Below, piece after piece: positions 1-64,000 of a stretch of 64,000 bases of DNA (its first letter is position 1; each line of letters opens with the position of its first letter). The notes beneath the pieces are model-generated. The model had not been told where the DNA came from. It worked only from the letters and a program-made list of their open reading frames with translations, and ran no database searches. The position numbers were made by a program, and so were the translations under genes. This DNA comes from a virus: the IMG/VR virus record IMGVR_UViG_3300032214_001486, positions 40,975 through 104,974 of that record; one strand, given 5' to 3'.

Positions 1-1293
1 GACGTGCTTTTGGGCGTACAGGACGCCGCGAAGGTGGCAGAACGGACGATCAAGGCCAAGGCCAAGGGCGCAAAAGAGATCATCGACCAGACCAGCGCGA
101 CGCTGACGGTTGATTTTGCACCCGAGGCAGAAAAGGAAGCCGAGGACAAGATCAACGCCTTGAACGAAAAGTTGGCGAACCTGCGCGTTGCTCGCAAGCC
201 CCCGCCGGCTAAGCCTGCGGGTCTGAGCAAGGCTACGTTTGAGGCCAAAATCAACGCTTTGGTGGATACGATCAACAAGGGGGAACAGCACCTTGCCGAC
301 GTGGCCGGGCAGTACCAGAAGTTGAGCGAGGATTTGGCTAATCCTGGCTTGACCACCCCGCCGGCCCGCACCATCGACCCGGCGCAGGTCGAGGGGGTCA
401 TCGCCGCGGACGGAACCTATGCCTTCCACCAGCAGCACGCGGAATTGGCCCATTGTATTGTGTGCTGGCAGCCCTGGCAGCCGGGGAGCGAGGTTTTGGC
501 CGCCCGGCGTCAGACCATTTCCGGTCTGCTGACTGCGTACCGCGAGCAAGAACAGAAGATTAGTGATCAGGCGAGTTGGGTCCAGACCGCCAACACCCGG
601 ATGCAAGAGCTTATGCGGCAGGGAAACACCCTGCACCAGATGAACGTAGCCAATCGAGCCGCGGCGGAAGCCTTCGCAGCGCAGTACCAAGCTGCGGGCG
701 AGGAAGAACAAGAGCAGCCCGTTGACTTTTCCGAGATCGACCGGCAGATCAACGAAGTTATGACACAATTGGCTGATGCCCGTAAGGGGCTGACGGAAAT
801 TCAGCAGACCCGCGCGAGTTGGGCCCTGGTACGCAAGGCACAGAAGCAAATCATCGAAGCCAAGCGGGAGTCCGAGGCTGCGAAGAATTTGGCCGAGGAG
901 GCGGGTTCTGTCGCCGATGCTCTGCTCTCGCAGGGTCGCGCCGGGTTTGTTAGCCGGGTTCAAGCCTTCCTGCCGCCGGACGATGAATTCGACGTGGTGC
1001 TCAAAGACGGCAAGCGTTCCGTCTGTATGTTTGGGTTCCGGCGAAACGGGGTGCTGCACACGGCGTTGTCGGGCGCGGAATGGGCCCGGCTGACGATTGC
1101 GTTGGGCGCCGCCATCATCCCCACCGAAGGGCGGGTACTGGCTATTCTTACACCCGAAGAACGGGCGTTTGACGCCGATACGCTGGGCGAAGTCATGGAA
1201 GCCTTGAAAGCAGCCCCCGGCCAAGTTATCCTCACCTCGCCAGTAGAGCCCCCGAGCCCGATTGAGGGCTGGACGATGCTTAGACGCGGGTAG
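1..1293 (+). CDS. Rad50/SbcC-like ATPase, C-terminal half (5' partial)
   Basis: The reading frame is open to base 1, so the N-terminus with the Walker A motif lies outside the window. What remains is a long coiled coil interrupted near residue 150 by a CIVC motif, which fits the zinc hook at the turn of a Rad50-type coil. The second coil is followed by LSGAEWARL (about residue 355), an ABC-type signature, and then by VLAILTPEERAFD where the Walker B and D-loop belong. The tail GQVILTSP...GWTMLRRG resembles the end of phage AAA ATPases of this type. Such proteins work with an Mre11/SbcD-type nuclease in DNA-end processing or recombination. The usual acidic Walker B pair is replaced by TPEE, so ATP hydrolysis may be altered. 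The family call is firm; the exact role is inference. Confidence 0.75.
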   Translation, partial: DVLLGVQDAAKVAERTIKAKAKGAKEIIDQTSATLTVDFAPEAEKEAEDKINALNEKLANLRVARKPPPAKPAGLSKATFEAKINALVDTINKGEQHLADVAGQYQKLSEDLANPGLTTPPARTIDPAQVEGVIAADGTYAFHQQHAELAHCIVCWQPWQPGSEVLAARRQTISGLLTAYREQEQKISDQASWVQTANTRMQELMRQGNTLHQMNVANRAAAEAFAAQYQAAGEEEQEQPVDFSEIDRQINEVMTQLADARKGLTEIQQTRASWALVRKAQKQIIEAKRESEAAKNLAEEAGSVADALLSQGRAGFVSRVQAFLPPDDEFDVVLKDGKRSVCMFGFRRNGVLHTALSGAEWARLTIALGAAIIPTEGRVLAILTPEERAFDADTLGEVMEALKAAPGQVILTSPVEPPSPIEGWTMLRRG

Positions 1294-1304
1294 AGGATTG
1301 TGGG

Positions 1305-1613
1305 ATGGATACGCTTGACGCGCTTAGGTTGATCGGAATTTACAGACTAAGCGAGTCAGGCCGCGAAGATACCGCGATACTGCGCCTTCGGGATTTAATC
1401 TTAGAGAGCGTAGAAGATCAGCGCACCGACGCCATTGAGGGGATAGACCTAAGCCGTCTATCCCCTCCGATTTTGTTTTGGCTATTGGCTTTCCTGCCCA
1501 GCGTAGGGTTAAAACGGAATGTCATCTATGCACGGGTCCAGGGGCAGGTATTGAATTTCCCCCGCCCCCGCCGTGTCCTCCCCTTCACCCTCGCCGTCGT
1601 TCCCGCCCCCTAA
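1305..1613 (+). CDS. Small hypothetical protein, doubtful 3' half
   Basis: A 102-codon frame opens 12 bases after the ATPase stop with ATG. The first 45 residues (MDTLDALRLIGIYRLSES...) look like a normal soluble protein. The frame then runs straight through a strong terminator hairpin at 1439-1465 and overlaps the end of a better-supported minus-strand gene from 1509, where its sequence turns into Pro/Arg-rich shadow-like text. Either a short peptide is made and mostly truncated by termination, or the frame is spurious. No family is recognised. Confidence 0.3.
   Translation: MDTLDALRLIGIYRLSESGREDTAILRLRDLILESVEDQRTDAIEGIDLSRLSPPILFWLLAFLPSVGLKRNVIYARVQGQVLNFPRPRRVLPFTLAVVPAP
1439..1479 (+). 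terminator. Rho-independent terminator after the ATPase operon
   Basis: A perfect 10-bp stem (GGGGATAGAC at 1439-1448, GTCTATCCCC at 1456-1465) with a 7-base loop is followed by a T-rich run, TCCGATTTTGTTTT. This is a textbook intrinsic terminator for plus-strand transcription. It sits between the plus-strand ATPase and the convergent minus-strand gene that ends at 1509. Confidence 0.75.
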
Positions 1614-1811
1614 CCGCCAGCCGCAGACGGCGTGCTCGGCCCACCAGCGATCTGTTTTCAGCACGCGGAGCGCCCACAGGACCGCCCCCCGGCTCCGGTA
1701 GCCCCCGCCCTCGCCGTTCGCGCTCCGCACGAGCCTAACCCCGTCCTCCCAACGCAAGCCAAAACGGGAGGATTTGTAGCGGGCACCACAAACGCAGTTA
1801 TCCCCGTCCAC
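1509..1811 (-). CDS. Small Cys/His phage protein with SSB-like acidic C-terminal tip
   Basis: About 100 residues from a GTG at 1811; the start is uncertain (TTG at 1835 or a longer upstream frame are possible) because no clear ribosome site is visible. The core has CVCGARY, then YRSRGAVLWALRVLK, then WWAEHAVCG. This C..C...H..C layout with a conserved VLW...K..WW.EH matches a small family I know from many phages, where it is of unknown function and likely binds zinc. An acidic linker leads to the end ...DPCIDDIPF, which is nearly the C-terminal tip of bacterial SSB (DDDIPF), the docking peptide for replication and repair proteins. The gene lies downstream of a 27-codon membrane peptide and a minus-strand promoter at 2010-2038. 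Confidence 0.6.
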   Translation of the reverse strand: MDGDNCVCGARYKSSRFGLRWEDGVRLVRSANGEGGGYRSRGAVLWALRVLKTDRWWAEHAVCGWRLGGGNDGEGEGEDTAGAGEIQYLPLDPCIDDIPF

Positions 1812-1867
1812 CCAAGGTCCGGGCGAACGGGGCAAAGGCAGCAGCGCGTTAACGCTGCCCCGGCGGC

Positions 1868-1951
1868 CTAAACGGGAAGCCACATCGCCAGAAACAAAAG
1901 AGCCATGAAAAGGGCCACCCCGGCCGCGTCCTGCACGTCTTTCACGCTCAC
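1868..1951 (-). CDS. 27-residue single-pass membrane peptide
   Basis: A GTG at 1951 lies 5 bases after a GGGAG ribosome site and opens a 27-codon frame ending in GVALFMALLFLAMWLPV, a clean membrane segment. The frame is open further upstream, but a good minus-strand promoter at 2010-2038 limits the transcript to starts below about 2003. Repeated GTGAGC codons leave the exact start uncertain. Holins and small phage membrane peptides can have this size; nothing else supports a function. Confidence 0.4.
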   Translation of the reverse strand: MSVKDVQDAAGVALFMALLFLAMWLPV

Positions 1952-2009
1952 GCTCACTCCCTGGCCCGGTGGGCCCCGGCCCGGCGGGGGATTGCCGAGC
2001 GACAACACC

Positions 2010-2038
2010 CACCTATCAAGCCCCCGCTGACCTGTCAA
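2010..2038 (-). promoter_or_regulatory. Sigma70-like promoter, minus strand
   Basis: Read on the minus strand: TTGACA (2033-2038), 17-base spacer, TAGGTG (2010-2015). It would drive the small membrane peptide and the Cys/His protein to its left, and lies just upstream of, and divergent from, the metallopeptidase gene that begins at 2058. Confidence 0.6.
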
Positions 2039-2057
2039 GGGGGGAAGGTAAAAGAAC

Positions 2058-2492
2058 ATGAGCGCCCCCGCAAAACAGCGTCGGCAAGCAGCTTTTGAGG
2101 CCCTGGTCCGCAAGCGGGTCACGCAGGCGGGCGCGGCCTTCCCCGACTTGCCGCTGCGCGTGTCGGTGTCGCTGGGCGATCCCGCGGAATTTCCAGAAGA
2201 TCGTAACTACGCATATTCTGCCTGGGACGGGGACTCAGCTTCTATCGTTTTCTCGCCAAAGGTGCTCGACGCGGACGCGGAGCAGCAGGACGCGCTATTG
2301 CGGCATGAATTGTCGCACGCGGTTTTGCAGCACGCCGGGCTCCCCCACAGCGAAAGGGACTGCGACGACGCAGCAGAGCGTATTTTTGGTGACCCTCTGT
2401 ATTATGATCACCGGGACGTGCAGACCTTGAACCCCCGCGCCCCCGGCGCCCGCCGGCCGCGGCCCGCCTATCTGCCGACAGGGGAGGAATAA
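2058..2492 (+). CDS. Small HExxH zinc metallopeptidase-like protein
   Basis: 144 residues starting at ATG after an AAGG-rich leader. The motif RHELSHAVLQHAG (about residues 82-94) is an HExxH zinc site, and ERDCDDAAERIFG follows 7 residues later, supplying an acidic third ligand as in gluzincin or ImmA/SprT-type domains. The protein is short for a full peptidase, so it may be a minimal phage form or a non-catalytic relative. The tail is Pro/Arg-rich. The stop overlaps the next start (TAATG), so the two are translationally coupled. Zinc-site recognition is firm; the substrate is unknown. ImmA-like proteins cleave repressors, but no repressor partner is adjacent. Confidence 0.75.
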   Translation: MSAPAKQRRQAAFEALVRKRVTQAGAAFPDLPLRVSVSLGDPAEFPEDRNYAYSAWDGDSASIVFSPKVLDADAEQQDALLRHELSHAVLQHAGLPHSERDCDDAAERIFGDPLYYDHRDVQTLNPRAPGARRPRPAYLPTGEE

Positions 2493-2953
2493 TGGTAATT
2501 GATCGGGATAGCGATGCGGGCGCTGCCGCGGGGAGCCTGGGCGGCCTGGGCGGCCTCGACACCCTGGGCGGCATTGAGCCTAACCTTGACTTTTTGGGCG
2601 CGGAGCCTGACAGCGCGGAGCCCCGGCCCGCGGAGCCTGTCTACGCCCTTGTGCAGCATGGGCCTTGCCCTGCCGTTGGTGTACCCGTGGGGGAGAGATA
2701 CCGGAATTATCTCTTTCCGCAGGCTGTCTGCGCCGATCTGAGGCTTAGGGGGCAAGTGGGGGAGATCAAGTATGGGCACGGGCTGACCGTGGGCTGGAAC
2801 GCAGCAGACACCGCGCTATATCAGGAAATTTTGGACGGCTGCCAGTATGCAGTCGCGGGGCAACGGGTTATCCTCGCCCACGTCTTAGCGTGGCTGGCTT
2901 TTTGGCTTCGATTTAGCCTGCACCACGCTTGGCTTAGGGGGAACGGTGGGTAG
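2492..2953 (+). CDS. Hypothetical protein with hydrophobic C-terminus
   Basis: 153 residues. The start overlaps the peptidase stop by one base and has a GGAGG site, so the start is well supported. The first 50 residues are Gly/Leu-rich (SLGGLGGLDTLGGIE) and Glu/Pro-rich (AEPDSAEPRPAEP). A compact middle part (YRNYLFPQAVCADL, GLTVGWNAADTALYQEIL) is followed by VILAHVLAWLAFWLRFSL, a possible membrane segment near the end. It overlaps the recombinase start by 8 bases. No family is recognised. Confidence 0.65.
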   Translation: MVIDRDSDAGAAAGSLGGLGGLDTLGGIEPNLDFLGAEPDSAEPRPAEPVYALVQHGPCPAVGVPVGERYRNYLFPQAVCADLRLRGQVGEIKYGHGLTVGWNAADTALYQEILDGCQYAVAGQRVILAHVLAWLAFWLRFSLHHAWLRGNGG

Positions 2954-3779
2954 TGACGGCGAAAAGTTGGCCGGTTTTGACGATTATCTCAGGGACCGCG
3001 GGTTGAGCGCAAACACCCGCCGCAGCTACTTAAACGTAGCCATTCAAGCGGGGCAAGAACCAGAGGCGACGCTGCGCTGGTATACCGGCTTGCTTGCGAA
3101 ACGGGCGCCCATCGGCACAGTCCAGCAGGCTCGCTCTGCGCTGGCCCGCTGGTACACCTACCTTAAACAGCCCGAGCACATCGTCGCTCTGCCCCCAGCC
3201 CGCGGCAAACAGCGGGAGCATCGCCAAGGGCTCACCGATGGTCAGTTAGGGCTATATTTATCGGAAGCAGACAAGCAAAAAGAGCCTGCGCGCACCATTC
3301 TCGCTCTACTGCCCCGGACGGGGTTGCGTATCTCAGAGATATGCCAATTGCGGTTAGATCAAGTCAAAAGTACCGAGGAAGTTCACTACTTTAGCTTCCG
3401 AGGCAAGGGGGATAAGCCGCGCGTTGTGCCGCTCGGGGCAGAAGGCTTAGCCGTGCTGCGGGCTTACCTTGACTGGCGGGCCAAGCGAAAAGCCCTCGCC
3501 GCGTCGCCCTTCCTGTTTCCCGGCCGCGGAGGCTCGCACTACCGGCCCAATACCATCCGTAGGGTCTGCGCAGATATTCAGCAGGGTTGTCCTGACCTTG
3601 ATGGTCTGTCCCCTCACGTTCTGCGCCACACTTACGCCACCAGGGCCGTTGTCAACGGGGTCGATTTGGCCCGCCTCCAAAAACTTTTGGGTCACGGCTC
3701 TATCCGTACCACTGAGCGTTACTTGCACCCGACCGTGCAAGACCTCTCGGCGGCGGTTACAAAGGTCGCGGGACTTTGA
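2946..3779 (+). CDS. Tyrosine recombinase / integrase (XerC-like)
   Basis: 277 residues from GTG. The N-terminal half is a core-binding SAM-like domain (DYLRDRGLSANTRRSYLNV). The catalytic domain has the full set of residues: R128 in RTGLRIS, K154 in FRGKGDKPR, H224 and R227 in SPHVLRHTY, H250 in LLGHGS and nucleophile Y259 in ERYLHP. It would cut and rejoin DNA at paired inverted sites for integration, dimer resolution or inversion. The size and single core domain are XerC/D-like, without an arm-binding domain. It lacks the extra segment typical of integron integrases. Repeated long palindromes about 1.7-2.4 kb downstream are candidate target sites, but no direct evidence links them. Confidence 0.95.
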   Translation: MGSDGEKLAGFDDYLRDRGLSANTRRSYLNVAIQAGQEPEATLRWYTGLLAKRAPIGTVQQARSALARWYTYLKQPEHIVALPPARGKQREHRQGLTDGQLGLYLSEADKQKEPARTILALLPRTGLRISEICQLRLDQVKSTEEVHYFSFRGKGDKPRVVPLGAEGLAVLRAYLDWRAKRKALAASPFLFPGRGGSHYRPNTIRRVCADIQQGCPDLDGLSPHVLRHTYATRAVVNGVDLARLQKLLGHGSIRTTERYLHPTVQDLSAAVTKVAGL

Positions 3780-3794
3780 TTAGAGGGGGGTAAT

Positions 3795-4580
3795 ATGTCA
3801 AAGGCAGAAAAGGTACGCGCTCTATTCCGCACCGCGGCTGATTTTGGGGCGACTGAGAATGAGCGGCAGGTAGCGGAACGCTTTGCGTGGGAGCTACTGC
3901 GAAAGGACGAAAGCCTAATCCAAGAAATTGCGGCCTCTGTGTTGCAGGAGGCCCAAGATCAGGGGCGGGAGCCTCAGTGGCCCTCACCGTTGTTCTTCGA
4001 CGTGTGGACCCGTACCCAGCAGGCCAAGGCGGCCCAGGCATCCGAGGCCCGCCGGCAGGAGCAGGAGCGCAAGCAAGCTGGCGCCCGCGCTCGCGCACAA
4101 GCTGCCGCTGACGCTCGCGCGGCGGGGTTGCGGGCTGCCGCGGCGGCTGCTGCTGCCTCCGCTGCCGCTGCCGCTGGGCCCCCGCCGGGTTGGGTGCCGC
4201 CGGGTCTGCCGCCGGGGCCGCCGCCGGGCCCACCACCGGGACCGCCGCCGGGTTGGGTGCCGCCGGGTTGGGCTCCGCCGGGTTGGGCCCCGCCGCCTGC
4301 TGAAAATCGGTGGGAGCGGCTGAAGAACGTGGCCGCGGAATGGATCGGGGACACCTTAGAGGAAGTCGCGGACGGGCTCAACCTTGTCGAGCAGATCAAC
4401 GAGGAAGTAAACGTCAGGATTTCCGACACAAGCAAAACGGTGACCGTCAAAGTCACCTTCCCCGTTGAATTGGTGCGGGAAATCTACGAAGAACATGGAA
4501 ATTTAGATGAATTCTCCCGGCTTGTCGGGGTGAAGATGGGCGAGGATCTGGCCCAGGCTTTCCGCGACTCGGGGTACTGA
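3795..4580 (+). CDS. Hypothetical protein with poly-Ala and Pro-Pro-Gly-Trp repeats
   Basis: 261 residues with a ribosome site (GAGGGGGG) upstream of ATG. The first 40 residues (KVRALFRTAADFGATENERQ) resemble the start of DUF2786-type domains, a weak similarity. A charged Ala/Arg helix runs into poly-Ala, then a low-complexity tract of PPG and PPGW units at about residues 128-168, whose DNA is a tandem repeat (about 4177-4296). A compact C-terminal domain (VTVKVTFPVELVREIYEEHG) ends the protein. The modular layout suggests two domains joined by an extended linker; the function is unknown. Confidence 0.7.
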   Translation: MSKAEKVRALFRTAADFGATENERQVAERFAWELLRKDESLIQEIAASVLQEAQDQGREPQWPSPLFFDVWTRTQQAKAAQASEARRQEQERKQAGARARAQAAADARAAGLRAAAAAAAASAAAAAGPPPGWVPPGLPPGPPPGPPPGPPPGWVPPGWAPPGWAPPPAENRWERLKNVAAEWIGDTLEEVADGLNLVEQINEEVNVRISDTSKTVTVKVTFPVELVREIYEEHGNLDEFSRLVGVKMGEDLAQAFRDSGY

Positions 4581-4609
4581 CCAAAATGTAACCGACGTGT
4601 CATCGGGGG

Positions 4610-4963
4610 TTATGGCGGGGTGTCGCCGGTCGAGTTGACAAATTGAATGGACAAGATCGGCGTACCCGCCCCGTTGTTTTTGACCCGCATGACGATAGAG
4701 CTAATGCCCCCAAAACGTCCACAGGGGCGATACTTTGCCGTGCCAATTCTCAGCGTGACAGCCGAGCCGGGAGGCACGATGACAGAATTTGCAGTCGTAA
4801 GCGCCGTGGCGGTGCTCACAAAGCCAAAGAGGGCCGAGTTTGTACCGTCCTCGTTGTAAACAATGACGGTGTGGCAGTTGTCCGAGGGTTGTGTCCCCAC
4901 GGTCGCGGTTGCCGCCCCCGTTGTGACTTCAACCGTATCCATCAGGTTCGTACTTAAAGCCAT
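4610..4963 (-). CDS. Beta-rich probable virion protein, 117 aa
   Basis: Start chosen at ATG 4963 (MALSTNLMDTVEVTTG), 8 bases after a GAGGG site; longer upstream frames lack one. The sequence alternates polar and hydrophobic residues with many T, V and G (VTTGAATATVGTQPSDNCHT, SVIVPPGSAVTLRIG), typical of a small beta-sandwich such as a phage decoration or spike protein. VPPG resembles loops in the 127-aa beta-rich gene at 40950-41333. It diverges from the HTH gene at 5019 across 55 bases. Structural role is inferred from composition only. Confidence 0.65.
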   Translation of the reverse strand: MALSTNLMDTVEVTTGAATATVGTQPSDNCHTVIVYNEDGTNSALFGFVSTATALTTANSVIVPPGSAVTLRIGTAKYRPCGRFGGISSIVMRVKNNGAGTPILSIQFVNSTGDTPP

Positions 4964-5018
4964 GTTGAGCCCTCGACGGGAGAATGATAGGCATAGCACA
5001 CCCTTGGAGGCCGCCGCT

Positions 5019-5468
5019 ATGCACAACGAAGATCAAAAAGTCGGTCAAGGCTCCGAGGGCGTTCTCGGGGCGACCCGCAAGCCAATGTATCACGGGGGAC
5101 TAAAAGAGCGCAAGGGCAAGGTTTTCCCGGCTAAGACCCTGGAACAAATGCGTACCGACCTTGATCTGACCGTGGAGGACTTCGCGCGCCTGCTCGGGTT
5201 GAGCTTCATGGCGGTCTACAATTGGGAACGGGGCGGCGGCATGGTGGAGGTGTCCGACCTTCAATCCCGCATCCTGACCGCCCTTAATCACATGACCGTG
5301 GCGCACCCGGACCTGTATTGGGCCGACGACGTGAGCAAGGCTGTGGTCAATCAGGGCGGTCTGTACGGGCTCTACAAGCTGTTGACGCACTACTACCGCT
5401 CCCTCGCCCAGCAGCAAGCCCAGCGTCGGGCCGCCCAGGCGCAAGCCGCCCTCGCGGACGCCCCGTAA
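5019..5468 (+). CDS. HTH (XRE-like) DNA-binding protein
   Basis: 149 residues from ATG 5019, 8 bases after GGAGG. Residues about 43-72 (QMRTDLDLTVEDFARLLGLS, then FMAVYNWERG) fit a Cro/C1-type helix-turn-helix including the usual recognition helix and a W after it. An Ala/Gln-rich helix closes the protein. It probably regulates transcription; the many palindromes just downstream (5504-5768) and the divergent 55-base promoter gap upstream are possible operators. Known: XRE domains bind palindromes. Inferred: these targets. Confidence 0.75.
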   Translation: MHNEDQKVGQGSEGVLGATRKPMYHGGLKERKGKVFPAKTLEQMRTDLDLTVEDFARLLGLSFMAVYNWERGGGMVEVSDLQSRILTALNHMTVAHPDLYWADDVSKAVVNQGGLYGLYKLLTHYYRSLAQQQAQRRAAQAQAALADAP

Positions 5469-5503
5469 GCCACGTAAGCCCTTGATTTCATGGGTTTTTC
5501 GAT

Positions 5504-5581
5504 ATGATCGGGGCTTGAACGGTGCGTGCTGCCGGCGCGGTGTGCGCCGACGCTCGGGCGCTGCGTTCACACCCCGATCAT
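5504..5581. repeat. Palindromic element A
   Basis: Two 18-base arms, ATGATCGGGGCTTGAACG (5504-5521) and its inverted partner (5564-5581), match at 16 of 18 positions around a 42-base centre. The centre holds an inner hairpin with a perfect 6-bp stem, CGGCGC/GCGCCG (5533-5538, 5544-5549). A weak promoter-like pair (TTGATT at 5482, TATGAT at 5503, 15-base spacer) overlaps the left arm. The 310-base stretch 5469-5778 has no gene; it is filled by this element, the inverted repeat at 5583-5617, a short one around 5620-5642 (GAATAG/CTATTC), and element B. Confidence 0.75.
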
Positions 5582-5582
5582 C

Positions 5583-5617
5583 GTGTATGGCGATAATGTA
5601 CCCTTATCACCACACAC
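5583..5617. repeat. Inverted repeat between the two palindromic elements
   Basis: Arms GTGTATGGCGATAA (5583-5596) and TTATCACCACACAC (5604-5617) pair at 12 of 14 positions around a 7-base loop. It could be an operator for the adjacent HTH protein or part of a larger folded structure. No T-run follows, so it is not an obvious terminator. Confidence 0.55.
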
Positions 5618-5658
5618 CAGAATAGGCTGCTGGACGCTATTCTCGCACTTTCGATCCG

Positions 5659-5768
5659 TGATCGGGGCTTGAACGGGGCCGCCCTGCTCAGCCGGCGTGC
5701 GCGGTGTGCTGGGCGCGGTTATGCGCTCGGGTCAAGGCCCAACGTACAGAGCGTTCAAGACCCGATCA
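5659..5768. repeat. Palindromic element B, second copy
   Basis: Arms TGATCGGGGCTTGAACG (5659-5675) and CGTTCAAGACCCGATCA (5752-5768) pair at 16 of 17 positions. The left arm is identical to 17 bases of element A's left arm. The 76-base centre differs from A but shares CGCGGTGTGC and GCGCTCGGG, so A and B are diverged copies. B ends 10 bases before the start codon of the next gene. Confidence 0.75.
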
Positions 5769-5778
5769 TGGTGCAATT

Positions 5779-6180
5779 ATGCCAAAGAAGAAGCCCTCAG
5801 CCACCACGTCGGCCACCACGTCGGCCACCACGCCAGAGAACAATCCGGGGGCGTGGGTGCTACGGGCCCCAGACTGGACCGGGGATGCGGAGGCGATCCG
5901 AGCGGACGGGTTGATCGTGGACGTGCGGGAGCGCGGGGCTCAGCTTACGCTTAAATCCCCCCTCGGGGACGTTGTACCCTTGACCCCTAAAGACGTAGCC
6001 GGGTTGGAGGCTTGGTTAGGGGGGCCTTTCGAGCCTTTGTTCCCCCCGGATATATCTACCCCCTGCTTCTACATTCCAGCGAAATACTACACGTCCTCCG
6101 CGCAGCTACGGGCCAAGTTAGATCAGCTTATGCCTGCCCCCCTTCGGGTGTGGGTAGCAGGCCGCGCCTGGGGTGCGTAG
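5779..6180 (+). CDS. Hypothetical protein between palindromic repeats
   Basis: 133 residues from ATG 5779 (MPKKKPSATTSATTS), chosen because the upstream frame reads through element B. There is no good ribosome site. The Lys/Thr-rich start contains a tandem SATT repeat. The middle (GAWVLRAPDWTGDAEAIRAD, AQLTLKSPLGDVVPLTPKDV) is a compact soluble domain. No family is recognised. The gene is bracketed by a full palindrome on the left and a matching right arm at 6202-6222, like a cassette. Confidence 0.55.
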   Translation: MPKKKPSATTSATTSATTPENNPGAWVLRAPDWTGDAEAIRADGLIVDVRERGAQLTLKSPLGDVVPLTPKDVAGLEAWLGGPFEPLFPPDISTPCFYIPAKYYTSSAQLRAKLDQLMPAPLRVWVAGRAWGA

Positions 6181-6201
6181 CCGGGCGTAGCCGGGTGCGT
6201 A

Positions 6202-6222
6202 GCGTTCAAGACCCGATCATGG
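6202..6222. repeat. Third copy of the palindrome right arm
   Basis: 21 bases (GCGTTCAAGACCCGATCATGG) are identical to 5751-5771. No matching left arm is evident upstream, where short GCGTAGCCGGG tandem units (about 6173-6202) occur instead. It appears to be a partial copy of the element, placed just after the small gene. Confidence 0.7.
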
Positions 6223-6226
6223 GGAA

Positions 6227-6265
6227 GTCAGCCAAAATGAGCCACGAAAGCCCACTTTGGCTGAC
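6227..6265. terminator. Hairpin between convergent genes
   Basis: A perfect 10-bp inverted repeat, GTCAGCCAAA (6227-6236) and TTTGGCTGAC (6256-6265), with a 19-base loop. It lies just after the plus-strand gene and just before the stop of the minus-strand gene at 6275. T-runs are poor on both sides, so terminator activity is likely but weak. Confidence 0.45.
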
Positions 6266-6274
6266 CGTGCCCAT

Positions 6275-6697
6275 TCACTGACCAAAGTAGAAGCCGACCG
6301 CCGTGGTAAACGCGCCAATGAGCGCGGTGACTGCGGGGATCACAATGCTGCGTACCCGTAGCTCCGTGAGTTGGGCCCCGCGGGCTTCCCGCTGCTCGTC
6401 GAGCTTGATCCTGCGCTCCTCTAAATCGTTCCGCCGCCGTTCCTGCTCAGCCATGCGCTCCAATGCCTCCGTTGTCCGCTCCATCAGCGGTTTGAGGCTC
6501 AGCAGATTTTCCGCGGTACGTTCCTCCGCGCTGCGGCTCGCTGCCATGCTTTCGACCACTTCGCGGACAAGGGCGGTCCACGCTTCCTCGACTGATAGCT
6601 GGTCGATATGCCCCTGCAAGAGCTTTGTTTCTTCTGGAAACGCAGGTTTCATGCGTTCCAGAATGAGCGCCACGTCCACGGCTTTCATGCGGGTCAT
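6275..6697 (-). CDS. Coiled-coil protein with C-terminal membrane anchor
   Basis: 140 residues; the start at 6697 overlaps the upstream stop (ATGA) and has a GGGGAG site. The body is an amphipathic helix rich in Glu and Arg (RRNDLEERRIKLDEQREARG), followed by SIVIPAVTALIGAFTTAVGF, one membrane segment ending four residues from the C-terminus. Coupled to the YkuD-like enzyme, it could be a holin, a pinholin-like factor or a spanin-type helper. The topology is clear; the lysis role is inference from the neighbour. Confidence 0.65.
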   Translation of the reverse strand: MTRMKAVDVALILERMKPAFPEETKLLQGHIDQLSVEEAWTALVREVVESMAASRSAEERTAENLLSLKPLMERTTEALERMAEQERRRNDLEERRIKLDEQREARGAQLTELRVRSIVIPAVTALIGAFTTAVGFYFGQ

Positions 6698-7281
6698 GCG
6701 CGCTCCCCGACAAGCAGCGTGTACGAAAACGATTTCCAGCCTCGCTTGGCTGTTTGTTGCCGGCAAAGACTCAGGAAGTGTTCAAATTCCGCGTCCTGCG
6801 CCCACACTTGGCAGCCGGCTGACCATTTATCGACGTTGGTGGAATTCGTACCCGCCCGGTGAAGGTTAATGCCGAATAGACCTGTCTCTGTTTGTCTCGC
6901 GTTCATATCGTGCTGGTTGTCTTTGTCGGCGTCCCGGTATACCGTCACGGGTTTGACCTGTACCAAAGCTGGCTTTTCGCCCTTGTGTAGACCCAATTGC
7001 CAGCAGCCCCGATACTGACCTTCCTTTAGAATGGCGGTCCCCGCAACCCGTCCAGGGTTCTGTAGCCAGAACGTGCCGGGGTCCGTCGTGATGGTGTAAC
7101 GGTAGACCTTCCACGTCCCGCTGTCATCGCGGTATACTACATAGCAGCAGTCGTCAAACTTGTTTGGCTCCCCGTTCTCTTTGCGGAAACCGACGATATT
7201 CAAGTCCCAATTTCCGTTGCGGAACGCCGTGAAACCTTCACGTTCGACACGGGCTAACACTTGCTCGGCTGTCAAGGGCAT
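6694..7281 (-). CDS. YkuD-like (L,D-transpeptidase-fold) cell-wall enzyme
   Basis: 195 residues from ATG 7281 with GAGG 6 bases upstream. The C-terminal half has INLHRAG then STNVDKWSAGCQVWA, matching the H...SxGCxx catalytic signature of the YkuD fold (His near residue 153, Cys near 166). The stretch ITTDPGTFWLQNPGRVAGTA and PVTVYRDADKDNQHD belongs to a family I recognise from phages. L,D-transpeptidases act on peptidoglycan peptides, so this is a candidate endolysin or virion wall enzyme. It heads an operon with a membrane coiled-coil gene and has its own promoter at 7317-7346. Fold call is good; cleavage versus cross-linking is not determined. Confidence 0.75.
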   Translation of the reverse strand: MPLTAEQVLARVEREGFTAFRNGNWDLNIVGFRKENGEPNKFDDCCYVVYRDDSGTWKVYRYTITTDPGTFWLQNPGRVAGTAILKEGQYRGCWQLGLHKGEKPALVQVKPVTVYRDADKDNQHDMNARQTETGLFGINLHRAGTNSTNVDKWSAGCQVWAQDAEFEHFLSLCRQQTAKRGWKSFSYTLLVGERA

Positions 7282-7316
7282 ATTACACCTCGCCTGATGG
7301 GGTTGTGACGCCCGAG

Positions 7317-7346
7317 AGTGTACCCCAAATGCTCGCCCCCAGGCAA
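7317..7346 (-). promoter_or_regulatory. Promoter of the YkuD-like/membrane protein operon
   Basis: On the minus strand: TTGCCT (7341-7346), 18-base spacer, TACACT (7317-7322), 36 bases before the start codon at 7281. It lies in the short divergent gap to the plus-strand Rz-like gene. Confidence 0.6.
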
Positions 7347-7368
7347 GGGCGGCAGAGGCGCGAGGACA

Positions 7369-7851
7369 ATGAACATGACCACGGTATTTTGGGTCGCTTT
7401 GATTATCGGCGTCACCGCGGGCGGCGCGACCGGCTTTAGCGTAGGCAAGCACCGCGGGAAGGTGGAGGCAGAAGCCGATCTTGCAGCGGCGACTGCAAAC
7501 GCAGCGCAGATTGCCAAGGCGGTTGAAGGCAATACACTGGCAATTGCGGGGCTCACAGAAGCGGCGCAGAAGCCCGTCGTGCTCGACGCGGAAACGCGGG
7601 CGGCCCTTGCATCGGACGTTCCTACGGGCTGCCGGGATGAAAAAAGCAGCCTCAGCGCCGCTTGTCTCACCGCTCAATGCTGGCGTTTTCAGCAGGGCAA
7701 CGGCGGTCGGTCAGACGCAAAGACGTGTGCAGAATTGGCCGATGACGCCCGTATTCATGCCTGGGTCCAGCTTTGCGCGCAGCCTGACCGGGCGGGCCCC
7801 GATTGGGATTGTGTCGCCGCGGGCATAAAAGCAGCGCGGGAACAGGACTAA
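7369..7851 (+). CDS. Rz-like membrane-anchored cysteine-rich protein
   Basis: 160 residues. ATG 7369 follows GAGG closely; ATG 7375 is an equally possible start. The N-terminal segment VFWVALIIGVTAGGATGF is a membrane anchor, followed by an Ala-rich helix to about residue 85 and a domain with six cysteines (TGCRDE, SAACLTAQCW, KTCAEL, QLCAQ, DWDCVA). This is the layout of an inner-membrane spanin or similar exported lysis protein, with the Cys domain disulfide-bonded outside. It diverges from the cell-wall enzyme operon, which supports a lysis role, but sequence identity to Rz is not evident. Confidence 0.65.
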   Translation: MNMTTVFWVALIIGVTAGGATGFSVGKHRGKVEAEADLAAATANAAQIAKAVEGNTLAIAGLTEAAQKPVVLDAETRAALASDVPTGCRDEKSSLSAACLTAQCWRFQQGNGGRSDAKTCAELADDARIHAWVQLCAQPDRAGPDWDCVAAGIKAAREQD

Positions 7852-7906
7852 CCCTGCCCCCGCGCCCTTGCCGCGGCTGTCCACCGTGGGTTGCCGCCGG
7901 CCGCCC

Positions 7907-8242
7907 TCAGTCCCGGTAGACCTTTTCACCCCGCTTGGGCTTGTAGTCGTCATCGACCTGATAGTAACGGCCGATCTTGTATTCTTCGCCGTCATCGGTC
8001 ATTTTGATCACGGTGCCGGAGAAGTAGCTATCGCCGTTATGGCCGTTCCAGTCGCGGCCCATCCCTGAACCGGACAGCCGCATAAAATCGCTCAGGTGCA
8101 TGTACTCGTTCTTGTACTTCACCCACCCGTCCGCCTTGGCGTCATCGTCCAGCCAGTCATAGGCAGCGAGCACCTTTTTCGGGACTTCGTAATCATACAG
8201 AAACGGCTTAAACTTGCCGTCGCTCGATACTACAATAGCCAT
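7907..8242 (-). CDS. Small phage hypothetical protein (FLYDYEVP family)
   Basis: 111 residues, GGAAGG site upstream. Phrases such as FLYDYEVPKKVLAAYDWLDD, DGWVKYKNEYMHLSDFM and GTVIKMTDDGEEYKIGRYY are typical of a small soluble family I have seen in phage and environmental genomes without known function. Its upstream leader (GCAAAGGAAGGCCC) is repeated in front of the next gene at 8558, so both may share translational control. Confidence 0.75.
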   Translation of the reverse strand: MAIVVSSDGKFKPFLYDYEVPKKVLAAYDWLDDDAKADGWVKYKNEYMHLSDFMRLSGSGMGRDWNGHNGDSYFSGTVIKMTDDGEEYKIGRYYQVDDDYKPKRGEKVYRD

Positions 8243-8270
8243 CGTGGGCCTTCCTTTGCACCTTAGCGCC

Positions 8271-8558
8271 TTAGTAGCCGTGGGCGGCTTCTTCTAACTG
8301 ACGCACAATATCTCGGGCCAATTCGTCAGAATTGCTGCTCGACTCGACCTCGACCACCGCCCAATGCGGATACAGGTAGGCGCCTCCCGTGAACGAATTG
8401 TCCCCGGTCTGGAAACTCCACGACTTCCGGCCCTTGCCGTCCGCGCCCACCGTTAGGGTGATCGCACCCTCCCCGTAGCCGCGAACGTCCTTTTTGACCT
8501 CTTTGATCAGGTCGGCAAGGTTGGAAATTGCGGGGAACACCATTTTGCCTTTCGCCAT
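8271..8558 (-). CDS. Small phage hypothetical protein (TGDNSFTGG family)
   Basis: 95 residues. The motif WSFQTGDNSFTGGAYLYPHW followed by AVVEVESSSNSDELARDIVR is characteristic of a small phage-associated family of unknown function. It has the same GCAAAGGAAGGCCC leader as the downstream gene and forms an operon with it. The protein looks soluble, with a beta-rich centre and a C-terminal helix. Confidence 0.75.
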   Translation of the reverse strand: MAKGKMVFPAISNLADLIKEVKKDVRGYGEGAITLTVGADGKGRKSWSFQTGDNSFTGGAYLYPHWAVVEVESSSNSDELARDIVRQLEEAAHGY

Positions 8559-8578
8559 TGCGGGCCTTCCTTTGCGCC

Positions 8579-8752
8579 TTAGCGCAGCTTTTTGGCTACA
8601 ACGTAGCCCAGGGTGTAGAGCAGGGTCCGGGTGACCATCGGCTGATTATTCAGCACCGGGATTTTGCGGGTCGCTTGCGCGAGCCCGAACCCGACCAGGG
8701 CCACCAGGGCCAATTCAGGCAACGGGGGCAGGTATTTTGTGACGGCAGACAA
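8579..8752 (-). CDS. Small membrane protein, 57 aa
   Basis: Start chosen at TTG 8752, 4 bases after GGAGG; a GTG at 8788 in the same frame lies inside a terminator hairpin and is less likely. The protein has LPELALVALVGFGLAQATRK, a membrane segment, and a second moderately hydrophobic stretch (TLLYTLGYVVAKK). It could be a small holin or virion membrane protein; no family is recognised. Confidence 0.55.
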   Translation of the reverse strand: MSAVTKYLPPLPELALVALVGFGLAQATRKIPVLNNQPMVTRTLLYTLGYVVAKKLR

Positions 8753-8769
8753 GGGGCCTCCGGGGATAG

Positions 8770-8805
8770 ACAGAGAAAGCCCGCTCACGTTACCGCAAGC
8801 GGGCT
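8770..8805 (-). terminator. Rho-independent terminator, minus strand
   Basis: A perfect 8-bp stem, AGCCCGCT (8778-8785) and AGCGGGCT (8798-8805), with a 12-base loop. On the minus strand it is followed by TTTCTCTG. It ends the operon of overlapping small genes from 10102 to 8822. Confidence 0.65.
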
Positions 8806-8821
8806 CTGCCCGTCAACCCCC

Positions 8822-9082
8822 TTACTTCCCCGCCGATGGGGGCGCGGGTATTTCGTGCCGGGTGCCGTCCTTTAAGGTCGCCTCCACCCTCCCGGCACGG
8901 GCCGCGGTCATGCCCGCAATTTCCGCCGGGTCAACCCCGTGCTCCATGACCGCCGCTTGCCAGTCCAGCACGCGGAGCAGCTTTTGCATTTCCGCGATCT
9001 TGGCCTGGATGGTGCCCACCAATTGCCGGGTAGCCCGGCCACGGGCGGGCAGGTCCAGCGGGGCGTCGGGGTCACCAGCCAT
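8822..9082 (-). CDS. Small helical hypothetical protein
   Basis: 86 residues from ATG 9082 (MAGDPDAPLDLPARGRATRQ), overlapping the end of the previous gene by 11 bases. A longer upstream frame exists but would overlap that gene entirely. The helix QLVGTIQAKIAEMQKLLRVL is amphipathic; the C-terminal part (GRVEATLKDGTRHEIPAPP) is a short beta strand pair. Last gene of the operon before the terminator at 8770-8805. Function unknown. Confidence 0.6.
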   Translation of the reverse strand: MAGDPDAPLDLPARGRATRQLVGTIQAKIAEMQKLLRVLDWQAAVMEHGVDPAEIAGMTAARAGRVEATLKDGTRHEIPAPPSAGK

Positions 9083-9353
9083 CGGGGCCGCCGTCGTCGG
9101 GGCCATCGTCGTAACAACCCCCGTAACCCCCGTCCTCGTCGTCGATGGGCTCGTCGGCCTCATACCGATCCCTAATGTCGGGCCGGAATTGGGCCAATTT
9201 CTCGTCCTCACAGTCGGGGCAGACCCGGCAGAGAGGAATTCCATACCCGTCCTTAATCCAGTAGGTTGAAAGGGTGCTGATTTTGCCGCCGACACACTTA
9301 TGCTCTTGCTTGGGCGGGGCGGGGGGATCGTAAAGGTGAACGATGGTGGACAT
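9072..9353 (-). CDS. Small cysteine-rich acidic protein
   Basis: 93 residues. HKCVGG, LCRVCPDCEDEK provide four cysteines that could hold one zinc ion. The tail is very acidic and Gly-rich (EPIDDEDGGYGGCYDDGPDD). It overlaps neighbours on both sides (1 base with the 63-aa gene upstream, 11 bases with the gene downstream). Probably a small regulatory or adaptor protein; no family is recognised. Confidence 0.65.
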   Translation of the reverse strand: MSTIVHLYDPPAPPKQEHKCVGGKISTLSTYWIKDGYGIPLCRVCPDCEDEKLAQFRPDIRDRYEADEPIDDEDGGYGGCYDDGPDDGGPDGW

Positions 9354-9544
9354 TATTTCTCCTCCGTGTAGCCGTCAAACCACGGGCCGCGCTTTTGGGT
9401 GTAAGCGCGGGCCTTCGCCGTCGTCGCCGTCTTGGACGACGTTTCGGGGTCACTACAATGGGCCTGCGCTTCCGCCAGCGTCAAGCCGGTCTTGACTGTG
9501 CGCTTGCGCGAGCCATTGTAGAATTGTCGGACGATCTTATACAC
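9353..9544 (-). CDS. Small basic phage protein (AQAHCSDPETSS family)
   Basis: 63 residues from GTG 9544, 7 bases after GGAGG; this start gives MYKIVRQFYNGSRKRTVKTG. The motif GLTLAEAQAHCSDPETSS and the end RGPWFDGYTEE define a small protein family very common in phages and some actinobacterial genomes, of unknown function. It overlaps its upstream neighbour by 8 bases. The upstream extension of the frame is Arg-rich shadow text and was rejected. Confidence 0.85.
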   Translation of the reverse strand: MYKIVRQFYNGSRKRTVKTGLTLAEAQAHCSDPETSSKTATTAKARAYTQKRGPWFDGYTEEK

Positions 9545-9806
9545 CTTCCGCCTCCCATGCGGCCTCAGCCGCATCGTTTTCAGCTTCCTCGGCCTCGACC
9601 GCGGCCCACACCAGGGCCTCAACCTCGGACCACCCCGCCTCGTCGTCGCTCAGGCCAGGGTCGGCGCCCTCGGCCCACACGACGGCCCCCAATTCGGGGC
9701 CTTCGGGGGGCTGCCAGTAATTTCCGGGGTGACCGGGGCCGTATTCCGCGACCCCCCGGACCTCGACACCGCGGACGGTGCCGGAAAATTCGACCCGGCG
9801 GGCCAT
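9537..9806 (-). CDS. Small acidic phage protein
   Basis: 89 residues. The N-terminal half (RRVEFSGTVRGVEVRGVAEY, then PGHPGNYWQPPEGPE) looks like a small beta barrel and resembles the short PEGPE-type proteins found in phage accessory operons. The C-terminal 35 residues are a Glu/Ala helix. Start overlaps the stop of the 98-aa gene by one base. Function unknown. Confidence 0.65.
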   Translation of the reverse strand: MARRVEFSGTVRGVEVRGVAEYGPGHPGNYWQPPEGPELGAVVWAEGADPGLSDDEAGWSEVEALVWAAVEAEEAENDAAEAAWEAEGV

Positions 9807-10102
9807 TATTTCTCCCCGGCGGGCTCGGAGGCGGCGGCCTCAGCGGCGGCGGCGAGCTGGGCGGTGGGCTGGGCGGCGAGCTGGGCGTCCAGCCACGCCG
9901 TATAGAGCGGCAACATTTCCGCCGCGGTGCGGGCTTTGAGTCCGCTGACTTCTTTCGCCGCGGCGAGCGCGCTGCCGTTGCGGGCTACCCGCATACCGGC
10001 AGCCTCCAAGCGGAGCGCGCTTTTGATCGTCACACACCGGTATAGGATCACGTCGGCGCCTGTGAAAATCACGGTGCCGTTGGGCTTTCTCTCGATAGCC
10101 AA
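9806..10102 (-). CDS. Small phage protein (YRCVTIKSALRLEAAGM family)
   Basis: 98 residues from TTG 10102, about 6 bases after GGAG. The core YRCVTIKSALRLEAAGMRVA, with RNGSALAAAKEVSGLK after it, matches a short phage family usually seen as a LKSALKLE..GM...RG.SA.A..K pattern, function unknown. An Ala-rich tail follows. First gene of the operon driven by the promoter at 10159-10187. Confidence 0.7.
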   Translation of the reverse strand: MAIERKPNGTVIFTGADVILYRCVTIKSALRLEAAGMRVARNGSALAAAKEVSGLKARTAAEMLPLYTAWLDAQLAAQPTAQLAAAAEAAASEPAGEK

Positions 10103-10158
10103 GGGGGCTCCTGGGCGGGGCGTGGGGGAGAGGGGAGGGGGCCGCCGCCGACACCAAC

Positions 10159-10187
10159 CTGATAGCCGCCCCCCTGCCGGTCGTCAA
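10159..10187 (-). promoter_or_regulatory. Promoter of the small-gene operon
   Basis: Minus strand: TTGACG (10182-10187), 17-base spacer, TATCAG (10159-10164), 57 bases before the TTG start at 10102. It stands back to back with a plus-strand promoter at 10191-10219; the two -35 boxes are 3 bases apart. Confidence 0.65.
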
Positions 10188-10190
10188 GGC

Positions 10191-10219
10191 TGGACCCTCA
10201 ACTTTTTGTGTGCTACGCT
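10191..10219 (+). promoter_or_regulatory. Promoter of the 500-aa structural gene
   Basis: TGGACC (10191-10196), 17-base spacer, TACGCT (10214-10219) with an extended TG element before it. It precedes the GTG at 10283 by about 64 bases and shares its upstream edge with the divergent promoter at 10159-10187. Confidence 0.55.
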
Positions 10220-10282
10220 GTGGGCGCGGCCAGCGGCGCGTTTTGCGCTATTCCTGCGCCTTTACACACCAGGGGGCTTATC

Positions 10283-11785
10283 GTGTCGATTTATGCTTTT
10301 AGCGGAGTCAGCGCCGCGGGCGCTGCCGCCACGCCGGTCGTGATCGACGGGCCTCTCGGCGGTTTCGGCGAAGTATCTACGGAAATTCCCACGCCGGCCG
10401 CTCAGGTAGACTTCATCTATAACGTCAACGCCGTCGTTTTGGCGACCTACACCTACCTTGCGGGTGCAACGGTCGCGCAGAGCGCGGGGGAAGCCGTCGT
10501 TAGCTCAGGCACAAACGCGGCCGGCTATTCTCGCCTTTTCGCGCGTCGGGTTATCCGGTATCGGCCCGGTCAGGGCTCGCTTATCCGCATGACAGCGCGG
10601 TTTTCGGCAGGCACCGTGGGAAACCGGCAGCTAATCGGCGCCTATAACGTCATCGCCGGCTATCAATTTGGCTACGTTGACGATGTTTTTGGTATTCTGC
10701 ACACCAGCGCCGCGGGCGTTGAAATTCAAGCGTTGACCATCACCGGGTCGCCCGCAGCCCCCGGCAACGTGACAATTACCTTGGACGGCGGGACAGCAGT
10801 AACCGCCGCGGTAACGGCGTCAGGCAGCACCTCAATCTGCGCTTGGCAAATTAGTCAAGCAGATTATTCGCAGACCGCGGGCGGCTGGGATGCGATGGCG
10901 CTGGGCAACATTGTGTACTTTGTCCGCCGGATTGCGGGCCCCGCCGGGGCGTCTACCTTCGCTGCGGGGGCTACGGGCACGGTCGCGGCGTTCACGATCC
11001 CGACCATCGGCGTAGCTCCGACAGAAACTTTCATCCCGCAGGCCGCCTGGAACGGGGACAAATTCAACGGAACCGGGGCGTCAGCCGTTACTCTCAACCC
11101 GCAGAACGGCAACATCTACGCCATTCAATTCCAATACTTAGGCTACGGGGATGCGTTCTTCTACATCGAGAACCCCAAGACGGGGCGGTTTGCGCTCTGC
11201 CACACCATTCAGAACGCCAACGCGCGGACTTCGACGGTGCTCCGCAACCCGGCGGCGTACATCACTTGGGAGAGCCGGAACACCGGGTCCACCACCAGCG
11301 TAGCTGTCCGGGGCGCGTCGGGGTCGGCCTTCACCGAGGGCGATGTGCGCTTCCTTGGGCCGCGGTTTGCCTACCCGGCGACGCGGGCCGTTGGGGCCGG
11401 CGTGCTCACGCCCCTAATGACCTTGCGCTCTACGCGGGTGTACCAGAACCAAGCGGCCACAGGGCAGCTTCGCCTCGACCGCCTATCGGTTGCCTGCGAC
11501 GGCACAAAGTCAGTGGAGATCAGGCTGTATACCGGCGCAACCTTGACTGCTGCTCAATTCTCGCGGGTGTCTGCGGCTACGTCAATGACTGACGTGGACA
11601 CCGCGGCGACCGCAGTATCCGGTGGAACCTTGATCTACGCTTTCACCCTGGCAAAAACCGGAAACTCGACTGACGACCTATCCGACCTCGATATTGTCTT
11701 AGAGGCGGGTACTATCGTCACGGTGACTGCATTTTCGGCCAACGCCAACGATGTGACCGCGACCGTAACGTGGGTCGAGGACTAA
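10283..11785 (+). CDS. Phage structural protein, probable fibre or spike
   Basis: 500 residues from GTG 10283. The segments YSRLFARRVIRYRPGQGSLI, FSAGTVGNRQLIGAYN and GYVDDVFGILHTSAAGVEI match a beta-rich family present in many phages and also in giant viruses, usually annotated as virion or tail-fibre related. Later AYITWESRNTGS and a repeat-like C-terminal sandwich (LRSTRVYQNQAATGQLRLDR) fit the same family. The protein is Thr/Ala/Gly-rich throughout and has no enzyme motif. It stands alone on the plus strand with its own promoter. Virion surface location is inferred. Confidence 0.75.
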   Translation: MSIYAFSGVSAAGAAATPVVIDGPLGGFGEVSTEIPTPAAQVDFIYNVNAVVLATYTYLAGATVAQSAGEAVVSSGTNAAGYSRLFARRVIRYRPGQGSLIRMTARFSAGTVGNRQLIGAYNVIAGYQFGYVDDVFGILHTSAAGVEIQALTITGSPAAPGNVTITLDGGTAVTAAVTASGSTSICAWQISQADYSQTAGGWDAMALGNIVYFVRRIAGPAGASTFAAGATGTVAAFTIPTIGVAPTETFIPQAAWNGDKFNGTGASAVTLNPQNGNIYAIQFQYLGYGDAFFYIENPKTGRFALCHTIQNANARTSTVLRNPAAYITWESRNTGSTTSVAVRGASGSAFTEGDVRFLGPRFAYPATRAVGAGVLTPLMTLRSTRVYQNQAATGQLRLDRLSVACDGTKSVEIRLYTGATLTAAQFSRVSAATSMTDVDTAATAVSGGTLIYAFTLAKTGNSTDDLSDLDIVLEAGTIVTVTAFSANANDVTATVTWVED

Positions 11786-11796
11786 GCGAAGGCGGG

Positions 11797-12483
11797 TCAA
11801 GGCGCGAGCAGAGCATCCACAAACAGGTTTAGCGATTGCTGGCCTGCTTTGCTCTCTAACCATCGTTCGCAGAACGGCTTGTCTGCGCCCGGATGCTCAA
11901 AGTAGGGGTCGTTTGTCCGCTGCCACACAAAGGCCCCATTTTCCGTGGGTACTTGGAAGTGGAACCAGCGAAAGACCTCCTGTAAGTGTGTAGCCGCGGC
12001 GAGGGATTTCCAGTGTAGACCCGCGACGATGACCCCACACCGCTTGCCGGTCATCGGGTAGGGCTCACCCCAGCTTGCGCCTCGGTTTTCCAGGGTGTCC
12101 ATGCGCTCGATGATCTTCTGCATGAGGGCTGAGTGTGAACCCCACCGGGTTGAAGTCGCAAAAAGCACGGTGTCGGCCCACGCAAGGCCATCGTAGATCA
12201 CAGGCATCTGATCGACGCCGCCGTACTTCTTGGGGTTCTTCACACTTTCGTAGTGCGCCCAGCACCGATAGGGTCCAGACTCCGGGTTCGCGCAGTCCCG
12301 CTTGCCGTTGGCATAGCAGCTTAGGTTCTGCACAATGTGCAGGTCGTTCGCGTTGATGGTGCGGATAACCGCCTGGGGATTGCGCTCTTTGATGCGAAAC
12401 AGGGCCGCCTCGGTCATCGCAACCGACGTACTCAGCTTCGCGTCATGCGTCGTCGTGCTGATCGCAAGGACATTCTTTGCCAT
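11797..12483 (-). CDS. Flavodoxin-fold NAD(P)H-dependent FMN reductase-like protein
   Basis: 228 residues with GGAGAG before ATG. The start VLAISTTTHDAKLSTSVAMT is a phosphate-loop-like beta-loop-helix, and ADTVLFATSTRWGSHSALMQ followed by KIIERMD matches the FMN-contacting and dimer region of WrbA/FMN-reductase proteins. MTGKRCGVIVAG is the next core strand. A cysteine-containing insertion (SCYANGKRDCANPE) lies before residue 75 and may bind metal. Such proteins move electrons from NAD(P)H to quinones or other acceptors. In a phage this would be an auxiliary metabolic gene. Family is well supported; substrate is not. Confidence 0.8.
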   Translation of the reverse strand: MAKNVLAISTTTHDAKLSTSVAMTEAALFRIKERNPQAVIRTINANDLHIVQNLSCYANGKRDCANPESGPYRCWAHYESVKNPKKYGGVDQMPVIYDGLAWADTVLFATSTRWGSHSALMQKIIERMDTLENRGASWGEPYPMTGKRCGVIVAGLHWKSLAAATHLQEVFRWFHFQVPTENGAFVWQRTNDPYFEHPGADKPFCERWLESKAGQQSLNLFVDALLAP

Positions 12484-12528
12484 TAGCTTGCTCTCCAGAT
12501 ACCCCAGGGGCGAGCGGCGGACGGGGCT

Positions 12529-13260
12529 CTACTTGCCCCGCACGGACTCCACGAGAGCAAGGGCCAGGGCGTACTCCAATAGGTGCTCATAGGACCATGC
12601 AAGATCGGACAGCGTTGCTTTTTGAGGCACCCCGTTGACAGACCAGCCGGAATTGCCTGTCTTTTTCTTGAACTTTAGGGTTTTGAGGCTGTTCACGAGG
12701 CCGGCGACAAGATATGCGTTGATCTCACCCCATACTTCGGGTCCGTAGGACTGACCATAAGCCCGGATATTGCGGATTGTGCCCAAGGGGCCGGAGGAAA
12801 CAGGGTCGGTAGAATGAACGTGGTCGTTGCTGAACAGCCGGACCATCAGCAGGTAGGTAGAATAGGTGCCTGGGTGGGGGTTATTCCACCGTTTTGTCGT
12901 GGGGTTCAGCGTTTGCGCGACAAACCGATACCCCTTGTTCTTTTTGTACTCCAGCCAGTACCGCATGAGCGTCCGGTGTCGCCCATAGGGGTAGTCCTCC
13001 ACGACATACGCGGTGTTCTCGTCGGTATGCCCATAGAGGACTTCGCCCTTTGGGTCAAATTCAAACGGGGCCCGTTCCCACAATAGCTCTGCGGTACGGA
13101 TGGGGTTCGCCTCGATCCAGTCGAGCAGCCGGGCTTGCTCCGGGTAGGCGGCGAGCCAGTCTAATAGGTTCAAGTCGCTGCTGCCCCGCGCCGGGGTGAG
13201 CCGCCGCACAATCTTTTGGGCGGCCTTGTAGGCTAAGGGCTCGTACTTTTCGTCAGACAC
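12529..13260 (-). CDS. Unknown 243-aa protein with shared N-terminal helical module
   Basis: Starts at GTG 13260 after a GAGG leader. Residues about 30-55 (LLDWLAAYPEQARLLDWIEA, NPIRTAELLW) match the L..W.....T..L pattern at the start of several other proteins in this block. The middle (YVVEDYPYGRHRTLMRYWLE) and end (LSDLAWSYEHLLEYALALAL) are helical. No enzyme motif is visible. Promoter at 13296-13325. It precedes the FMN-reductase-like gene in the same operon. Confidence 0.65.
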   Translation of the reverse strand: MSDEKYEPLAYKAAQKIVRRLTPARGSSDLNLLDWLAAYPEQARLLDWIEANPIRTAELLWERAPFEFDPKGEVLYGHTDENTAYVVEDYPYGRHRTLMRYWLEYKKNKGYRFVAQTLNPTTKRWNNPHPGTYSTYLLMVRLFSNDHVHSTDPVSSGPLGTIRNIRAYGQSYGPEVWGEINAYLVAGLVNSLKTLKFKKKTGNSGWSVNGVPQKATLSDLAWSYEHLLEYALALALVESVRGK

Positions 13261-13295
13261 GGGATACCTCGGGGGTGTATGGGGGGAAAGGGGCC

Positions 13296-13325
13296 AGTCT
13301 ACCCTTTAGCGGCAGGCGCAAGCAA
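13296..13325 (-). promoter_or_regulatory. Promoter TTGCTT-18-TAGACT, copy 1
   Basis: Minus strand: TTGCTT (13320-13325), 18-base spacer, TAGACT (13296-13301), followed by GGCCCCTTT. The same boxes, spacer length and TAGACTGGCCCCT sequence occur at 14244-14273 before the next gene, as does the ribosome-site leader CCCCCGAGGTATCCCGTG. Confidence 0.65.
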
Positions 13326-13374
13326 GCACGGGGCTCACGTTCCTGCGGCCCGCGCCGGCAGAATACCTTAACAC

Positions 13375-14208
13375 TCAACGCTGAGCCCTTAACTGATTTA
13401 CTACCTGCCTAATCACCCCCCAAAACAGCAAGAGCTTAAATAGGTGCGCCCAAGAGTCATCGTACTCCCCAAAGTTTTCGAGGGGAAGCCCCTGCTTTTT
13501 TCTCCACATTTCTTGTTGAATTGCCCCAATTATGGGCTGGATATGGGCTGTCGGGGCAAAGTGTGCCCTCCAGACAGCAGTTTTGGGGTCATTGTCGAGG
13601 ATGCACACCCCGCAATCCTGTAGGGCTTTAAGTAGACTTTCGGGGTCATGGGCATCGTACTCGACCAGCCAAGGGTCGCGGATAACACGAGTAGAACCAA
13701 CACTGATTTCAACCCCCCTTAGTACAACAAAATCTGCGGAGCGGTGAAGTTCGGTGGGGGGTTTTGTCCTTGGGTCCATATTGTCCACAACGTCACTGAT
13801 CGACATCGTTTCGTGGTTGGGCCACTGAGACTGCAAAATCAAGAGAGACGGACTTTTGCGGGTTGCGGCTTTGGGTACAACCCAAATATCCTTTATGTTA
13901 CCTACGGATTGGCCTCCTTCTATTTCTTCCGTTTCTTTCTTTGCCTTTTTGTGCCATTTGGGCCAAGTACTCACAGGGATGGCCCGCGGGTCCGAGGGAA
14001 TGACAGGAGGAAACGCTCGAAGAAACTCGTTTACGATCAAAGTCGGCCAGCGGTTTCTGGTTTTTTCGTGCCCGTCCCCGTTCTCGGGGCTACCCTCACC
14101 ACCGGAGGCTATAAGGTCGGGCAGGACAGCCTGAAACACAGGCAGGGGCATCTTATCCACAAAGAGATCAAGAGCGGCCCAAATTTTAGGGGGGCTACGG
14201 TAGGACAC
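13375..14208 (-). CDS. Unknown 277-aa protein
   Basis: Start chosen at GTG 14208 (MSYRSPPKIWAALDLFVDKM) because it has the same GAGGTATCCCGTG leader and promoter as the neighbouring 13260 gene; an upstream ATG at 14304 in the same frame would overlap that promoter. The protein has an acidic stretch, a middle with SPSLLILQSQWPNHETMSIS and a C-terminal region GVCILDNDPKTAVWRAHFAP. No family or catalytic motif is recognised. The lower GC and T-rich plus-strand stretch near 13905-13960 is an internal feature of its coding sequence. Confidence 0.65.
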   Translation of the reverse strand: MSYRSPPKIWAALDLFVDKMPLPVFQAVLPDLIASGGEGSPENGDGHEKTRNRWPTLIVNEFLRAFPPVIPSDPRAIPVSTWPKWHKKAKKETEEIEGGQSVGNIKDIWVVPKAATRKSPSLLILQSQWPNHETMSISDVVDNMDPRTKPPTELHRSADFVVLRGVEISVGSTRVIRDPWLVEYDAHDPESLLKALQDCGVCILDNDPKTAVWRAHFAPTAHIQPIIGAIQQEMWRKKQGLPLENFGEYDDSWAHLFKLLLFWGVIRQVVNQLRAQR

Positions 14209-14243
14209 GGGATACCTCGGGGGCGGGCAGGAGGAGAGGGGCC

Positions 14244-14273
14244 AGTCTACCCCTTGGCGGCGATAGAAAGCAA
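14244..14273 (-). promoter_or_regulatory. Promoter TTGCTT-18-TAGACT, copy 2
   Basis: Minus strand: TTGCTT (14268-14273), 18-base spacer, TAGACT (14244-14249). Nearly identical in layout to 13296-13325. The -35 box lies at the very end of the preceding hexapeptide-repeat gene (stop at 14277). Confidence 0.65.
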
Positions 14274-14276
14274 GGG

Positions 14277-15392
14277 TTAGAGGGGTTCGCCGGGGCCGCG
14301 CCATACGCCGCCATAGACCGGGCCCTCGGAGCCGTCCCAGGTGCCGCCGTAGATGACAGCACCGCCGCTAATTTCGGCGTCGCCCTCAACGATGGTATCA
14401 TTGTAGAGCTTGCACGTCCCTACTTGTGCCCGGCCACCAACGTAAACCCGGTCGTGAAGCTGAGCATCATCATAAACCTGGGCTCCGTCGCACACTTGGC
14501 TATGGCCGTAAACGCAAGCACCGCCAATGACGACGGCATTATCGCCTACATAGCTATCGTCCGTCACCAGGGCTTCGTCCCCGACCTGGGCGCTGCCCGA
14601 TACCAGCGCCCGACCCGACACCGTAGCGGCCCCGGAAACCTCTGCGTCGCCCCTGATCTCAGGAGTACCCGCTAAGGTTGCGTTGTCCTTTACCACGGCA
14701 TCATCGAACACAAACGGACCTGCGGACGGGTCTAAGCCTTCAATATCGACCGTGCTCTCGATTACGCCCGCACCCTCAACGTAGCGCAGCCGGTTGAGTT
14801 TGGTATCGGTATTTTCCAGCTCGTTAAGGTACTGTAGGCATTTCTCCAAAAAATCGCCGTAGATGCTGTAGTCAACCTGTTTAGCCTTATACCCACGGCC
14901 AACTTTGTAATCTACCCATTTTTTGTGGGTGTAGGTCAAACGGGAAGCCTGATAGTCATACAATTCGTCTACGGTCTTGTCGATTGCCGCGGCTGCGTCT
15001 GCTCGGAAATCCTCGGCCCAACCCTCAGTGTACCCTTCTTCTCCTGCGGCCCAATCGAAGATATTGTCTACTTCGTTACTAATTTCGTGGTAGTCGTCGT
15101 GCTCAGACTTGAACCCCTGGATATGGGCGTTCACCTTGACCATGTATTGCTTGAACACGCCCAGGATGTAGCAGTAGGCGGCGATTGCATCCACCTTACC
15201 CTTCTGCCGCTCTTTGTCCCTCCGCTCAATCAAGCCCTTGGCGAGAAAGGCCCCGTAGTACAGCGGCTTGCTTTGGTACTTCTTGTCCTTTGGGCTGTTC
15301 GGCTTTAGCTTCTTTTGGATCTTATTTTCGCAAACGCCGTAGGCGCTGGCGCCCCGCTGAATGAGCACGCTTGGGTCTTGGGTGTAAGGCAT
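14277..15392 (-). CDS. Hexapeptide-repeat (left-handed beta-helix) protein, 371 aa
   Basis: The N-terminal 200 residues are helical and charged. From about residue 225 the chain is a run of six-residue turns (VVKDNATLAG, AEVSGAATVSGRALVSGSAQ, VGDEALVTDDSYVGDNAVVI), the pattern of a left-handed parallel beta-helix. It ends in YGGTWDGSEGPVYGGVWRG. The smaller gene at 20665 has the same helix and the same GGTWDGSEG end. Related repeat proteins include acyltransferases and structural adhesin-like phage proteins; the acetyl-CoA site of transferases is not evident. Ribosome leader GAGGACACACACCATG. Confidence 0.75.
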   Translation of the reverse strand: MPYTQDPSVLIQRGASAYGVCENKIQKKLKPNSPKDKKYQSKPLYYGAFLAKGLIERRDKERQKGKVDAIAAYCYILGVFKQYMVKVNAHIQGFKSEHDDYHEISNEVDNIFDWAAGEEGYTEGWAEDFRADAAAAIDKTVDELYDYQASRLTYTHKKWVDYKVGRGYKAKQVDYSIYGDFLEKCLQYLNELENTDTKLNRLRYVEGAGVIESTVDIEGLDPSAGPFVFDDAVVKDNATLAGTPEIRGDAEVSGAATVSGRALVSGSAQVGDEALVTDDSYVGDNAVVIGGACVYGHSQVCDGAQVYDDAQLHDRVYVGGRAQVGTCKLYNDTIVEGDAEISGGAVIYGGTWDGSEGPVYGGVWRGPGEPL

Positions 15393-15421
15393 GGTGTGTG
15401 TCCTCTGGTCGAAAGCAGAAA

Positions 15422-16444
15422 TTAGCGCATAAGCATAGGCATTACCAGCATTAGCTGTTTGCCTGTGTCGGCGTCCAGTATGAGCAGCATTTCGCTTTTT
15501 GGTATCTGGTGTACTCGGAAACGGGAGTAACCCGCTTTTTTGAGCAGCGTGATAAGTTTGGCGCTTAGTGAGTATTGACCCAAGTTTATGTCTACGCTAT
15601 CTCTTGTCGCGGACACGCCCCGCACGGGCTGAGGTTGGGATAGGCGGGCCGCCGCAATATTTTCCTGAGTCGGAGAAACAAGGTTGATCTGATCTTCTGC
15701 CTTTTTGCCCGTGCGGTTGTACCCCAGCGTCCGATCACAAGCGGGGTCGAACAGGTCTACCCGGTTGCCTCGGATCTTCTGGTAAACGTCGATAGGGATG
15801 ATGTAAGAACCCGCCGCAACCGCGTTTTGCCCCATGTAGATTAGGGGGACTGACGTTCTTTCGCTTAACAGGTCAGACAGCTTTGCCCCAAAACCCTTTA
15901 TATTTGTGCGTGTGGGCCAATTGCGGTAGAGATCGGCTACGTCTTTTTCAGCCTTGTCAAAGTAGTGCGCGATGGGGCCATTCAGATCCAGCACGCGGGG
16001 GGAGGCTTCTGCCTTGCGGATTAGACTCGTTTGAGTAGCTCTATCCCGCCATTCTGTGAGGACTTCTCGCCCTACGTCGGTGAGTACAGCTTGTGTCTCG
16101 CTTAGATCGTACAAGGCTGATAACTGTTCTTTCGCGGCCTTTTCTTCCTTTCGTGTTGCTCGGGGAGCATAGGTACGGAAGGCAGACAGTAATTCCTCTG
16201 TTTTGATCGGTTCTGTTAAACCCCGAACGTACAACGCAAGTAAAGCGGTGTAGTTTCGATCTGTGCTGGCTGCGAACAAGGCCCGCATGACCCGTGCCCG
16301 TGTAGTGTCCTCGTTGCGCTTGACTTCCTCCCAGGCGAGGGCCTTTTCGACCATATCGGTTAGGTCGAAGTCACGCGCGGCGGGGAACCGGGCATTGACT
16401 TCTGCGATGACCCTTTGGGGATCAATGTTTTTGGGGGCGACCAC
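15422..16444 (-). CDS. Unknown protein with a sliding-clamp-like C-terminus
   Basis: 340 residues from GTG 16444 (GAGG leader). The N-terminal 150 residues are helical. The last 55 residues, from VDINLGQYSLSAKLITLLKK through MLLILDADTGKQLMLVMPML, resemble domain 3 of bacterial DNA polymerase beta clamps, which has a conserved helix, two strands and the terminal sequence VVMPMRL. The match to VMPM at the very end is striking, but the rest of the protein does not obviously form three clamp domains. It could be a clamp-fold fragment fused to another domain, or coincidence. Own promoter at 16473-16502. Confidence 0.6.
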   Translation of the reverse strand: MVAPKNIDPQRVIAEVNARFPAARDFDLTDMVEKALAWEEVKRNEDTTRARVMRALFAASTDRNYTALLALYVRGLTEPIKTEELLSAFRTYAPRATRKEEKAAKEQLSALYDLSETQAVLTDVGREVLTEWRDRATQTSLIRKAEASPRVLDLNGPIAHYFDKAEKDVADLYRNWPTRTNIKGFGAKLSDLLSERTSVPLIYMGQNAVAAGSYIIPIDVYQKIRGNRVDLFDPACDRTLGYNRTGKKAEDQINLVSPTQENIAAARLSQPQPVRGVSATRDSVDINLGQYSLSAKLITLLKKAGYSRFRVHQIPKSEMLLILDADTGKQLMLVMPMLMR

Positions 16445-16460
16445 GGCGTACCTCGCAGGG

Positions 16461-16490
16461 AAAAGCCCCGCCAGTATAGCACAGGCGGGG
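16461..16490 (-). terminator. Terminator of the 17106-16522 gene
   Basis: Minus strand: CCCCGCC (16484-16490) and GGCGGGG (16466-16472) form a 7-bp stem with an 11-base loop, followed by CTTTT. The loop carries TATACT, the -10 box of the next promoter, so one site appears to end one transcript and start another. Confidence 0.6.
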
Positions 16491-16502
16491 CCGGGTTGTC
16501 GA
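16473..16502 (-). promoter_or_regulatory. Promoter embedded in a terminator
   Basis: Minus strand: TCGACA (16497-16502), 18-base spacer, TATACT (16473-16478) with extended TG. It drives the 16444 gene. Its -10 box is the loop of the terminator at 16461-16490. Confidence 0.6.
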
Positions 16503-16521
16503 GCGCAGTTTTCGCCCGACC

Positions 16522-17106
16522 CTAATCGTCAACCTTTGCCTTCCTCCGCTTGCTTGTCACCGGGTAGTGCTTATTCATCCAGGCTTTCACGGCTCCGTAG
16601 CGTTCACCGTAGGGTATCTGCCCGTAGTCGTGCGCGACATACATATCCTTTAGGTATTTCGCGGCGTCCTGACTCCAGATGCGACGGGCTTCTTCCTGCT
16701 GTTCGATGGTAATGGCGCCCGTATCTGCTCGGTCTGCGAGTACCCGTTGAATGTCCGAGACAAACATTCGCTTTACGAAGATGCCCTGTAGGGCGCCGTA
16801 GAAGTCTGCCGCCAAGCTACCGGGGGAAGGGGCCGAGCCGCGCACAAGGAACCCGCCATCGCCCCTTTCAGGGTAAGAGCTTTGTGCCCACGCTGCGATG
16901 TTCTCCCGCGTCGGGGGCAGCCGTAGTCCCGGCTGGGCCTCAACCGCAGCGTAGATCAGCCGGGCGGTCTTGCTTTCGTTCTGGTCTACCCATTCGCGCA
17001 GACCAGGGCTCTCCCGCTCCCGCAGCGTGATCTCCCGGTCTACCAGCCGCCACAACGCCGCCGCTTTCAGCCGCAACGCAAATTCTGTGTCTCGGTCTGT
17101 GGTCAT
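16522..17106 (-). CDS. Unknown 194-aa protein with shared N-terminal module
   Basis: The start at 17106 overlaps the stop of the 820-aa gene (ATGA). Residues about 34-55 (GLREWVDQNESKTARLIYAA) are strikingly like ALKAWVDQNIPRTFDLIADA in the upstream 820-aa protein. The rest is helical and ends basic (SKRRKAKVDD). No other domain is recognised. The close coupling and common module suggest the two proteins act or travel together. Confidence 0.65.
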   Translation of the reverse strand: MTTDRDTEFALRLKAAALWRLVDREITLRERESPGLREWVDQNESKTARLIYAAVEAQPGLRLPPTRENIAAWAQSSYPERGDGGFLVRGSAPSPGSLAADFYGALQGIFVKRMFVSDIQRVLADRADTGAITIEQQEEARRIWSQDAAKYLKDMYVAHDYGQIPYGERYGAVKAWMNKHYPVTSKRRKAKVDD

Positions 17107-19565
17107 GTCGTCCTCGGTCCTTGTAGCTGCTCGTCGGTGAAGGTGCCTTCTTCTTCGCCGTTAACGTACTCAACGTACAGGCCGGGCAAGTTTTTACTTA
17201 TGCGTGTCGATCCTACGCTGACCCGATAGAACCCCAACCCGTCGTCTGTCTTGTCACCTTCGGCCCCTCTGTTCTCGTCGGTGTTATCGTCGTCGTCAGA
17301 CCTGTACTTTTTGCGAAACCCAATATCTGTGTGCCACGTTACGGGTTGCTCTGACAAAAGCTGTGTCATTCTGTTCGCATAGCCATCGCTGCCCGGCAAG
17401 TAAGGCCAATATGCCCGCCGTAGGAAGTAGTCGCTTTGGTCCTCTACGGATTGTGTGGGGAGAACCCTTCCAAACGCCTTAGTGAAGTCCGCCGCATCAG
17501 CGACAGCCCAAGAGGGTGTGTAGCGGGTCGTGTCCCGCCGCATTGAGTCAAACCGGCGTTTAAGGTAATCTGCGATATTCTCTCCCCCCTCTTTCCGGTC
17601 ACGCGCACCCCGAGCTTTCTTATACACTTCGTCTTGGATGCCGTAATACTTATGGATAAATGTTGCGAAGGTGTAGTACATATTCACGACGAGCAGAGCC
17701 AAATACTTGGCCCATCGACTACGGACGCTTTTGACCTGTTCGACTACATCGGAAGGCAGCAGATTTTCGCACAGCAGCACATCGGGGTTGACGATCCAAC
17801 CGTCCTTAGAAACGCAGAATTTCGCAAAAACATCGGCCACGACTTGCAAATCGTTATCCAGGGCCCCAAGGCGACCCGCGGCTGTATCGACACCAGACGA
17901 AAATAAGCAAGCGTCGGCCTGTCTGTAATTCAGGGCCCCCCGGCTTTCTTTCACAAGCAGGTCAAGGCAATCATTGACCTTCCGCGCTGCGGCTTGATAC
18001 TCCGCGAGTAGCTGGGGGTTACAGAAAGAGAAGGGCTGGATATTCCCCCTAAAGTTCTTTGCGTACAGCCGAGCAAAGGGGTCGTTACGCCACGTTTGCT
18101 CGTCAAGATCGTAGGAGAATGGGCCCAGCAGCAATTCATTGAGGCGGTGGAAGGCATTGAAGAACGTGTGTGGTGTCTCCCGCAAAGGATCGCCGGGTTT
18201 GGCCTTGGAGCCTTGTAGCGGGGGGTGTACGAAGTCAATAAGCACCACAGACTTCCGCTTTTTGGCTTCCTCAGACGCCCTCTTGTAGAATTCCTCGCTC
18301 CGATAATTGTTAGGGGCGATCATAAAGGACAGGCGCAGCGAGGGTAGCCCCCGCTCCAAAGCGAGGCGATCAACGTGGTCTAAGCCCTTAGAGAATTTCT
18401 CTTTAGCGTCCTGCCGGAGCATGGGCCCAAAGTAGTAGTGAGCGGCGCCCTGCTTCCCCTTGAATTCATTTTGCCAGGAGAGCAGAGGGTTTGCACGGTA
18501 GCCGTTGGCCCGCGTTTTCGATTGCGTGTCGGGGGCGACCTTGCGGAAGCCACTATCCCCCTCATAAGGGATGAATTTCTTGTCAAAGAGGTTAGGTAGG
18601 TCCAGCCGGATACGGTAGCCCGACTTCGTGGCCTTTGTCGCTTCGATGACACCGCAAATCTGCGCTTCGGTAAATCCACCAAGTCTCTTAATGACAGCGC
18701 AGACGCGATCTCCGGCCGCTATCCCCTGACTCGACATACGCCCCGCGATCTTGTCTTTGTGTTCTTGCAGGTAAGCGTTGATCAGCAGGTCAATCTTGGT
18801 TTGGTTCTTTTCAAGGAATACCTTGTACTCAGGGCTGCTTAGGTACTGATTGCGTCCGCCATATTCCTCGTATTTCCCCTCCATGTAGGCTAAGTATTCT
18901 GTGTAGGACTGTAGGCTCGGCTGTTTTTCCGGTATGACACCGGGTACACCTGGGCGCAACCGTTCTTCTGTGAACCCAGCATTGAAGGCAGTATACTGAT
19001 CAATTGAGGTGCCGGCCGTGAATACCACGCAGGGACCGCTGGTGAGGCGGTCTATTGCGATATTCTGAGCAGGAACGTGAGACAGACCCGCCTTGCCGGA
19101 CAGGAGGCCGATTTCGCGCGCAGCCCGTTTCGTTTCATCCAGGCTGAGCTTGCCTTGGGGTGTGACCGTAGCAGCGAGGGTGTTCACCAGCATCTTTAGG
19201 TCAGCAGCTAAGCCTTTGTACTGGCCCCGAGCCGACCCCACAGACCACTCCCTGTTTCCCAGGATCAAGGTGCGGCCCGCCTTGCCATCCCGCATGACGC
19301 TGGGCGGGTTTGGGATGAATTCGTAAAGGCCGTCTGCCTGCGGGTCTGGACTTAGGTCCACACCATAGGCCAGCAGGACCGGGCGCAGCAGCAGAGGCAG
19401 GAACGGGTCAAGCCCTACAGCATCCCGCGCGTCCAAGGCGTCTGCGATTAGATCAAAGGTACGGGGTATATTTTGATCTACCCACGCTTTCAGCGCAGGT
19501 TTACCCTTGATCTTGGTCGATAACCGCCTGTAGACGCGGCCTTGTGTTTCGTTGACGGCTTTCAT
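17103..19565 (-). CDS. Unknown 820-aa protein with shared N-terminal module
   Basis: Starts at ATG 19565 with the leader GAGGACACCGACC. The N-terminal module (VYRRLSTKI, then ALKAWVDQNIPRTFDLIADA) is at about residues 11-43. The body is a mixed alpha/beta protein with stretches such as LTSGPCVVFTAGTSIDQYTA, LRLSFMIAPNNYRSEEFYKR and RKSVVLIDFVHPPL, then a helical region with YLALLVVNMYYTFATFIHKY. An acidic insert (RSDDDDNTDENRG) lies near the end. I find no polymerase, nuclease or helicase motif I can defend. It is one of the largest unknown proteins in the window and is likely an important early or virion-delivered protein. Confidence 0.7.
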   Translation of the reverse strand: MKAVNETQGRVYRRLSTKIKGKPALKAWVDQNIPRTFDLIADALDARDAVGLDPFLPLLLRPVLLAYGVDLSPDPQADGLYEFIPNPPSVMRDGKAGRTLILGNREWSVGSARGQYKGLAADLKMLVNTLAATVTPQGKLSLDETKRAAREIGLLSGKAGLSHVPAQNIAIDRLTSGPCVVFTAGTSIDQYTAFNAGFTEERLRPGVPGVIPEKQPSLQSYTEYLAYMEGKYEEYGGRNQYLSSPEYKVFLEKNQTKIDLLINAYLQEHKDKIAGRMSSQGIAAGDRVCAVIKRLGGFTEAQICGVIEATKATKSGYRIRLDLPNLFDKKFIPYEGDSGFRKVAPDTQSKTRANGYRANPLLSWQNEFKGKQGAAHYYFGPMLRQDAKEKFSKGLDHVDRLALERGLPSLRLSFMIAPNNYRSEEFYKRASEEAKKRKSVVLIDFVHPPLQGSKAKPGDPLRETPHTFFNAFHRLNELLLGPFSYDLDEQTWRNDPFARLYAKNFRGNIQPFSFCNPQLLAEYQAAARKVNDCLDLLVKESRGALNYRQADACLFSSGVDTAAGRLGALDNDLQVVADVFAKFCVSKDGWIVNPDVLLCENLLPSDVVEQVKSVRSRWAKYLALLVVNMYYTFATFIHKYYGIQDEVYKKARGARDRKEGGENIADYLKRRFDSMRRDTTRYTPSWAVADAADFTKAFGRVLPTQSVEDQSDYFLRRAYWPYLPGSDGYANRMTQLLSEQPVTWHTDIGFRKKYRSDDDDNTDENRGAEGDKTDDGLGFYRVSVGSTRISKNLPGLYVEYVNGEEEGTFTDEQLQGPRTT

Positions 19566-19581
19566 GGTCGGTGTCCTCGAC

Positions 19582-20637
19582 TTAGGCGGGGCGCTTGGCC
19601 TTGTGGGCTTTCAGGGCGGCTTGTGCTGCTTGGTACTGCTGCGTAGCCGATTGTAATTGTTGCTCTAAAGCCCTATACTCTGTCATGCTTTTTTTGTGGC
19701 TCCTGTCCGGCCCCCCAACTCTATCCCAAGCCTTGAGTCTCCCGTGTAGTGCTGACCGGGTGCGGTCAAGCTCGCGGGCCTGCTCTTGGAGTCGCGTAAA
19801 CTCTGCCTCCCAAGCCGTGTTTGCCTCGGGTGCGGGGGACTCTACTCGTTTGGTCGGCAGCATTTCGCGTAAGCCTGGGAGTAAGACGGCGTTGAGCCAA
19901 TTTTGGGCTTCCGCCCGCGTCGGGTTGTCTTGTAGCTTCCCGCACAAAAAGGAATAGTTCATATTCCAATTAGAAAGGGTTGGGCCTCCGTACTTCCCTG
20001 GGGGGAGGGCTAAGTATGCGGTTTGCATCGCCACCACCTCGGGGTGCTTAGGTAGGGCCCCCCAGGCAGCATTTAGCCGGTCACGGTTGTACCGATCAAC
20101 GCCGGGGGGCAGCGGAGGCGGCCAATCGCTTGCGTCTGTCTGAGGCAAAAGCAAGGGGGCCGGGGCAGACCGGGTGTGCGCCCACCGGGGGCTAAGGGCA
20201 TTAGACACCAGCGCCCCGGCAAAACGGTCCCGTACCGCTTTGAGAATGACTTGATCTTTGAGTTGATTAGAGGGAGAGTAGATTAGGCTGGGGGGATAGT
20301 TGTCAAAGATTTTGATGATAACGGTGTCTGTGTATTCTGTCGGCTGGATAAACCGATCAGCAGGCACCGTTACTCCCGGTACTTTGCGATAAACGGTCAC
20401 GGGGCTACCGCTGTAAGTGTTGGGATGAAAGGGGGCTTGTGCGGGCAGATACCAGAGCTTCGTCTGCACGGCGGGAAGTGGGGCTGTCTCCAACCCAATT
20501 CCGCGGCGTCTTAGCTCTGTTTCAACCCAGCCGAGTAGAATGTCCTTGGGGGGAACAGTCTCCCAGCCTAATTTGTGGTCTATGTGTTTAGCGGCATTGG
20601 CAAGAACGTGGGCTAAGTACAATTTGCGCGTCGTCAT
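19582..20637 (-). CDS. Unknown 351-aa protein
   Basis: ATG 20637 with the same GAGGACACCGACCATG leader as the next gene. The N-terminus (KLYLAHVLANAAKHIDHKLG, ILLGWVETELRRRGIG) is helical. The middle is Pro-rich and the last 90 residues form a coiled coil (LQEQARELDRTRSALHGRLK, ALEQQLQSATQQYQAAQAAL) ending in KAHKAKRPA. No family is recognised. It sits between the two hexapeptide/unknown genes in the operon. Confidence 0.65.
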   Translation of the reverse strand: MTTRKLYLAHVLANAAKHIDHKLGWETVPPKDILLGWVETELRRRGIGLETAPLPAVQTKLWYLPAQAPFHPNTYSGSPVTVYRKVPGVTVPADRFIQPTEYTDTVIIKIFDNYPPSLIYSPSNQLKDQVILKAVRDRFAGALVSNALSPRWAHTRSAPAPLLLPQTDASDWPPPLPPGVDRYNRDRLNAAWGALPKHPEVVAMQTAYLALPPGKYGGPTLSNWNMNYSFLCGKLQDNPTRAEAQNWLNAVLLPGLREMLPTKRVESPAPEANTAWEAEFTRLQEQARELDRTRSALHGRLKAWDRVGGPDRSHKKSMTEYRALEQQLQSATQQYQAAQAALKAHKAKRPA

Positions 20638-20664
20638 GGTCGGTGTCCTCGGCGGGTTTGGGCC

Positions 20665-21255
20665 TTAGCGGCGTTGTCCGTTTTTGCGTTCCAGCGTCGG
20701 GTAGGGGGAGCGGGGGCCGAGCCAGCGCCCCGACGTGACCTCCCCTTCGGAGCCATCCCAGGTGCCCCCAAGGATCACGGCTGTACCCCCGATCTTTGCT
20801 TTGCCTGTGATGCGGGCGCGCCCGCCGACGTGGGCCTCTCCTGACACAATCGCGTGTCCGCCGACCTGAGCGACCCCTTTAACGGTTGCCCGCCCGCCAA
20901 CGTGCGCGTTATCAGCGACGATAGCTTGCCCGCCGACGTTGGCTTGATCGGTGACCCGAGCGTTGCCGTAGATTTGGGCCCGCTCCAACGCGCGAGCGTT
21001 GCCGTCAAGGGTTGCAGCCCCGTAGATTAGGGCTTCTCCCTGCGTGGTTGCGTTGCCCTTCACGGTGCCCCGTTCCCACACATGGCGGAAGCGGGAGATC
21101 CCTAATGCCCGGCGGATCTCCCGTTGAACCCAATAAAACCTACGGTATGCGTACTGCCACAACCGGGGGCGGCCGGCTAACTTCGCCCCCAGGGCTTCCC
21201 AGGCGCGCACGTCCCGGTCATCCTCGGGGGCGAACGGGGTTTTGATCGAAGGCAT
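20665..21255 (-). CDS. Hexapeptide-repeat protein, 196 aa
   Basis: After a 60-residue helical start, residues about 62-160 are hexapeptide turns (GTVKGNATTQGEALIYGAAT, VGGRATVKGVAQVGGHAIVS). The end, ILGGTWDGSEGEVTSGRWLG, matches the end of the 371-aa protein encoded at 14277. The protein is short, so the helix may trimerise. Ribosome context is weak. Probably structural or a carbohydrate-acting acyltransferase-like protein; no active-site His is clear. Confidence 0.75.
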   Translation of the reverse strand: MPSIKTPFAPEDDRDVRAWEALGAKLAGRPRLWQYAYRRFYWVQREIRRALGISRFRHVWERGTVKGNATTQGEALIYGAATLDGNARALERAQIYGNARVTDQANVGGQAIVADNAHVGGRATVKGVAQVGGHAIVSGEAHVGGRARITGKAKIGGTAVILGGTWDGSEGEVTSGRWLGPRSPYPTLERKNGQRR

Positions 21256-21303
21256 CCATCACCCTAAACAGCGTGAGCGAGCCTGCGAGGGCCAGCGCGG
21301 TAT

Positions 21304-21687
21304 TTAGCGAAGCCAAGCCCAGCCGGCTTCTGCGTTGCGCCAGCATAGCACAGGGCCGTTGGTGCTGATCCAAATTTCTTCTGTTGTCCCCCCGTTCTTG
21401 TCGGCCCAGGTATCGCAGCGGGCTTTGAGGCCGTCCAAGTATTCCGGGGTCAAGGCCGCTTTTAGCTCAGAGAACCGACCCTGACAGTCTCGGCAATAGA
21501 GGCGGCCGTCCTTTCGCCAAGTCAAAATCAAGCGGGCCATCTGCGGGGCGTGCGTTTCGACAATCTCCCGCGCCTTTGCCTCCACCGTTGGGCCGCTCAA
21601 TCCATGCTTACGGCTCATTTTCTGCGCGAGCAGTACAGCAGCGTTGGGCGCCACACCGAAGGAGACAAAGGGCTTGGGATCATACAT
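21304..21687 (-). CDS. Unknown 127-aa protein with Cys pair and shared N-terminal pattern
   Basis: MYDPKPFVSFGVAPNAAVLL precedes a helix pair (AREIVETHAPQMARLILTWR) that aligns with the N-terminal module of other proteins in this block. YCRDCQGRF is a CxxC that may bind zinc. The tail is Trp-rich (PVLCWRNAEAGWAWLR). The function is unknown. Confidence 0.6.
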   Translation of the reverse strand: MYDPKPFVSFGVAPNAAVLLAQKMSRKHGLSGPTVEAKAREIVETHAPQMARLILTWRKDGRLYCRDCQGRFSELKAALTPEYLDGLKARCDTWADKNGGTTEEIWISTNGPVLCWRNAEAGWAWLR

Positions 21688-21694
21688 TAGGCAC

Positions 21695-22165
21695 CTACGG
21701 GCCCACGGGGCCGGGGAGAGGGGCAGGGGCAGAGTCAGGAAGGGGGGATAGCCGCCCGCTATGCGGGTAGGACGCGGCGATCAGGACACCGGGGGGCGAG
21801 GGGAAGCTAAGCGGTTGATCGTGCAGAACGATCAAAACGCGGCTCTCAGCGAGATAACCGATACACCTCCCCTGGTAGCGCGTAATTGTGTCGATCACCC
21901 GGTCCACCGGGCTCGGCCGGTCATCGTCCCAGGCCAGCAGAAACCGGCTTTGATATTCGTGAATTCGTGAGATTGTGCGGATCGCGTGGTCCTTGTCTAC
22001 TTCAATCACGTCGCCCACATGGACGCCGTGAACCTCGGCGTTGAGGGCGTTTTCGCTAAAGAGCACCAGCACAAAGTTACCGTCTAAGCGCAGGCCGGGG
22101 AACACTTCACCCCCGCAATAGACGTTGACCTCGGCGTTTTCGCGGGGGGATACGGACTCAGACAT
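21695..22165 (-). CDS. Unknown 156-aa protein
   Basis: Start chosen at ATG 22165 (MSESVSPRENAEVNVYCGGE) with CGGAG upstream; the longer upstream frame is shadow-like. The protein alternates beta strands (LDGNFVLVLFSENALNAEVH, VHVGDVIEVDKDHAIRTISR) in a small barrel-like pattern and ends Pro-rich. An inverted repeat (22181-22198) lies 16 bases upstream. The function is unknown. Confidence 0.6.
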   Translation of the reverse strand: MSESVSPRENAEVNVYCGGEVFPGLRLDGNFVLVLFSENALNAEVHGVHVGDVIEVDKDHAIRTISRIHEYQSRFLLAWDDDRPSPVDRVIDTITRYQGRCIGYLAESRVLIVLHDQPLSFPSPPGVLIAASYPHSGRLSPLPDSAPAPLPGPVGP

Positions 22166-22180
22166 AACGTGCGCTCCGGG

Positions 22181-22198
22181 TATTGTCAAGCGACAATA
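22181..22198. promoter_or_regulatory. Palindromic operator-like site
   Basis: TATTGTC-AAGC-GACAATA, perfect 7-base arms, 16 bases upstream of the start codon at 22165. The half-site TTGACAATA also occurs inside the promoter at 58270, so a common regulator is possible. Confidence 0.4.
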
Positions 22199-22233
22199 GG
22201 TTAGTGTAAGGGGGCGAGCGGGGCAGGGCGGGA

Positions 22234-24048
22234 TCAAAGGCGCTTTGCGCGCAATACCTTGGGTTTAACCTTGCGGTTGGAGAGAACGGACACCCCGCGC
22301 CGCTTGCGCTCGGCCCGGACCAGACGCATACGGGCGGCTGCATCGGCGGTGTTCAACGGCTTGCCGATCTCCAAAATAATACCCTCGGCCAGCTTCACCC
22401 GGCGAATGGTGTTGGGGGCAAAGCTGGTCAAGCTACGCACGATGATCTGCATGACATTGTTCTGTCGGTTGATCTTGCGGGTTCTGTATCTATTGCGGCG
22501 TAGGTGGCGCTGTAGCGCGTCAATCGGCCATCGGGTAGCGTCGAAGATGACGCTACGGACGATCTTCTCGTTGTCCGGTAGCGGAGGCAGGTCGAGCGCC
22601 GCCTTGGGGTTGTGGCTCACCAGGGGTACACCCTTGGATAGCTCTTTGATCTTCCGCCAGACGCTCAGTGTCTCGGGCGAGGATTGGTGCTCAATCGTCG
22701 CGGTCCCGATATGCTGGGCCACCAGCGTCCGCTTGCGCTCCACAATATCAGTGATCCGGTCGTCTAAGGTGCCCTCGGCGTGCAGATACCAGATGGTCGT
22801 CGGCCGCTTCTGGCCCAACCGACGAATTCGATCTTCTGCCTGTTCCTCCGCAGCCGGGGTCCACCAGCGTTCCAAAAAGAGCAGGTTCGCGGCCCGCACC
22901 AGCGTAATGCCTTCCGCCGCGGCGCGGGAACCGATGAATACATCGACCTGCCCGGACTTGAAAGCATCGACTGACGCTTGCCGCTGTTCCGTGCTCGATG
23001 ACCCGTCAAGGCGGGTGTAGGTCACACCGAGCTTGGAGAGATACTGTCCCAAAAGGTCCAGTACGTCGGTGTATTGACCAAAGATGACGACGGGTTCGCC
23101 CTTCTTGATCATGCTGAGTGTCCAGGCAACGGCCGCAGGGATCTTCCCTCGCCCAATAATCCGCCGCAGATAGGTCAGCTTTGACAAGGGTTCCGACGAC
23201 GTGGCCCGCTCTGCCGCCGCTTCCACGTCAATCGGATCGTCCATGATTTTAGGCAGATAGGACTCCAACCACTGTTCGTACAGCGCGACGACCTCTCGAT
23301 ACTCGTGCAGGATCTCGTCGGGCACTTCAACGGTGAGCGTGATCCGCTTTTTCGGAGGAATGTCCGGGGCCACGTCCTCTAACAGCCGGCGCAGCATCGG
23401 CGGGCTCTCTGTTCCAAACAAGCCCCGCAGGACTTCCAATTCGTCTACGGTGTTGACCAGGGGAGTACCCGTCAGCAGCAGCATGTGATTAACGCTCTCT
23501 GCGACGGCTCCGACCGCCTGTGTCCGCTGAGCCTTTGGGTTCTTCGCATAATGCGCTTCGTCTGCGATCAGCAGCCGGTAGGTGTATTCGATGAATTCCT
23601 CCTGCCGCGAGGCGAGAACGTCCCAGGTGGTGATCGTTAGGTGGTGATTTCGCTCCAGCGGCGCGTTCACGTCCGCGGCGATCTGCACGCGGACGCCGGG
23701 TATCCACATTTCCGCTTCGTTTCGCCAGTTTTGGACAACGCTGGCAGGCACGACCGCCAGCGCGGGGCAGAGCTTTCGCACATTCTCTTTGATCGCGGTG
23801 AGCACTTGGCCGGTCTTGCCGCACCCCGGCGCGTCGGCCAGCAGTACCCGCCAGTTATGCTCGGCTAAGAAGTCCACCCCGTCGCGCTGAAACGGGCGCA
23901 GGGCGGGCGTCGGGGGCGGCGGCGGTCTGCGGGGCGGGGCCTTGGCCTTGCGCGGCGCTGGGATGCGCGCGTAGCCCGCGCTGCGCTTCTTGGGTACACG
24001 CACCCCGCTCGACCATGACTTTGCCTTTTTCAGCCTTGCCTTTTTCAC
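22234..24048 (-). CDS. SNF2-family DNA translocase/helicase (short form)
   Basis: 604 residues from GTG 24048 (a GGGGG-containing leader); the longer upstream frame overlaps the next gene and is shadow-like. A basic N-terminal tail (KKARLKKAKSWSSG) precedes the SNF2 core: Walker A APGCGKTGQ near residue 75, DEAH near 160, LLTGTPLVN, and the second lobe with FGQYTDVLDLLGQYL, IGSRAAAEGITL near 374 and EEQAEDRIRRLGQ. It should bind and move on double-stranded DNA using ATP. After the core, VRSVIFDATRWPIDALQRHL (about residue 498 onward) is a domain also present in the 229-aa gene at 60001. A second SNF2 protein lies at 29843. Confidence 0.9.
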   Translation of the reverse strand: MKKARLKKAKSWSSGVRVPKKRSAGYARIPAPRKAKAPPRRPPPPPTPALRPFQRDGVDFLAEHNWRVLLADAPGCGKTGQVLTAIKENVRKLCPALAVVPASVVQNWRNEAEMWIPGVRVQIAADVNAPLERNHHLTITTWDVLASRQEEFIEYTYRLLIADEAHYAKNPKAQRTQAVGAVAESVNHMLLLTGTPLVNTVDELEVLRGLFGTESPPMLRRLLEDVAPDIPPKKRITLTVEVPDEILHEYREVVALYEQWLESYLPKIMDDPIDVEAAAERATSSEPLSKLTYLRRIIGRGKIPAAVAWTLSMIKKGEPVVIFGQYTDVLDLLGQYLSKLGVTYTRLDGSSSTEQRQASVDAFKSGQVDVFIGSRAAAEGITLVRAANLLFLERWWTPAAEEQAEDRIRRLGQKRPTTIWYLHAEGTLDDRITDIVERKRTLVAQHIGTATIEHQSSPETLSVWRKIKELSKGVPLVSHNPKAALDLPPLPDNEKIVRSVIFDATRWPIDALQRHLRRNRYRTRKINRQNNVMQIIVRSLTSFAPNTIRRVKLAEGIILEIGKPLNTADAAARMRLVRAERKRRGVSVLSNRKVKPKVLRAKRL

Positions 24049-24084
24049 GACAAACCCCCGACCAGAGTGTAACCCGGTCGGGGG
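24048..24084 (-). terminator. Hairpin just upstream of the short SNF2 gene
   Basis: A perfect 9-bp stem, CCCCCGACC (24055-24063) and GGTCGGGGG (24076-24084), with a 12-base loop, then TTTGTC on the minus strand. It lies between the 108-aa gene and the helicase start and contains part of the ribosome site. It may weakly terminate or may modulate translation. Confidence 0.45.
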
Positions 24085-24110
24085 CAAGGGGCATGGGGCG
24101 TGGGGGCGGG

Positions 24111-24437
24111 CTACCGACGCCGTGTGCTCAGGCTCGGGCCTTGCTGCCCGTCCAGGGTGAATATGTACTCGATCCCGCTCCACACAAGGTAGAACGCAGG
24201 AACCCCCCGGTAAACGCCGCGGTAGTAGCCTACATGCCAATCCGTTGTGATACGGAAATCTTTTCTGTACCCCAACTGATACTGTATCCAGGCCCATTCC
24301 TCGGGGCCGAGCGCCCGTGCGAAGGTCTGCCGGCTGACTTCCTCCCCCGTCTCTTTGAGGGCGGAAATATCCTCCTCGGTAGATCCAATACAATTGGTCA
24401 CAAAGCGGTATCGATCAGTGATGGGTGTCCGGGCCAC
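24111..24437 (-). CDS. Unknown 108-aa protein
   Basis: GTG 24437 starts 1 base after the upstream stop, so it is coupled. The chain has a helical half (EEDISALKETGEEVSRQTFA, LGPEEWAWIQYQLGYR) and a beta half (GYYRGVYRGVPAFYLVWSGI). No family is recognised. It sits between the paralog pair and the short SNF2 helicase. Confidence 0.65.
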   Translation of the reverse strand: MARTPITDRYRFVTNCIGSTEEDISALKETGEEVSRQTFARALGPEEWAWIQYQLGYRKDFRITTDWHVGYYRGVYRGVPAFYLVWSGIEYIFTLDGQQGPSLSTRRR

Positions 24438-24438
24438 G

Positions 24439-26337
24439 CTATGCGTCCTCGTCGGTATCGGGTTTAGACGCCAGCTTCTCCTGCACCAAAACGACCATCT
24501 GTTCTATGTCGCCGGTTCTGTTCACATAGTCAAGGCGCTGGCTATCTGCCCAACGGATTGCTTCGTAATGGGCATTTTTGTCCCGATGGGGTACAGGCAT
24601 AGCCCCAGGTAGCTCCTCCGCTACACGGTCGTAGGCTTCAACAAATTTTTCCAGGGGAGCAACACGACCTTGCGTGTAGTCGCGCGGGCAGCGACTTCCG
24701 ATTGCATCTAATAGCGGCCAGAAGCCCTGCTTTGTTTTTGCCTCTTTGGGTAAAGGTAAGTACCAGCCCCCATTAACGTAGAATATGTAGTTCTTTGTGG
24801 ATTTCAGTGCCTTGCTCACGTCTACGGGGGGATAGCTCTCGATCCAAGCCTGCATACGTTCTTTGATCTCCCGCAGGACTCGGGGCCGCCGCTCATTCCG
24901 CTCTTTTCGTTCCCGTTCTTCGCGTTCTTCGCGCTCCCTCCGCTCCACATTTTCTGGCATATTGTGGTATTTGCCATGTAAGTCCTCCACCGCCGCTTCT
25001 CGCACGGCGTATACACGCTCGCCGTACTTCTGCGCTTCGTCGTGACCCAAGTGTAGGTGATTTATGACAGCCGCAACAGGAACGGCCATAGAATAGGTCT
25101 GATCGAAGTAGATATTGGCTGCTGCATAGGGGTAGAAGCGATCTTCTTCCTTTAAGCCCCTCTGATCCCAGCCCCTTTGTTCCCACAGGGCTAACTTCCG
25201 CTTTGCTTCCCGATCTTCCCTGATCATCTTCTCGACTTTCAGCTTTCTTCCTCCTTCGCTGTCAGTAGCCAAATGCGTAGTACGCAAAAATACGTCTACG
25301 ATGCTACGGGCAAAGTCTGAGACAGAGCCTCGGCCGAGGATGATAGTGGGGTCTTGGCGTGCGAGGAAAGCCAACGCGCCCGTAACCGCTTGGGCATACT
25401 CAGGGGGCGGCTTAGCCGGATCATACTGTAGCTCTTTTTTCCCGTAAATATTCTTGGGGATCATGTACGGGTAGCCGAGCGTGAGTAGGTTCTGGTAGCC
25501 CTGCTCGGTCAGACCGATGGCCTCGGCGTCAGCCTCGACCTGACCACCAGACAAGATCGCCTTACGTCCCTTGGCTCTGGCGGCCTGCTCTGCGCGTTCC
25601 GCCTTCTCCGCGGCCCGTGCTTCGTTCAGGTTCAGCACGCCCTTGGGGTAAGTGACCCCATCGGGCTTCACAACGGCGTAATTGTCACGAATTCTCAGGT
25701 ATTTCGTCTTTATCTCCTCTGGTATGTATACGCTGGACTTCCGCATCTGCGCGTCCCAATAGGGGAAATCCCCGGTCAACGGGTGCGCGGGGTCGCCGAT
25801 ATGGAGCACCACCAATACAGGCAACGTGCCGCTCTGCACAATGGGCTTAGCCCCCGGCAGGAAGTCAAAAAGGTAAAGCCCCCTGTCTGTAAAGAGGGGC
25901 CGATAGCCCCGCTCGTATCCCTCCTCGACGATACGCCCAATTTCCGGCGGAACGGCGATATACCATTGGTTAGCGAAGGCTTCTTTGCAACCTAAACGCC
26001 CTATCGCTTCCGTATACCGCTCGATGGGGAAGTCGGGGTCGCCGCTGCCTTTTACATATTTCACTTCGCTTGTGTCAGCGAAAAAGTAGGGGTTAAAGTA
26101 GAATTCTCTACCCCCCGCGGTGCCGTACACCAAAAAGTCGCCCAGGTTAGGCTTCGTCTTGGCCTTCGTGAGCGGTGCGGGCGGGAACACACCCACGGGG
26201 GCTGTCATACCGATAATAACCCGCAAGACTACATCAAGGTTGTATAGGCCAAGCCGTTCAAGCCTGCCTCGGGCTGTGGCGAATACTCCCTCAAAGGTCA
26301 GTACCTTGGAGTAGACGTAGGTTACCTTGTCGGTCAT
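24439..26337 (-). CDS. Unknown 632-aa protein, paralog 2 of a tandem pair
   Basis: Start at ATG 26337 (MTDKVTYVYSKVLTFEGVFA), overlapping the upstream stop as ATGA. It shares layout and scattered sequence with the 663-aa protein just upstream: GLTEQGYQNLLTLGYPYMIP and GALAFLARQDPTIILGRGS align with HLTDHGLRVLFGLEGDIHLG and GALAYLAEQNPVLAFAGGT; both then have FYPYAAAN/FYYTPWDS, a long Glu/Arg coiled coil and a C-terminal YFVNGG/ILFIGE domain. The coil (REREEREERERKERNERR) is at about residues 455-485. No enzymatic motif is recognised. Clear old duplication. Confidence 0.7.
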   Translation of the reverse strand: MTDKVTYVYSKVLTFEGVFATARGRLERLGLYNLDVVLRVIIGMTAPVGVFPPAPLTKAKTKPNLGDFLVYGTAGGREFYFNPYFFADTSEVKYVKGSGDPDFPIERYTEAIGRLGCKEAFANQWYIAVPPEIGRIVEEGYERGYRPLFTDRGLYLFDFLPGAKPIVQSGTLPVLVVLHIGDPAHPLTGDFPYWDAQMRKSSVYIPEEIKTKYLRIRDNYAVVKPDGVTYPKGVLNLNEARAAEKAERAEQAARAKGRKAILSGGQVEADAEAIGLTEQGYQNLLTLGYPYMIPKNIYGKKELQYDPAKPPPEYAQAVTGALAFLARQDPTIILGRGSVSDFARSIVDVFLRTTHLATDSEGGRKLKVEKMIREDREAKRKLALWEQRGWDQRGLKEEDRFYPYAAANIYFDQTYSMAVPVAAVINHLHLGHDEAQKYGERVYAVREAAVEDLHGKYHNMPENVERREREEREERERKERNERRPRVLREIKERMQAWIESYPPVDVSKALKSTKNYIFYVNGGWYLPLPKEAKTKQGFWPLLDAIGSRCPRDYTQGRVAPLEKFVEAYDRVAEELPGAMPVPHRDKNAHYEAIRWADSQRLDYVNRTGDIEQMVVLVQEKLASKPDTDEDA

Positions 26338-28325
26338 TGGAAATCCTTGCGATTTAGGGTGGGAGGGATACCGAAGCGGGCGGGCCATTGGATCAAGGGT
26401 TCTTGATCCTGTAGGTGGTTTCGGTACATAAGGACGCGGTACATATCTTCTAACGCTGTGGGCTGATGCTCGCCCCGATAACTTCCCACAAGGAAGGACA
26501 CAACGCCATTCCTTTCGTCCCCCCGATCCCCCGTATAAGCGAAAAGCGGGTATTGCTGCATGAGTCTTTGATACCCCGCGATGAAATCGGAGAGGGGCAG
26601 ACCTAATTTCTCTGCGGGGGTATTGTAGGTTCTCACTCGGCGCCCCGTCCATTCCCCAATATCGTTTGTCCCAGCTTTGTGGATGACGTAATCCCCCCTC
26701 TCCTTTTCGCCCTCTAAGTAGTAAGGCTTCTCTCCGATAAACAGGATGGCCTCTAAGGGGCCTTTTTGGGCGCGGTTGAACGCCTTGCGTTGGGTCCATG
26801 AGGTTGCGTGTTGGGTGACGTACTCGGTCAGCTTCCGCAAACCCTCTTGGCGCAGGTCATCCAGAGCGTCCTTGTTTGCTTCGATCTTTGTCCGAATTTC
26901 AGTGTTTCGGGCTGTTTTTTGGGCTTGGATCTCACGCTCACGCTCACCCCGTTTACGCTGTTCCTCCTTTTGCCGCTTCCGCTCTATCCCCGCGGGGCTT
27001 GCATCGAATTCTCGTTGTGCTTCGTCCTCTGCTTGCTTCCTTGCGGCGTCTGCGTAGGCTTGGTACTCGTCCTTTTGTTTGTCGGACAGCCCGTAGGTAT
27101 TGAGCAAAAGGGCGGCGCTGTCCCAGGGTGTGTAGTAGAACGGGGCCCGGTCCCCGCTAAGAACGTAGCCTCGTTCCTTTGCTTCCTCCTGCTCTCTCTC
27201 TCGGTTTTGTAACTTCTGCTGTATGAATTTTGCGATCATACCGGGGTTACTCTCGGGAGAATACACGTCAGCCACGGGGTACAGACTCTTGATAATGCTT
27301 CTGGTCTGCTTGCCCGCGGTGCCGCCCGCAAAGGCGAGCACGGGGTTCTGTTCCGCAAGGTAAGCCAAGGCCCCCGCCACGGCATCCCAATCCGGGGTGT
27401 CTCCAAGGTGTATGTCGCCCTCTAAGCCAAACAGCACGCGCAGTCCGTGATCGGTCAAGTGCAGCTTTTTGGCCCACCGCTGCACATCTTCGTTCTCGGG
27501 GCCCTCCTCTTTCCAGGCTGCTCGCTCTTTGGTCCCCTCTTTTTTCTGTACGGCGAGGTTTTGCCAATCTTCTGGTGTCATGCCTTCGGGGTAGCGCACC
27601 CGCCACGGGCCGAGGACCGTTTCTAAGTCGATGATTGTTCCCTGCGTGTCCCGCACCGGCTCATACCCGTAATTAGCGATTTCCGCATAGTCTCTGTTGG
27701 CGTATACGGTGTGGCCCGCTTTGCTGGTCAATACTGCGATGACGGGGCCTATCCCGGCCTTATCCGCGGTGACCACGATGCGGGGGTAGTAAGCGTAAGG
27801 GTATATACTTATTCCGTACCCCAACTCGACGGCCTGGAGCAAGAAATTGGCGTAAGGCAAAAGCAGATAGAACGATACTTGACCCTCGGCCTTTGTGTGG
27901 GGCCTCACCCTGTCATACAAACCCCGGTGTGTAGCCTCAATCCACATATTCGCGGTGCCGTCACTCATAGCGGGCTTCTCTACCCGTTTCAGCCCGAAGG
28001 CAGACGGAAAGTACCGTACATCAAAGATCAAATCACGGTCTTTGTCAATAAACACGTTTTCTGCTACCGGCTTGACCTTGGGCTTAGGGTAGGGGGCGTC
28101 AGCATAGGTCTGATCTCCCTTGCGTTGTGCCATAGCGCGCGTGATCATCAAAGCGAGGTGGCTATCGTGCCCCATCACGCCTTGCCCCGACTTGTACCGC
28201 TTACGCAGAAACGCACCCAAGGGGGTGTTCTCCGGGCAAAGATCCAGTAGAGCTTGGAGGATGCGGTAAGGTGTAATCGGGGCGATATGTAGGGGCTTAG
28301 GCCACGGGTAGTCTACGCGCAGCAT
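26334..28325 (-). CDS. Unknown 663-aa protein, paralog 1 of a tandem pair
   Basis: Starts one base after the stop of the KOW-like gene. The first 200 residues are mixed alpha/beta (FIDKDRDLIFDVRYFPSAFG, SFYLLLPYANFLLQAVELGY). The middle matches paralog 2 (GALAYLAEQNPVLAFAGGTA). A long coiled coil follows (GIERKRQKEEQRKRGERERE) and then a C-terminal alpha/beta domain with DFIAGYQRLMQQYPLFAYTG. The conserved order of parts suggests the two may form a heteromer. No family is recognised. Confidence 0.7.
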   Translation of the reverse strand: MLRVDYPWPKPLHIAPITPYRILQALLDLCPENTPLGAFLRKRYKSGQGVMGHDSHLALMITRAMAQRKGDQTYADAPYPKPKVKPVAENVFIDKDRDLIFDVRYFPSAFGLKRVEKPAMSDGTANMWIEATHRGLYDRVRPHTKAEGQVSFYLLLPYANFLLQAVELGYGISIYPYAYYPRIVVTADKAGIGPVIAVLTSKAGHTVYANRDYAEIANYGYEPVRDTQGTIIDLETVLGPWRVRYPEGMTPEDWQNLAVQKKEGTKERAAWKEEGPENEDVQRWAKKLHLTDHGLRVLFGLEGDIHLGDTPDWDAVAGALAYLAEQNPVLAFAGGTAGKQTRSIIKSLYPVADVYSPESNPGMIAKFIQQKLQNREREQEEAKERGYVLSGDRAPFYYTPWDSAALLLNTYGLSDKQKDEYQAYADAARKQAEDEAQREFDASPAGIERKRQKEEQRKRGEREREIQAQKTARNTEIRTKIEANKDALDDLRQEGLRKLTEYVTQHATSWTQRKAFNRAQKGPLEAILFIGEKPYYLEGEKERGDYVIHKAGTNDIGEWTGRRVRTYNTPAEKLGLPLSDFIAGYQRLMQQYPLFAYTGDRGDERNGVVSFLVGSYRGEHQPTALEDMYRVLMYRNHLQDQEPLIQWPARFGIPPTLNRKDFQ

Positions 28326-29243
28326 TTAGGGCTCCGTAGGCGGGAATTCGACGCGCCAAGCCTGGGTTGTGCCGACAGCGGCCTTCGCTTTGTGTGAGTT
28401 GGTGCCGGACTCTATCGTAACACCGACCAGATCCTTGTGGGCGCCGGCTATGACCCGTACCGTTGTGCCGATGGCGATGTTTTTGTCTTTCCCGTCCTCC
28501 CGCTTCAATTCATCCTTGCGTATCCAGCGGGTGTAGCCGAGCAAGGCTTCCAACCGCCGTTCTGCGTGCTCTGCGAAAGGCGGCTTCACCCGCATCGGTT
28601 TGATCGGACGGTAGTTAGCGACGAGGCGCAGAAATTCGGTGTCTCTGGACCCCAGGATTTCAGCGTTGACGCTCCGTACCCAGGCCCGATCTTCGTCCGA
28701 CATGCGGGGCATAGAGAGCATCGCCCGCGCCCCACGATCAAACCAGTCGGCTATCTTCTGCTCTGTCTCGTCTTGGCTCTGCTCGTCCTTCCGTACATAC
28801 AGGGTTTTCGCTACCCCTGCTTCGGTGACCCGTTTGAGGGCGCCGTCGCTGGTCAGCGCGATCAGCAGCCACTTCGCTTGGGTTTCGTCCATCCATTCCG
28901 GGTTCTTGCCCGACCGGATGATCGCCCGGACTTTGTGCTTGTCTCGGTCTGAGAACAGGGCGGGCAGCGTTGCCGGGGAGAATTCAAAGCTACGCCCGGC
29001 CTGCAAGGCAGGGCCGGGCGAGTAAAGGAACAGATCGTACACGTCGGCGTACTTGTCATCGAGCTTGTCTAAAGCGTGGGCCAGCCCTTCCTTTGCGTCA
29101 AGCCGATCTTCAACAAACTTATACAACCGGGTTCTATGCGTCTGCATCCAAGCAAGCAACCGCTGCGAGCGGTCGTCTTGCCGCGAGCTAAGCAGCTTTT
29201 GGACTTTTTCCAGCACACTATCGGGAGTCAAAGCAGCGGGCAT
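28326..29243 (-). CDS. Unknown 305-aa protein with shared N-terminal module and KOW-like end
   Basis: ATG 29243, leader GAGGTCCGCCACC. The start (VLEKVQKLLSSRQDDRSQRL, LAWMQTHRTRLYKFVEDRL) aligns with the N-terminal module of the 16522, 17103 and 12529 proteins. A Glu/Asp-rich middle follows. Near the end, IAIGTTVRVIAGAHKDLVGV is a KOW/SH3-barrel-like motif, common in proteins that touch RNA polymerase or ribosomes. First gene of the operon from the promoter at 29273-29301. Confidence 0.65.
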   Translation of the reverse strand: MPAALTPDSVLEKVQKLLSSRQDDRSQRLLAWMQTHRTRLYKFVEDRLDAKEGLAHALDKLDDKYADVYDLFLYSPGPALQAGRSFEFSPATLPALFSDRDKHKVRAIIRSGKNPEWMDETQAKWLLIALTSDGALKRVTEAGVAKTLYVRKDEQSQDETEQKIADWFDRGARAMLSMPRMSDEDRAWVRSVNAEILGSRDTEFLRLVANYRPIKPMRVKPPFAEHAERRLEALLGYTRWIRKDELKREDGKDKNIAIGTTVRVIAGAHKDLVGVTIESGTNSHKAKAAVGTTQAWRVEFPPTEP

Positions 29244-29272
29244 GGTGGCGGACCTCGATGGGCTTGGGGGGC

Positions 29273-29301
29273 AACGTAGCCCGACCCTTGCCGTTCGTCA
29301 A
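29273..29301 (-). promoter_or_regulatory. Promoter TTGACG-17-TACGTT
   Basis: Minus strand: TTGACG (29296-29301), 17-base spacer, TACGTT (29273-29278), 30 bases before the ATG at 29243. One of the best-matching sigma70-like promoters in the window. It follows directly after the terminator of the previous operon. Confidence 0.75.
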
Positions 29302-29312
29302 GGGTAGTCGAA

Positions 29313-29358
29313 CGCAATAATACCCGCCCATGATACCAGAAGGCACCGCGGGCGGGTA
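29313..29358 (-). terminator. Terminator of the large SNF2/Nudix operon
   Basis: Minus strand: TACCCGCCC (29350-29358) and GGGCGGGTA (29321-29329) form a perfect 9-bp stem with a 20-base loop, followed by TTATTGCGTT. It sits 42 bases after the Nudix stop. Confidence 0.7.
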
Positions 29359-29399
29359 GGGGGATCGTCGGGCGCCGCGCTTAGCGGTTCATGTATTCG

Positions 29400-29846
29400 T
29401 TACCCGTTCCGGTACTTCTCCAGGGCCAAGCGAAGGCAGGGCATAACGCCCGGCGCGAGGGGATAGTGTGGCAAATCTTCCACCGCCACCCAGGCGAAAG
29501 CGTCGTGTTCGCCGTCCGCGAGAACAGTAGCTTGGCCGTTGTCGTAAGTCAAGTAGATGGCCCACGACCGTACTGTGCCGGCGTACCACAAGGCCCGAGG
29601 CCCCGAGGCCCCGATTTCCTCAGCCATTTCGCGCAGCGCCGCGGCCGGCGGCGCCTCCCCCCGCTTCACATGCCCACCGGGCAGGCCCCACAGCCCCGGC
29701 GCCCAGGGGGCGGTCTTTCCCCGCAGCAGAAGCAGTACCCGCAAGGGCGCGCCGCCCTGGACGATGACGACCAGGGCGGCGGTTGCGGCTGCGGGAGCCT
29801 GGGCGGCGGCTGCGGCAGCCTGGGCGGCGGCAGCCCTGGGGTTCAT
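29400..29846 (-). CDS. Nudix hydrolase
   Basis: 148 residues; the start overlaps the stop of the large SNF2 gene (ATGA). The Nudix box is complete: GGHVKRGEAPPAAALREMAE followed by EIG (about residues 56-78), with the REMAEE metal-binding glutamates. The preceding LWGLPGGH and the strand RVLLLLRGK are typical. It hydrolyses a nucleoside diphosphate linked to another group; the substrate (damaged dNTP, ADP-ribose, NAD or capped RNA) cannot be told from sequence. An Ala-rich N-terminal tail of about 25 residues is unusual. Coupling to a helicase suggests a nucleotide- or DNA-metabolism role. Confidence 0.9.
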   Translation of the reverse strand: MNPRAAAAQAAAAAAQAPAAATAALVVIVQGGAPLRVLLLLRGKTAPWAPGLWGLPGGHVKRGEAPPAAALREMAEEIGASGPRALWYAGTVRSWAIYLTYDNGQATVLADGEHDAFAWVAVEDLPHYPLAPGVMPCLRLALEKYRNG

Positions 29847-32800
29847 CGGTGCCGCTTCGGGACTAAGGCGCTGACCCGCCGGGGGTTCTCAGTCACCTTC
29901 CGGTCAACGATCTGGCGCAGCTTAAACTGCCCCGGCTGGACCTTAAACTTGGGAATGTCAGCCAAGGTCAAGGGGGGCACTACAAAAGACCCATCGTTAT
30001 CATCCGTCCGCACCAATCCGTTGTTTTTGAGCACACGCGGGATTGTAACTACCTTAAAGTACCCCGCTTCAATTCCAGCCTTAGCTCTTTCAGCGGGTAA
30101 CCCAGCGGCCTCTAAAGCAGCGTAAGTGGCGGAACCCCCCACACTTTGCAGATACTTGTAGATTTCTCTTTGTTTGGGTCGGGACGTACCGGGATCACGG
30201 ATCGCCTGCACCCCCTTGTCCGTGAACGCATCGTCCTCGGCGGCGGCGTCCCGCACCATCTGTTCGTCAATGATGGTATCTTCTTCTGTTAGACCACTGA
30301 GCCCCTCGATATTGGCCCGCAGAGTCTCCATAAGGTCGGTAGCGTATTCCTCCTCTACTACCTTATCCCCCTTCTCCTGTAATTCTTCAAACTTATCCTC
30401 ACCTACAACGTCACCGATGATCTGCCGCTTCCGCTCGATAAGGGCGTTTAGCTGCTCGTCAATCGTATCCTTGACGACCAAGAATTCAATCGTCACGTCA
30501 CGGGTCTGCGTGTACCGATAAGTACGGTCCTCAGCCTGTTCTTCCCAGGCCGGGACATACCAACGGTCCACAAACAGGGTGTAGTTAGCGCGGGTGAGGG
30601 TGATACCCTCGCGCGCCGCCCGTGTCCCGATGAACACCTTGACCTTGGAGTTATCCCGGTCCTTCTGGAACGCTTCTACTCGACGACGGCGCTCCAAGGG
30701 GGGCACCTTCCCGTCAATATAGACATAGGGGATGCTGCGGGCGTCCAGGGCTTGCCGAATGAGTCCCATATTCTCGTCAAACTCAACAAACACCACAACG
30801 GGGTCGTTAGGGTGCTCTTTCAGCCGCGTAACGATAGTCTCGATGGCGAACGGCGTCTTGACCTTCGCTACTGCCTGCCGGGCAATCAGGTAGACGACAA
30901 AGGCGGTGCCGGCGATCTTCTTGGGGTTGTATTCAAGCTCGTTTGCCATTTCGGTCGCTTGGTAGACCGTAATTTTGCCCTTTCCATCATGGATGAATTT
31001 GAGAGCGGCGTCGATACGCTTCTCCCGAATTCGCTGGATTACTACCTCCAGCACCTTAGCCATTTCTGTGTCGTAAATCTTCCGCTGCGCCGGAGTCAGC
31101 AGGACTTCCCGGTACACACGGGTCTTTTCTCCCAGGCCCAGGGGCACTTGATTTTTCAGGCGGCGGACCATGTAGCACCGGAGCATGACGCCAAGGCGCT
31201 TCCGCAGGTTGTCCACCGTATCAAGCGTGGGGATATTGCCCTTGAAGGACGTGTTTTTCTCCGAGGGTACAAAGTTGTTCGTGTACTTGTAGTAGCCCTC
31301 CCCGTCTAAGGCTTCACCAAAGGCTACCGGGTCCACCATCGAAAGCTGGGGCCACAATTCCTCCAGCTTAGCGTTATCCAGGGCGGTGCCCGACATAACG
31401 ATTGAATACTCGGCCTGATAGGACAGCTCTCGGGCGCCAATGCTGCGAACGCTATCAAATTTCTTGCCGTAGTGAGACTCGTCTACGATCAAGGTCTTGA
31501 TACGGTCGTAGTAACGGGGGCCGTACTTGCTGGTGCTCGACCAACCCATGATGATGAAGTCAGCGTTGCGCTCAGCATCGGTTAGCTCTCCATCCCCTAA
31601 CTTACCCAAAATGGGCCCTGTACCTACGAAAACCTTAGCGCCGGGATACCAACGATCAATCTCCGCAGCCCAATTGTAGAGCACGCTGGACGGGCACACG
31701 ACTACAACGGGGAGTGTTTGCGGCGCCCTCATGCGGACAGCCGTGATCGCCTGCACGGTCTTACCTAAGCCCATCGCGTCGCCGATCAACGCCCGGCCCC
31801 CGCGCAGCCATACATACGCAGCCCCGATCTTCTGATACTCCATAAGGCCCATCATTTTAGGCCCGCCGGGGTAGTCTTTGTTAAGGTACTGCATCTTGTC
31901 CCAATCATACATATTCTCAATCTGAGCACGCTCCGGTTGAGGTATATCGGAGAATTTGGCCGCAGCGGCCACAGGGAACGCCTTGGGGCAATTGAGCATA
32001 TAGGCGGACAACAGAGCAATCCGCATCGTGTAGGACAACACGAATTCATTAGACAAGTCAAGGGCGCGGGCAAGGCGCGGCACATAGCCGGCCCGGATCT
32101 CACCCAGAACAACCGGGACCGGAAACGGCGCATACTTCAGGTTTTCTTTCAAGTCAATTCGCTTGCCCCAGCCGGGCATGAGTTCATATGTATCTTCCCC
32201 ATACCCGGTCTGAGCCAAGTTAGCCGAGTAGTAGTTGAGAATGACCTCCTTTTGGTACTGCCCTGTCTCCTTGTCTACTATCTTGTTCCCCCTAATGTCT
32301 GTCCGGTACTTGGCGTACAGGAACCAACCGCAAATTTCACTCACGTTGTCTGTGCCAATAATGACGATCTTACTCTTTGTCGCGTCTGTAGCAGCCGCCA
32401 GAGCACGCAAACCCCAGGCGTCCCCCAATTGCGGTATGAAATCGGTGCCCACCATAGAGGTAGGTACGACAAACACACCCCGACAGGCAGAGAACGAAGG
32501 TTCTGTCAATTCTTTGGCTACAGCAGCAATTGTGTCAATCGACCGACTCCAAGAAGGCAGGGGAGTTTCACCCTTAAACCCGGAGGATTGAATTTTGCTT
32601 TGGCTCTGCTCTCGCGCGTCTCCCCCTTTAATCCGTACCATTTCTGCGGCCTTGTCCTCCTTGGGCAGAAGGCGGGACCACTGGTACACAAACGAAAGAT
32701 CGCGCACAATCTGTTTGCTGTCCCCACTCACCAATTCTTCCCAGGTGTCGTGGAGCTTGGGTGTCATTGTGCTCAAATCAACAGTTTCTCCTCCACCCAA

Positions 32801-34273
32801 CGCAAGGCGCCGGGGCGCCCTGGCTGTGTATACTTCCTTCTCGATCCCCTGGGGAGTGACCATCTGCCCAGGGCTTAGCTGTACCTGGGCATCGAGCCCG
32901 GCCTTTTCCCAAGCCTCGGCAAGAGCAGGCAGGTAAGCGAAAACGGCCGGGATCTCTTTCAAGTCCCCCTCAGAGTCCGCGCCTTCTCGCCATTCTTGCA
33001 GGAATACGGCAAGCTGCGTGGGCGTTGTCGGGACAAGCACCTTATACTTGTCTACCGTCAGGCGCTTACCATATCGGTTAAAATAGCCAGAGAACGAAAA
33101 CAGCGCCGATACCGACTCACCGGGTAGACCGCCCCGCTTTTGGAACCGATCTCGGGTTGTGAGCCCGACCATAACCCCCGCGGGGGTTACCTCCCAAGAA
33201 AAGGCCGGGTGCCTTTGGTCAGGCGCGTAGTATTCGCCCTGGTGCAAGGCACCAGTAACCTTCCCCGTCGCGGGCCGGGGTAGCCGGGCAGATTGCTTAC
33301 TCCCCTTTTTGATCTGCCGGGGCGCAGGAGCCTTAGCTGCTTGCTCAGTCCACCCTTCCCAAGAAGTCTGCAAGCGATCAGCGGCGTTGGGGTATTGATC
33401 CCGCAGGTAGTCAATAAGTAGCGGTACTTCCTTGATCGAAATGTCGAGATACCAATTCTTGTATCCGCCCTTCTCCTCGGCTCGGGGCACGGCGTTGCCC
33501 CCAGCCTCGTTGATGGCGTTTTGAGCGGTAAACAGGTCTAAGGTCTTTGTAGATAGCGACAAGTACCCTGTTTTGGGGTCATAGCGCCAATTGAGGTTCC
33601 CGGTCTTGGTCAGAGGGATAGAGCCTCGGGCCAACGGTGTCCGCGAATAGATGTGGAAGTCCTGCTCGTCGGGCTTCTTGGCCCCAGGTTTCGTCAGCCG
33701 TGCGGGCTTTAAGTAATTCTCTAAGGTGCGGACAGCCCCCATCACCGCTTGGCGGGGTAGCTGAGTCTTGCTGTGTGTAATCAGCAGCCGGGCTGCGTAC
33801 AGATAATCTTGATCGTCTGCATAGCCGCCGGCCACGCGGGAGAGGAAAGCCCGCAGCGCCCCGTTTGTGGCTAAAGAGAACCCAGCGTCATCGTTATACG
33901 GCTTGGGTAGCGGGGGCGGGAGAACTGCAAGGTCAGCTACCATCCCGACAACCGCATCCTTTGCGGCTTGCACGTTAGGGTAAGTGTAGACCGCCTCGTT
34001 GGACACCTGAGCAATCGAGCCCGTAGTCTTGCGAATTACCCGCTTTTCGCGTAATTCATTCTTCTTCTCTTTCAAGGCATTAAACAGCGCCTTTTGAATT
34101 CGCTCTTGGTGTGCAAAGTAGTACGCCCTTAGTGGGCCGGTCAACCTCGACTCTAACCGCTCGATTAGATCCAGAACGGTTACAGAGAACAAGGCCGGGG
34201 GATTATGGCCCGGAATGGAGGGAACGGGGGGCTCCCCCACGGGGCTTTCCATTTCGCTGTCGTTGCGGCGCAT
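29843..34273 (-). CDS. Giant SNF2-family protein with 800-aa N-terminal extension
   Basis: 1476 residues from ATG 34273 (MRRNDSEMESPVGEP, TGGAG upstream). Residues about 30-70 (VLDLIERLESRLTGPLRAYY) carry the block's N-terminal module. A long unknown region follows. The SNF2 core begins near 810: MEYQKIGAAYVWLRGG, Walker A DAMGLGKT near 831, DESH near 928, MSGTALDN, then second-lobe motifs IGTRAAREGITL near 1211 and EEQAEDRTYRYTQ. A winged-helix-like C-terminus (KQREIYKYLQSVGGSATYAA) ends it. It should be an ATP-driven DNA translocase or remodeller. The extension contains KSKIVIIGTDNVSEICGWFL and other unrecognised parts. Confidence 0.9.
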   Translation of the reverse strand: MRRNDSEMESPVGEPPVPSIPGHNPPALFSVTVLDLIERLESRLTGPLRAYYFAHQERIQKALFNALKEKKNELREKRVIRKTTGSIAQVSNEAVYTYPNVQAAKDAVVGMVADLAVLPPPLPKPYNDDAGFSLATNGALRAFLSRVAGGYADDQDYLYAARLLITHSKTQLPRQAVMGAVRTLENYLKPARLTKPGAKKPDEQDFHIYSRTPLARGSIPLTKTGNLNWRYDPKTGYLSLSTKTLDLFTAQNAINEAGGNAVPRAEEKGGYKNWYLDISIKEVPLLIDYLRDQYPNAADRLQTSWEGWTEQAAKAPAPRQIKKGSKQSARLPRPATGKVTGALHQGEYYAPDQRHPAFSWEVTPAGVMVGLTTRDRFQKRGGLPGESVSALFSFSGYFNRYGKRLTVDKYKVLVPTTPTQLAVFLQEWREGADSEGDLKEIPAVFAYLPALAEAWEKAGLDAQVQLSPGQMVTPQGIEKEVYTARAPRRLALGGGETVDLSTMTPKLHDTWEELVSGDSKQIVRDLSFVYQWSRLLPKEDKAAEMVRIKGGDAREQSQSKIQSSGFKGETPLPSWSRSIDTIAAVAKELTEPSFSACRGVFVVPTSMVGTDFIPQLGDAWGLRALAAATDATKSKIVIIGTDNVSEICGWFLYAKYRTDIRGNKIVDKETGQYQKEVILNYYSANLAQTGYGEDTYELMPGWGKRIDLKENLKYAPFPVPVVLGEIRAGYVPRLARALDLSNEFVLSYTMRIALLSAYMLNCPKAFPVAAAAKFSDIPQPERAQIENMYDWDKMQYLNKDYPGGPKMMGLMEYQKIGAAYVWLRGGRALIGDAMGLGKTVQAITAVRMRAPQTLPVVVVCPSSVLYNWAAEIDRWYPGAKVFVGTGPILGKLGDGELTDAERNADFIIMGWSSTSKYGPRYYDRIKTLIVDESHYGKKFDSVRSIGARELSYQAEYSIVMSGTALDNAKLEELWPQLSMVDPVAFGEALDGEGYYKYTNNFVPSEKNTSFKGNIPTLDTVDNLRKRLGVMLRCYMVRRLKNQVPLGLGEKTRVYREVLLTPAQRKIYDTEMAKVLEVVIQRIREKRIDAALKFIHDGKGKITVYQATEMANELEYNPKKIAGTAFVVYLIARQAVAKVKTPFAIETIVTRLKEHPNDPVVVFVEFDENMGLIRQALDARSIPYVYIDGKVPPLERRRRVEAFQKDRDNSKVKVFIGTRAAREGITLTRANYTLFVDRWYVPAWEEQAEDRTYRYTQTRDVTIEFLVVKDTIDEQLNALIERKRQIIGDVVGEDKFEELQEKGDKVVEEEYATDLMETLRANIEGLSGLTEEDTIIDEQMVRDAAAEDDAFTDKGVQAIRDPGTSRPKQREIYKYLQSVGGSATYAALEAAGLPAERAKAGIEAGYFKVVTIPRVLKNNGLVRTDDNDGSFVVPPLTLADIPKFKVQPGQFKLRQIVDRKVTENPRRVSALVPKRHR

Positions 34274-34319
34274 AGGCACTCCAGGGTAAGACAAGGGCAA
34301 GGCAGGGCCTTTCGCGGTT

Positions 34320-34348
34320 ACCCTACCATAGACGCATATAGCCCGCAA
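34320..34348 (-). promoter_or_regulatory. Promoter of the giant SNF2 gene
   Basis: Minus strand: TTGCGG (34343-34348), 17-base spacer, TAGGGT (34320-34325), 47 bases before the start codon. The -35 box overlaps the downstream arm of the hairpin at 34340-34371. Confidence 0.5.
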
Positions 34349-34371
34349 CCCCCTTTCGAGGGCTGCGGGCT
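34340..34371 (-). terminator. Hairpin after the GHKL-peptidase gene
   Basis: AGCCCGCA (34340-34347) and TGCGGGCT (34364-34371) form an 8-bp stem with an inner CCC/GGG pairing; a second TGCGGGCT copy follows at 34371-34378. There is no T-run on the minus strand, so terminator strength is uncertain. Confidence 0.45.
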
Positions 34372-34394
34372 GCGGGCTTAGGGGCAGACTTGGC

Positions 34395-37064
34395 TTAGGC
34401 CCTTTTCAGCCATTCGATTGTGTCAAGGCGGCCGTCCTGCTCCAGCGTTTCGATCAATTGCTGGTAGCACTTGGGGCACGACTGCGCGACCTTTAGCTCT
34501 TGGCGTAGCTTCTGCTCTGCGGTCTGGATCGACTGACGCTCGGGGTCAGGTATATCCAAAACCACAGACAACAGGCGGCTGAACGCCGGGATCAAGGGGT
34601 AGGTGCGGAAAGCTATATCCTCTCGGATAATCGAAAATCCCTCGTCGTGACCCTCCCCGTGACTAACTCCGTAGACGTAGTGGGCTAACTCGTGGCAGAT
34701 CAGGCCGTGCAGGTACGCTGCTAAGTCCCGAGAGTTGTTATACCCTTTTTTCGCCTCCTTGAAGAAGAAGGGGTTTACTCCAATTGTGCTGATCTTGGAG
34801 ATGTAGATAGCAATAACATCGTCGTTAAGGACGAAGCCGGGGTATACCCGTCCCGTCACCTGCCCATAAGTGTCGATCACCATGCGAAGAAGTTGATCCC
34901 ATAGAACAAGCACAGGAAGATACTTAGCGTACTCTTTCTTGAATTTCCGGGCGCCCTCCGAATTATACTTGCCGTCTTTGTTGAGAAATTGCTTTCGACT
35001 AATCAGTAAGCCCGCGAAAGCCCCAAAGGGGTTGCCAAAGAGGCGCTGACGTTTCGCGTCGTCAATATCGTATTGATCTACCAGACCAAAGCGCAGCAGG
35101 TCGTTTAGAACGTCTGTCAAGGCGGACTCAACGCTGAGGGCGAAGCTGATACCGCCTACTTCCGGCCGCGCTGCGTTGTCCTGTACGGTATCCAATGCCT
35201 GATACAGCAGATTTAGATCAGCCAGATATAGGTGGTATGGGTGTCTTAGTTGCTCGGCCAAGATAGAGAATACATCGCGGTGTATCTCGCTATACCGTTT
35301 TTTGCCTGCAATTTCATTGTACGCTTTGAGGTAGTCCGTCAGAACAGTGACGCTGATCCGGTAAATTTCTATGGGGTCCACTCTCCGCTGCTCTGCTTCC
35401 CTGATTTCGTCCTCTTGGTCTAAGGCTTTATCCATCGCCTTTTCAGTCGGCGTGGCTACCCGTTGTGGGCTTTGGGGTGTCTCTGGCACATGATCCGACG
35501 CTACATCACCGGCTTTTTCTTCGCGTACTTGTGCTTTGAGCTTAGCCCCCAGCTTTCGCTCCCCCCCTGCGGCTTGTTCTTTGCGGAAATCGCGGGCAAC
35601 CTTAGCTCCCGCCTGAACAATGCTAAGTAAGTCAGCGTCGCCCAAAGCCTCAGCGACTTTTTTCTGAATTTCCTCTTGTTCCGGCGGCATAGTCGAAGAT
35701 GCGCGCGGGTCGTACATTTCGTCCTCTTTGTCCTCTTTGACCGTTACTTTCTTCTCACAGAAGTCACGGAAAGAGTTAAAGGCGCTATGCTCGGCGCGTG
35801 TGTTGAATTTGTCCCGCCCGGTGTTAAAGGGGTATCCCTCGGTCCCCGGCACACCCGACCTTCCTTGCAGCGCGGACAGCCCCGGAGAGTCTAAATCTAC
35901 TGTCATCCCTCGACGCCCATCAAAGTAAGGGGTGACAACCTCACCATTAAGGGTTAAGGTAATGTCCGGCAGATTATTGAGGGCCAGCAGTCTGCGAATT
36001 CGGACTTCAATGGGGTCATAATCCTCAACGACGGTGTAACCGTCTTTATTTAGGTAACTCACTCGGTCAAAGTGAGGCACCTTAAAGACAGTTAGCTCTA
36101 CGCCGGCAACGTAGGGCATACCCGTTTCAATGGGTTCCTGCTTGTTTAACTGCTCAGAAGTAACGAACAAGTCTTGGGTCCGAATTTCCCACGACCTGTC
36201 CGCAGAGCAGCCAAGGATAACAGCCTTGGCTACACCAAAACCTCCCGTTGTGCCCGAAGTCGCATAGTCCAGCGTATAGTCATAATCTAAGGTCTTGTCA
36301 TAAGACTTTTTTGGCTGCTGGAATTGAAGCAAGCCATTGAGCCTAATGTAGTAAGCGCCGTCATTTGCGTTGAGCCCCCGCTTGTATCTCCGCACAGCTA
36401 AACTAATGGAGGCATCAAAGTCCCCGCGGGCCAAGGCTTCGTTGTACTTATCGCTTTCCCCGATGCTAAGGAAAGATTGGATAATCTTTGCGTCCATGCC
36501 CGTGCCGTTGTCTCGAAAGATCAACGCGTTTTGGGTACGGTCTACCACCACATCAAAACGGCCCTCTCCCTTCTTGATTTTGCGCTGCTCGACCGCTTTG
36601 CGTATCGCATCCACAGAATTTTGTAGGGCCTCGCGCACCGCGAGTAGAGGTAGGTCTTTGCTTTCGTAGGTATTTTTAGTAAGTAGCTCCCACATGCGCG
36701 GTATGTTCGCCCCGTAAGCCAAAACCGGGCCCTTACCGTTGCGGCGCAGGCGGCGCAGGTGGCGCAGGACGGCGACCGGGTTGGTGCGGGCGTCTACCGC
36801 TGCGGCTGCTTGCTTGGGCGTGCGGCGTACACCCGCCTTCACCACCTCGATATGCTGCTGGCGAGTCAACGCAGGGGCCATGCCCCGCAGACGAGCACGA
36901 GCCCGGACGCGAACCGGGTCCATCTGATCCAACATCGCTTGCAGCAGCCCCAGGTAGGGCTTTAACTCAGGATTGGTCGAGATACCGGGGATCTCCCGCT
37001 CGGCGTACTGCAAAAACTCTTGCGTCGTCATCGCACGGGTGTCTTGTGCTGGTGTCCAAGCCAT
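34395..37064 (-). CDS. GHKL ATPase fused to an HExxH metallopeptidase
   Basis: 889 residues from ATG 37064, 4 bases after the previous stop. The GHKL (Hsp90/MutL/MORC-type) ATP site is clear: AVREALQNSVDAI (N box, about residue 140-150), IFRDNGTGMDAKII (G1 box, about 185) and SGTTGGFGVAKAVI (lid/G2). A charged linker (residues about 420-560) leads to a helical domain and, near residue 788, LICHELAHYVYGVSHGEGHD, an HExxH zinc peptidase site with further His and Asp ligands. CPKC lies close to the end. This joins an ATP-driven clamp or chaperone to a protease in one chain. Both motifs are firm; the substrate is unknown. Confidence 0.9.
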   Translation of the reverse strand: MAWTPAQDTRAMTTQEFLQYAEREIPGISTNPELKPYLGLLQAMLDQMDPVRVRARARLRGMAPALTRQQHIEVVKAGVRRTPKQAAAAVDARTNPVAVLRHLRRLRRNGKGPVLAYGANIPRMWELLTKNTYESKDLPLLAVREALQNSVDAIRKAVEQRKIKKGEGRFDVVVDRTQNALIFRDNGTGMDAKIIQSFLSIGESDKYNEALARGDFDASISLAVRRYKRGLNANDGAYYIRLNGLLQFQQPKKSYDKTLDYDYTLDYATSGTTGGFGVAKAVILGCSADRSWEIRTQDLFVTSEQLNKQEPIETGMPYVAGVELTVFKVPHFDRVSYLNKDGYTVVEDYDPIEVRIRRLLALNNLPDITLTLNGEVVTPYFDGRRGMTVDLDSPGLSALQGRSGVPGTEGYPFNTGRDKFNTRAEHSAFNSFRDFCEKKVTVKEDKEDEMYDPRASSTMPPEQEEIQKKVAEALGDADLLSIVQAGAKVARDFRKEQAAGGERKLGAKLKAQVREEKAGDVASDHVPETPQSPQRVATPTEKAMDKALDQEDEIREAEQRRVDPIEIYRISVTVLTDYLKAYNEIAGKKRYSEIHRDVFSILAEQLRHPYHLYLADLNLLYQALDTVQDNAARPEVGGISFALSVESALTDVLNDLLRFGLVDQYDIDDAKRQRLFGNPFGAFAGLLISRKQFLNKDGKYNSEGARKFKKEYAKYLPVLVLWDQLLRMVIDTYGQVTGRVYPGFVLNDDVIAIYISKISTIGVNPFFFKEAKKGYNNSRDLAAYLHGLICHELAHYVYGVSHGEGHDEGFSIIREDIAFRTYPLIPAFSRLLSVVLDIPDPERQSIQTAEQKLRQELKVAQSCPKCYQQLIETLEQDGRLDTIEWLKRA

Positions 37065-37068
37065 AGGA

Positions 37069-37542
37069 TTAGGCCCCCATCTGAGTAGCAAGGTCAAACA
37101 AACGAGAAACAGCAGACGGCGCGCTGGCGACCTCCGCCGGGACAGTCACTTGGCCCCGCTTGCGTTCACCGGGGGTCATATTGCGTATGTCTGTGAAGAT
37201 ACTGAGTACCTGGGCAGCCTTTGTGGGGTCTTGCTCCCACATACCCAAGGTCACTTCCGCCAGCTTATCCAGCCGTTTGAGCAGCGCAGCATCGACGGGC
37301 AGCGTGCCTCGACTCACAGCCAGCCGGAGAGCCTGTACGTTGCTCAGCATGGACGGAAGCGTGGTCGGGGGCCGACCGCGCAGGCTGACAATATCCTTGG
37401 GGGCTGCGGTGCGGGCTTCCCAGGTAGTCTTGACGTACTTGGCCCAATACGCCTTGTTTTGCTGCAAATGAGCAGACAAGTAAGGCGCGCGTTGGGCGAC
37501 CGTAGCCAATACAGCATTGACTTGATCTTTGGTGAGGATCAT
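37069..37542 (-). CDS. Unknown 157-aa helical protein
   Basis: ATG 37542, 7 bases after CAGGAG. MILTKDQVNAVLATVAQRAP then YLSAHLQQNKAYWAKYVKTT follow the same pattern as the N-terminal module of other proteins in the block, here making up much of the chain. The rest is helical (LKRLDKLAEVTLGMWEQDPT). It is the first gene of its operon, directly before the GHKL-peptidase, and has a strong promoter at 37562-37591. Confidence 0.65.
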   Translation of the reverse strand: MILTKDQVNAVLATVAQRAPYLSAHLQQNKAYWAKYVKTTWEARTAAPKDIVSLRGRPPTTLPSMLSNVQALRLAVSRGTLPVDAALLKRLDKLAEVTLGMWEQDPTKAAQVLSIFTDIRNMTPGERKRGQVTVPAEVASAPSAVSRLFDLATQMGA

Positions 37543-37561
37543 GGAGCACTCCTGAGCCCGC

Positions 37562-37591
37562 ATCATAGCCCAGCGGTGGGTTTTAGGTCAA
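37562..37591 (-). promoter_or_regulatory. Promoter TTGACC-18-TATGAT
   Basis: Minus strand: TTGACC (37586-37591), 18-base spacer, TATGAT (37562-37567), 20 bases before the start at 37542, giving a very short leader. Strong match to sigma70 consensus. Confidence 0.75.
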
Positions 37592-37601
37592 GGGGTACGG
37601 C

Positions 37602-37641
37602 TAAAACAGAATAACGCCCGCGGTTTGTGCCGCAGGCGTTA
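37602..37641 (-). terminator. Terminator of the 39146-37677 gene
   Basis: Arms at 37612-37623 and 37630-37641 (TAACGCCTGCGG read on the minus strand) pair at 11 of 12 positions with a 6-base loop, followed by TTCTGTTTTA. Strong intrinsic terminator separating the virion block from the early block. Confidence 0.8.
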
Positions 37642-37676
37642 CCTGGGGGTCTATGCCCTGGGGGCTATCTCTGCAA

Positions 37677-39146
37677 TCAGCGACGACGGCGGGGGTTCGA
37701 CTTGACGTTCTCGCCCAGCATTTCGTCAATGACTTCGTTGATCAGCTTCTTGATCTCCGCTTCCAATTGAGCGTCGCTCATGCCCTCGCCCGACACAGCC
37801 GGGCCGCGGGAAACCGGCGCGACGACCGGAGCGGAGACAACGGGCGACGGCGCAGGCGCGGGAGCCTCGGGGATAACCGGGGCCGGCGGCGTTGTCTCGA
37901 TGATCGCCTTGGCGACTTCGGGCGAACCCGCAGCAGCAGGACGAATGGCGGCCAGCAGAAGTACAATGTTCTTTTTGATGTTTTCGATAAACTCTTTTTG
38001 GAATTCCGCTTTGGTCTGGTTTTCTTTGGGCGCAGCCTTGGCCGCGTAACGGGCAAGACCAGCATAAACCTTATCTACCTCAGAAGGTGTACCCCCCTTC
38101 CGTTTGATCATTTCGCGTAGGGCGGCCTCGATTGCGGGTGTAATATCCACAGGATTACGCCGGGCACCGTTAGAACGTGTCAGACGGTTACGGGGGTTCC
38201 CCAGGATCTTAGCAAAGGCCGCGTCAATCTCAGCCTGTTCGCGCTCGGCCTCTGTCATTTCCGGCGCAGCCGCAGGGGCAGGTACAGCAGACGACTCATT
38301 CATAGCAGCCAAAAGGAGATCAGACCCGTCATCTTCCTCGACGGCTTCGGCCTCGGGGGGCAGCGGCGAAGGCTGGGAGTCTACAATGTCCACGTCTACG
38401 CCGGCCTTATTGGCGATCTGCTCCACCGTATCGGCCACGTTCTCGGAAATGGCCTGGGCCTGCTCGGCGGCGGCCGTCGCATCCTGGGCCGCAGCTACGG
38501 TCACCGGGACCGCATCGGCGGGCTTTTGCTTGCGGGTCCGGGTGACCTTTTCCGCACCCTCCACGACAGCGGCGGCGTTGTTCGTCACGCCCTGTAGACG
38601 CTTGGCCGCCTCTAACTGCGTTTTAAGATCCTCCAACGCCTGCGAGTACGCCACGGGAGGGCGGCCAACACGGGCAGGGAGGGCAGTCCAATCCTTGCCT
38701 GCGCTCGTCTTAAAGACCTTTTTTTGCAGCTCAGCGATGTTCCGCTCGATAGCCGCTACCGAGTCGGTCGTGTCCTGCTGCTTTGTCTCAACGACCGCCG
38801 CGGCGGCCTTTGTAATCTTGGCCGCAGCCTTTTGACCCTGGGCCTCGGTCAGATTGACGGTCGGAGTCGGCGGAGGGGAAACAGCCTCCTGCACCGCGGG
38901 GCTTTGCATACCCCCAGCCATAAAGTCCCTGTGGTATTCGCCGCCGGGAAGGAAGGCATTTTCGTCCAGGTTATTGTACGCGGCCAGCCACTTTAGGTAG
39001 GTCGCAACCGCACCAGGGGCCGGGTTGCGGCGGCTCTTTGGGTTGGCGCGGGGTATCCAAGAGGGCGGCGGCTGGGCCGTCCAGGCCGAGCTAACCGACA
39101 CCCACCGCTCTCCACGCTGTTCGTGACTGCTGTTCCGACGAGCCAT
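37677..39146 (-). CDS. Ala/Pro-rich basic-ended protein with RRNP motifs
   Basis: 489 residues from ATG 39146, 5 bases after GGAGG. It starts MARRNSSHEQ, has RANPKSRRNPAPG near residue 40, RSNGARRNPVDITP in the middle and ends SNPRRRR. Between these are Ala-rich helices and acidic Pro-rich linkers, and one compact helical segment (PVDITPAIEAALREMIKRKG). Similar RRN motifs occur in the neighbouring basic proteins. It looks like a virion core or DNA-associated protein; no enzyme domain is seen. Confidence 0.65.
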   Translation of the reverse strand: MARRNSSHEQRGERWVSVSSAWTAQPPPSWIPRANPKSRRNPAPGAVATYLKWLAAYNNLDENAFLPGGEYHRDFMAGGMQSPAVQEAVSPPPTPTVNLTEAQGQKAAAKITKAAAAVVETKQQDTTDSVAAIERNIAELQKKVFKTSAGKDWTALPARVGRPPVAYSQALEDLKTQLEAAKRLQGVTNNAAAVVEGAEKVTRTRKQKPADAVPVTVAAAQDATAAAEQAQAISENVADTVEQIANKAGVDVDIVDSQPSPLPPEAEAVEEDDGSDLLLAAMNESSAVPAPAAAPEMTEAEREQAEIDAAFAKILGNPRNRLTRSNGARRNPVDITPAIEAALREMIKRKGGTPSEVDKVYAGLARYAAKAAPKENQTKAEFQKEFIENIKKNIVLLLAAIRPAAAGSPEVAKAIIETTPPAPVIPEAPAPAPSPVVSAPVVAPVSRGPAVSGEGMSDAQLEAEIKKLINEVIDEMLGENVKSNPRRRR

Positions 39147-39205
39147 AAGTACCTCCAAAGCGAAATCGAAGTGTCCCTAACCCGGTTCAGGGCGCACGCA
39201 AGGCA

Positions 39206-39715
39206 TCATCGCACCCGCGAGGCCCGGCGTCTATACCCTTTGCGGGCCTTGTTTGCCTTGACGGTCGCAGTTTTAGGGCCCCCGGCCTTCGCTTGCACCG
39301 CTAATGCCGCCGCTTGGATTATTTCGTCCCCGTGCTCTTTTAACTGCTCGGCGACTAAGGAAGCAAGGGCCTTGGCCCGGTCGTCGTCAGACAGAAACAG
39401 CCGCGCAGCCGGGTTGAGGGTCGAGAGCTTGCGTAAAATCTCAATCTGCCTTTCCGGGGTCGCTGCTACGAATTCATCCACATGCCCCTGTACTTTCTTG
39501 ATTACTGTGGGCAGAACAAGGGGGAGAATTGCACGCGCCGCTGCGACTAAGGCAGGATGGTTGGCACGAACCGGGGGAAGGGGGGAGCCCACCACGATCA
39601 CATCAAGACCAGGGCGTTTAAGGGCGGCGGCGTCTAACAAGGCATCGGCCTTGTTTTTGTACGGGCCGACGTTCCCGTAAGCGTTCCCATTTTTTCTGAT
39701 CTCGATGCGATACAT
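39206..39715 (-). CDS. Small protein with basic C-terminus
   Basis: 169 residues. The first 45 residues (MYRIEIRKNGNAYGNVGPYK, ADALLDAAALKRPGLDVIVV) form a small alpha/beta unit. A helical middle is followed by a strongly basic tail (ATVKANKARKGYRRRASRVR). Probably DNA-associated in the particle, by analogy with its neighbours. No family is recognised. Confidence 0.6.
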   Translation of the reverse strand: MYRIEIRKNGNAYGNVGPYKNKADALLDAAALKRPGLDVIVVGSPLPPVRANHPALVAAARAILPLVLPTVIKKVQGHVDEFVAATPERQIEILRKLSTLNPAARLFLSDDDRAKALASLVAEQLKEHGDEIIQAAALAVQAKAGGPKTATVKANKARKGYRRRASRVR

Positions 39716-39744
39716 GGTGGGCTCCCAAGGTGCGACGGCTTACT

Positions 39745-40917
39745 TTACTTCCGGGCGCGGAAGCTGATTTTGCGACCATCGCGGGTACGGAAGCTCACGT
39801 TGCTGTTGCGACGGCTGTTCGCACGGAGCGCCATCGACTGCACGCGCTCACCCGCCGGCAGGACGTTATCGAGCAGGGCCCGGCTGGTGGCCGGCTTGCG
39901 GCTGCTGACGCGGTAGACCCACGCTTCCCAATTGCGACCGTTGACCGCCCCATCCACAATGAAGCCGTCCACGACTTCACCCAGACCGGCGTTCTTGAAT
40001 TCGGCAAGGCTTTCATCACCATCGTCGATCATGTCCAACGCCATTTTCTGACTAATCCGGTGATCCGCGACCTTCGCCGCAGTACGGAGCAGAGTCTTGG
40101 CGTCAATGGCCGCCGCGCGAGCGGTCGCGTAAGGCCCGAGATCGGCCCCGCGGTTGAGGTCGAATTCACCGTTTACCAGCACGGCGACGCGGTAGATACC
40201 CACGCCGGCCCGCCGACCGCCCTTCGCCTTGTGCTTCTCGCTGATTTTCACCCGAGTAGCAGTAGAGGGCACAATCCCCTTGCGCGAAGCACGGCCCTTG
40301 GGGGCCTTGCGCTCCGCAGGAAATGCCTCTTTCATTCCCGCGCGCACAATAGCCAGCCGTAGCTCCTCGGCCGTCAATTGCGAGTAGCTCGGGATCTTCA
40401 GACTCTTAGCCTCCTTCAGCAGACCTTTACGGTCCAGCCCGCTGATCTCCTCTTGAATTTCTTGGCGCGTTTGAGCCCGCTCACTCTTGGGGGCTTTGTC
40501 CGGCAGCGGGTAGGAAACATCCACCTCAGCCTTGACAACGGCCGCCAGCAGATCCTTCGCGCCCATCTTCGATAGGCCGGTCAGGCCCAGATCTTTTGCA
40601 TCTGTGCGAAGGATATTTAGCTTTTCTTCCCCCTTGTACTTAGCGTAAGCAGCACGGACTTCCGCCCGATACTGCTTGCGCTGCTCCTTGATTTCACTCA
40701 AAGTAAAACCGCCGGAGACAGCCTGAGCGGCGGGCTTCGAGGCGGCAGGCTTCGGAGCCGGGGCGGGGGCGGGGGCGGGCGCCGCGACCGGGGCCTTGGG
40801 GGCCTTGGGGGCAGCGGAGGCGGCAGCGGCTTGAGCCTTTGAGGGGCGGTCGCGCTTCTTTTTTTCGCCGGCCTTAGCCTCGGTTTTGGTGTCGGTGCTG
40901 TTTCGGAAAACCAACAT
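39745..40917 (-). CDS. Basic protein with SAP/Rho-N-like repeats
   Basis: 390 residues. MLVFRNSTDTK is followed by a Lys/Ala/Pro-rich tract. Two SAP or Rho-N-like helical units occur (LRTDAKDLGLTGLSKMGAKD near residue 105, LLKEAKSLKIPSYSQLTAEE near 170), which in known proteins bind nucleic acid. A C-terminal alpha/beta domain (GIYRVAVLVNGEFDLNRGAD) and a basic end with RANSRRNSNVSF follow. Likely a packaged DNA-binding protein. Confidence 0.65.
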   Translation of the reverse strand: MLVFRNSTDTKTEAKAGEKKKRDRPSKAQAAAASAAPKAPKAPVAAPAPAPAPAPKPAASKPAAQAVSGGFTLSEIKEQRKQYRAEVRAAYAKYKGEEKLNILRTDAKDLGLTGLSKMGAKDLLAAVVKAEVDVSYPLPDKAPKSERAQTRQEIQEEISGLDRKGLLKEAKSLKIPSYSQLTAEELRLAIVRAGMKEAFPAERKAPKGRASRKGIVPSTATRVKISEKHKAKGGRRAGVGIYRVAVLVNGEFDLNRGADLGPYATARAAAIDAKTLLRTAAKVADHRISQKMALDMIDDGDESLAEFKNAGLGEVVDGFIVDGAVNGRNWEAWVYRVSSRKPATSRALLDNVLPAGERVQSMALRANSRRNSNVSFRTRDGRKISFRARK

Positions 40918-40949
40918 TACAGTCTCCTGTCGGTGCGGGGGTGTGGGGG

Positions 40950-41333
40950 TTACTGCGAAACCATCAGAGCCAATTCGACGGTCACCGCATTTCCGGCGGG
41001 TGCTGTGACGGCGAGCCGGATAAACTTGCTCGGCACGACCGCCACAGGAATTACGGTTGGAACCCCCGGTGGAAGTACAGTAGCAGATACCTCTAAGGGG
41101 ATCAAGGTCTGAACCGCGTTGGCGTCAGAAATTGAGGCTTGAACCGAAACGGTCGCCCCCGCAGCCCCCGCCGTCTGACTCGCATAGACCAGAAGGCGCG
41201 GGGCGCCTCGGTTTTGGAGATAGGTGAAGAACGTGGTAGCCCCCGCATTGATCACGCGCGCTTCCCAATACTGAGAAAGCTGCGTGGCTGCGACGACTAT
41301 AGCGCCCGTGGCGGTTGCGTTTACATGCGACAT
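40950..41333 (-). CDS. Beta-rich virion protein, 127 aa
   Basis: Ala/Val/Thr-rich chain with regular beta strands (ARVINAGATTFFTYLQNRGA, FIRLAVTAPAGNAVTVELAL) and a VLPPGVPTVIP loop. It resembles in style the 117-aa protein at 4610. It leads into the capsid-candidate cluster and is likely a capsid or vertex protein. Structural role is inferred. Confidence 0.65.
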   Translation of the reverse strand: MSHVNATATGAIVVAATQLSQYWEARVINAGATTFFTYLQNRGAPRLLVYASQTAGAAGATVSVQASISDANAVQTLIPLEVSATVLPPGVPTVIPVAVVPSKFIRLAVTAPAGNAVTVELALMVSQ

Positions 41334-41342
41334 ACTGCCCCC

Positions 41343-42029
41343 TTAGTAGTACGACGCCATGAGTCGGAAATTGTTACTCGGGACGCCGGCCACAAGCCAG
41401 CCCGGCTCGTCTATGAGAGGCGAGCTACGGTACTGAAAGCGAAGCTCGCAGCGCCAGTAACGGATGGGGTAGCCCCCACCAGTCGGCATGAATTGGGCGA
41501 CGGCGGAAGGCATCGTGCCGACAAAATCGGTCGTTATGTCCTCGTCGTCGGACACCTGCTGAATGGCGTTGGGGTCGTTGATGCTTGCGTATTCCCGCGC
41601 AAGCACCCGGAACCCAAAGGACCGAGCCCATGTGCGGAAATTCAGGTTGTAAATCTGGACCCACAGCTTGCCCGCAGCCCCCAACGGCCGCCAGATCGGG
41701 TATGTACCCGTGTTCTGGACGACCGTTGGCGTGGCTACAGGGGGCCCAAACGTCTGCGGCGAACCCGTCAGATAGGCTTGACCCTGGCCCCGGTCCATCG
41801 CTGCGCCACGAAGCTCGGGGCGCAGGTCGAAGGTAGCAGAGCGCCAAACCGCCTGGGCGTAGACCAGGGGCTCGGCAAGCTCCAGCGCGTACTGCAATTC
41901 GATGGGGGTGATATTCCACAACGCCGTAGGCATGTTTGCCGGATACGGGTAGGGAATGGCCCCCAGCGGATTTGCGAGGAACGCAGCATCCGAAAATTGG
42001 TCGGGATTGCGACCGGGGATTTTTGTCAT
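41343..42029 (-). CDS. Capsid-candidate protein, 228 aa
   Basis: Start at ATG 42029 (MTKIPGRNPDQFSDAAFLAN), 2 bases after the previous stop. Pro- and aromatic-rich beta strands (ALWNITPIELQYALELAEPL, PLGAAGKLWVQIYNLNFRTW, YWRCELRFQYRSSPLIDEPG) suggest a beta-sandwich. One of three adjacent genes of nearly equal size (228, 231, 230 aa) that I take as the capsid cassette. Confidence 0.65.
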   Translation of the reverse strand: MTKIPGRNPDQFSDAAFLANPLGAIPYPYPANMPTALWNITPIELQYALELAEPLVYAQAVWRSATFDLRPELRGAAMDRGQGQAYLTGSPQTFGPPVATPTVVQNTGTYPIWRPLGAAGKLWVQIYNLNFRTWARSFGFRVLAREYASINDPNAIQQVSDDEDITTDFVGTMPSAVAQFMPTGGGYPIRYWRCELRFQYRSSPLIDEPGWLVAGVPSNNFRLMASYY

Positions 42030-42031
42030 GC

Positions 42032-42727
42032 TTATTGACCGACGGTGTAGTTGCTGGGCGCGCGAACCTCGACACAATGCAGAGAAATGTCGATCCGCAG
42101 AGAGGCGAGCAGCGGCGTGATCCCAAGCTGGACGGACGCGCCCGGCTGAATGACATAGCCCGTGCCGCCGACTTCGCCGGGGTTAAAGCCGTCACCGATA
42201 CAGGTTGTCGCCAACCGCGGGCCGGTCATCAGCTTGTCGCCTGTCGAATACTCGATGCGGAACAGGTACGTTCCGTTGGCTTGCACGCCCAGCGGGAAAG
42301 CGTTGCCGACCCCCGTATTGAACGCACCGCCGTTCATGGCGATAAGGTAACAGGGAATGTCAAAGTTGACAATTCGAATAGCCTCCTGCCCAACCGTATA
42401 GTCCGGGTCACCCGACGACAAAGTAGCGCCGTAGAACCGGGTCTGTGTGCCGATATTGCCGGAAGTAGGCAGATACGGGGCGGTCGGGAACACCGGGACA
42501 CGAACAGCGCGAGGGGTCTGCGGCTTTTGCGCGGCCTGCTGCGTCACCTGCAAGAGCGCCTGCAATTGCTGGCCCTGGGCCGCAACCTGCTGGGCTTGAA
42601 TATGTAGCTGGGCCTGTAGGGCTGCGATGTAATTACCGACCGCACCGCTATTCCCGTAGGGGTCAGCCCCGGCAACCAGCGCGCCCATGCCGGGCATTTG
42701 CGTAACCGCGGATCGAAAGTCAGACAT
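42032..42727 (-). CDS. Capsid-candidate protein with N-terminal Gln-rich helix, 231 aa
   Basis: After MSDFRSAVTQMPGMGALVAG comes a Gln/Ala helix (IQAQQVAAQGQQLQALLQVT) that could trimerise or reach the membrane, then a beta domain from about residue 80 (EAIRIVNFDIPCYLIAMNGG, GTYLFRIEYSTGDKLMTGPR, LLASLRIDISLHCVEVR). A -10-like TATACT lies at about 42770 on the minus strand. Likely a capsid or minor capsid protein. Confidence 0.65.
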   Translation of the reverse strand: MSDFRSAVTQMPGMGALVAGADPYGNSGAVGNYIAALQAQLHIQAQQVAAQGQQLQALLQVTQQAAQKPQTPRAVRVPVFPTAPYLPTSGNIGTQTRFYGATLSSGDPDYTVGQEAIRIVNFDIPCYLIAMNGGAFNTGVGNAFPLGVQANGTYLFRIEYSTGDKLMTGPRLATTCIGDGFNPGEVGGTGYVIQPGASVQLGITPLLASLRIDISLHCVEVRAPSNYTVGQ

Positions 42728-42863
42728 GATTTACCCCTTTGTGGGAGTACGGAGAGGGAGACAGGGGGGAGTATACCCCAAGGGGGGCCCCGAGGGGAAT
42801 AGGCAAACCGGGGCGGGCCTGGGGGCCTGGAGGCTTGGGGCCTGGGGGCCTGGGGTGTAAATG

Positions 42864-42905
42864 CACAAAAGTAAGACGGCCCGCCCGCGGAGTCCGGGGC
42901 GGGCC
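42864..42905 (-). terminator. Terminator after the main capsid candidate
   Basis: GGCCCGCC (42878-42885) and GGCGGGCC (42898-42905) form a perfect 8-bp stem with a 12-base loop, followed on the minus strand by GTCTTACTTTTGT. A GC-rich direct-repeat tract (GGGGGCCTGG units, 42822-42855) separates it from the next gene. The 227-base gap 42728-42954 holds nothing else. Confidence 0.65.
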
Positions 42906-42954
42906 GAATGGGGAGTATCGGAAGGGGAAACCGACCCTCCACCGGGGGTACAGA

Positions 42955-43647
42955 TCAGCCGATCTCGATCACGTTCTTGTAATAGCCCAGGAGAGCGACC
43001 TTGATCGCCAGGGCGAAGTTCGCGCCTACGGCCGGGGCGCGGCTACCAAAGCGGAGGATGGTCGAGAAGGTCGTGGTGGCCGGGAGGGCGACCGCGTGCT
43101 TCCGGTACATCCAAACGCTACCAGCACCGTTGTTCATCGCGCCGCTGTTCGCGCCGGCCGCGTTCTGCGACACGGAACCAAACGCGCCGCCACCAGCGCC
43201 GATCATGTGGATCGGGCTAATGTCAACGGTGGTCTGGGTGAAGTCCCAGCTCAGTACGCCGTTGTTGAGCACGTTCTGGAGGTTGCCGATCTTCTCGGGG
43301 GTGTCCAGGGGAGCCGCGAGGGAGCTATCGAGGCCCGTGCCGCAGTAGACGTGGCACGAAATGCCGAATACGTCGAACGCGACACCGGCCGGGATACGAC
43401 CGCCTTCCTTCAGAGAGGTTTCGGCGATTGTCAAGGCTTGGCCGAAGCCTTGCCCCTGCTGCCCGAGCGGGGTCGCAAACAGACGGTTGGTGCTGTTGGC
43501 GAGCGCCGCGGTCGCCGCAAAGCCCTGGGTACTCCAAATACTTTGCTCGCCGTAGCGGAAAAGCTGGGTGGGTTGGCGGAACGGAACCGGGGGGATCGAA
43601 ATGTCGGGCGGGGCCACGAGGGCCATGCCGGGAGTGCCGTAGGACAT
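42955..43647 (-). CDS. Probable major capsid protein, 230 aa
   Basis: ATG 43647 with TTGGAG upstream. The chain is beta-rich with typical jelly-roll spacing: RIPAGVAFDVFGISCHVYCG, VLSWDFTQTTVDISPIHMIG, HAVALPATTTFSTILRFGSR and ALAIKVALLGYYKNVIEIG. It is a transcription unit of its own with a terminator, as expected for an abundant protein. It lacks the HK97-fold features of tailed-phage capsids. Naming it major capsid is inference from composition, position and isolation. Confidence 0.6.
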   Translation of the reverse strand: MSYGTPGMALVAPPDISIPPVPFRQPTQLFRYGEQSIWSTQGFAATAALANSTNRLFATPLGQQGQGFGQALTIAETSLKEGGRIPAGVAFDVFGISCHVYCGTGLDSSLAAPLDTPEKIGNLQNVLNNGVLSWDFTQTTVDISPIHMIGAGGGAFGSVSQNAAGANSGAMNNGAGSVWMYRKHAVALPATTTFSTILRFGSRAPAVGANFALAIKVALLGYYKNVIEIG

Positions 43648-43718
43648 GGGAAATCTCCAAGGGGGGAAGGAGCGAGGGGGAGGGGTTGCACCGAGTACCA
43701 ATTACCCGGCGCAGAGGG

Positions 43719-45131
43719 TCAGAACGCCGAGCCCGCAAAGAGGGTAGCACCAAGCTCCCCGCTGCTGAGGGCCAAGCCGTTCATATCGAGCGCCAAACCG
43801 GCGGTTTCACCCGCGGTCGCGGCAGAGGGGGTAACAACGGAGGCCGGTACAGTGGTCTGCGCGCCGGGGTTGGTCCCCGCCGAAGCAGCCGCCGCGGCGG
43901 TCTGCTGCTCAACCGTGGCGATAGCCTGGGCCTTGATTTGCTCCAAGAGAGCGACGCGCTTCTCGGGGGAGAGCGCCGCGATCTTCGCAAACCGTTCCCA
44001 GCCGACCAGACAGATCAACCAACCGAAACGGTGACCGGGGCGGCCCGCGAGCGAGCTAATACCCTGACCGTTATAGTTGATCGCCTGCGTCGGAGCGTCC
44101 CCGAAGGTGCGGTGCCAAGCGTGCTGACCCGAAAGGGCAGCTTGGCCCTCCTGTACGGAGAGATCGGCGGGGGCGTAGTAGGCATCGGCAAGGCTGGCTC
44201 CGCTGTAATCTACAGCGGAGCCCTTACCGAAAGGGACGACATCATAGGCCATCCCGTCGCCAAAGCCGGCAGTATCGGTGAGGGCAAGGCCCGACATATC
44301 GGTGAGAGCGAGGCCCGACATATCAGTGAGGGCGAGGCCATCAAGGTCGTCGTCGTCACCCGACAGATCATCGTCGTCGTCACCGTCAAGGTCGAGATCG
44401 CCAAGATCGCCGGCCTTGTCGGACAGGAAGCGGTAAATGTCGAGCGCGCCGCCTACAAGCAGAGCGCCGACCGCAACCTGATTACGAAGCTCTTTGGAGC
44501 CGACCGGGACAAAATTCAGGACAGTGGCGACAGCGGCGCCCTGTACGGTGAACTTGACCGGCGAAATGGCGCGGAGGGCCGACTTAACAGCCGGGACCGC
44601 GCTCAGACCGCGCATCAGGCCGTAGTGGACAGCGCCCACCGCGACACCGACGAGGATCGGAGAAATGTACCCCGCGACAGTGTTACCGACGACCGGGATC
44701 TTGCGGGCCAAGCCCTCGACCGGAGCGGTAAACTGGTTGCTGAACGCGCCAAAAGCGTTCCGGCGTACAACCTTCTTACCCCGGCGGCGGTTGCCGTGGA
44801 GGTTCATCAGAAGGGTGTTCCGGCGCATACGGCGCATACCGTTCCGGTGCATACCGCGCAGCCCATTCCGGCGGCCGTTGCCGTGAAGGTTCATCAGCAG
44901 GGTGTTCCGGCGCACACCGCGGCGGGCGTTGCGGCGACCGTTGCCGTGAAGGTTCATCAGCAGCGTGTTCCGGCGGTGGGAAGTGTTCCGCCGACGAGCA
45001 GCCCCCTTCCGCTTGCGGTTGGTACGCAGCTTTAACCCAGCGAGAGCGCGAGCAGCGCCCCGCTTCGGGTTAGACTTGGATACGAACAACGCGCCGCTGA
45101 GCGGTGCGCCGTTACGGAACATGAGGGGCAT
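43719..45131 (-). CDS. Arg-rich core/membrane protein with triple peptide repeat
   Basis: 470 residues from ATG 45131 (MPLMFRNGAPLSGALF). Residues about 25-125 are protamine-like, with three copies of RRNTLLMNLHGN. A hydrophobic region (SPILVGVAVGAVHYGLMRGL, AAVATVLNFVPVGSKELRNQ, VAVGALLVGGALDIYRFL) suggests membrane contact. Then come an Asp-rich tract and three tandem SGLALTDM units, and a C-terminal domain with GLALDMNGLALSS. The basic start could bind packaged DNA and the hydrophobic part a virion membrane. Large plus-strand frames across this gene are shadows. Confidence 0.7.
   Translation of the reverse strand: MPLMFRNGAPLSGALFVSKSNPKRGAARALAGLKLRTNRKRKGAARRRNTSHRRNTLLMNLHGNGRRNARRGVRRNTLLMNLHGNGRRNGLRGMHRNGMRRMRRNTLLMNLHGNRRRGKKVVRRNAFGAFSNQFTAPVEGLARKIPVVGNTVAGYISPILVGVAVGAVHYGLMRGLSAVPAVKSALRAISPVKFTVQGAAVATVLNFVPVGSKELRNQVAVGALLVGGALDIYRFLSDKAGDLGDLDLDGDDDDDLSGDDDDLDGLALTDMSGLALTDMSGLALTDTAGFGDGMAYDVVPFGKGSAVDYSGASLADAYYAPADLSVQEGQAALSGQHAWHRTFGDAPTQAINYNGQGISSLAGRPGHRFGWLICLVGWERFAKIAALSPEKRVALLEQIKAQAIATVEQQTAAAAASAGTNPGAQTTVPASVVTPSAATAGETAGLALDMNGLALSSGELGATLFAGSAF
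44791..44975 (-). repeat. Three 35-base repeats coding RRNTLLMNLHGN
   Basis: Copies at 44791-44825, 44878-44912 and 44941-44975 differ at only a few positions. They encode the same dodecapeptide in one frame, so the repeats are under coding selection or recently duplicated. Confidence 0.8.
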
Positions 45132-45175
45132 GAGGTAACTCCTTTTTTGGAGGTCCAGAGGGGCATGGATGATCT

Positions 45176-45204
45176 TTGCACAGTCGAACCCGGTTGGGTA
45201 TGTG
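45176..45204 (+). promoter_or_regulatory. Promoter of the RHH regulator
   Basis: TTGCAC (45176-45181), 17-base spacer, TATGTG (45199-45204). It would make a leader of about 95 bases that contains the strong hairpin at 45221-45257 before the start at 45305. Confidence 0.45.
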
Positions 45205-45220
45205 GTACAACAACACCGGA

Positions 45221-45257
45221 GGCCCTTCGAGGGCCCGCCGAGGGCCCTCAAAGGGCC
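45221..45257. promoter_or_regulatory. Strong 16-bp hairpin or operator between divergent genes
   Basis: Arms GGCCCTTCGAGGGCCC (45221-45236) and GGGCCCTCAAAGGGCC (45242-45257) pair at 15 of 16 positions around a 5-base loop. It lies between the minus-strand Arg-rich gene and the plus-strand RHH gene. No T-run follows on either strand. It could be an attenuator, a protein-binding palindrome for the RHH protein, or both. Confidence 0.6.
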
Positions 45258-45304
45258 TTCACCCCGACCGCATCCCCCTCAATTTCGTGCCGTAGGTGAC
45301 AGAT

Positions 45305-45574
45305 ATGAGCCCAAGCGCCGCTGCAAAGACAGTTACAAAGCCCGTAACGGCGGAGAAGCCAAAAAAGGATGACTGGATTACGGTGAAGCTGCGCCTAAAG
45401 CCCCATGTAGTCGCCGCGCTGCATCAGGCCGCAGAGCAGGAGAGCGAAAATACAGGCAAGCGGGTGTATGCCACTGATATACTTAGGGCTGCGCTCAAAG
45501 CCTACTGTACGACGCACAATATCGACATTAGAAAAAAAGAATTCCTCCCGTCTACCCTCAGTGAGAGAGCTTGA
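45305..45574 (+). CDS. Ribbon-helix-helix regulator
   Basis: 89 residues from ATG 45305 (AGGTGA upstream; a GTG at 45296 is also possible). ITVKLRLKPHVVAALHQAAE followed by an insertion and YATDILRAALKAYC fits the strand-helix-helix of MetJ/Arc-type DNA-binding dimers. It is the only plus-strand gene in a 48-kb minus-strand region, and it diverges from the Arg-rich virion gene across a large palindrome, suggesting control of the virion block and of itself. Confidence 0.75.
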   Translation: MSPSAAAKTVTKPVTAEKPKKDDWITVKLRLKPHVVAALHQAAEQESENTGKRVYATDILRAALKAYCTTHNIDIRKKEFLPSTLSERA

Positions 45575-45604
45575 CGAGAGGAACGGAAAGATCGGCGTTG
45601 CGGG

Positions 45605-45622
45605 CCGGCTTATGCCGGTTTT
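45605..45622 (+). terminator. Terminator after the RHH gene
   Basis: CCGGC (45605-45609), 4-base loop, GCCGG (45614-45618), then TTTTA. It overlaps the stop of the convergent gene at 45621. Confidence 0.55.
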
Positions 45623-46256
45623 AGTGCGTGATGCCGTTATTGGGGCAGGTGTATCCGCCGCCGACAATCCAGAAATTGCCGTCCGCAGAAACCGCCAGGG
45701 CCGGCTCGATCCCGCCTTCCTCCCCCATCCGGTGAATGTACTTGCTCGCCGGGTCATCACCCTTTTTGTGGGTGAAGTAGGTGACGTAGTAGAGGATACC
45801 CAGCGGCTTGACGGTCACATCGGGGTAACCGTGCAGGTGGTGCCCGCCAATTTCCTTCGCCAAGTCTTTCAGCTTGATCCGCGAGCTTGACGGCAGCGCG
45901 TTCCATAGCTGCTGCGCGTCCCGCTTGGACGTTTGAGAGAGCAGAATATAGAGGCGCTGATACTTGTGCTTAGGGTCGAAACTCAGGTGATTGTTATTGT
46001 AATCTTCAGGAGGTACTTCAATCAAAGCCAGGGTAGAAGGCTCATTTCCCATGCGGGCCGCTTCCTCGTGAAGCGACTTGGTTTTCACCATACGCAGGTT
46101 GAGCCCTTCTACCGGGTCGAAGTGTAGCTCGGTGAGCAGCCCACACTCCATGAGCGGGTGCTTAGCCGACAAGCCGGGAACATCAAATTCCCGCTTGTGC
46201 GTGGCGGGATTGCCCCAATGCCAATCTTGGTAGATTTCGTTGTACTTGCGCGACAT
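45621..46256 (-). CDS. Unknown 211-aa protein
   Basis: ATG 46256, 2 bases before the stop region of the upstream gene. The C-terminal end (ASKYIHRMGEEGGIEPALAV, DGNFWIVGGGYTCPNNGI) resembles a phage-associated segment I have seen as GEEGG..P.L.V...G...IVGG.Y, function unknown. The rest is alpha/beta (QRLYILLSQTSKRDAQQLWN). Last gene of the membrane-protein operon. Confidence 0.65.
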   Translation of the reverse strand: MSRKYNEIYQDWHWGNPATHKREFDVPGLSAKHPLMECGLLTELHFDPVEGLNLRMVKTKSLHEEAARMGNEPSTLALIEVPPEDYNNNHLSFDPKHKYQRLYILLSQTSKRDAQQLWNALPSSSRIKLKDLAKEIGGHHLHGYPDVTVKPLGILYYVTYFTHKKGDDPASKYIHRMGEEGGIEPALAVSADGNFWIVGGGYTCPNNGITH

Positions 46257-46258
46257 AG

Positions 46259-47038
46259 TTAGACTCCCTTGAAAGCCAGCAGGACCAGACCAAGAACGGC
46301 GACGGTGCCGACCCCACCATACACCATCAACCGCTGTTTACGGGCACGCGCTCGCCGCGCTTTCACTCGCTGGTTTTTGCGTTTCTTCTTTTTTTCTTCC
46401 TCGGAAGCGCCCGGTGTGAGGGCGTCCTTGGTCGCGGCCTCCTCTGCGCTGGGGTCCAGCTTGTACTTTTGCTGGTCAGCGACCATTTGCGGTAAGCCGG
46501 TGCCCCCCTTGGGCCGCTCACCAAAGTAGACCGACAACGCTCGCAATTGAGGGTCAGACACAATCTGAGGGCCGCTGACGGCTTGAACAGCAGCCCACCC
46601 TTGACCCATGATCGAAACGATAGCCCCTATGTCCTTTGAATTGATTTTCAGAGAGTCAACGCGGCCCAAGGTAGCCTTCGCCGCGGAGGCAAGGCCGGGA
46701 TTTTTGAGATACCGGGCGGCCAACGCCATGAGATAGGCGGATTTAACGTAGGCTTGCGCCATATCCGTAGGCGCCTTCTGGACCCGGTTCGCAGCAGGCC
46801 CCATGAAACCGATGATGGTGTTGAGCCAAGCCTGATTTTCAGCCAAGCCGATCTGCTCTAAGGCTTCGTCGGGCTTGACCGAAGTGAAGTCGTATTTTTC
46901 GTTTAAGTGCTCTGCGTACTTCCCGGCTGCCGCGCCAATGACGTAGCGCCCCCCATAATAGGTGCCGACCGCCAGCGGAATGAGAGGCACCCCATACCCG
47001 CCGTCAGAGTGGGCAGAGGGCCGAAAAAAGGTCGTCAT
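46259..47038 (-). CDS. Virion-type membrane protein, 259 aa
   Basis: ATG 47038 overlaps the upstream stop (ATGA). It starts MTTFFRPSAHSDGGYGVPLI with a moderately hydrophobic segment (LAVGTYYGGRYVIGAAAGK), has a helical core, a strongly basic stretch (KKKKRKNQRVKARRARARKQ) and a C-terminal membrane segment (LMVYGGVGTVAVLGLVLLAF). The same C-anchor plan recurs in the next seven genes. Likely sits in a virion membrane with its basic face toward the DNA. Confidence 0.65.
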   Translation of the reverse strand: MTTFFRPSAHSDGGYGVPLIPLAVGTYYGGRYVIGAAAGKYAEHLNEKYDFTSVKPDEALEQIGLAENQAWLNTIIGFMGPAANRVQKAPTDMAQAYVKSAYLMALAARYLKNPGLASAAKATLGRVDSLKINSKDIGAIVSIMGQGWAAVQAVSGPQIVSDPQLRALSVYFGERPKGGTGLPQMVADQQKYKLDPSAEEAATKDALTPGASEEEKKKKRKNQRVKARRARARKQRLMVYGGVGTVAVLGLVLLAFKGV

Positions 47039-47997
47039 GGTTGGGTTTCCTTCCGGCCTTTGCCGTGCGGGGCTTTGTTTGCCTGGGAGTATAGCACAGC
47101 CCCCACACCCAAAACACCCAAACTCAGCCAACCCCACACAGGTACACCGCCGACCTTGCGGGCCATTTGGCCTTGAAAAGACGCTGCTTCTACAGCTTTG
47201 GCCGTATCGACCTGCGCCTGTTGTGCCTGTTGTGCCTGTTCTTGTGCCTGCCGCCGCGCTTCTGCCCGCCGTTCCTTTCGTTCCTCCCGCCGTTCGTCAT
47301 AAGACGCTTCCAACGCTTCGATAAGGGCGATTTTGGCCTCTAACCGCGTCCGTTGCTTTTTGAGCCGGTTCGGGCCGCGCATGATACCAAAAGAGAGGAC
47401 TTGAAGCGTGCGGCGAGCACCGGGGCGGCGCTTCCATTTGCGCTGACGCTCCTTTACTTTGCTCAGGCGTTTCTTGTATACGCCCAACTTTTTGAGCCGC
47501 CAATCTTTCGGTTTGCGCGCTAATTTGATGACAAAGCCCGGTACTTCCTCGGGGTCGGGCAGCCCGAGCTTCTTTGCCCAGGCGATTGCCCGCTTCTTAT
47601 TGACCTTGCGCTGGCGAATACCTTTGACCAGGGCGATTGTGCCCGCGGTCGCCGCGAGCACCCCGCCGACAATCCAACCCACAACCGGGACGGTCGCAGA
47701 CGCCCCCGCCGCTGTGAGAAGGCCCGTGGTGGCCCCGCCGGCAGCTACAGCCCCACCAGCCCCCGCAGCGGCAGCCGCGCCACCCGCGGCAGCAGCCCCG
47801 CCGGCAGCCGCAACGCCGCCCGCAGCCGCGCCGCCCCCGCCGGCAAGCAAGGCGCCGATTTTCAGCCCTTGAACGCCCATGCTGGCCGTATTGGCTACGC
47901 CCTCGGCGGCCATCGCGGCATTTTCGCCGCCAGAGCTAACACCGCCCCGGCCCCAATCCGGGCTGGGCTCGCTGTACGGGGATGGAAGAAAAGCCAT
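47035..47997 (-). CDS. Virion-type membrane protein, 320 aa
   Basis: Starts MAFLPSPYSEPSPDWG, similar to MRFNPSPYSFPVAEG in the 127-aa gene at 48792. A Gly/Ala-rich tract is followed by a membrane segment (VPVVGWIVGGVLAATAGTIA), a basic domain (KKRLSKVKERQRKWKRRPGA), a coiled coil, and a second membrane segment (VWGWLSLGVLGVGAVLYS) before a basic tail. The Gly/Ala tract is low complexity at the DNA level (about 47690-47860). Confidence 0.65.
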   Translation of the reverse strand: MAFLPSPYSEPSPDWGRGGVSSGGENAAMAAEGVANTASMGVQGLKIGALLAGGGGAAAGGVAAAGGAAAAGGAAAAAGAGGAVAAGGATTGLLTAAGASATVPVVGWIVGGVLAATAGTIALVKGIRQRKVNKKRAIAWAKKLGLPDPEEVPGFVIKLARKPKDWRLKKLGVYKKRLSKVKERQRKWKRRPGARRTLQVLSFGIMRGPNRLKKQRTRLEAKIALIEALEASYDERREERKERRAEARRQAQEQAQQAQQAQVDTAKAVEAASFQGQMARKVGGVPVWGWLSLGVLGVGAVLYSQANKAPHGKGRKETQP

Positions 47998-48000
47998 AGC

Positions 48001-48792
48001 TCACCCGGTTGCGCGCTGTCGGCGCACGAAGCGGGCTGTTAGACCCAATAAGAGCAAAACGCCGCCCACAACGGTTACTTGGCCGAGTGTCCGCCATGTG
48101 CGCCGGGCGCTCTCTTGTTCCCGCTGTAGCTCGACGCGGCGCTCGGCCGCTTTTAGCTTGGCTTTCAGGACACGAAGCCGGGCCTGTAACGGGCCCCGCA
48201 GAAGGGGCGGGGCCCGCTTGATCATTTTTTGGGTATTCTTGATCCGTGCCCGCAGTACCTCTTGCTGCTGCGTCGGGTCAAGGACTTGTTCTAAGCCCGT
48301 CTTGACCAACGGCGCATACTCTTGGATCATGGCTTCCGTAGAAGCCGAGGACGATGCAGCCTTATCCCCGGCGGGCGCCGCTTCCCCTTCCCCGTAGTCA
48401 GACAGAACAGACGCCCGGAAAGCTCCCCCGGCAGAGCCCGCAAGGTCTGTGGGCGCCCCCGGCTGATCTTCTTCGATCTTGTACTGCAAGTAATTACGGA
48501 CCTTGGCTACATCGTGAGCCGCGGTCGCAATTTTGTAGTGGTTCCATTGGGGGATAACGTCACCGTCCTGTAACAGACGGCGCAGGACGCCCGCATCCCG
48601 CTGGATCTGCGCGAGCGCCGACTTTGCCATTTTGCCTTGATACGGCATAGGGTAGTCGAAATTCCGCACAACCGGGATGGGGGTCGGCATGGTGCCCAGG
48701 CGGGTAACGCCGCTCGGGCCGGCGAAACCGGCGAGGCCGGGGTTAGAAAACACACCGGACAGGTGGGCAAGGTGGCGAGAGCGGTAAGACAT
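48001..48792 (-). CDS. Virion-type membrane protein, 263 aa
   Basis: MSYRSRHLAHLSGVFSNPGL begins a chain with FDYPMPYQGKMAKSALAQIQ and HYKIATAAHDVAKVRNYLQY, then a basic coiled coil and one C-terminal membrane segment (LGQVTVVGGVLLLLGLTARF) ending RRQRATG. One-base overlap with the gene upstream (48792). No enzyme motif. Confidence 0.65.
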   Translation of the reverse strand: MSYRSRHLAHLSGVFSNPGLAGFAGPSGVTRLGTMPTPIPVVRNFDYPMPYQGKMAKSALAQIQRDAGVLRRLLQDGDVIPQWNHYKIATAAHDVAKVRNYLQYKIEEDQPGAPTDLAGSAGGAFRASVLSDYGEGEAAPAGDKAASSSASTEAMIQEYAPLVKTGLEQVLDPTQQQEVLRARIKNTQKMIKRAPPLLRGPLQARLRVLKAKLKAAERRVELQREQESARRTWRTLGQVTVVGGVLLLLGLTARFVRRQRATG

Positions 48793-49175
48793 TACTGTTT
48801 TCCCTTACGCTTTTTGAGTACAACGTAGCCGCCGATCAAAGCCAACCCCAGCACCCCACCGATAATGAGGGGCCAGGGGGTAGCCGCGGGGGGCGCCGCC
48901 GGGGCTGCGACCGCGGGGGCTTGGGCCGGACGGGCCCGCCGACGCCCCCGGCGACGACGGCGACGGCGCAGGGATGCAATCTGCGTGCCCGCGCCGACAG
49001 CCGACGACGTGAGCGTTGACAATGCCCCGGCCCGTTCCTCCGTAAGCCACGGTGTTTTCGCTGTTTTAGTAGCAGCGGCGGCAGCGGCAACGGCCGGCGC
49101 AGCTTCCCCTAAAGCCAGAAAGCCAAAGTGACCTTCCGCCACGGGGAAGCTGTACGGGCTCGGGTTAAAGCGCAT
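48792..49175 (-). CDS. Small virion-type membrane protein, 127 aa
   Basis: Starts MRFNPSPYSFPVAEGHFGFL, sharing the F.PSPYS.P pattern with the 320-aa protein. An Arg-rich tract (SLRRRRRRRGRRRARPAQAP) precedes Pro/Ala linker and the membrane segment PLIIGGVLGLALIGGYVVLK, then KKRKGKQ. The layout is that of a small membrane protein with a DNA- or RNA-binding arm. Overlaps neighbours by one base on each side. Confidence 0.65.
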   Translation of the reverse strand: MRFNPSPYSFPVAEGHFGFLALGEAAPAVAAAAAATKTAKTPWLTEERAGALSTLTSSAVGAGTQIASLRRRRRRRGRRRARPAQAPAVAAPAAPPAATPWPLIIGGVLGLALIGGYVVLKKRKGKQ

Positions 49176-50596
49176 TAGCTCTGCTTACCCTCTTTCTTGC
49201 CGCTCATGGTGACGAAAAGCAGGATAGCGGCACCAACGCCGACCGGAATGGCCCAGGAGGGCAGACCGCTGGTTTCTTCCGCGGGAATTTCACCTTCCGG
49301 GGCGGGCGCCTCGACCACGACCGGAGCAGCGGCAGCCGCCGCCTTCCGCCGCTTTTTGCCCTTCCGGCGCTTCTTTCGCCCGATAGCACCCGCGACGTTG
49401 GTTGCCAGCCCCGCGGCAAGGGCGACGCCCTTTCCAATGGCTTTGCGCCGAGCTTCCCGGTAGCTTTCCCAAGTACCAATCTCACCCGTGATCGCGTTCC
49501 ACTTCTTCGCGTCCGATTTCTTGATCAAGGTGCCGGTGGGCAGCGCCTTGACGTTGCCACTGACACGAATTTCAATGGTGCCGTCCATAAACTGCCGATA
49601 AACGTAGCCCCCCGAGCCCGCCACATCGCGGTACTGGCTCTTTTTGGGGGCCTTGTAGAGATCGGAGGGGTCCGCGGGCGCGGCAGGCTCGGCGGCCCCC
49701 AGGACCATATCGAGATCGGCAAGGTCAACGCCCGCGTATCCCGCGAAACGCGGTTGATCCTGGCGGATATAGGTGCCCGACCCCATGTAGGGGTAGGTGC
49801 CCCCGGTCAGATCGCGGGGAACCTTGGGGGCCGCCGCGTAGGCGCTCACGTTGGGGTCGCCCCGGCGCATGGGGCTTGTACCTTCCGGCCCGTCAAACAT
49901 TTGCGGGGGAAATTGGTGGCCCTGGGCGGGGTAGGGCGGAACGCGGTGCGGAGCCGGAACAGCGGGCGGGGGAGTCCGCAGGATTAGGCCCGAAAGGTCG
50001 CCGGGCGTGCCGGGCGTGCCGACGGTGCCGGGATTGCCAAAGGCGGCAACCGGCGTGCGCTGCACCATCGCGTTTGCATAGGGTTGAACCGCCGATTGCT
50101 GGGCAGCCTGCTGGGCGGCCTGCTGCTCAAACGCATAGAGCGGGCGTACATTGGTGTCTTGGAAAATCGGCGTGCCGCCCGGCATCTTGTAGAGCGGCTG
50201 GGCGGCGGGGGGCCGATAGAGGTTTTCAGTCGGCTTGACCGCAAAAACAGGGCGAGCGTTCGGCGTAAACATCGCCTGCTCGGCCGATGCTGCCCGGACA
50301 ACCGCGGCGGGCGCAGAAGTCGAGGACAGAGCCGCGGCAGCGGCTTGGGTAACACCCGCCGCTGCGTTGGCCCGCTGTTGGAGCACTTGTAGCTGTACTT
50401 CCCCCTGAACGGCGGACTTTGCAGCTTGTGCGCTCTGTTTTTCTTCGTATTCAGGCGATCCATCGGAGCTTGGCACTTCACCAAACCCCCATTGACCGTC
50501 GAAAGCGTTGATAGCAGTTAGCTCCCCGTTTTGCAGGTCAAAGCCATACACACGGGGGTCCGCGTCAGTGTCATAGGTCGGTACAGAACTGCTCAT
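49175..50596 (-). CDS. Large virion-type membrane protein, 473 aa
   Basis: The first 300 residues are Gln/Ala/Pro-rich and mostly extended. A compact domain follows near residue 320 (GGYVYRQFMDGTIEIRVSGN, TGTLIKKSDAKKWNAITGEI), a beta fold I cannot name. A basic stretch (RKKRRKGKKRRKA) and a C-terminal membrane segment (LPSWAIPVGVGAAILLFVTM) complete the same plan as its neighbours. The short acidic-hydrophobic motif VDLADLDMVLG lies near residue 290. Confidence 0.65.
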   Translation of the reverse strand: MSSSVPTYDTDADPRVYGFDLQNGELTAINAFDGQWGFGEVPSSDGSPEYEEKQSAQAAKSAVQGEVQLQVLQQRANAAAGVTQAAAAALSSTSAPAAVVRAASAEQAMFTPNARPVFAVKPTENLYRPPAAQPLYKMPGGTPIFQDTNVRPLYAFEQQAAQQAAQQSAVQPYANAMVQRTPVAAFGNPGTVGTPGTPGDLSGLILRTPPPAVPAPHRVPPYPAQGHQFPPQMFDGPEGTSPMRRGDPNVSAYAAAPKVPRDLTGGTYPYMGSGTYIRQDQPRFAGYAGVDLADLDMVLGAAEPAAPADPSDLYKAPKKSQYRDVAGSGGYVYRQFMDGTIEIRVSGNVKALPTGTLIKKSDAKKWNAITGEIGTWESYREARRKAIGKGVALAAGLATNVAGAIGRKKRRKGKKRRKAAAAAAPVVVEAPAPEGEIPAEETSGLPSWAIPVGVGAAILLFVTMSGKKEGKQS

Positions 50597-50603
50597 GGCG
50601 TTC

Positions 50604-50861
50604 TCACGGGGTTTTGGTGAGGTTGCAGGCGATCCCCGCGAGGAAGCGGGCGGCGGCTTTTCTGGTCGCCGGGTCTGCGAGAGGCCGACCTTTGAGGGTT
50701 GGGTGCCAGTCTACCATAGAGGCGTGGAGCCAGTCAGCCAAAACATCCGGGTCGGTCTGCACACCATTCATTTTGTCAGCCAACGCCTTTTCGATGGCGT
50801 TTTGCCCGTACTCGCCCAACTTTGCGAGAAGCGACATAATTGCAGGAGAAACACCAAACAT
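50604..50861 (-). CDS. Unknown 85-aa protein
   Basis: MFGVSPAIMSLLAKLGEYGQ begins a helical chain (NAIEKALADKMNGVQTDPDV, ATRKAAARFLAGIACNLT). It is soluble or peripheral and lies between two membrane-protein genes in the operon. No family is recognised. Confidence 0.6.
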   Translation of the reverse strand: MFGVSPAIMSLLAKLGEYGQNAIEKALADKMNGVQTDPDVLADWLHASMVDWHPTLKGRPLADPATRKAAARFLAGIACNLTKTP

Positions 50862-50878
50862 AAACCCCCCTTAGTGCG

Positions 50879-50921
50879 TTGCAAATAGGGGTTAGAGGTC
50901 GTGGATAGACCCCTAACCCCT
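50879..50921 (-). terminator. Terminator after the 486-aa gene
   Basis: AGGGGTTAG (50887-50895) and CTAACCCCT (50913-50921) form a perfect 9-bp stem with a 17-base loop, followed on the minus strand by ATTTGC. Moderately convincing. Confidence 0.5.
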
Positions 50922-50935
50922 GAATTGAGTGTCAA

Positions 50936-52396
50936 TCAGGCCGCGGAAGTAGCGCCGCTGGCCTTCTTGTCTTTGCCGTCCTTGCCCTTCTTCTTGGTGT
51001 AGATGTACCCGGCGGCAGCGCCGGCAATCAGAAGGAAGAAAATGGGCTTTTTGTAGAACGGGGTGTCCTCGCCCGCCTCCGGGGCGCCGGCATCCTCGCC
51101 GCCCTCAGCGCCCTCGCCGCCCTCGGCATCCTCGGCATCCTCGGCGCCTTCCGCACCCTCGGCGCCTTCATCCCCTTGCGGAGCGTAGCCGGGGCCCGCC
51201 GCCGGGCCGGGGCCCTGCTCCAACGGTGTCGAATTCGGGAAGGCTTGGAAAGCCCCGCCGCGCTCACTCACCTGCGAAGGCTGGAAAGCCGACGTTTGCG
51301 GAGGAATATACATCGGGCTGGACGGGGCAGAGAATTGGGCCATCTGCTGACGCATCGCCGCCAATTGCTGCTGGTACTGCGCCTGCTGGGCGGCCAAAGC
51401 CTGCGCCTGAGCGGCAGAAGCCGCCTGGGCCTGCTGCTGGGCCAAAGCCTGCTGCTGCGCTTGCATCTGAGCAAGCTGAGCCTGCAAAGCCGCCCGGCGG
51501 GCGAGCCGAGCCTGCATAATCGCGCCGGGTACACCAGGGAGGACAGGGGCCGGCATCCCCGGCATCCCCGGCAGAACAGGACGGGCACCCGCGGCGACAA
51601 CGGCCGGGAGCGCGGCAGCGGCAGCCGCGGGGAACGCAGCCGATGCACCGGGCGCACCCTTTAACCATTGGCCGATGTAAGCCGTCCGGTTCTTACGGAA
51701 ATGGGCAATCGCGCCGGCCTTAGACGCGGCGTTGGGCGCCGGCAGCGCGCTGACGACCTGCGAAACCGCAGCATCATAGCGGGCAACGGCTACACCCGTC
51801 ATGGGACCAGCCGCAAACAGCGGGCGGGTTGTCGCATAAATCCGCGGTTCAAGGCTGCGAATATACTGGACATACCGACCGTGGCGAACGCCCTTAATCG
51901 CGTCAATGCCGACCTTGCCCTTGGCTTCCGCGCGAGCCTTGGCCCGATCTTCCTTCTTATCCTTGCGCGACTTCAATAGCTCCAACGCCGCCTTTTGGCG
52001 CCGGGTTAGCTCCTTACCCTTGCTCTGCCGGCGCTCGACCCGGCGCTCGACCTTATCCTCGGCTCGACCTAATTTCTTCTCTAACCGTTCAATACGGCGA
52101 CCGTAACGACGCTTTTGCCCCTCCGTCTTAGCGTACTTTAGCTTTGCTTTGAGCTTGCGTAGACGACCTTGAAGGCGGGCGATATTCCGGGGGGTAACCG
52201 AGACACCAAGATCGGCGGACAATTCAAGGCCGTCGATCTCCTGCTCGATCTGACCCAATTCCAGGGACATTTTATCCGCGTCGAAATCGGACAGACCCAA
52301 GGCGTTGCCGAGCGGGCCGCGAATGTTAATCGCCCCCGCAAAGTCCATGAGGGCCAAGCCGCTTAGCGAGTAAACGGCGGGGAGTAGGTTCACCAT
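50936..52396 (-). CDS. Large virion-type membrane protein, 486 aa
   Basis: Starts MVNLLPAVYSLSGLALMDFA; SGLALMD resembles the SGLALTDM units of the 43719 gene. Residues about 70-160 are a basic coiled coil (RIERLEKKLGRAEDKVERRV). A Gln/Ala helix (AQMQAQQQALAQQQAQAASA), a Glu/Gly/Ala repeat tract (EGAEGAEGAEDAEDAEGGEG; DNA 51090-51165) and a membrane segment (PIFFLLIAGAAAGYIYT) with a Lys tail follow. Strong own promoter at 52423-52451 and a terminator, so probably an abundant particle protein. Confidence 0.65.
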   Translation of the reverse strand: MVNLLPAVYSLSGLALMDFAGAINIRGPLGNALGLSDFDADKMSLELGQIEQEIDGLELSADLGVSVTPRNIARLQGRLRKLKAKLKYAKTEGQKRRYGRRIERLEKKLGRAEDKVERRVERRQSKGKELTRRQKAALELLKSRKDKKEDRAKARAEAKGKVGIDAIKGVRHGRYVQYIRSLEPRIYATTRPLFAAGPMTGVAVARYDAAVSQVVSALPAPNAASKAGAIAHFRKNRTAYIGQWLKGAPGASAAFPAAAAAALPAVVAAGARPVLPGMPGMPAPVLPGVPGAIMQARLARRAALQAQLAQMQAQQQALAQQQAQAASAAQAQALAAQQAQYQQQLAAMRQQMAQFSAPSSPMYIPPQTSAFQPSQVSERGGAFQAFPNSTPLEQGPGPAAGPGYAPQGDEGAEGAEGAEDAEDAEGGEGAEGGEDAGAPEAGEDTPFYKKPIFFLLIAGAAAGYIYTKKKGKDGKDKKASGATSAA

Positions 52397-52422
52397 GTGA
52401 TCTCCAGGCAGAGTGTGTGGGC

Positions 52423-52451
52423 ACTATACAGAACGGTGGAACGAAAGGCAA
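52423..52451 (-). promoter_or_regulatory. Promoter TTGCCT-17-TATAGT
   Basis: Minus strand: TTGCCT (52446-52451), 17-base spacer, TATAGT (52423-52428), 27 bases before the ATG at 52396. Strong match. Confidence 0.75.
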
Positions 52452-52494
52452 GAGGCACGGTCAACCACCCCCACGGCGGACCTACTCCCCGACC

Positions 52495-52860
52495 TCAGTA
52501 CCCCGCAAGGTAGGCGGCAGCGCCGTAAATCCAGCAGAAGTTATACAACGGCTGGCCCTCGTCGCACAAGCGGAAAGCCTCACGGAATAGTGTATACTCG
52601 GTCAAGTCAGCCTTTTCGCCCTCAGTCGAGCCCCACGACCGTTGTGTGCGGCCAATTTGATCCTCCTGACGGACATGCAGGATCTCAGCCGCCTTCTCCA
52701 AAACAAGCAACAGCCGCGGATCTCGGGATCGGGCTGCGCGCATCCCCTTCTCAGAGAAGGTGTGATTACGCATTTCCATCGCTTCCATCGCCTTGCGGTA
52801 CGCACGCTCTACCGAGTGCAGCGTGATCGGCTCAGGTAGCTCAATTCCAGCGGTCCCCAT
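52495..52860 (-). CDS. Unknown 121-aa protein
   Basis: A soluble helical protein (AYRKAMEAMEMRNHTFSEKG, SRDPRLLLVLEKAAEILHVR) with a GGGGGG-type ribosome site. The end is aromatic (PLYNFCWIYGAAAYLAGY). It lies between the transglutaminase-like gene and the 486-aa gene. No family is recognised. Confidence 0.65.
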   Translation of the reverse strand: MGTAGIELPEPITLHSVERAYRKAMEAMEMRNHTFSEKGMRAARSRDPRLLLVLEKAAEILHVRQEDQIGRTQRSWGSTEGEKADLTEYTLFREAFRLCDEGQPLYNFCWIYGAAAYLAGY

Positions 52861-52886
52861 AGTGAATACCCCCCTTTGATTGTGGT

Positions 52887-53777
52887 CTATGTGCTTGACT
52901 TCGACCGCTTCGTTGCCAGGGTCTTAATCCCGGTGCGAAGGCGGTCCACTACAAACCCGGAAATCAAACCGACAATGATGATCGGAAAAAAATTGCGCGG
53001 GTGCAGCTTTGTAGTAACCTCTTTCCGTACATGCTGCACAAACGGAAGCGCCGGCCCCGCAGGGATGGGCGGAAGGGCCTCTTGGGCCTCCGAGGCCATC
53101 GCGCTCGCCGCTGCCGGCATGAGGCTGGTGAATAGGGAGGAAGCGGCCCCGTAGCTGATAGAGGGGCCAGCAAGCTCCGGCAGAATTGAAGTCTTTTTCT
53201 TCTTGTGGTGCTGGACAACATCCCACCCTAAAGGAACACCCTGTAGCGTCGGCTCGGCATAGGCCCATTGTTTCGGTACATACGGGGGCCACCCGACCAC
53301 GACATAAATATGCGACCACGAGGCACGCTTTTTGGGTGTGCCTTCAATCCAGCGCACCATTTCGTTGCCGCGCTTTCCCGATAGCACATAACGCCAGGGA
53401 AGTCGCATACTTTCGTAGAGCGCGGCCAAAAGTATCGCCATATCGTCACAATCGCCGTGGCCCACGTCCAGGGTCACCAACGGGTCTTGTAGCCGCTCCC
53501 CGCTTTCATTGGCGTAGTAGATCGACCCTTGAACCCAAGCAAGCATCGCCTCGGCCTGCTGCTTGTACTGTCGGGGCGGGATCTTCGCCGCCTTGCAAAT
53601 GTCAACGGCCAGCTTCGCAATCCGGGGGTCTTTGCCCCCTTTAAGGGCGATCTCCCGCAACGCCGCGATGCGCGTAGGGTCATCCTGATTTTTCCAAGTG
53701 GGAAGGTGGTACACCTTTGTCGTCGCGTCGAGATCGACTTGACGAGTAGGAAACACACCCAATTGCTGCATGGTCAT
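52887..53777 (-). CDS. Transglutaminase-like cysteine enzyme with C-terminal membrane anchor
   Basis: 296 residues; ATG 53777 overlaps the upstream stop (ATGA). The domain has a Cys nucleophile in GHGDCDDMAILLAALYES (about residue 112), His in SHIYVVVGWPPYV (about 155) and an acidic AYAEPTL. The upstream AEAMLAWVQGSIYYANESGE is the usual preceding helix. A Pro-rich linker and NFFPIIIVGLISGFVVDRLR follow, a membrane anchor. Such folds are peptidases or amidases, and in phages some act on the cell wall. The anchor puts it in a virion membrane or the host membrane. Fold is firm; substrate is inferred. Confidence 0.85.
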   Translation of the reverse strand: MTMQQLGVFPTRQVDLDATTKVYHLPTWKNQDDPTRIAALREIALKGGKDPRIAKLAVDICKAAKIPPRQYKQQAEAMLAWVQGSIYYANESGERLQDPLVTLDVGHGDCDDMAILLAALYESMRLPWRYVLSGKRGNEMVRWIEGTPKKRASWSHIYVVVGWPPYVPKQWAYAEPTLQGVPLGWDVVQHHKKKKTSILPELAGPSISYGAASSLFTSLMPAAASAMASEAQEALPPIPAGPALPFVQHVRKEVTTKLHPRNFFPIIIVGLISGFVVDRLRTGIKTLATKRSKSST

Positions 53778-54055
53778 AGGGTCGCTCCGGTCTGGACAGC
53801 GGGAGAAGCGAGAACAGCGGCGGCTTCTGCCTTCTTTTTGCGTCGGGTCAGGACCAGCAGGACCACGCCGCCGAGCAAAAGAACGCCAGAGCCCGCCAAG
53901 GCAGGTACGAGCCAAACGGAGGGCTTCTTCTTCGGCTTCTTCTTCGGTTTCTTTTTCGCCGGGGTCGGAGCCGGGGCCGGGGGAGTGTTCCCCCAAGACT
54001 CAGACTGCGCGGAGGGCTGAAACTGAATGGGGGGCTGAAAAATGGCTTGTGGCAT
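53774..54055 (-). CDS. Small Pro/Lys-rich membrane protein, 93 aa
   Basis: MPQAIFQPPIQFQPSAQSES leads to a Pro/Ala/Lys linker (KKKPKKKPKKKP) and the membrane segment VWLVPALAGSGVLLLGGVVL with RRKKK after it. Its ATG and the GGTGAGG ribosome site lie within a long palindrome (54048-54088), so translation or transcription is likely controlled there. Confidence 0.65.
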   Translation of the reverse strand: MPQAIFQPPIQFQPSAQSESWGNTPPAPAPTPAKKKPKKKPKKKPSVWLVPALAGSGVLLLGGVVLLVLTRRKKKAEAAAVLASPAVQTGATL

Positions 54056-54088
54056 ATCCTCACCTTATCGTGGTGAAGATATGCCACA
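54048..54088 (-). promoter_or_regulatory. 17-bp palindrome covering ribosome site, start codon and a possible -10 box
   Basis: Arms 54048-54064 (TGTGGCATATCCTCACC) and 54072-54088 match at 16 of 17 positions with a 7-base loop. On the minus strand the second arm holds GGTGAGG and the ATG of the 93-aa gene. TTGACT (54101-54106) lies 17 bases before CATATC inside the first arm, so the site may be an operator over a promoter, or an RNA hairpin that hides the ribosome site if transcription comes from upstream. Confidence 0.6.
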
Positions 54089-54092
54089 GGGG

Positions 54093-54120
54093 ACCGGGGA
54101 AGTCAAGGGGGCTCCCCGGT
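54093..54120 (-). terminator. Hairpin after the 195-aa gene
   Basis: ACCGGGGA (54093-54100) and TCCCCGGT (54113-54120), perfect 8-bp stem, 12-base loop, no T-run. It follows the stop of the 195-aa gene at 54130 and contains the TTGACT box noted for the next promoter. Confidence 0.4.
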
Positions 54121-54129
54121 GGGCCCCGC

Positions 54130-54717
54130 CTACTTCCGCCGACGCTTGCGCCGAACGACCAAACCTTGCGGTGTACCGACCATTTCCTCTTGATCGTTCT
54201 CGACCAGAGGCCCCGTCGTCACCGCTTCCGCAAGGTTGCTCGATGCCTCCTGCTGCATCTGCTCGGCCATCTGTGCAAGGTCATCCTCGGACACAAACGG
54301 TTCAATGCCGAGCGATTGCAATAGGTTCTGCGCCTTGCGGGCCACCTTCAAGTCGCGCTCGGCCGGGCTGACATAGACGGCTTCCTGCTCAATAATGCTC
54401 GGGGCATAGGCAGGGTCCAGGGTCAAACCCGCGTGCAGGGCGTCAACTTGGATCGTGATTGCCCGCAAGGCTTCGGCCGTTTGATCGGCCTGAGAGAGCG
54501 CGTCATAATTCTGGCGGATCAAGCCGTCCTTGACCTGCTGCAATTCCGTAAAGGCCGGGTTGACCTTCCGGTACTCCACCGTCACCTTCATCCACCCCAA
54601 GGGTAGCTCGGGCACCTCGTCGTCGCGGTTGGTGAAAATGTCCATCAAGTCGAGATCATCGTCGGTGGGCGACGACCCGTTGAGGGCGCAGGCGATATTC
54701 AGCCGCATCTTAGGCAT
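54130..54717 (-). CDS. Unknown 195-aa protein
   Basis: MPKMRLNIACALNGSSPTDD begins a mostly helical protein (ALSQADQTAEALRAITIQVD, EDDLAQMAEQMQQEASSNLA) with a very basic end (VRRKRRRK). Residues 25-60 include MDIFTNRDDEVPELPLGWMK. It lies downstream of the 925-codon coiled-coil operon and may be a particle assembly protein. No family is recognised. Confidence 0.65.
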   Translation of the reverse strand: MPKMRLNIACALNGSSPTDDDLDLMDIFTNRDDEVPELPLGWMKVTVEYRKVNPAFTELQQVKDGLIRQNYDALSQADQTAEALRAITIQVDALHAGLTLDPAYAPSIIEQEAVYVSPAERDLKVARKAQNLLQSLGIEPFVSEDDLAQMAEQMQQEASSNLAEAVTTGPLVENDQEEMVGTPQGLVVRRKRRRK

Positions 54718-54758
54718 GTGTTTCCCCTTCCTTCCGTGTGTTAGGCCCGCTCAGCGGG

Positions 54759-55502
54759 CTACTCGGCGGCCGGATCAGCATCGTCGGGCAGCCGGCACCA
54801 ATTGATATAGGGCGTGGTGTACTCCAAGTGATCTGCGAATTCTCGGTAGGCGAGGGCCGAGGCCACCTGCACGATATTTTCAGTCACTTGGCGGGCGCGC
54901 TTTTTGCCCCAATGCGGCACCAAAGCGAAGATCGCCTGGGTTAAGCCAGGGAAAGCGCGAATGTAGATCCAGGGAGCCTGCCCACCAAAATTGAGCATAT
55001 CCATCAAAGCCTTTGCCCGGTCAGGCTGGGGCTCCCCCTCAATGCCAAAATTGGTGTTCCATGTGTGGAGCAGCCCGTACCACGCATTGAGCCCTTCTTG
55101 GTAGAGCGGGTGTCGGTGCGTTGTCGGTTCCCCGATATTGCGAACGGACTCCGGGTTGAAAGGCGGCTCCCCGTCCCAGGACTTCGGTTCATTCCACACG
55201 TCCAAATCCGGCTTGATAGGCGGGGCCCCGGAAAGGGCCCTGGTCAGCGTAGGATAAGGATCGGGGGCGGGGTGTTTATCGGCGTGGCTGCCCGCTGCGT
55301 GTGCCTTGGGTGCGCCTTGGGTGCTGTAGGGTGCGCCTTGGGTGCTGTAGGGGTTGGGTGCATCAAGGCCGGCAGAAGCGGGGGGAGCCCCCCTTTCCTC
55401 GCGGGGAGCGCCAAAATTGGGGGGCGGTTCCCACCGCATTAGGGACTCCATGATCAGCACTAACTCTGCGATATTGTCGGTTTCAACGATAAAGAGCCTC
55501 AT
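54759..55502 (-). CDS. Unknown 247-aa protein
   Basis: ATG 55502 overlaps the upstream stop (ATGA). A Pro-rich region with a tandem PYSTQGA repeat (about residues 51-65) is followed by a helical domain (YQEGLNAWYGLLHTWNTNFG, FPGLTQAIFALVPHWGKKRA, NIVQVASALAYREFADHLEY). No family is recognised; the coupling suggests it partners the 905-aa coiled-coil protein. Confidence 0.65.
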   Translation of the reverse strand: MRLFIVETDNIAELVLIMESLMRWEPPPNFGAPREERGAPPASAGLDAPNPYSTQGAPYSTQGAPKAHAAGSHADKHPAPDPYPTLTRALSGAPPIKPDLDVWNEPKSWDGEPPFNPESVRNIGEPTTHRHPLYQEGLNAWYGLLHTWNTNFGIEGEPQPDRAKALMDMLNFGGQAPWIYIRAFPGLTQAIFALVPHWGKKRARQVTENIVQVASALAYREFADHLEYTTPYINWCRLPDDADPAAE

Positions 55503-58216
55503 TCCTCACCTTCCTCGGCGTCGTCGCCGTCGTCGTCGTCGTCATCATCATCATCGTCGTCACCGTCGTCATCGTCCTCGTCGTCAAAGACAATGCCCCA
55601 ATTCATATCGGGAACCAACGGATGCTCTTGGAGCAATTCTACCACGTCGAGGGCCGTGTCCTCGGTGGCCCCTGCGCGCAGTAAGCCCTGATAGACGGTA
55701 TCCTCTTGGAGTAGGACGTAAATACGCTTCTCCGCAGTCAGGGCGCGAATGATCAAGGCTTCCCAAGTGTCTTGGGGCTGCGACTGACACTGTTGTACCA
55801 ACGCGACAAGGGCCGCCTGCGCGGCGTTGCGATCCGAGGGGGACATGCGCTGGGGGCCGGCATTTTGGGCCGGAGCCTGCGCTGGGGCTTGGGCTGGTGC
55901 CTGAGCCTGGGCCGGGATGGACGGGGCTTGAACGGCCTGGGCCGGCTGTACCTGCTGAGCCGGCTGGGCCTGCTGGACCTGCTGAGCCTGGGGAGCAGCC
56001 TGCTGAACGGGTCGGGCTTGCGGAGCGGGGGAAACACCGACAAACGGGGCTTGAACGGGCCTTTGTTGCATCGGCGGCGGCTGCATGGGCGGCTGCTGCA
56101 TCGGCCGGGGCTGCTGCGGGGGCAGAACCCGCGGCATAGTCGGGTTCTGAACGCCCCCGACCATCCCCGGTGCCGGGAGGGCCATGCGGGTTTGCGGGGC
56201 GGGAAGGGCCCGTTGGGGTTGCGTACCCCCCTGGGCACGGCGCTGAGCGGCACCCGAGATCATCTTGGCCTTGGCTACCTCCCCCACGGTCATCATCACC
56301 TTGCCGGCAAGGTCCGCCCAAATTGGGGTATTGTCAGGCTCGGGGGGCGGCGGCGGGTTGAGGAACCGATCTACCAATTGCTTAGGCTCGACGCCCACCG
56401 CGGCCAGTAGGGCGGTCGCCTTTGCAATAGCTTCCTCGACAGAAGTACCCTTGACCGATTGCGCCGCTTGAACGGCCAATTGTAGCTGCATCTGCTGTAG
56501 CTGAGCCATCGCCTGCTCATGCTCCCGCTTCGCTACCTTTTCGTCCTCCAGCCGCTTTAGCTCTAACTCATGGGCGCGCTGGTCGGCCTTCTCTTTCCGC
56601 TCACGCTCGGCCTGCTCGATTTTCTCCTTTCGCTCCCGATCTTCCCGCTCTATCCGCTCCTTTCGCTCTCGCTCCTCTCGATCCAAACGCTCCCGCCGGT
56701 CCCGCTCCTCGCGCTCTGTGCGGTTACGTTCTTCTCGTTCACGCTGCTCAGCCTCAAAACGGCGGGTACGTTCCTCCCGCTCCATTTGCCGTTCCTGCTG
56801 AAATTCTTGGGCGCGGCGCAAAAGCTCGGCCTGAATACTCTCCGCTTGGGATTTCATCTGCGCGACTTGCAGCTCAATTCCCTGCTGCTGTAGCTTCGTC
56901 TGCGCCTCTAAGCGCATACGCTCCGCTTCAATCGAAGTCTTAGCCTCAGCCCGCTGCTTCTCAGCGTCAATCCGCATCTGTTCCAGACGGGCCTTAACTT
57001 CCGCCTCGACTACGGCTTGCCTGCGGTCATGCTCCGCCTGCTGGCGCTGGGCCGCCGCGGCATCGTCGGCCAATTGCTTCGCCAGCTTGCGATCAAACTC
57101 AGCCTGCTCACGGGCAAGCCGGGCGTTGATCGCGGCTTCCTCACGGGCAAGCCGGGCCTGCTCCCGCTCGATTTCAGACTGGAACCGCTTTTCCGTTAGC
57201 TCTTTGTCCAGCCGGGCCCGTTCCGCCTCTTTGTCCGCAGCGATCCGCGCAGACTGTACTTCACGGTCAGCGGCCTGCCGGGAAGCCTCTAAAGTCTGCT
57301 GGAAGAACGCGGCGCTATTGTCCGATAGCTGCTGGCTCTGCGCCCGCATTTGTTCCAAGGCCAGCCGTGCGCGTTCCTGCTCAGCCTGCATCGACTTTTC
57401 AGCGAGCGACTGAATTGCATTGGTGGTAACCGCGTTATTCTGCGCCTGTAGCTCGACCTCGCGGGAAGCGTTGAGGCGCGAACGCTCCTGCTCGGCTTGG
57501 GTCATCTGAAAAGTACGATCCATCGCACTCTGCATCAGGCCGAAAACGCTGTCAGGCACGGGGGGCGGGGCCGCCGGAGGCTGCGGGTAGCCGGGGTAGC
57601 CGGGGTAGCCAAAACCCCCACCGGGTACACCCAACATGCGAAGCTGGCGCTGCCGTTCTTCTTCTTCTTCGCGGGCTCGGAGGGCCTGCAATACCACATG
57701 GTCGGCGCCGATGGTCTTTTCAGTCTCGTGGCCGATCTCTTTGCCATCCCGGCCCAGCGGCCAAATCTTGAATATGGCCCGATCATCACCAGGGCGAGGC
57801 ATTGAGTTACGGAATTTCTTGACGAAATCTTCCTCCGTAGCCTCAGCCGGAATGGTGCCAAGGGACACCCAGGCGCCGTTATCGAGCTTATGTACCTGCA
57901 AACCCAGGACAGCCGGGTAGTTACCCCCCTGGACAAACAGCCGGGGAGAGGACGACCGGCCCGCAAGGGTAGAAATGCGGCTGTCGATGGGCGACTCGGT
58001 AGATACACCGCTAATCTCTACCGGGGCGTTGAGATTTTCTAACGGGGTGTCAAAACCTTCACCGTCGCCCCCTTCCTCAGAATTCTCGTCGTCCTCCTCC
58101 TCAAAAGCAGAGCGAAACCGGGGGGCCGGCGTCGGGCGCTCTGGCCTGGGTCGCCCCCTTGCAGGCCGAGTATCCTCAAAGGCGTTGTCGAGATCATCCC
58201 TACCGCGGATCGGCAT
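55499..58216 (-). CDS. 905-aa coiled-coil protein with acidic tail
   Basis: Start at ATG 58216 (MPIRGRDDLDNAFEDTRPAR), a few bases after GGGGGG; the short upstream extension is less likely. A folded domain at about residues 90-190 (RLFVQGGNYPAVLGLQVHKL, FKIWPLGRDGKEIGHETEK) precedes roughly 400 residues of Glu/Gln/Arg coiled coil, then Pro/Gln-rich sequence (QPRPMQQPPMQPPPMQQRP) and an extremely acidic end. It is the longest gene in the virion block and first of its operon. It may be a scaffold or a long structural spacer. It lacks the membrane helices of a tape-measure protein. Confidence 0.7.
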   Translation of the reverse strand: MPIRGRDDLDNAFEDTRPARGRPRPERPTPAPRFRSAFEEEDDENSEEGGDGEGFDTPLENLNAPVEISGVSTESPIDSRISTLAGRSSSPRLFVQGGNYPAVLGLQVHKLDNGAWVSLGTIPAEATEEDFVKKFRNSMPRPGDDRAIFKIWPLGRDGKEIGHETEKTIGADHVVLQALRAREEEEERQRQLRMLGVPGGGFGYPGYPGYPQPPAAPPPVPDSVFGLMQSAMDRTFQMTQAEQERSRLNASREVELQAQNNAVTTNAIQSLAEKSMQAEQERARLALEQMRAQSQQLSDNSAAFFQQTLEASRQAADREVQSARIAADKEAERARLDKELTEKRFQSEIEREQARLAREEAAINARLAREQAEFDRKLAKQLADDAAAAQRQQAEHDRRQAVVEAEVKARLEQMRIDAEKQRAEAKTSIEAERMRLEAQTKLQQQGIELQVAQMKSQAESIQAELLRRAQEFQQERQMEREERTRRFEAEQREREERNRTEREERDRRERLDREERERKERIEREDRERKEKIEQAERERKEKADQRAHELELKRLEDEKVAKREHEQAMAQLQQMQLQLAVQAAQSVKGTSVEEAIAKATALLAAVGVEPKQLVDRFLNPPPPPEPDNTPIWADLAGKVMMTVGEVAKAKMISGAAQRRAQGGTQPQRALPAPQTRMALPAPGMVGGVQNPTMPRVLPPQQPRPMQQPPMQPPPMQQRPVQAPFVGVSPAPQARPVQQAAPQAQQVQQAQPAQQVQPAQAVQAPSIPAQAQAPAQAPAQAPAQNAGPQRMSPSDRNAAQAALVALVQQCQSQPQDTWEALIIRALTAEKRIYVLLQEDTVYQGLLRAGATEDTALDVVELLQEHPLVPDMNWGIVFDDEDDDDGDDDDDDDDDDDGDDAEEGEE

Positions 58217-58269
58217 TTGTACCCCCCTTTTTGGCTTGTGAACAATGCCAATCCCACCCCTAACCGCCT

Positions 58270-58298
58270 TTGACAATAAGGCAAGAGTAGGTTACATT
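58270..58298 (+). promoter_or_regulatory. Consensus promoter TTGACA-17-TACATT
   Basis: TTGACA (58270-58275), 17-base spacer, TACATT (58293-58298), 18 bases before the ATG at 58317. A perfect -35 box. It lies in the divergent gap to the 905-aa gene, and its -35 contains TTGACAATA, half of the palindrome at 22181. Confidence 0.8.
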
Positions 58299-58316
58299 TA
58301 TAGTGAGAGGTACTCT

Positions 58317-59006
58317 ATGTCTATACTAAAAAAAGTCAATGAGAACCTGCGAGCTAAGTCACAGAGTGACCAAGCCCTTGATAAGCCTGCGATTGGTATT
58401 AGTACGATTGCCCCCGGCTCTGCTGTCATTACGGAGGTCTTTCGGCCCTACGCTCCCTTGCCGGCGGCGCCGGTCGTGGCCGAGCAGCCTATCACGGGCC
58501 CGCCGGGCGAGTCAAACGCCCCCAAGAAACGGCGTGTGGGTAGACCCATGAAAGAGGCCGATCTTGTGCCGGGAGAAAAGCTGAAACGCGGCGTTGCGTC
58601 AGCCGTCCCCGGCGTTGTCCGAGACAAGATCGTGTCCTTTGGTGCGACCGCCTATGAACGGGCTGTACTTGTCGAAGAAGCCCTGCGGCTCGACATGAGC
58701 TTGTCGGCGATGCTGCGTCAAGCCGTGTTCGCGGGCTTGAACATCCCCCCACCACACCCCGAGAAGATCGAGATCCAGGGCCAAGGCCCGCTGGTCCGGG
58801 GAGCGTGGCTGGACAAACTAAAGAACCTAAATACGATGGATGATGTGACCCGGTTGATGAAAACCCTGGAAGTGATGATGAAATCAGAGGGAGGGCGAGA
58901 ACGGGTCGAACAGATCCTCAAAGAGCAGACCCGGAAACGAAAAAAGCTAAAGTCGCAGGAAGGCGAGAAATCGAAAAAACCTAAAGTCAAGGGGAAAGGA
59001 ACGTGA
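58317..59006 (+). CDS. AT-hook / ribbon-helix-helix regulator
   Basis: 229 residues from ATG 58317. APKKRRVGRPMKEADLVPGE contains an AT-hook core (GRP flanked by basic residues) at about residue 75-82. AVLVEEALRLDMSLSAMLRQ fits the helix pair of an RHH or similar DNA-binding fold. The tail is Lys-rich (KKLKSQEGEKSKKPKVKGKG). It is likely a transcription factor for the divergent virion operons and has the best promoter in the window. The exact fold is inferred. Confidence 0.7.
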   Translation: MSILKKVNENLRAKSQSDQALDKPAIGISTIAPGSAVITEVFRPYAPLPAAPVVAEQPITGPPGESNAPKKRRVGRPMKEADLVPGEKLKRGVASAVPGVVRDKIVSFGATAYERAVLVEEALRLDMSLSAMLRQAVFAGLNIPPPHPEKIEIQGQGPLVRGAWLDKLKNLNTMDDVTRLMKTLEVMMKSEGGRERVEQILKEQTRKRKKLKSQEGEKSKKPKVKGKGT

Positions 59007-59314
59007 GTGACGGCAAAAAGGTCATCGACCTCAACGAAGTACAGCGATTGTTTACGAAAGCCTGGGTCGGAGTGCTGCGGGACAAACCTGAATTTCTCCC
59101 CACCTTCGACCAGAGCTTCCCCGGCTTCTACAGCCGGAAGGAAGATATAGGTATTGCGGTCAGCGGCGAGCTTTACGTCATCGGACACATGGACTTGAAG
59201 GGTAACTTTGTGCCCAACGCAGGCCCCTTCACGTCTGCGGCGGGGGCGGCTATCGCGGCGGTGGGGATGGTTGCCAATAGTCAAGCAAGCCGGGCCCTCC
59301 AGCACGGGGATTGA
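59003..59314 (+). CDS. Unknown 103-aa protein
   Basis: GTG 59003 overlaps the upstream stop (GTGA). VIDLNEVQRLFTKAWVGVLR and IAVSGELYVIGHMDLKGNFV suggest a small alpha/beta protein, followed by an Ala/Gly-rich hydrophobic helix (TSAAGAAIAAVGMVANSQ). No family is recognised. Coupled to the regulator. Confidence 0.65.
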   Translation: MSDGKKVIDLNEVQRLFTKAWVGVLRDKPEFLPTFDQSFPGFYSRKEDIGIAVSGELYVIGHMDLKGNFVPNAGPFTSAAGAAIAAVGMVANSQASRALQHGD

Positions 59315-59339
59315 CCCAGGCTCGCTCTTGGAGTACCCT
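59311..59339 (+). promoter_or_regulatory. Promoter TTGACC-17-TACCCT
   Basis: TTGACC (59311-59316) overlaps the stop codon of the 103-aa gene; 17-base spacer; TACCCT (59334-59339), 36 bases before the start at 59375. Confidence 0.65.
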
Positions 59340-59374
59340 GCCCACACTTCCCCCCACCACCAATGAGGCAGACC

Positions 59375-59998
59375 ATGAGCGATCTCGGCTTTCCCACCAT
59401 CCCCGGCACGGAACCCGCATACAACGTCGATAATCTCCAATTCGACACTGACCCCGAGACTATGCGCCGGCAATACTACGCGCAGACTCTCGCCGCGCAG
59501 CAGCAGCAGCAGCCGCAAACCTTCATCCCGTCTGCCGCGGAAACACCGGGAACAGCCGTGGTGGCCCCTGCCCCCGTCTCTATCGAGGCGTCCGCAGACA
59601 CCGGGTATTATGGGGGTATGTACGACGACGATTATGGCGATCCCGGCGAAAGCAACGACTTCTATGACAGTGTGCAGCAGGGTAGTGTTCTCGTCGGGTT
59701 CGCCCTAATCGGGCAGGTTGCCGATCAATGGCTCAAAGAGCGCACCGGGGCCGCTGGCTACGGCCCGATTTTGGGCGCGGCTACCGGAAACGCCCTCAAC
59801 ACCGTCATCGCGGCGAGCGACGGCGGGGCCAAGGCCAGCGCGAAGGCGCTGGGCGGCGCCCTTCTGCCAATGCTGCCGCTGGTGGCCGCGGTGGGCCTAA
59901 AGAAAGAGATTAGCGGGGGTACTCGGATTGCCCTTCTCCTTAGTAGTGCGGGGCTGCTCGGCGCCTCCCTCTACATGAAAAAGCAGGGGAAGAAGTAA
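59375..59998 (+). CDS. Virion-type membrane protein, 207 aa
   Basis: ATG 59375 (MSDLGFPTIPGTEPAYNVDN) with GAGG upstream; an ATG 12 bases earlier is possible. A Gln/Pro/Ala-rich start and acidic patch (YYGGMYDDDYGDPGESND) precede hydrophobic segments (GSVLVGFALIGQVADQW, LGGALLPMLPLVAAVGL, IALLLSSAGLLGASLYM) and a KKQGKK tail. Two or three membrane passes. Same tail plan as the minus-strand virion proteins. Confidence 0.65.
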   Translation: MSDLGFPTIPGTEPAYNVDNLQFDTDPETMRRQYYAQTLAAQQQQQPQTFIPSAAETPGTAVVAPAPVSIEASADTGYYGGMYDDDYGDPGESNDFYDSVQQGSVLVGFALIGQVADQWLKERTGAAGYGPILGAATGNALNTVIAASDGGAKASAKALGGALLPMLPLVAAVGLKKEISGGTRIALLLSSAGLLGASLYMKKQGKK

Positions 59999-60000
59999 TC

Positions 60001-60690
60001 ATGGGAAAGGGGATTTTGGACGAAATCAAGGCGGACGCCGCTGAAAACTGGCTATCTCTCGCCGAGGTAGAAGCCGCAATCCCCGCCATGAAAGCCAAAG
60101 GTGTGTCGGCCGTTGCCCGCGGAGAACAGCGGTCAAAGGTGACAGGGGGCGGGTTTATCGGCGCATACCGGCTCGCGGAGGGCGACCCCGGCACAATGGC
60201 CGATCTACTCGCAACCGCTAATCAAAGCTGGGCAAAACGGCGCATGGACTTTGTTTCTCGCCATATGGCCCAGCTTATCAACCGGGGAGAAGCCCTGTAT
60301 GACGGCAAGGGCAACCCTAAAGGCCGACACTTAGCCCTGATCGCCTGGGCATACACCCCGGACTATGACGGGTTTAAGGCGTGGCTGCGCCGTTCTCGCG
60401 GCGGACTGACGCGGAACGGTAGCCCCTGGAACCCCTGGAAAAAGGTCAATCGACCCGGCTCCGAAGTACAGACCCTCCTATTTGACCGTGACAAGTGGAA
60501 GCTGGGGGAAGCGCGGGACTGGCTCAAAGGTCACGGGTTTAACGGGCTCGGTGTAGACGCTAAGCCTAACAATCTACGGTTCCGGCAGCGGGAACCCTCT
60601 GAATTCCACCCTAATACCTTCCGCACCATTCCGTTTGGCCCGGATAGCGGAATACAAGCCGTTGTCGGAATTCCCTATGAAAAAGCCTAA
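60001..60690 (+). CDS. Phage protein with VQTLLFD..KW domain
   Basis: 229 residues. After a helical N-terminal part (MAQLINRGEALYDGKGNPKG), residues about 155-225 (VQTLLFDRDKWKLGEARDWL, NLRFRQREPSEFHPNTFRTI) form a domain known from many phage proteins, where it is often linked to prohead or virion genes, function unresolved. A recognisable version ends the short SNF2 helicase at 22234. It overlaps the next gene by 14 bases. Confidence 0.75.
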   Translation: MGKGILDEIKADAAENWLSLAEVEAAIPAMKAKGVSAVARGEQRSKVTGGGFIGAYRLAEGDPGTMADLLATANQSWAKRRMDFVSRHMAQLINRGEALYDGKGNPKGRHLALIAWAYTPDYDGFKAWLRRSRGGLTRNGSPWNPWKKVNRPGSEVQTLLFDRDKWKLGEARDWLKGHGFNGLGVDAKPNNLRFRQREPSEFHPNTFRTIPFGPDSGIQAVVGIPYEKA

Positions 60691-61294
60691 GATCGAGCAT
60701 GTGCGCCCGGACGGCTTCGATACCTACCGCTGGTGGGCGCCGCAACGGCTCAAACCGGGCCCGACGTGGTTCTATGCGACGTTGGAGCATGGGTATCACC
60801 GGCCGGGCAAGGTAGAATTGGCGACGGTGGACGCGCCGCTGCGGCCGTTGGTGGCGAACATGGTGAACTATGGCGTGCCGACGCTCCCCTCGTGTGCGGG
60901 TCATTTCCCGTCCGATCAAGAGCTTTGGCGCCTGTACGAAGGTCTAATGCGGGACGCGGAATGGGTCAGAAGCTACGGTCTGACGCTAAAGTGTGTGGAA
61001 ACCGGCGCCCTGGACGTTCACCGTGACCCTTCCTGGCGATTGCCCCTCTATGAAACCTGGGCAACAGAAACGAAAAAATACAGCGGGGTTGGCCGCATCG
61101 GGCTGGTGGTGTGTCCAGCCGACGCCGCCGGTATCTGCGAGGACTTGACCGACATTCCCGGTGTCCGCGTTGAAGTGAAGGCAGCCGAGGACGGGCAAGG
61201 TAATGAAATCGCCACGATTATCACAAAGGCGAACGACTTGGGCCACAGGGACCAGCTTTGGGGTACAATCACCCATCGACTAACCCTGGAGTAA
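60677..61294 (+). CDS. Unknown 205-aa protein
   Basis: Start at ATG 60677 (MKKPKIEHVRPDGFDTYRWW). An alpha/beta chain with YGVPTLPSCAGHFPSDQELW and RIGLVVCPADAAGICEDLTD; the latter and DIPGVRVEVKAAEDGQGNEI look like a small ferredoxin-like or beta-alpha fold. No catalytic motif is clear. TACAAT near its end (61264) may serve as a -10 for the next gene. Confidence 0.65.
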   Translation: MKKPKIEHVRPDGFDTYRWWAPQRLKPGPTWFYATLEHGYHRPGKVELATVDAPLRPLVANMVNYGVPTLPSCAGHFPSDQELWRLYEGLMRDAEWVRSYGLTLKCVETGALDVHRDPSWRLPLYETWATETKKYSGVGRIGLVVCPADAAGICEDLTDIPGVRVEVKAAEDGQGNEIATIITKANDLGHRDQLWGTITHRLTLE

Positions 61295-61297
61295 AAT

Positions 61298-61942
61298 ATG
61301 GCGACAGGCAAATCACAGAACGGCTGGCCCGCGTCGCCCAACGCCGCAAGTGTAGGGATTAGGCCCTTTTCGTTTGTGCTGCGGGGGGTTCCCCGTAAGC
61401 TGATGCTGGCAGAGTCCGTCGCACCTCAGCTTATTGAGATCATTCAATGGTGGGACCAGAACATCGAGCCCGTCACGCAGTTAGGTAGCTGGAATTACCG
61501 GGAGATCCGCGGTAAAGAGGGAACAGGGGTTCTATCTAACCATTCCAGCGGAACAGCGGTTGACATTAATTGGGATAAGCACCCGCTCGGGGCGGTGGGG
61601 ACCATTCCGGCGGACAAAGCAGCAGCGTTGCGGGCCAAGGTGTCGAGCCTCGGGCTGCGCTGGGGCGGCGACTACAAGCGCAGGAAAGACGAGCACCACG
61701 TTGAAGTCGCATACGGGCCCCTACAGCACACGGCGGTCGTGCGGGTCCAGCAGGCGCAGCAGGCGATCACGGGTGGAAAAAAAGCCGGTACTGCCGGGGC
61801 CCGGCGAGCCGCAAGACGGCTTTACAAGGAGAGGCGCGCTGTCTATACTGTTACTGCTATCGTATCTGCGATTTTTGTGGTAGGCTTAGGTGGTCTGCTA
61901 CTTCAACGCAAAAAGACAGCGCCGCCGGGAGGGCTGAAATGA
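61298..61942 (+). CDS. M15 (VanY-like) D-Ala-D-Ala peptidase with C-terminal membrane anchor
   Basis: 214 residues from ATG with GGAG upstream. The zinc site is complete: SNHSSGTAVDINWD (SxHxxGxAxD, about residues 80-92) and DEHHVEVAYG (about 131). The fold cleaves peptidoglycan stem peptides. After a basic linker comes YTVTAIVSAIFVVGLGGLLL, one membrane segment, and a short KK tail. Free phage endolysins lack such an anchor; this form fits an enzyme held in a virion membrane for entry, or in the host inner membrane. It overlaps the next gene (ATGA). Confidence 0.9.
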   Translation: MATGKSQNGWPASPNAASVGIRPFSFVLRGVPRKLMLAESVAPQLIEIIQWWDQNIEPVTQLGSWNYREIRGKEGTGVLSNHSSGTAVDINWDKHPLGAVGTIPADKAAALRAKVSSLGLRWGGDYKRRKDEHHVEVAYGPLQHTAVVRVQQAQQAITGGKKAGTAGARRAARRLYKERRAVYTVTAIVSAIFVVGLGGLLLQRKKTAPPGGLK

Positions 61943-62706
61943 ACGAGGACAATGTTTGCGAAGTTACCCTTGTACGGACTCCGCAAGGGGACTACACGCT
62001 GGCCGGTATTGACGACTACCTCAACGAAGTCGGGGATATGGGCGACGCCGCCAGCCGACGCAAGCGGCGGACAGAGCGGAAAAAGAAGCGGTACTCCAAA
62101 GCCAGCAAAAGCACCCGGAAGGCCGCGATTGCCGCCCGCGTAGCTACCCGGATGGCGATCCGAGCGGGCAAAGTGAAAAAGGGCCGGGTTAGCAAGGCCG
62201 CACGAAACGCCCGGCGGGCTGCCCGTAAGGGTTCGAGCGTGCTGGCGTCGGTTGTCGCCGGTCTAATGGCGGTCGGCCTATCCAAAAAGACCGCTACGGC
62301 CTACGCTAAGCGGGCGATTGCGCTGCTCAGCGGCAAAAAGAGCAAGAGCAAAGGCAAGAGCAAGGGTAAGAGCACCGCGAAGCCCACGGCGGACGAAAAG
62401 CTGGTCGCCGCTGCCACCAACGAGGAGAACGCCGCGGAAGCATCGGGTGAAACCGAGGAGGACGAAGCGGAGGACGAAGGGGAAGGCGAGGACGACCTTG
62501 AGGGTGAAGATGCAGAATTTGACGAGGAATATGACTCGGGCCCCGGCGGTACAGAAGTCGCGGGCTACGGTGCAATCCCCACAATTGATCGCGTCAAGCC
62601 TTTCATCCCCTGGATTGTGCTCGGGGTTGGCGCCCTGGCTATCTGGAAATTCAGCGCGTCCGATGCTCCGGCGGCCGACAAAGCCCCGGCCCGAAAGAAG
62701 CGGTGA
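61939..62706 (+). CDS. Basic/acidic virion-type membrane protein, 255 aa
   Basis: After MNEDNVCEVTLVRTPQGDYT the chain is very basic (SRRKRRTERKKKRYSKASKS, KSKSKGKSKGKSTAK), then strongly acidic (EEDEAEDEGEGEDDLEGEDA), then a membrane segment (VKPFIPWIVLGVGALAIWKF) and a Lys/Arg tail. The basic half could bind DNA. Coupled to the M15 peptidase. A hairpin (TCGAGGG/CCCTCGA, 62707-62728) follows without a T-run. Confidence 0.65.
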   Translation: MNEDNVCEVTLVRTPQGDYTLAGIDDYLNEVGDMGDAASRRKRRTERKKKRYSKASKSTRKAAIAARVATRMAIRAGKVKKGRVSKAARNARRAARKGSSVLASVVAGLMAVGLSKKTATAYAKRAIALLSGKKSKSKGKSKGKSTAKPTADEKLVAAATNEENAAEASGETEEDEAEDEGEGEDDLEGEDAEFDEEYDSGPGGTEVAGYGAIPTIDRVKPFIPWIVLGVGALAIWKFSASDAPAADKAPARKKR

Positions 62707-62714
62707 TCGAGGGG

Positions 62715-62744
62715 TAGACCTCCCTCGACCCCCTGTGGTACGAT
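62715..62744 (+). promoter_or_regulatory. Possible promoter TAGACC-18-TACGAT
   Basis: TAGACC (62715-62720), 18-base spacer, TACGAT (62739-62744) with an extended TG. It precedes the ATG at 62776 by about 32 bases. The -35 lies in the loop of a small hairpin. Confidence 0.45.
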
Positions 62745-62775
62745 CTGCCGACCCCCATTTCCCCTGGAGAAAACA

Positions 62776-64000
62776 ATGTCCCAAGCTATCCGGTTAGGTG
62801 CGCGACCCGTCGATGATCGGGTGAACGTAGAGCGGGCCTTAGAAGCCTTCAACCGTTTCATGTTCCTAAAGCGCATGGGCGCGCCGCAGTCGGTGACCCT
62901 GCCCGTCGCGCAGCAGGTTGTGCATTACCTGCAAATTGCGCGCCGCTATGTCAACGGCTACGCCCTGGTCAGCGCCTACAGCGGCCCGCACCGGCTGATC
63001 TGGTACAACTTTGTCCGCCGCGCTACCTTTCGCGCATTTAGCGGCGCGGAGTTAGGGGCTGCCGGCGAGCGCAAGAATATCTCGCAAGCCCTGGCCCTGT
63101 TCAGCCAATGGAAGGCTCTGCCGCGGGGAAGCGCGGAGCGCAAGGCGATTGCCCGTCAGATTGTGAGCAACCTGCGCGTTGCGATCAATCAGGACAACGT
63201 ACAGATCGACGAGATCATCAGCGCGTGGACAAACGGTTCTGCTCCGAAGGCATGGCGCGGCTTCGCCCGCCGGGCCCAGGATCGTTCGCGCCGCCAGCAG
63301 GGCCGGGGCCAATACAGCGGCCTGGAATTGTCGGGTCCGCCCGCGCTGAGCAAGCGCCCGAATATCGCGCAGGCTTTGTCTCTCTACAATCAGTGGAAAG
63401 CTCTGCCCAAGGGTAGCTCGGAGAAGCGGACGGTTGCCCGTCAGATTGTGAGCAACCTGCGCGTTGCCGTAAGCAAGGAACGAATTGGGTACGCCGATCT
63501 GGTCAGGGCTTGGCCCCTCGCTATTCCGGGCGGCCAGCCCCCGAAGTCGTGGGTAGGTTTCGCCCGCCGCGCGGCCACACGTTCGACCACGAAGGGCTCG
63601 TACAGCGGCATCGGCATCTACAACAACGCCGACCTACCCATGATGGCCGGGTCCGATCTTAGCCTCGACGGCTTAGGTGACCTCGGGGCCGGCGGTGCCC
63701 GCCTGCGGGCCGCCTCCGAAATGAAGGCCAAGATCGCGGCGTACAAGAAGGATATTTCTGTGTTTGAGGGCCTTCTGAAAGAGGAAGGCTTGGATGCAGA
63801 CGAGAAGGCCAAATACCAGGATAAGATCGACTTCCGCAAGGAACGGATCAAGAAGCTGGAGAAGGGCCTAAAGGAGAAGGCCGAGCGGAAGGCCGGTCGG
63901 CGCCGCTGGGCAAAGTCTGCCGCCGCGACCCTCAACCCCTACGGCTTTGCGGGCGATGATCTCGACGGCGACGATATGGGGTTTTTGGATGACCTCAGCG
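62776..64000 (+). CDS. Internally repeated protein, 3' partial at the window edge
   Basis: ATG 62776, 7 bases after TGGAG; the frame is open to base 64000 (408 codons visible). Two repeats of about 95 residues start near residues 100 and 195: KNISQALALFSQWKALPRGS and PNIAQALSLYNQWKALPKGS, each followed by ARQIVSNLRVA and later W.GFARRA. A helical, charged region (EMKAKIAAYKKDISVFEGLL) and a second basic stretch follow. Short acidic motifs (SDLSLDGLGDLG, DDLDGDDMGFLDDLS) resemble those of other virion proteins here. Probably a particle protein; function unknown. Confidence 0.75.
   Translation, partial: MSQAIRLGARPVDDRVNVERALEAFNRFMFLKRMGAPQSVTLPVAQQVVHYLQIARRYVNGYALVSAYSGPHRLIWYNFVRRATFRAFSGAELGAAGERKNISQALALFSQWKALPRGSAERKAIARQIVSNLRVAINQDNVQIDEIISAWTNGSAPKAWRGFARRAQDRSRRQQGRGQYSGLELSGPPALSKRPNIAQALSLYNQWKALPKGSSEKRTVARQIVSNLRVAVSKERIGYADLVRAWPLAIPGGQPPKSWVGFARRAATRSTTKGSYSGIGIYNNADLPMMAGSDLSLDGLGDLGAGGARLRAASEMKAKIAAYKKDISVFEGLLKEEGLDADEKAKYQDKIDFRKERIKKLEKGLKEKAERKAGRRRWAKSAAATLNPYGFAGDDLDGDDMGFLDDLS
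63149..63467 (+). repeat. Identical 34-base direct repeat inside the edge gene
   Basis: 63149-63182 and 63434-63467 are identical over 34 bases, beginning TTGCCCGTCAGATTGTGAGC and encoding ARQIVSNLRVA both times. The spacing of 285 bases equals one 95-residue protein repeat. Confidence 0.85.

Follow-up and report, generated by a model that had tools for sequence, protein, structure and literature searches.

The window, i.e., the whole 64-kb stretch of DNA analyzed here, comprises bases 40,975-104,974, the last part of a 104,974-base IMG/VR virus record. The record is incomplete: its right end is an open gene, and no convincing terminal repeats were found when both ends were searched. Between positions 39206 and 64000 the window carries a block of 29 genes that includes those for beta-rich and for membrane-anchored proteins (Table 1), preceded by two genes for SNF2-family translocases and, at 2946-3779, an integrase gene. 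The first 41 kb of the record, outside the window, form a replication arm, with genes for an SNF2 helicase, a PD-(D/E)XK nuclease, a Sak4-like protein, a family-A DNA polymerase with a uracil-glycosylase-like domain, methyltransferases, a thymidine kinase, and a RecF/SMC-like ATPase.

Table 1. Features of the window, with the evidence for each assignment
Feature	Position	Strand	Evidence
Candidate major capsid protein, 230 aa, predicted all-beta, jelly-roll-like	42955..43647	-	Conservation, AlphaFold2, Foldseek
Beta-rich virion protein, 231 aa; second/minor capsid protein?	42032..42727	-	Adjoins capsid candidate in G001, L018, G397; 37-47% identity
Beta-rich virion protein, 228 aa	41343..42029	-	Same place in relatives, 27-34% identity
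Small beta-rich protein, 127 aa; spike, cement or vertex protein?	40950..41333	-	Same place in relatives, 23-34% identity
Basic-repeat protein (RRNTLLMNLHGNGRRN), hydrophobic center	43719..45134	-	Homologues directly upstream of capsid gene, 4/4 relatives
Conserved 211-aa virion-block protein	45621..46256	-	32-46% identity, 4/4 relatives
Tail-anchored protein: C-terminal membrane segment and basic tail	46259..47137	-	Anchor criterion
Tail-anchored protein	47035..47997	-	Anchor criterion
Tail-anchored protein	48001..48792	-	Anchor criterion; G001 homologue
Tail-anchored protein	48792..49175	-	Anchor criterion
Tail-anchored protein	49175..50596	-	Anchor criterion
Small conserved block protein, 85 aa	50604..50861	-	44% identity in G001
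Tail-anchored protein, segment slightly below threshold	50936..52396	-	Sequence end PIFFLLIAGAAAGYIYTKKKGKDGKDKK...
Conserved block protein, 121 aa	52495..52860	-	48% identity in G001
Transglutaminase-like enzyme, C-terminal anchor	52887..53774	-	PF01841 2.2e-10; G001 homologue with conserved C109, H155
Long coiled-coil Glu/Arg-rich virion-arm protein	55499..58276	-	G001 homologue, E 6e-19
Tail-anchored protein	59363..59998	+	Anchor criterion
Protein with C-terminal domain common to virion-arm SNF2 translocases	60001..60690	+	Sequence comparison
M15 peptidase, endolysin-like, C-terminal anchor	61298..61942	+	PF13539 1.6e-11, phrog_1512; 56% identical L018 homologue
Tail-anchored basic protein	61939..62706	+	Anchor criterion
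SNF2-family DNA translocase, virion arm	22234..24393	-	SNF2/Helicase_C Pfam matches; orthologues in G397 (inside virion block), G001
Second SNF2-family translocase, 1501 aa	29843..34348	-	Pfam

Conservation of the virion block

The 230-aa capsid candidate found a sole relative among 2.9 million IMG/VR contigs, a virus of 41,351 bases (G001, 56% identity); a profile scan added a second IMG/VR relative of 39,156 bases (G397). When 84,980 species genomes were scanned, the only relative to emerge was a 6.9-kb contig in a Gemmatimonadota bin (L010). Searching 395 genomes of Gemmatimonadota then yielded a 16-kb contig (L018); another 394 genomes drawn at class level, in part the same as the first set, gave no new strong match. 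The two bins offer a weak lead to Gemmatimonadota as host. In tblastn searches of 50,697 phage records the 230-, 231-, 228-, and 211-aa proteins had no match, and a search of 72,556 plasmids with the 230-aa protein was equally negative. Contig 3300033291_000001 of IMG/VR was discarded as a chance match of DNA pattern, and a weak match in G158 (E 2e-4, within a 928-aa frame) is probably chance as well.

As far as each contig reaches, all five share one gene order: the 211-aa protein, the basic membrane protein, one or two copies of the capsid candidate, and then the 231-, 228-, and 127-aa proteins. The homologue of the last is usually followed by an anchored wall-active enzyme, of M15 type in L018, M23 in G001, and lysozyme/SLT type in G397, a non-homologous replacement in a fixed position; the M15 enzyme of our record is placed elsewhere. 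The contigs with this shared order, at least five and all of them incomplete records, form a conserved lineage that supports the virion block as a real unit. G397 also encodes homologues of the polymerase (46% identity), SNF2, nuclease, Sak4, and RecF-like proteins of the replication arm. Since this 39-kb contig bears both gene sets, a chimeric origin of the 105-kb record is unlikely, and the two arms, physically linked in G397, belong together.

Capsid candidate and its beta-rich neighbors

The sequence-only reading had pointed to three adjacent beta-rich proteins of 228, 231, and 230 aa; they lie side by side as described, and the relatives keep them. The 230-aa protein is the best-conserved of the block (51-60% identity in the four other contigs), and its gene is tandemly duplicated in L010 and L018, both of which one would expect of the main shell protein. 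It had no sequence match in Pfam, PHROGs, PDB, or phages, and profile comparison with known capsid proteins gave no sequence relationship; profile searches of PDB with the alignments of this and the 231-aa protein returned noise only. AlphaFold2 models were all-beta or beta-dominated, with a pLDDT of 50 from four sequences and a worse value, 44, from seven. Their Foldseek matches were mainly jelly-roll proteins (enterovirus VPs, PRD1 P5, plant [nanovirus] and CRESS coat proteins), together with C1q/TNF-like trimeric heads, vertex proteins, and the FLiP penton, of which the C1q/TNF-like and vertex proteins share the jelly-roll. No HK97 capsid was among the 50 matches that each search listed. 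Given the low pLDDT, a best E-value to a solved structure of 1.6e-3 (none passes E 0.001), and TM-scores of about 0.1-0.3, the Foldseek result indicates topology only. The structural comparison of the proteins at 40950-43647 proposed in the earlier reading, carried out on the capsid candidate, thus favored a jelly-roll over HK97 at low confidence, and we treat the 230-aa protein as a candidate, jelly-roll-like major capsid protein.

Membrane anchors and wall-active enzymes

We scored a protein as tail-anchored when its last hydrophobic segment lay at most 60 aa from the C-terminus and was accompanied by a tail of net positive charge. This applied to 10 of the 29 genes in 39206-64000, to 2 of the 95 in the rest of the record (Fisher p = 6e-6), and to a mean of 0.7 (maximum 4) shuffled block proteins. 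One of the ten, the 127-aa protein, probably owes its match to a beta strand, and the product of 50936-52396 is an extra case recognized by eye, so that the corrected count is 9-10 proteins: the anchors first noticed are real and strongly enriched, and their number is close to the "about a dozen" reported. The rate is like that of phages with an internal membrane (PRD1, 7/30; PM2, 4/20; P23-77, 7/36) and unlike that of the lambda structural genes (0/20). Such an excess is compatible with an internal lipid membrane bearing membrane proteins. The basic-repeat protein with its hydrophobic center is a possible membrane-DNA or membrane-shell connector.

Two wall-active folds had also been said to carry this anchor, and both the Transglut_core (2e-10) and the Peptidase_M15_4 (2e-11) proteins do, although the transglutaminase-like fold is not specific to cell walls. 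Across the lineage, the anchored wall enzymes have unrelated folds (M15, transglutaminase-like, M23, and SLT/lysozyme).

Tailed-phage hallmarks and the packaging motor

About 120 genes of the record and 50 of G397, plus those of G001 and L018, were scanned against Pfam and PHROGs; for large gene sets the result was read among the 25 top families listed, where weak matches could be hidden. Within these top families, and by phmmer and six-frame search, neither terminase nor portal was found in the record, G001, or G397. The reported lack of terminase, portal, tail tube, tape measure, and baseplate in the 64 kb was borne out and extends to tail and packaging genes in the other 41 kb and the two relatives; the results named beforehand as contradicting a tailless virus (terminase, portal, tape measure, HK97 fold) were sought and none appeared. 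Terminase, portal, capsid, tube, and sheath queries from lambda and S-T4 had no match, the sole S-T4 structural match being a virion protein related to the 525-aa product of 10208-11785. We considered that product as a double-jelly-roll capsid protein and rejected it, as T4-like cyanophages share it and neither G001 nor G397 has it; its occurrence in these tailed phages is a counter-point to a tailless reading. An apparent portal (phrog_15528) is the NUDIX protein at 29400-29846, which matches all 14 control genomes, and the tape-measure, baseplate-hub, and minor-head PHROG matches in G001 correspond to M23 and SLT domains in proteins of 186 and 205 aa.

A packaging ATPase is present in most known tailless dsDNA viruses. 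In the three incomplete virus records neither PF01935 nor PF01580 nor any of the reference ATPases had a match, and six-frame searches with terminase ATPase, FtsK, and HerA families returned nothing. A P9-type ATPase was likewise not found, in a search in which the ATPases of PRD1, PM2, and SH1 detect one another and that of P23-77 does not. Every plausible GK[ST] P-loop was assigned to an SNF2 helicase, a Sak4-like or RecF-like protein, or a thymidine kinase. Of the two outcomes set against each other in the initial reading, neither a terminase nor an FtsK/HerA ATPase turned up in this incomplete record. Two SNF2-family translocases are encoded in the virion arm of the record and of G001, and G397 has one within its virion block. 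The protein of 22234-24393 and its orthologues have a C-terminal domain in common with the block protein of 60001-60690, and one may speculate that this translocase is the packaging motor; injected anti-restriction proteins of "polyvalent" type (PMC5512222) are an equally good guess.

Comparison with known tailless viruses

Thermus phage P23-77 and the Sphaerolipoviridae/Simuloviridae (kingdom Helvetiavirae) are tailless and have an internal membrane, neighboring capsid proteins of ~170-290 aa with a single jelly-roll each, virion lytic enzymes, and, in P23-77, a C-anchor rate similar to that of our block. They encode a packaging ATPase, whereas none was detected in the lineage, and their genomes measure 16-19 kb in Simuloviridae and about 30 kb in Sphaerolipoviridae (PMC12642351, PMC12643093). 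We found no sequence or profile similarity of the lineage to Helvetiavirae capsid proteins or ATPase, and hhalign comparison of the beta-rich block proteins A13-A16 with VP16, VP17, VP4, and VP7 gave probabilities below 1%. PRD1 and PM2 (Tectiliviricetes) are likewise tailless, with an internal membrane, many small membrane proteins, and a membrane-linked lytic enzyme. They differ in their double-jelly-roll capsid protein of 270-400 aa, P9-type ATPase, and genomes of 10-15 kb; at 230 aa, our candidate is too short for two jelly-roll barrels, and no similarity to PRD1 P3, PM2 P2, or the FLiP MCP was detected. Prokaryotic double-jelly-roll viruses have genomes of about 7-18 kb, and their Odin group lacks a virus-encoded packaging ATPase (PMC5894146). 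The lineage, in which none was detected, resembles this group and the FLiP-like phages in that respect; both are small double-jelly-roll viruses, and FLiP is an ssDNA phage of 9 kb. Tailless viruses known from metagenomes, with capsid proteins of single-jelly-roll type, also make up the candidate family Huracanviridae of ANME-1 archaea (PMC9894754); as described, these are archaeal, with a capsid related to Helvetiavirae. We found no description of the lineage in the literature, preprints and subscription journals being mostly not searchable.

Discussion

We think it probable that the record represents part of a dsDNA virus of bacteria that has no tail but an internal membrane and belongs to a new lineage with a jelly-roll-type shell. 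Its genome has at least 105,000 bases, several times more than the other viruses of this general type compared here. No FtsK/HerA ATPase, no similarity to known capsids, and a low-confidence model together speak for a new lineage of this general kind, the best reading of the sequences, rather than a demonstrated larger member of the P23-77, PRD1, or PM2 families. The proposal of a large virus, tailless and with an internal membrane, stands as the best explanation, backed by the five-contig lineage; the positive marks of the named families were not found. The lineage is known from metagenomic sequence alone, and no particle or lipid has been seen.

We infer a particle in which jelly-roll capsid proteins would form the shell, with the 231-, 228-, and 127-aa neighbors as putative second or minor shell and vertex proteins. 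Beneath it, a host-derived lipid membrane would hold the many anchored proteins, and the wall-degrading domains on some anchors may open the cell wall at entry, on contact of membrane and cell. Replication would be virus-encoded, by the family-A polymerase, SNF2 helicases, and Sak4-like recombinase.

Other readings keep the tailless plan. The major capsid protein may not be the product of 42955-43647, or not a single jelly-roll, for example if two of the beta-rich proteins pair as a double-jelly-roll-like heterodimer, or if this one is a spike or decoration protein: three further beta-rich proteins adjoin it, and its Foldseek matches include trimeric heads and vertex proteins, themselves jelly-roll too. 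Its top conservation and tandem duplication argue otherwise, and we consider this unlikely. To a similar degree we doubt that the contigs represent a high-rank new group of tailless membrane phages whose jelly-roll shells have no sequence kinship to known capsid lineages, packaging 40 to at least 105 kb by neither FtsK/HerA nor terminase, possibly with the SNF2-type translocases of the virion arm.

That the virus is a tailed phage, its capsid, terminase, and tail genes missing from the record or too diverged to see, would accord with the incomplete record and with the resemblance of PolA, SNF2, Sak4, and the 525-aa protein to tailed-phage genes; it seems very unlikely given three genomes (105, 41, and 39 kb) lacking any hallmark sought, P-loop proteins otherwise assigned, and the missing tail-anchored cluster in the lambda control. 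We hold it highly improbable that the DNA is non-viral, a plasmid-like or integrative element that encodes a group of cell-surface proteins. IMG/VR classes three of the records as viruses, replication genes are of phage type, muralytic enzymes are multiple, the family matches listed include no conjugation or plasmid-maintenance genes, and the plasmids searched held no capsid candidate; the integrase and the two relatives in bacterial genome bins would suit such an element.

With one relative in 84,980 species genomes and none in 50,697 phage genomes, the lineage is nearly invisible to databases, and the five contigs offer an initial set of queries for it. Should a packaging ATPase truly be lacking, the way in which DNA gets into the shell could be put to a direct test. 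Large genomes in a virion of this plan occur in eukaryotic giant viruses. If the tailless reading is true, the membrane-containing plan would carry at least 105 kb in bacteria, versus about 7-30 kb in the viruses compared here.

Individual proteins of the window and its relatives

T4-like cyanophages have a virion structural protein (phrog_1645) to which the 525-aa protein encoded at 10208-11785 is homologous (3e-39; 30% identity). In Synechococcus phage S-T4 the gene for this structural protein sits between the terminase subunit genes; the 525-aa protein has no counterpart in the IMG/VR virus relatives G001 and G397. The 900-aa protein at 34395-37097 appears to have both a GHKL-type ATPase domain and, at its C-terminus, a metalloprotease-like HELAH motif.

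The protein at 43719-45251, encoded immediately upstream of the capsid candidate, carries basic repeats, RRNTLLMNLHGNGRRN, and its counterparts in the relatives carry the basic repeats NPRRR and RKRRNGVAVRMNG. Short NP[RK][RK] motifs recur in proteins across the lineage. In G001, two inserted genes separate the capsid candidate from the 231-aa homologue (table; coordinates are those of the sequence L006).

Shared terminal domains

SNF2 translocases and separate virion-arm proteins have in common a C-terminal domain of ~70 aa (P.TF.TI......AV.G).

Coordinates of shared domains and other features
Feature	Genome	Coordinates	Remark
Beta-solenoid (hexapeptide/YdcK-like) proteins (two)	window	14277-15392, 20665-21255	enzyme arm
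~45-aa N-terminal domain	window	12529-13260, 16522-17106, 17103-19565, 28326-29243, 37069-37566	at protein starts
~70-aa C-terminal domain	window	22234-24393 (C-terminus), 60001-60690	
~70-aa C-terminal domain	G397	13789-15429	
~70-aa C-terminal domain	G001	8758-11004, 34311-35477	
Inserted genes	G001	L006:10727-13282	DNA-modification-type protein and HNH-like repeat protein

A weak N-terminal domain of ~45 aa (P.L..WL..N) opens many large, otherwise unrelated proteins, both in the window (12529-39158) and in G001. When HMMs of this domain were built from either genome, proteins of the other took the top ranks (E 1e-4 to 2e-3, against 0.019 for the best control). The domain is possibly a packaging or injection tag.
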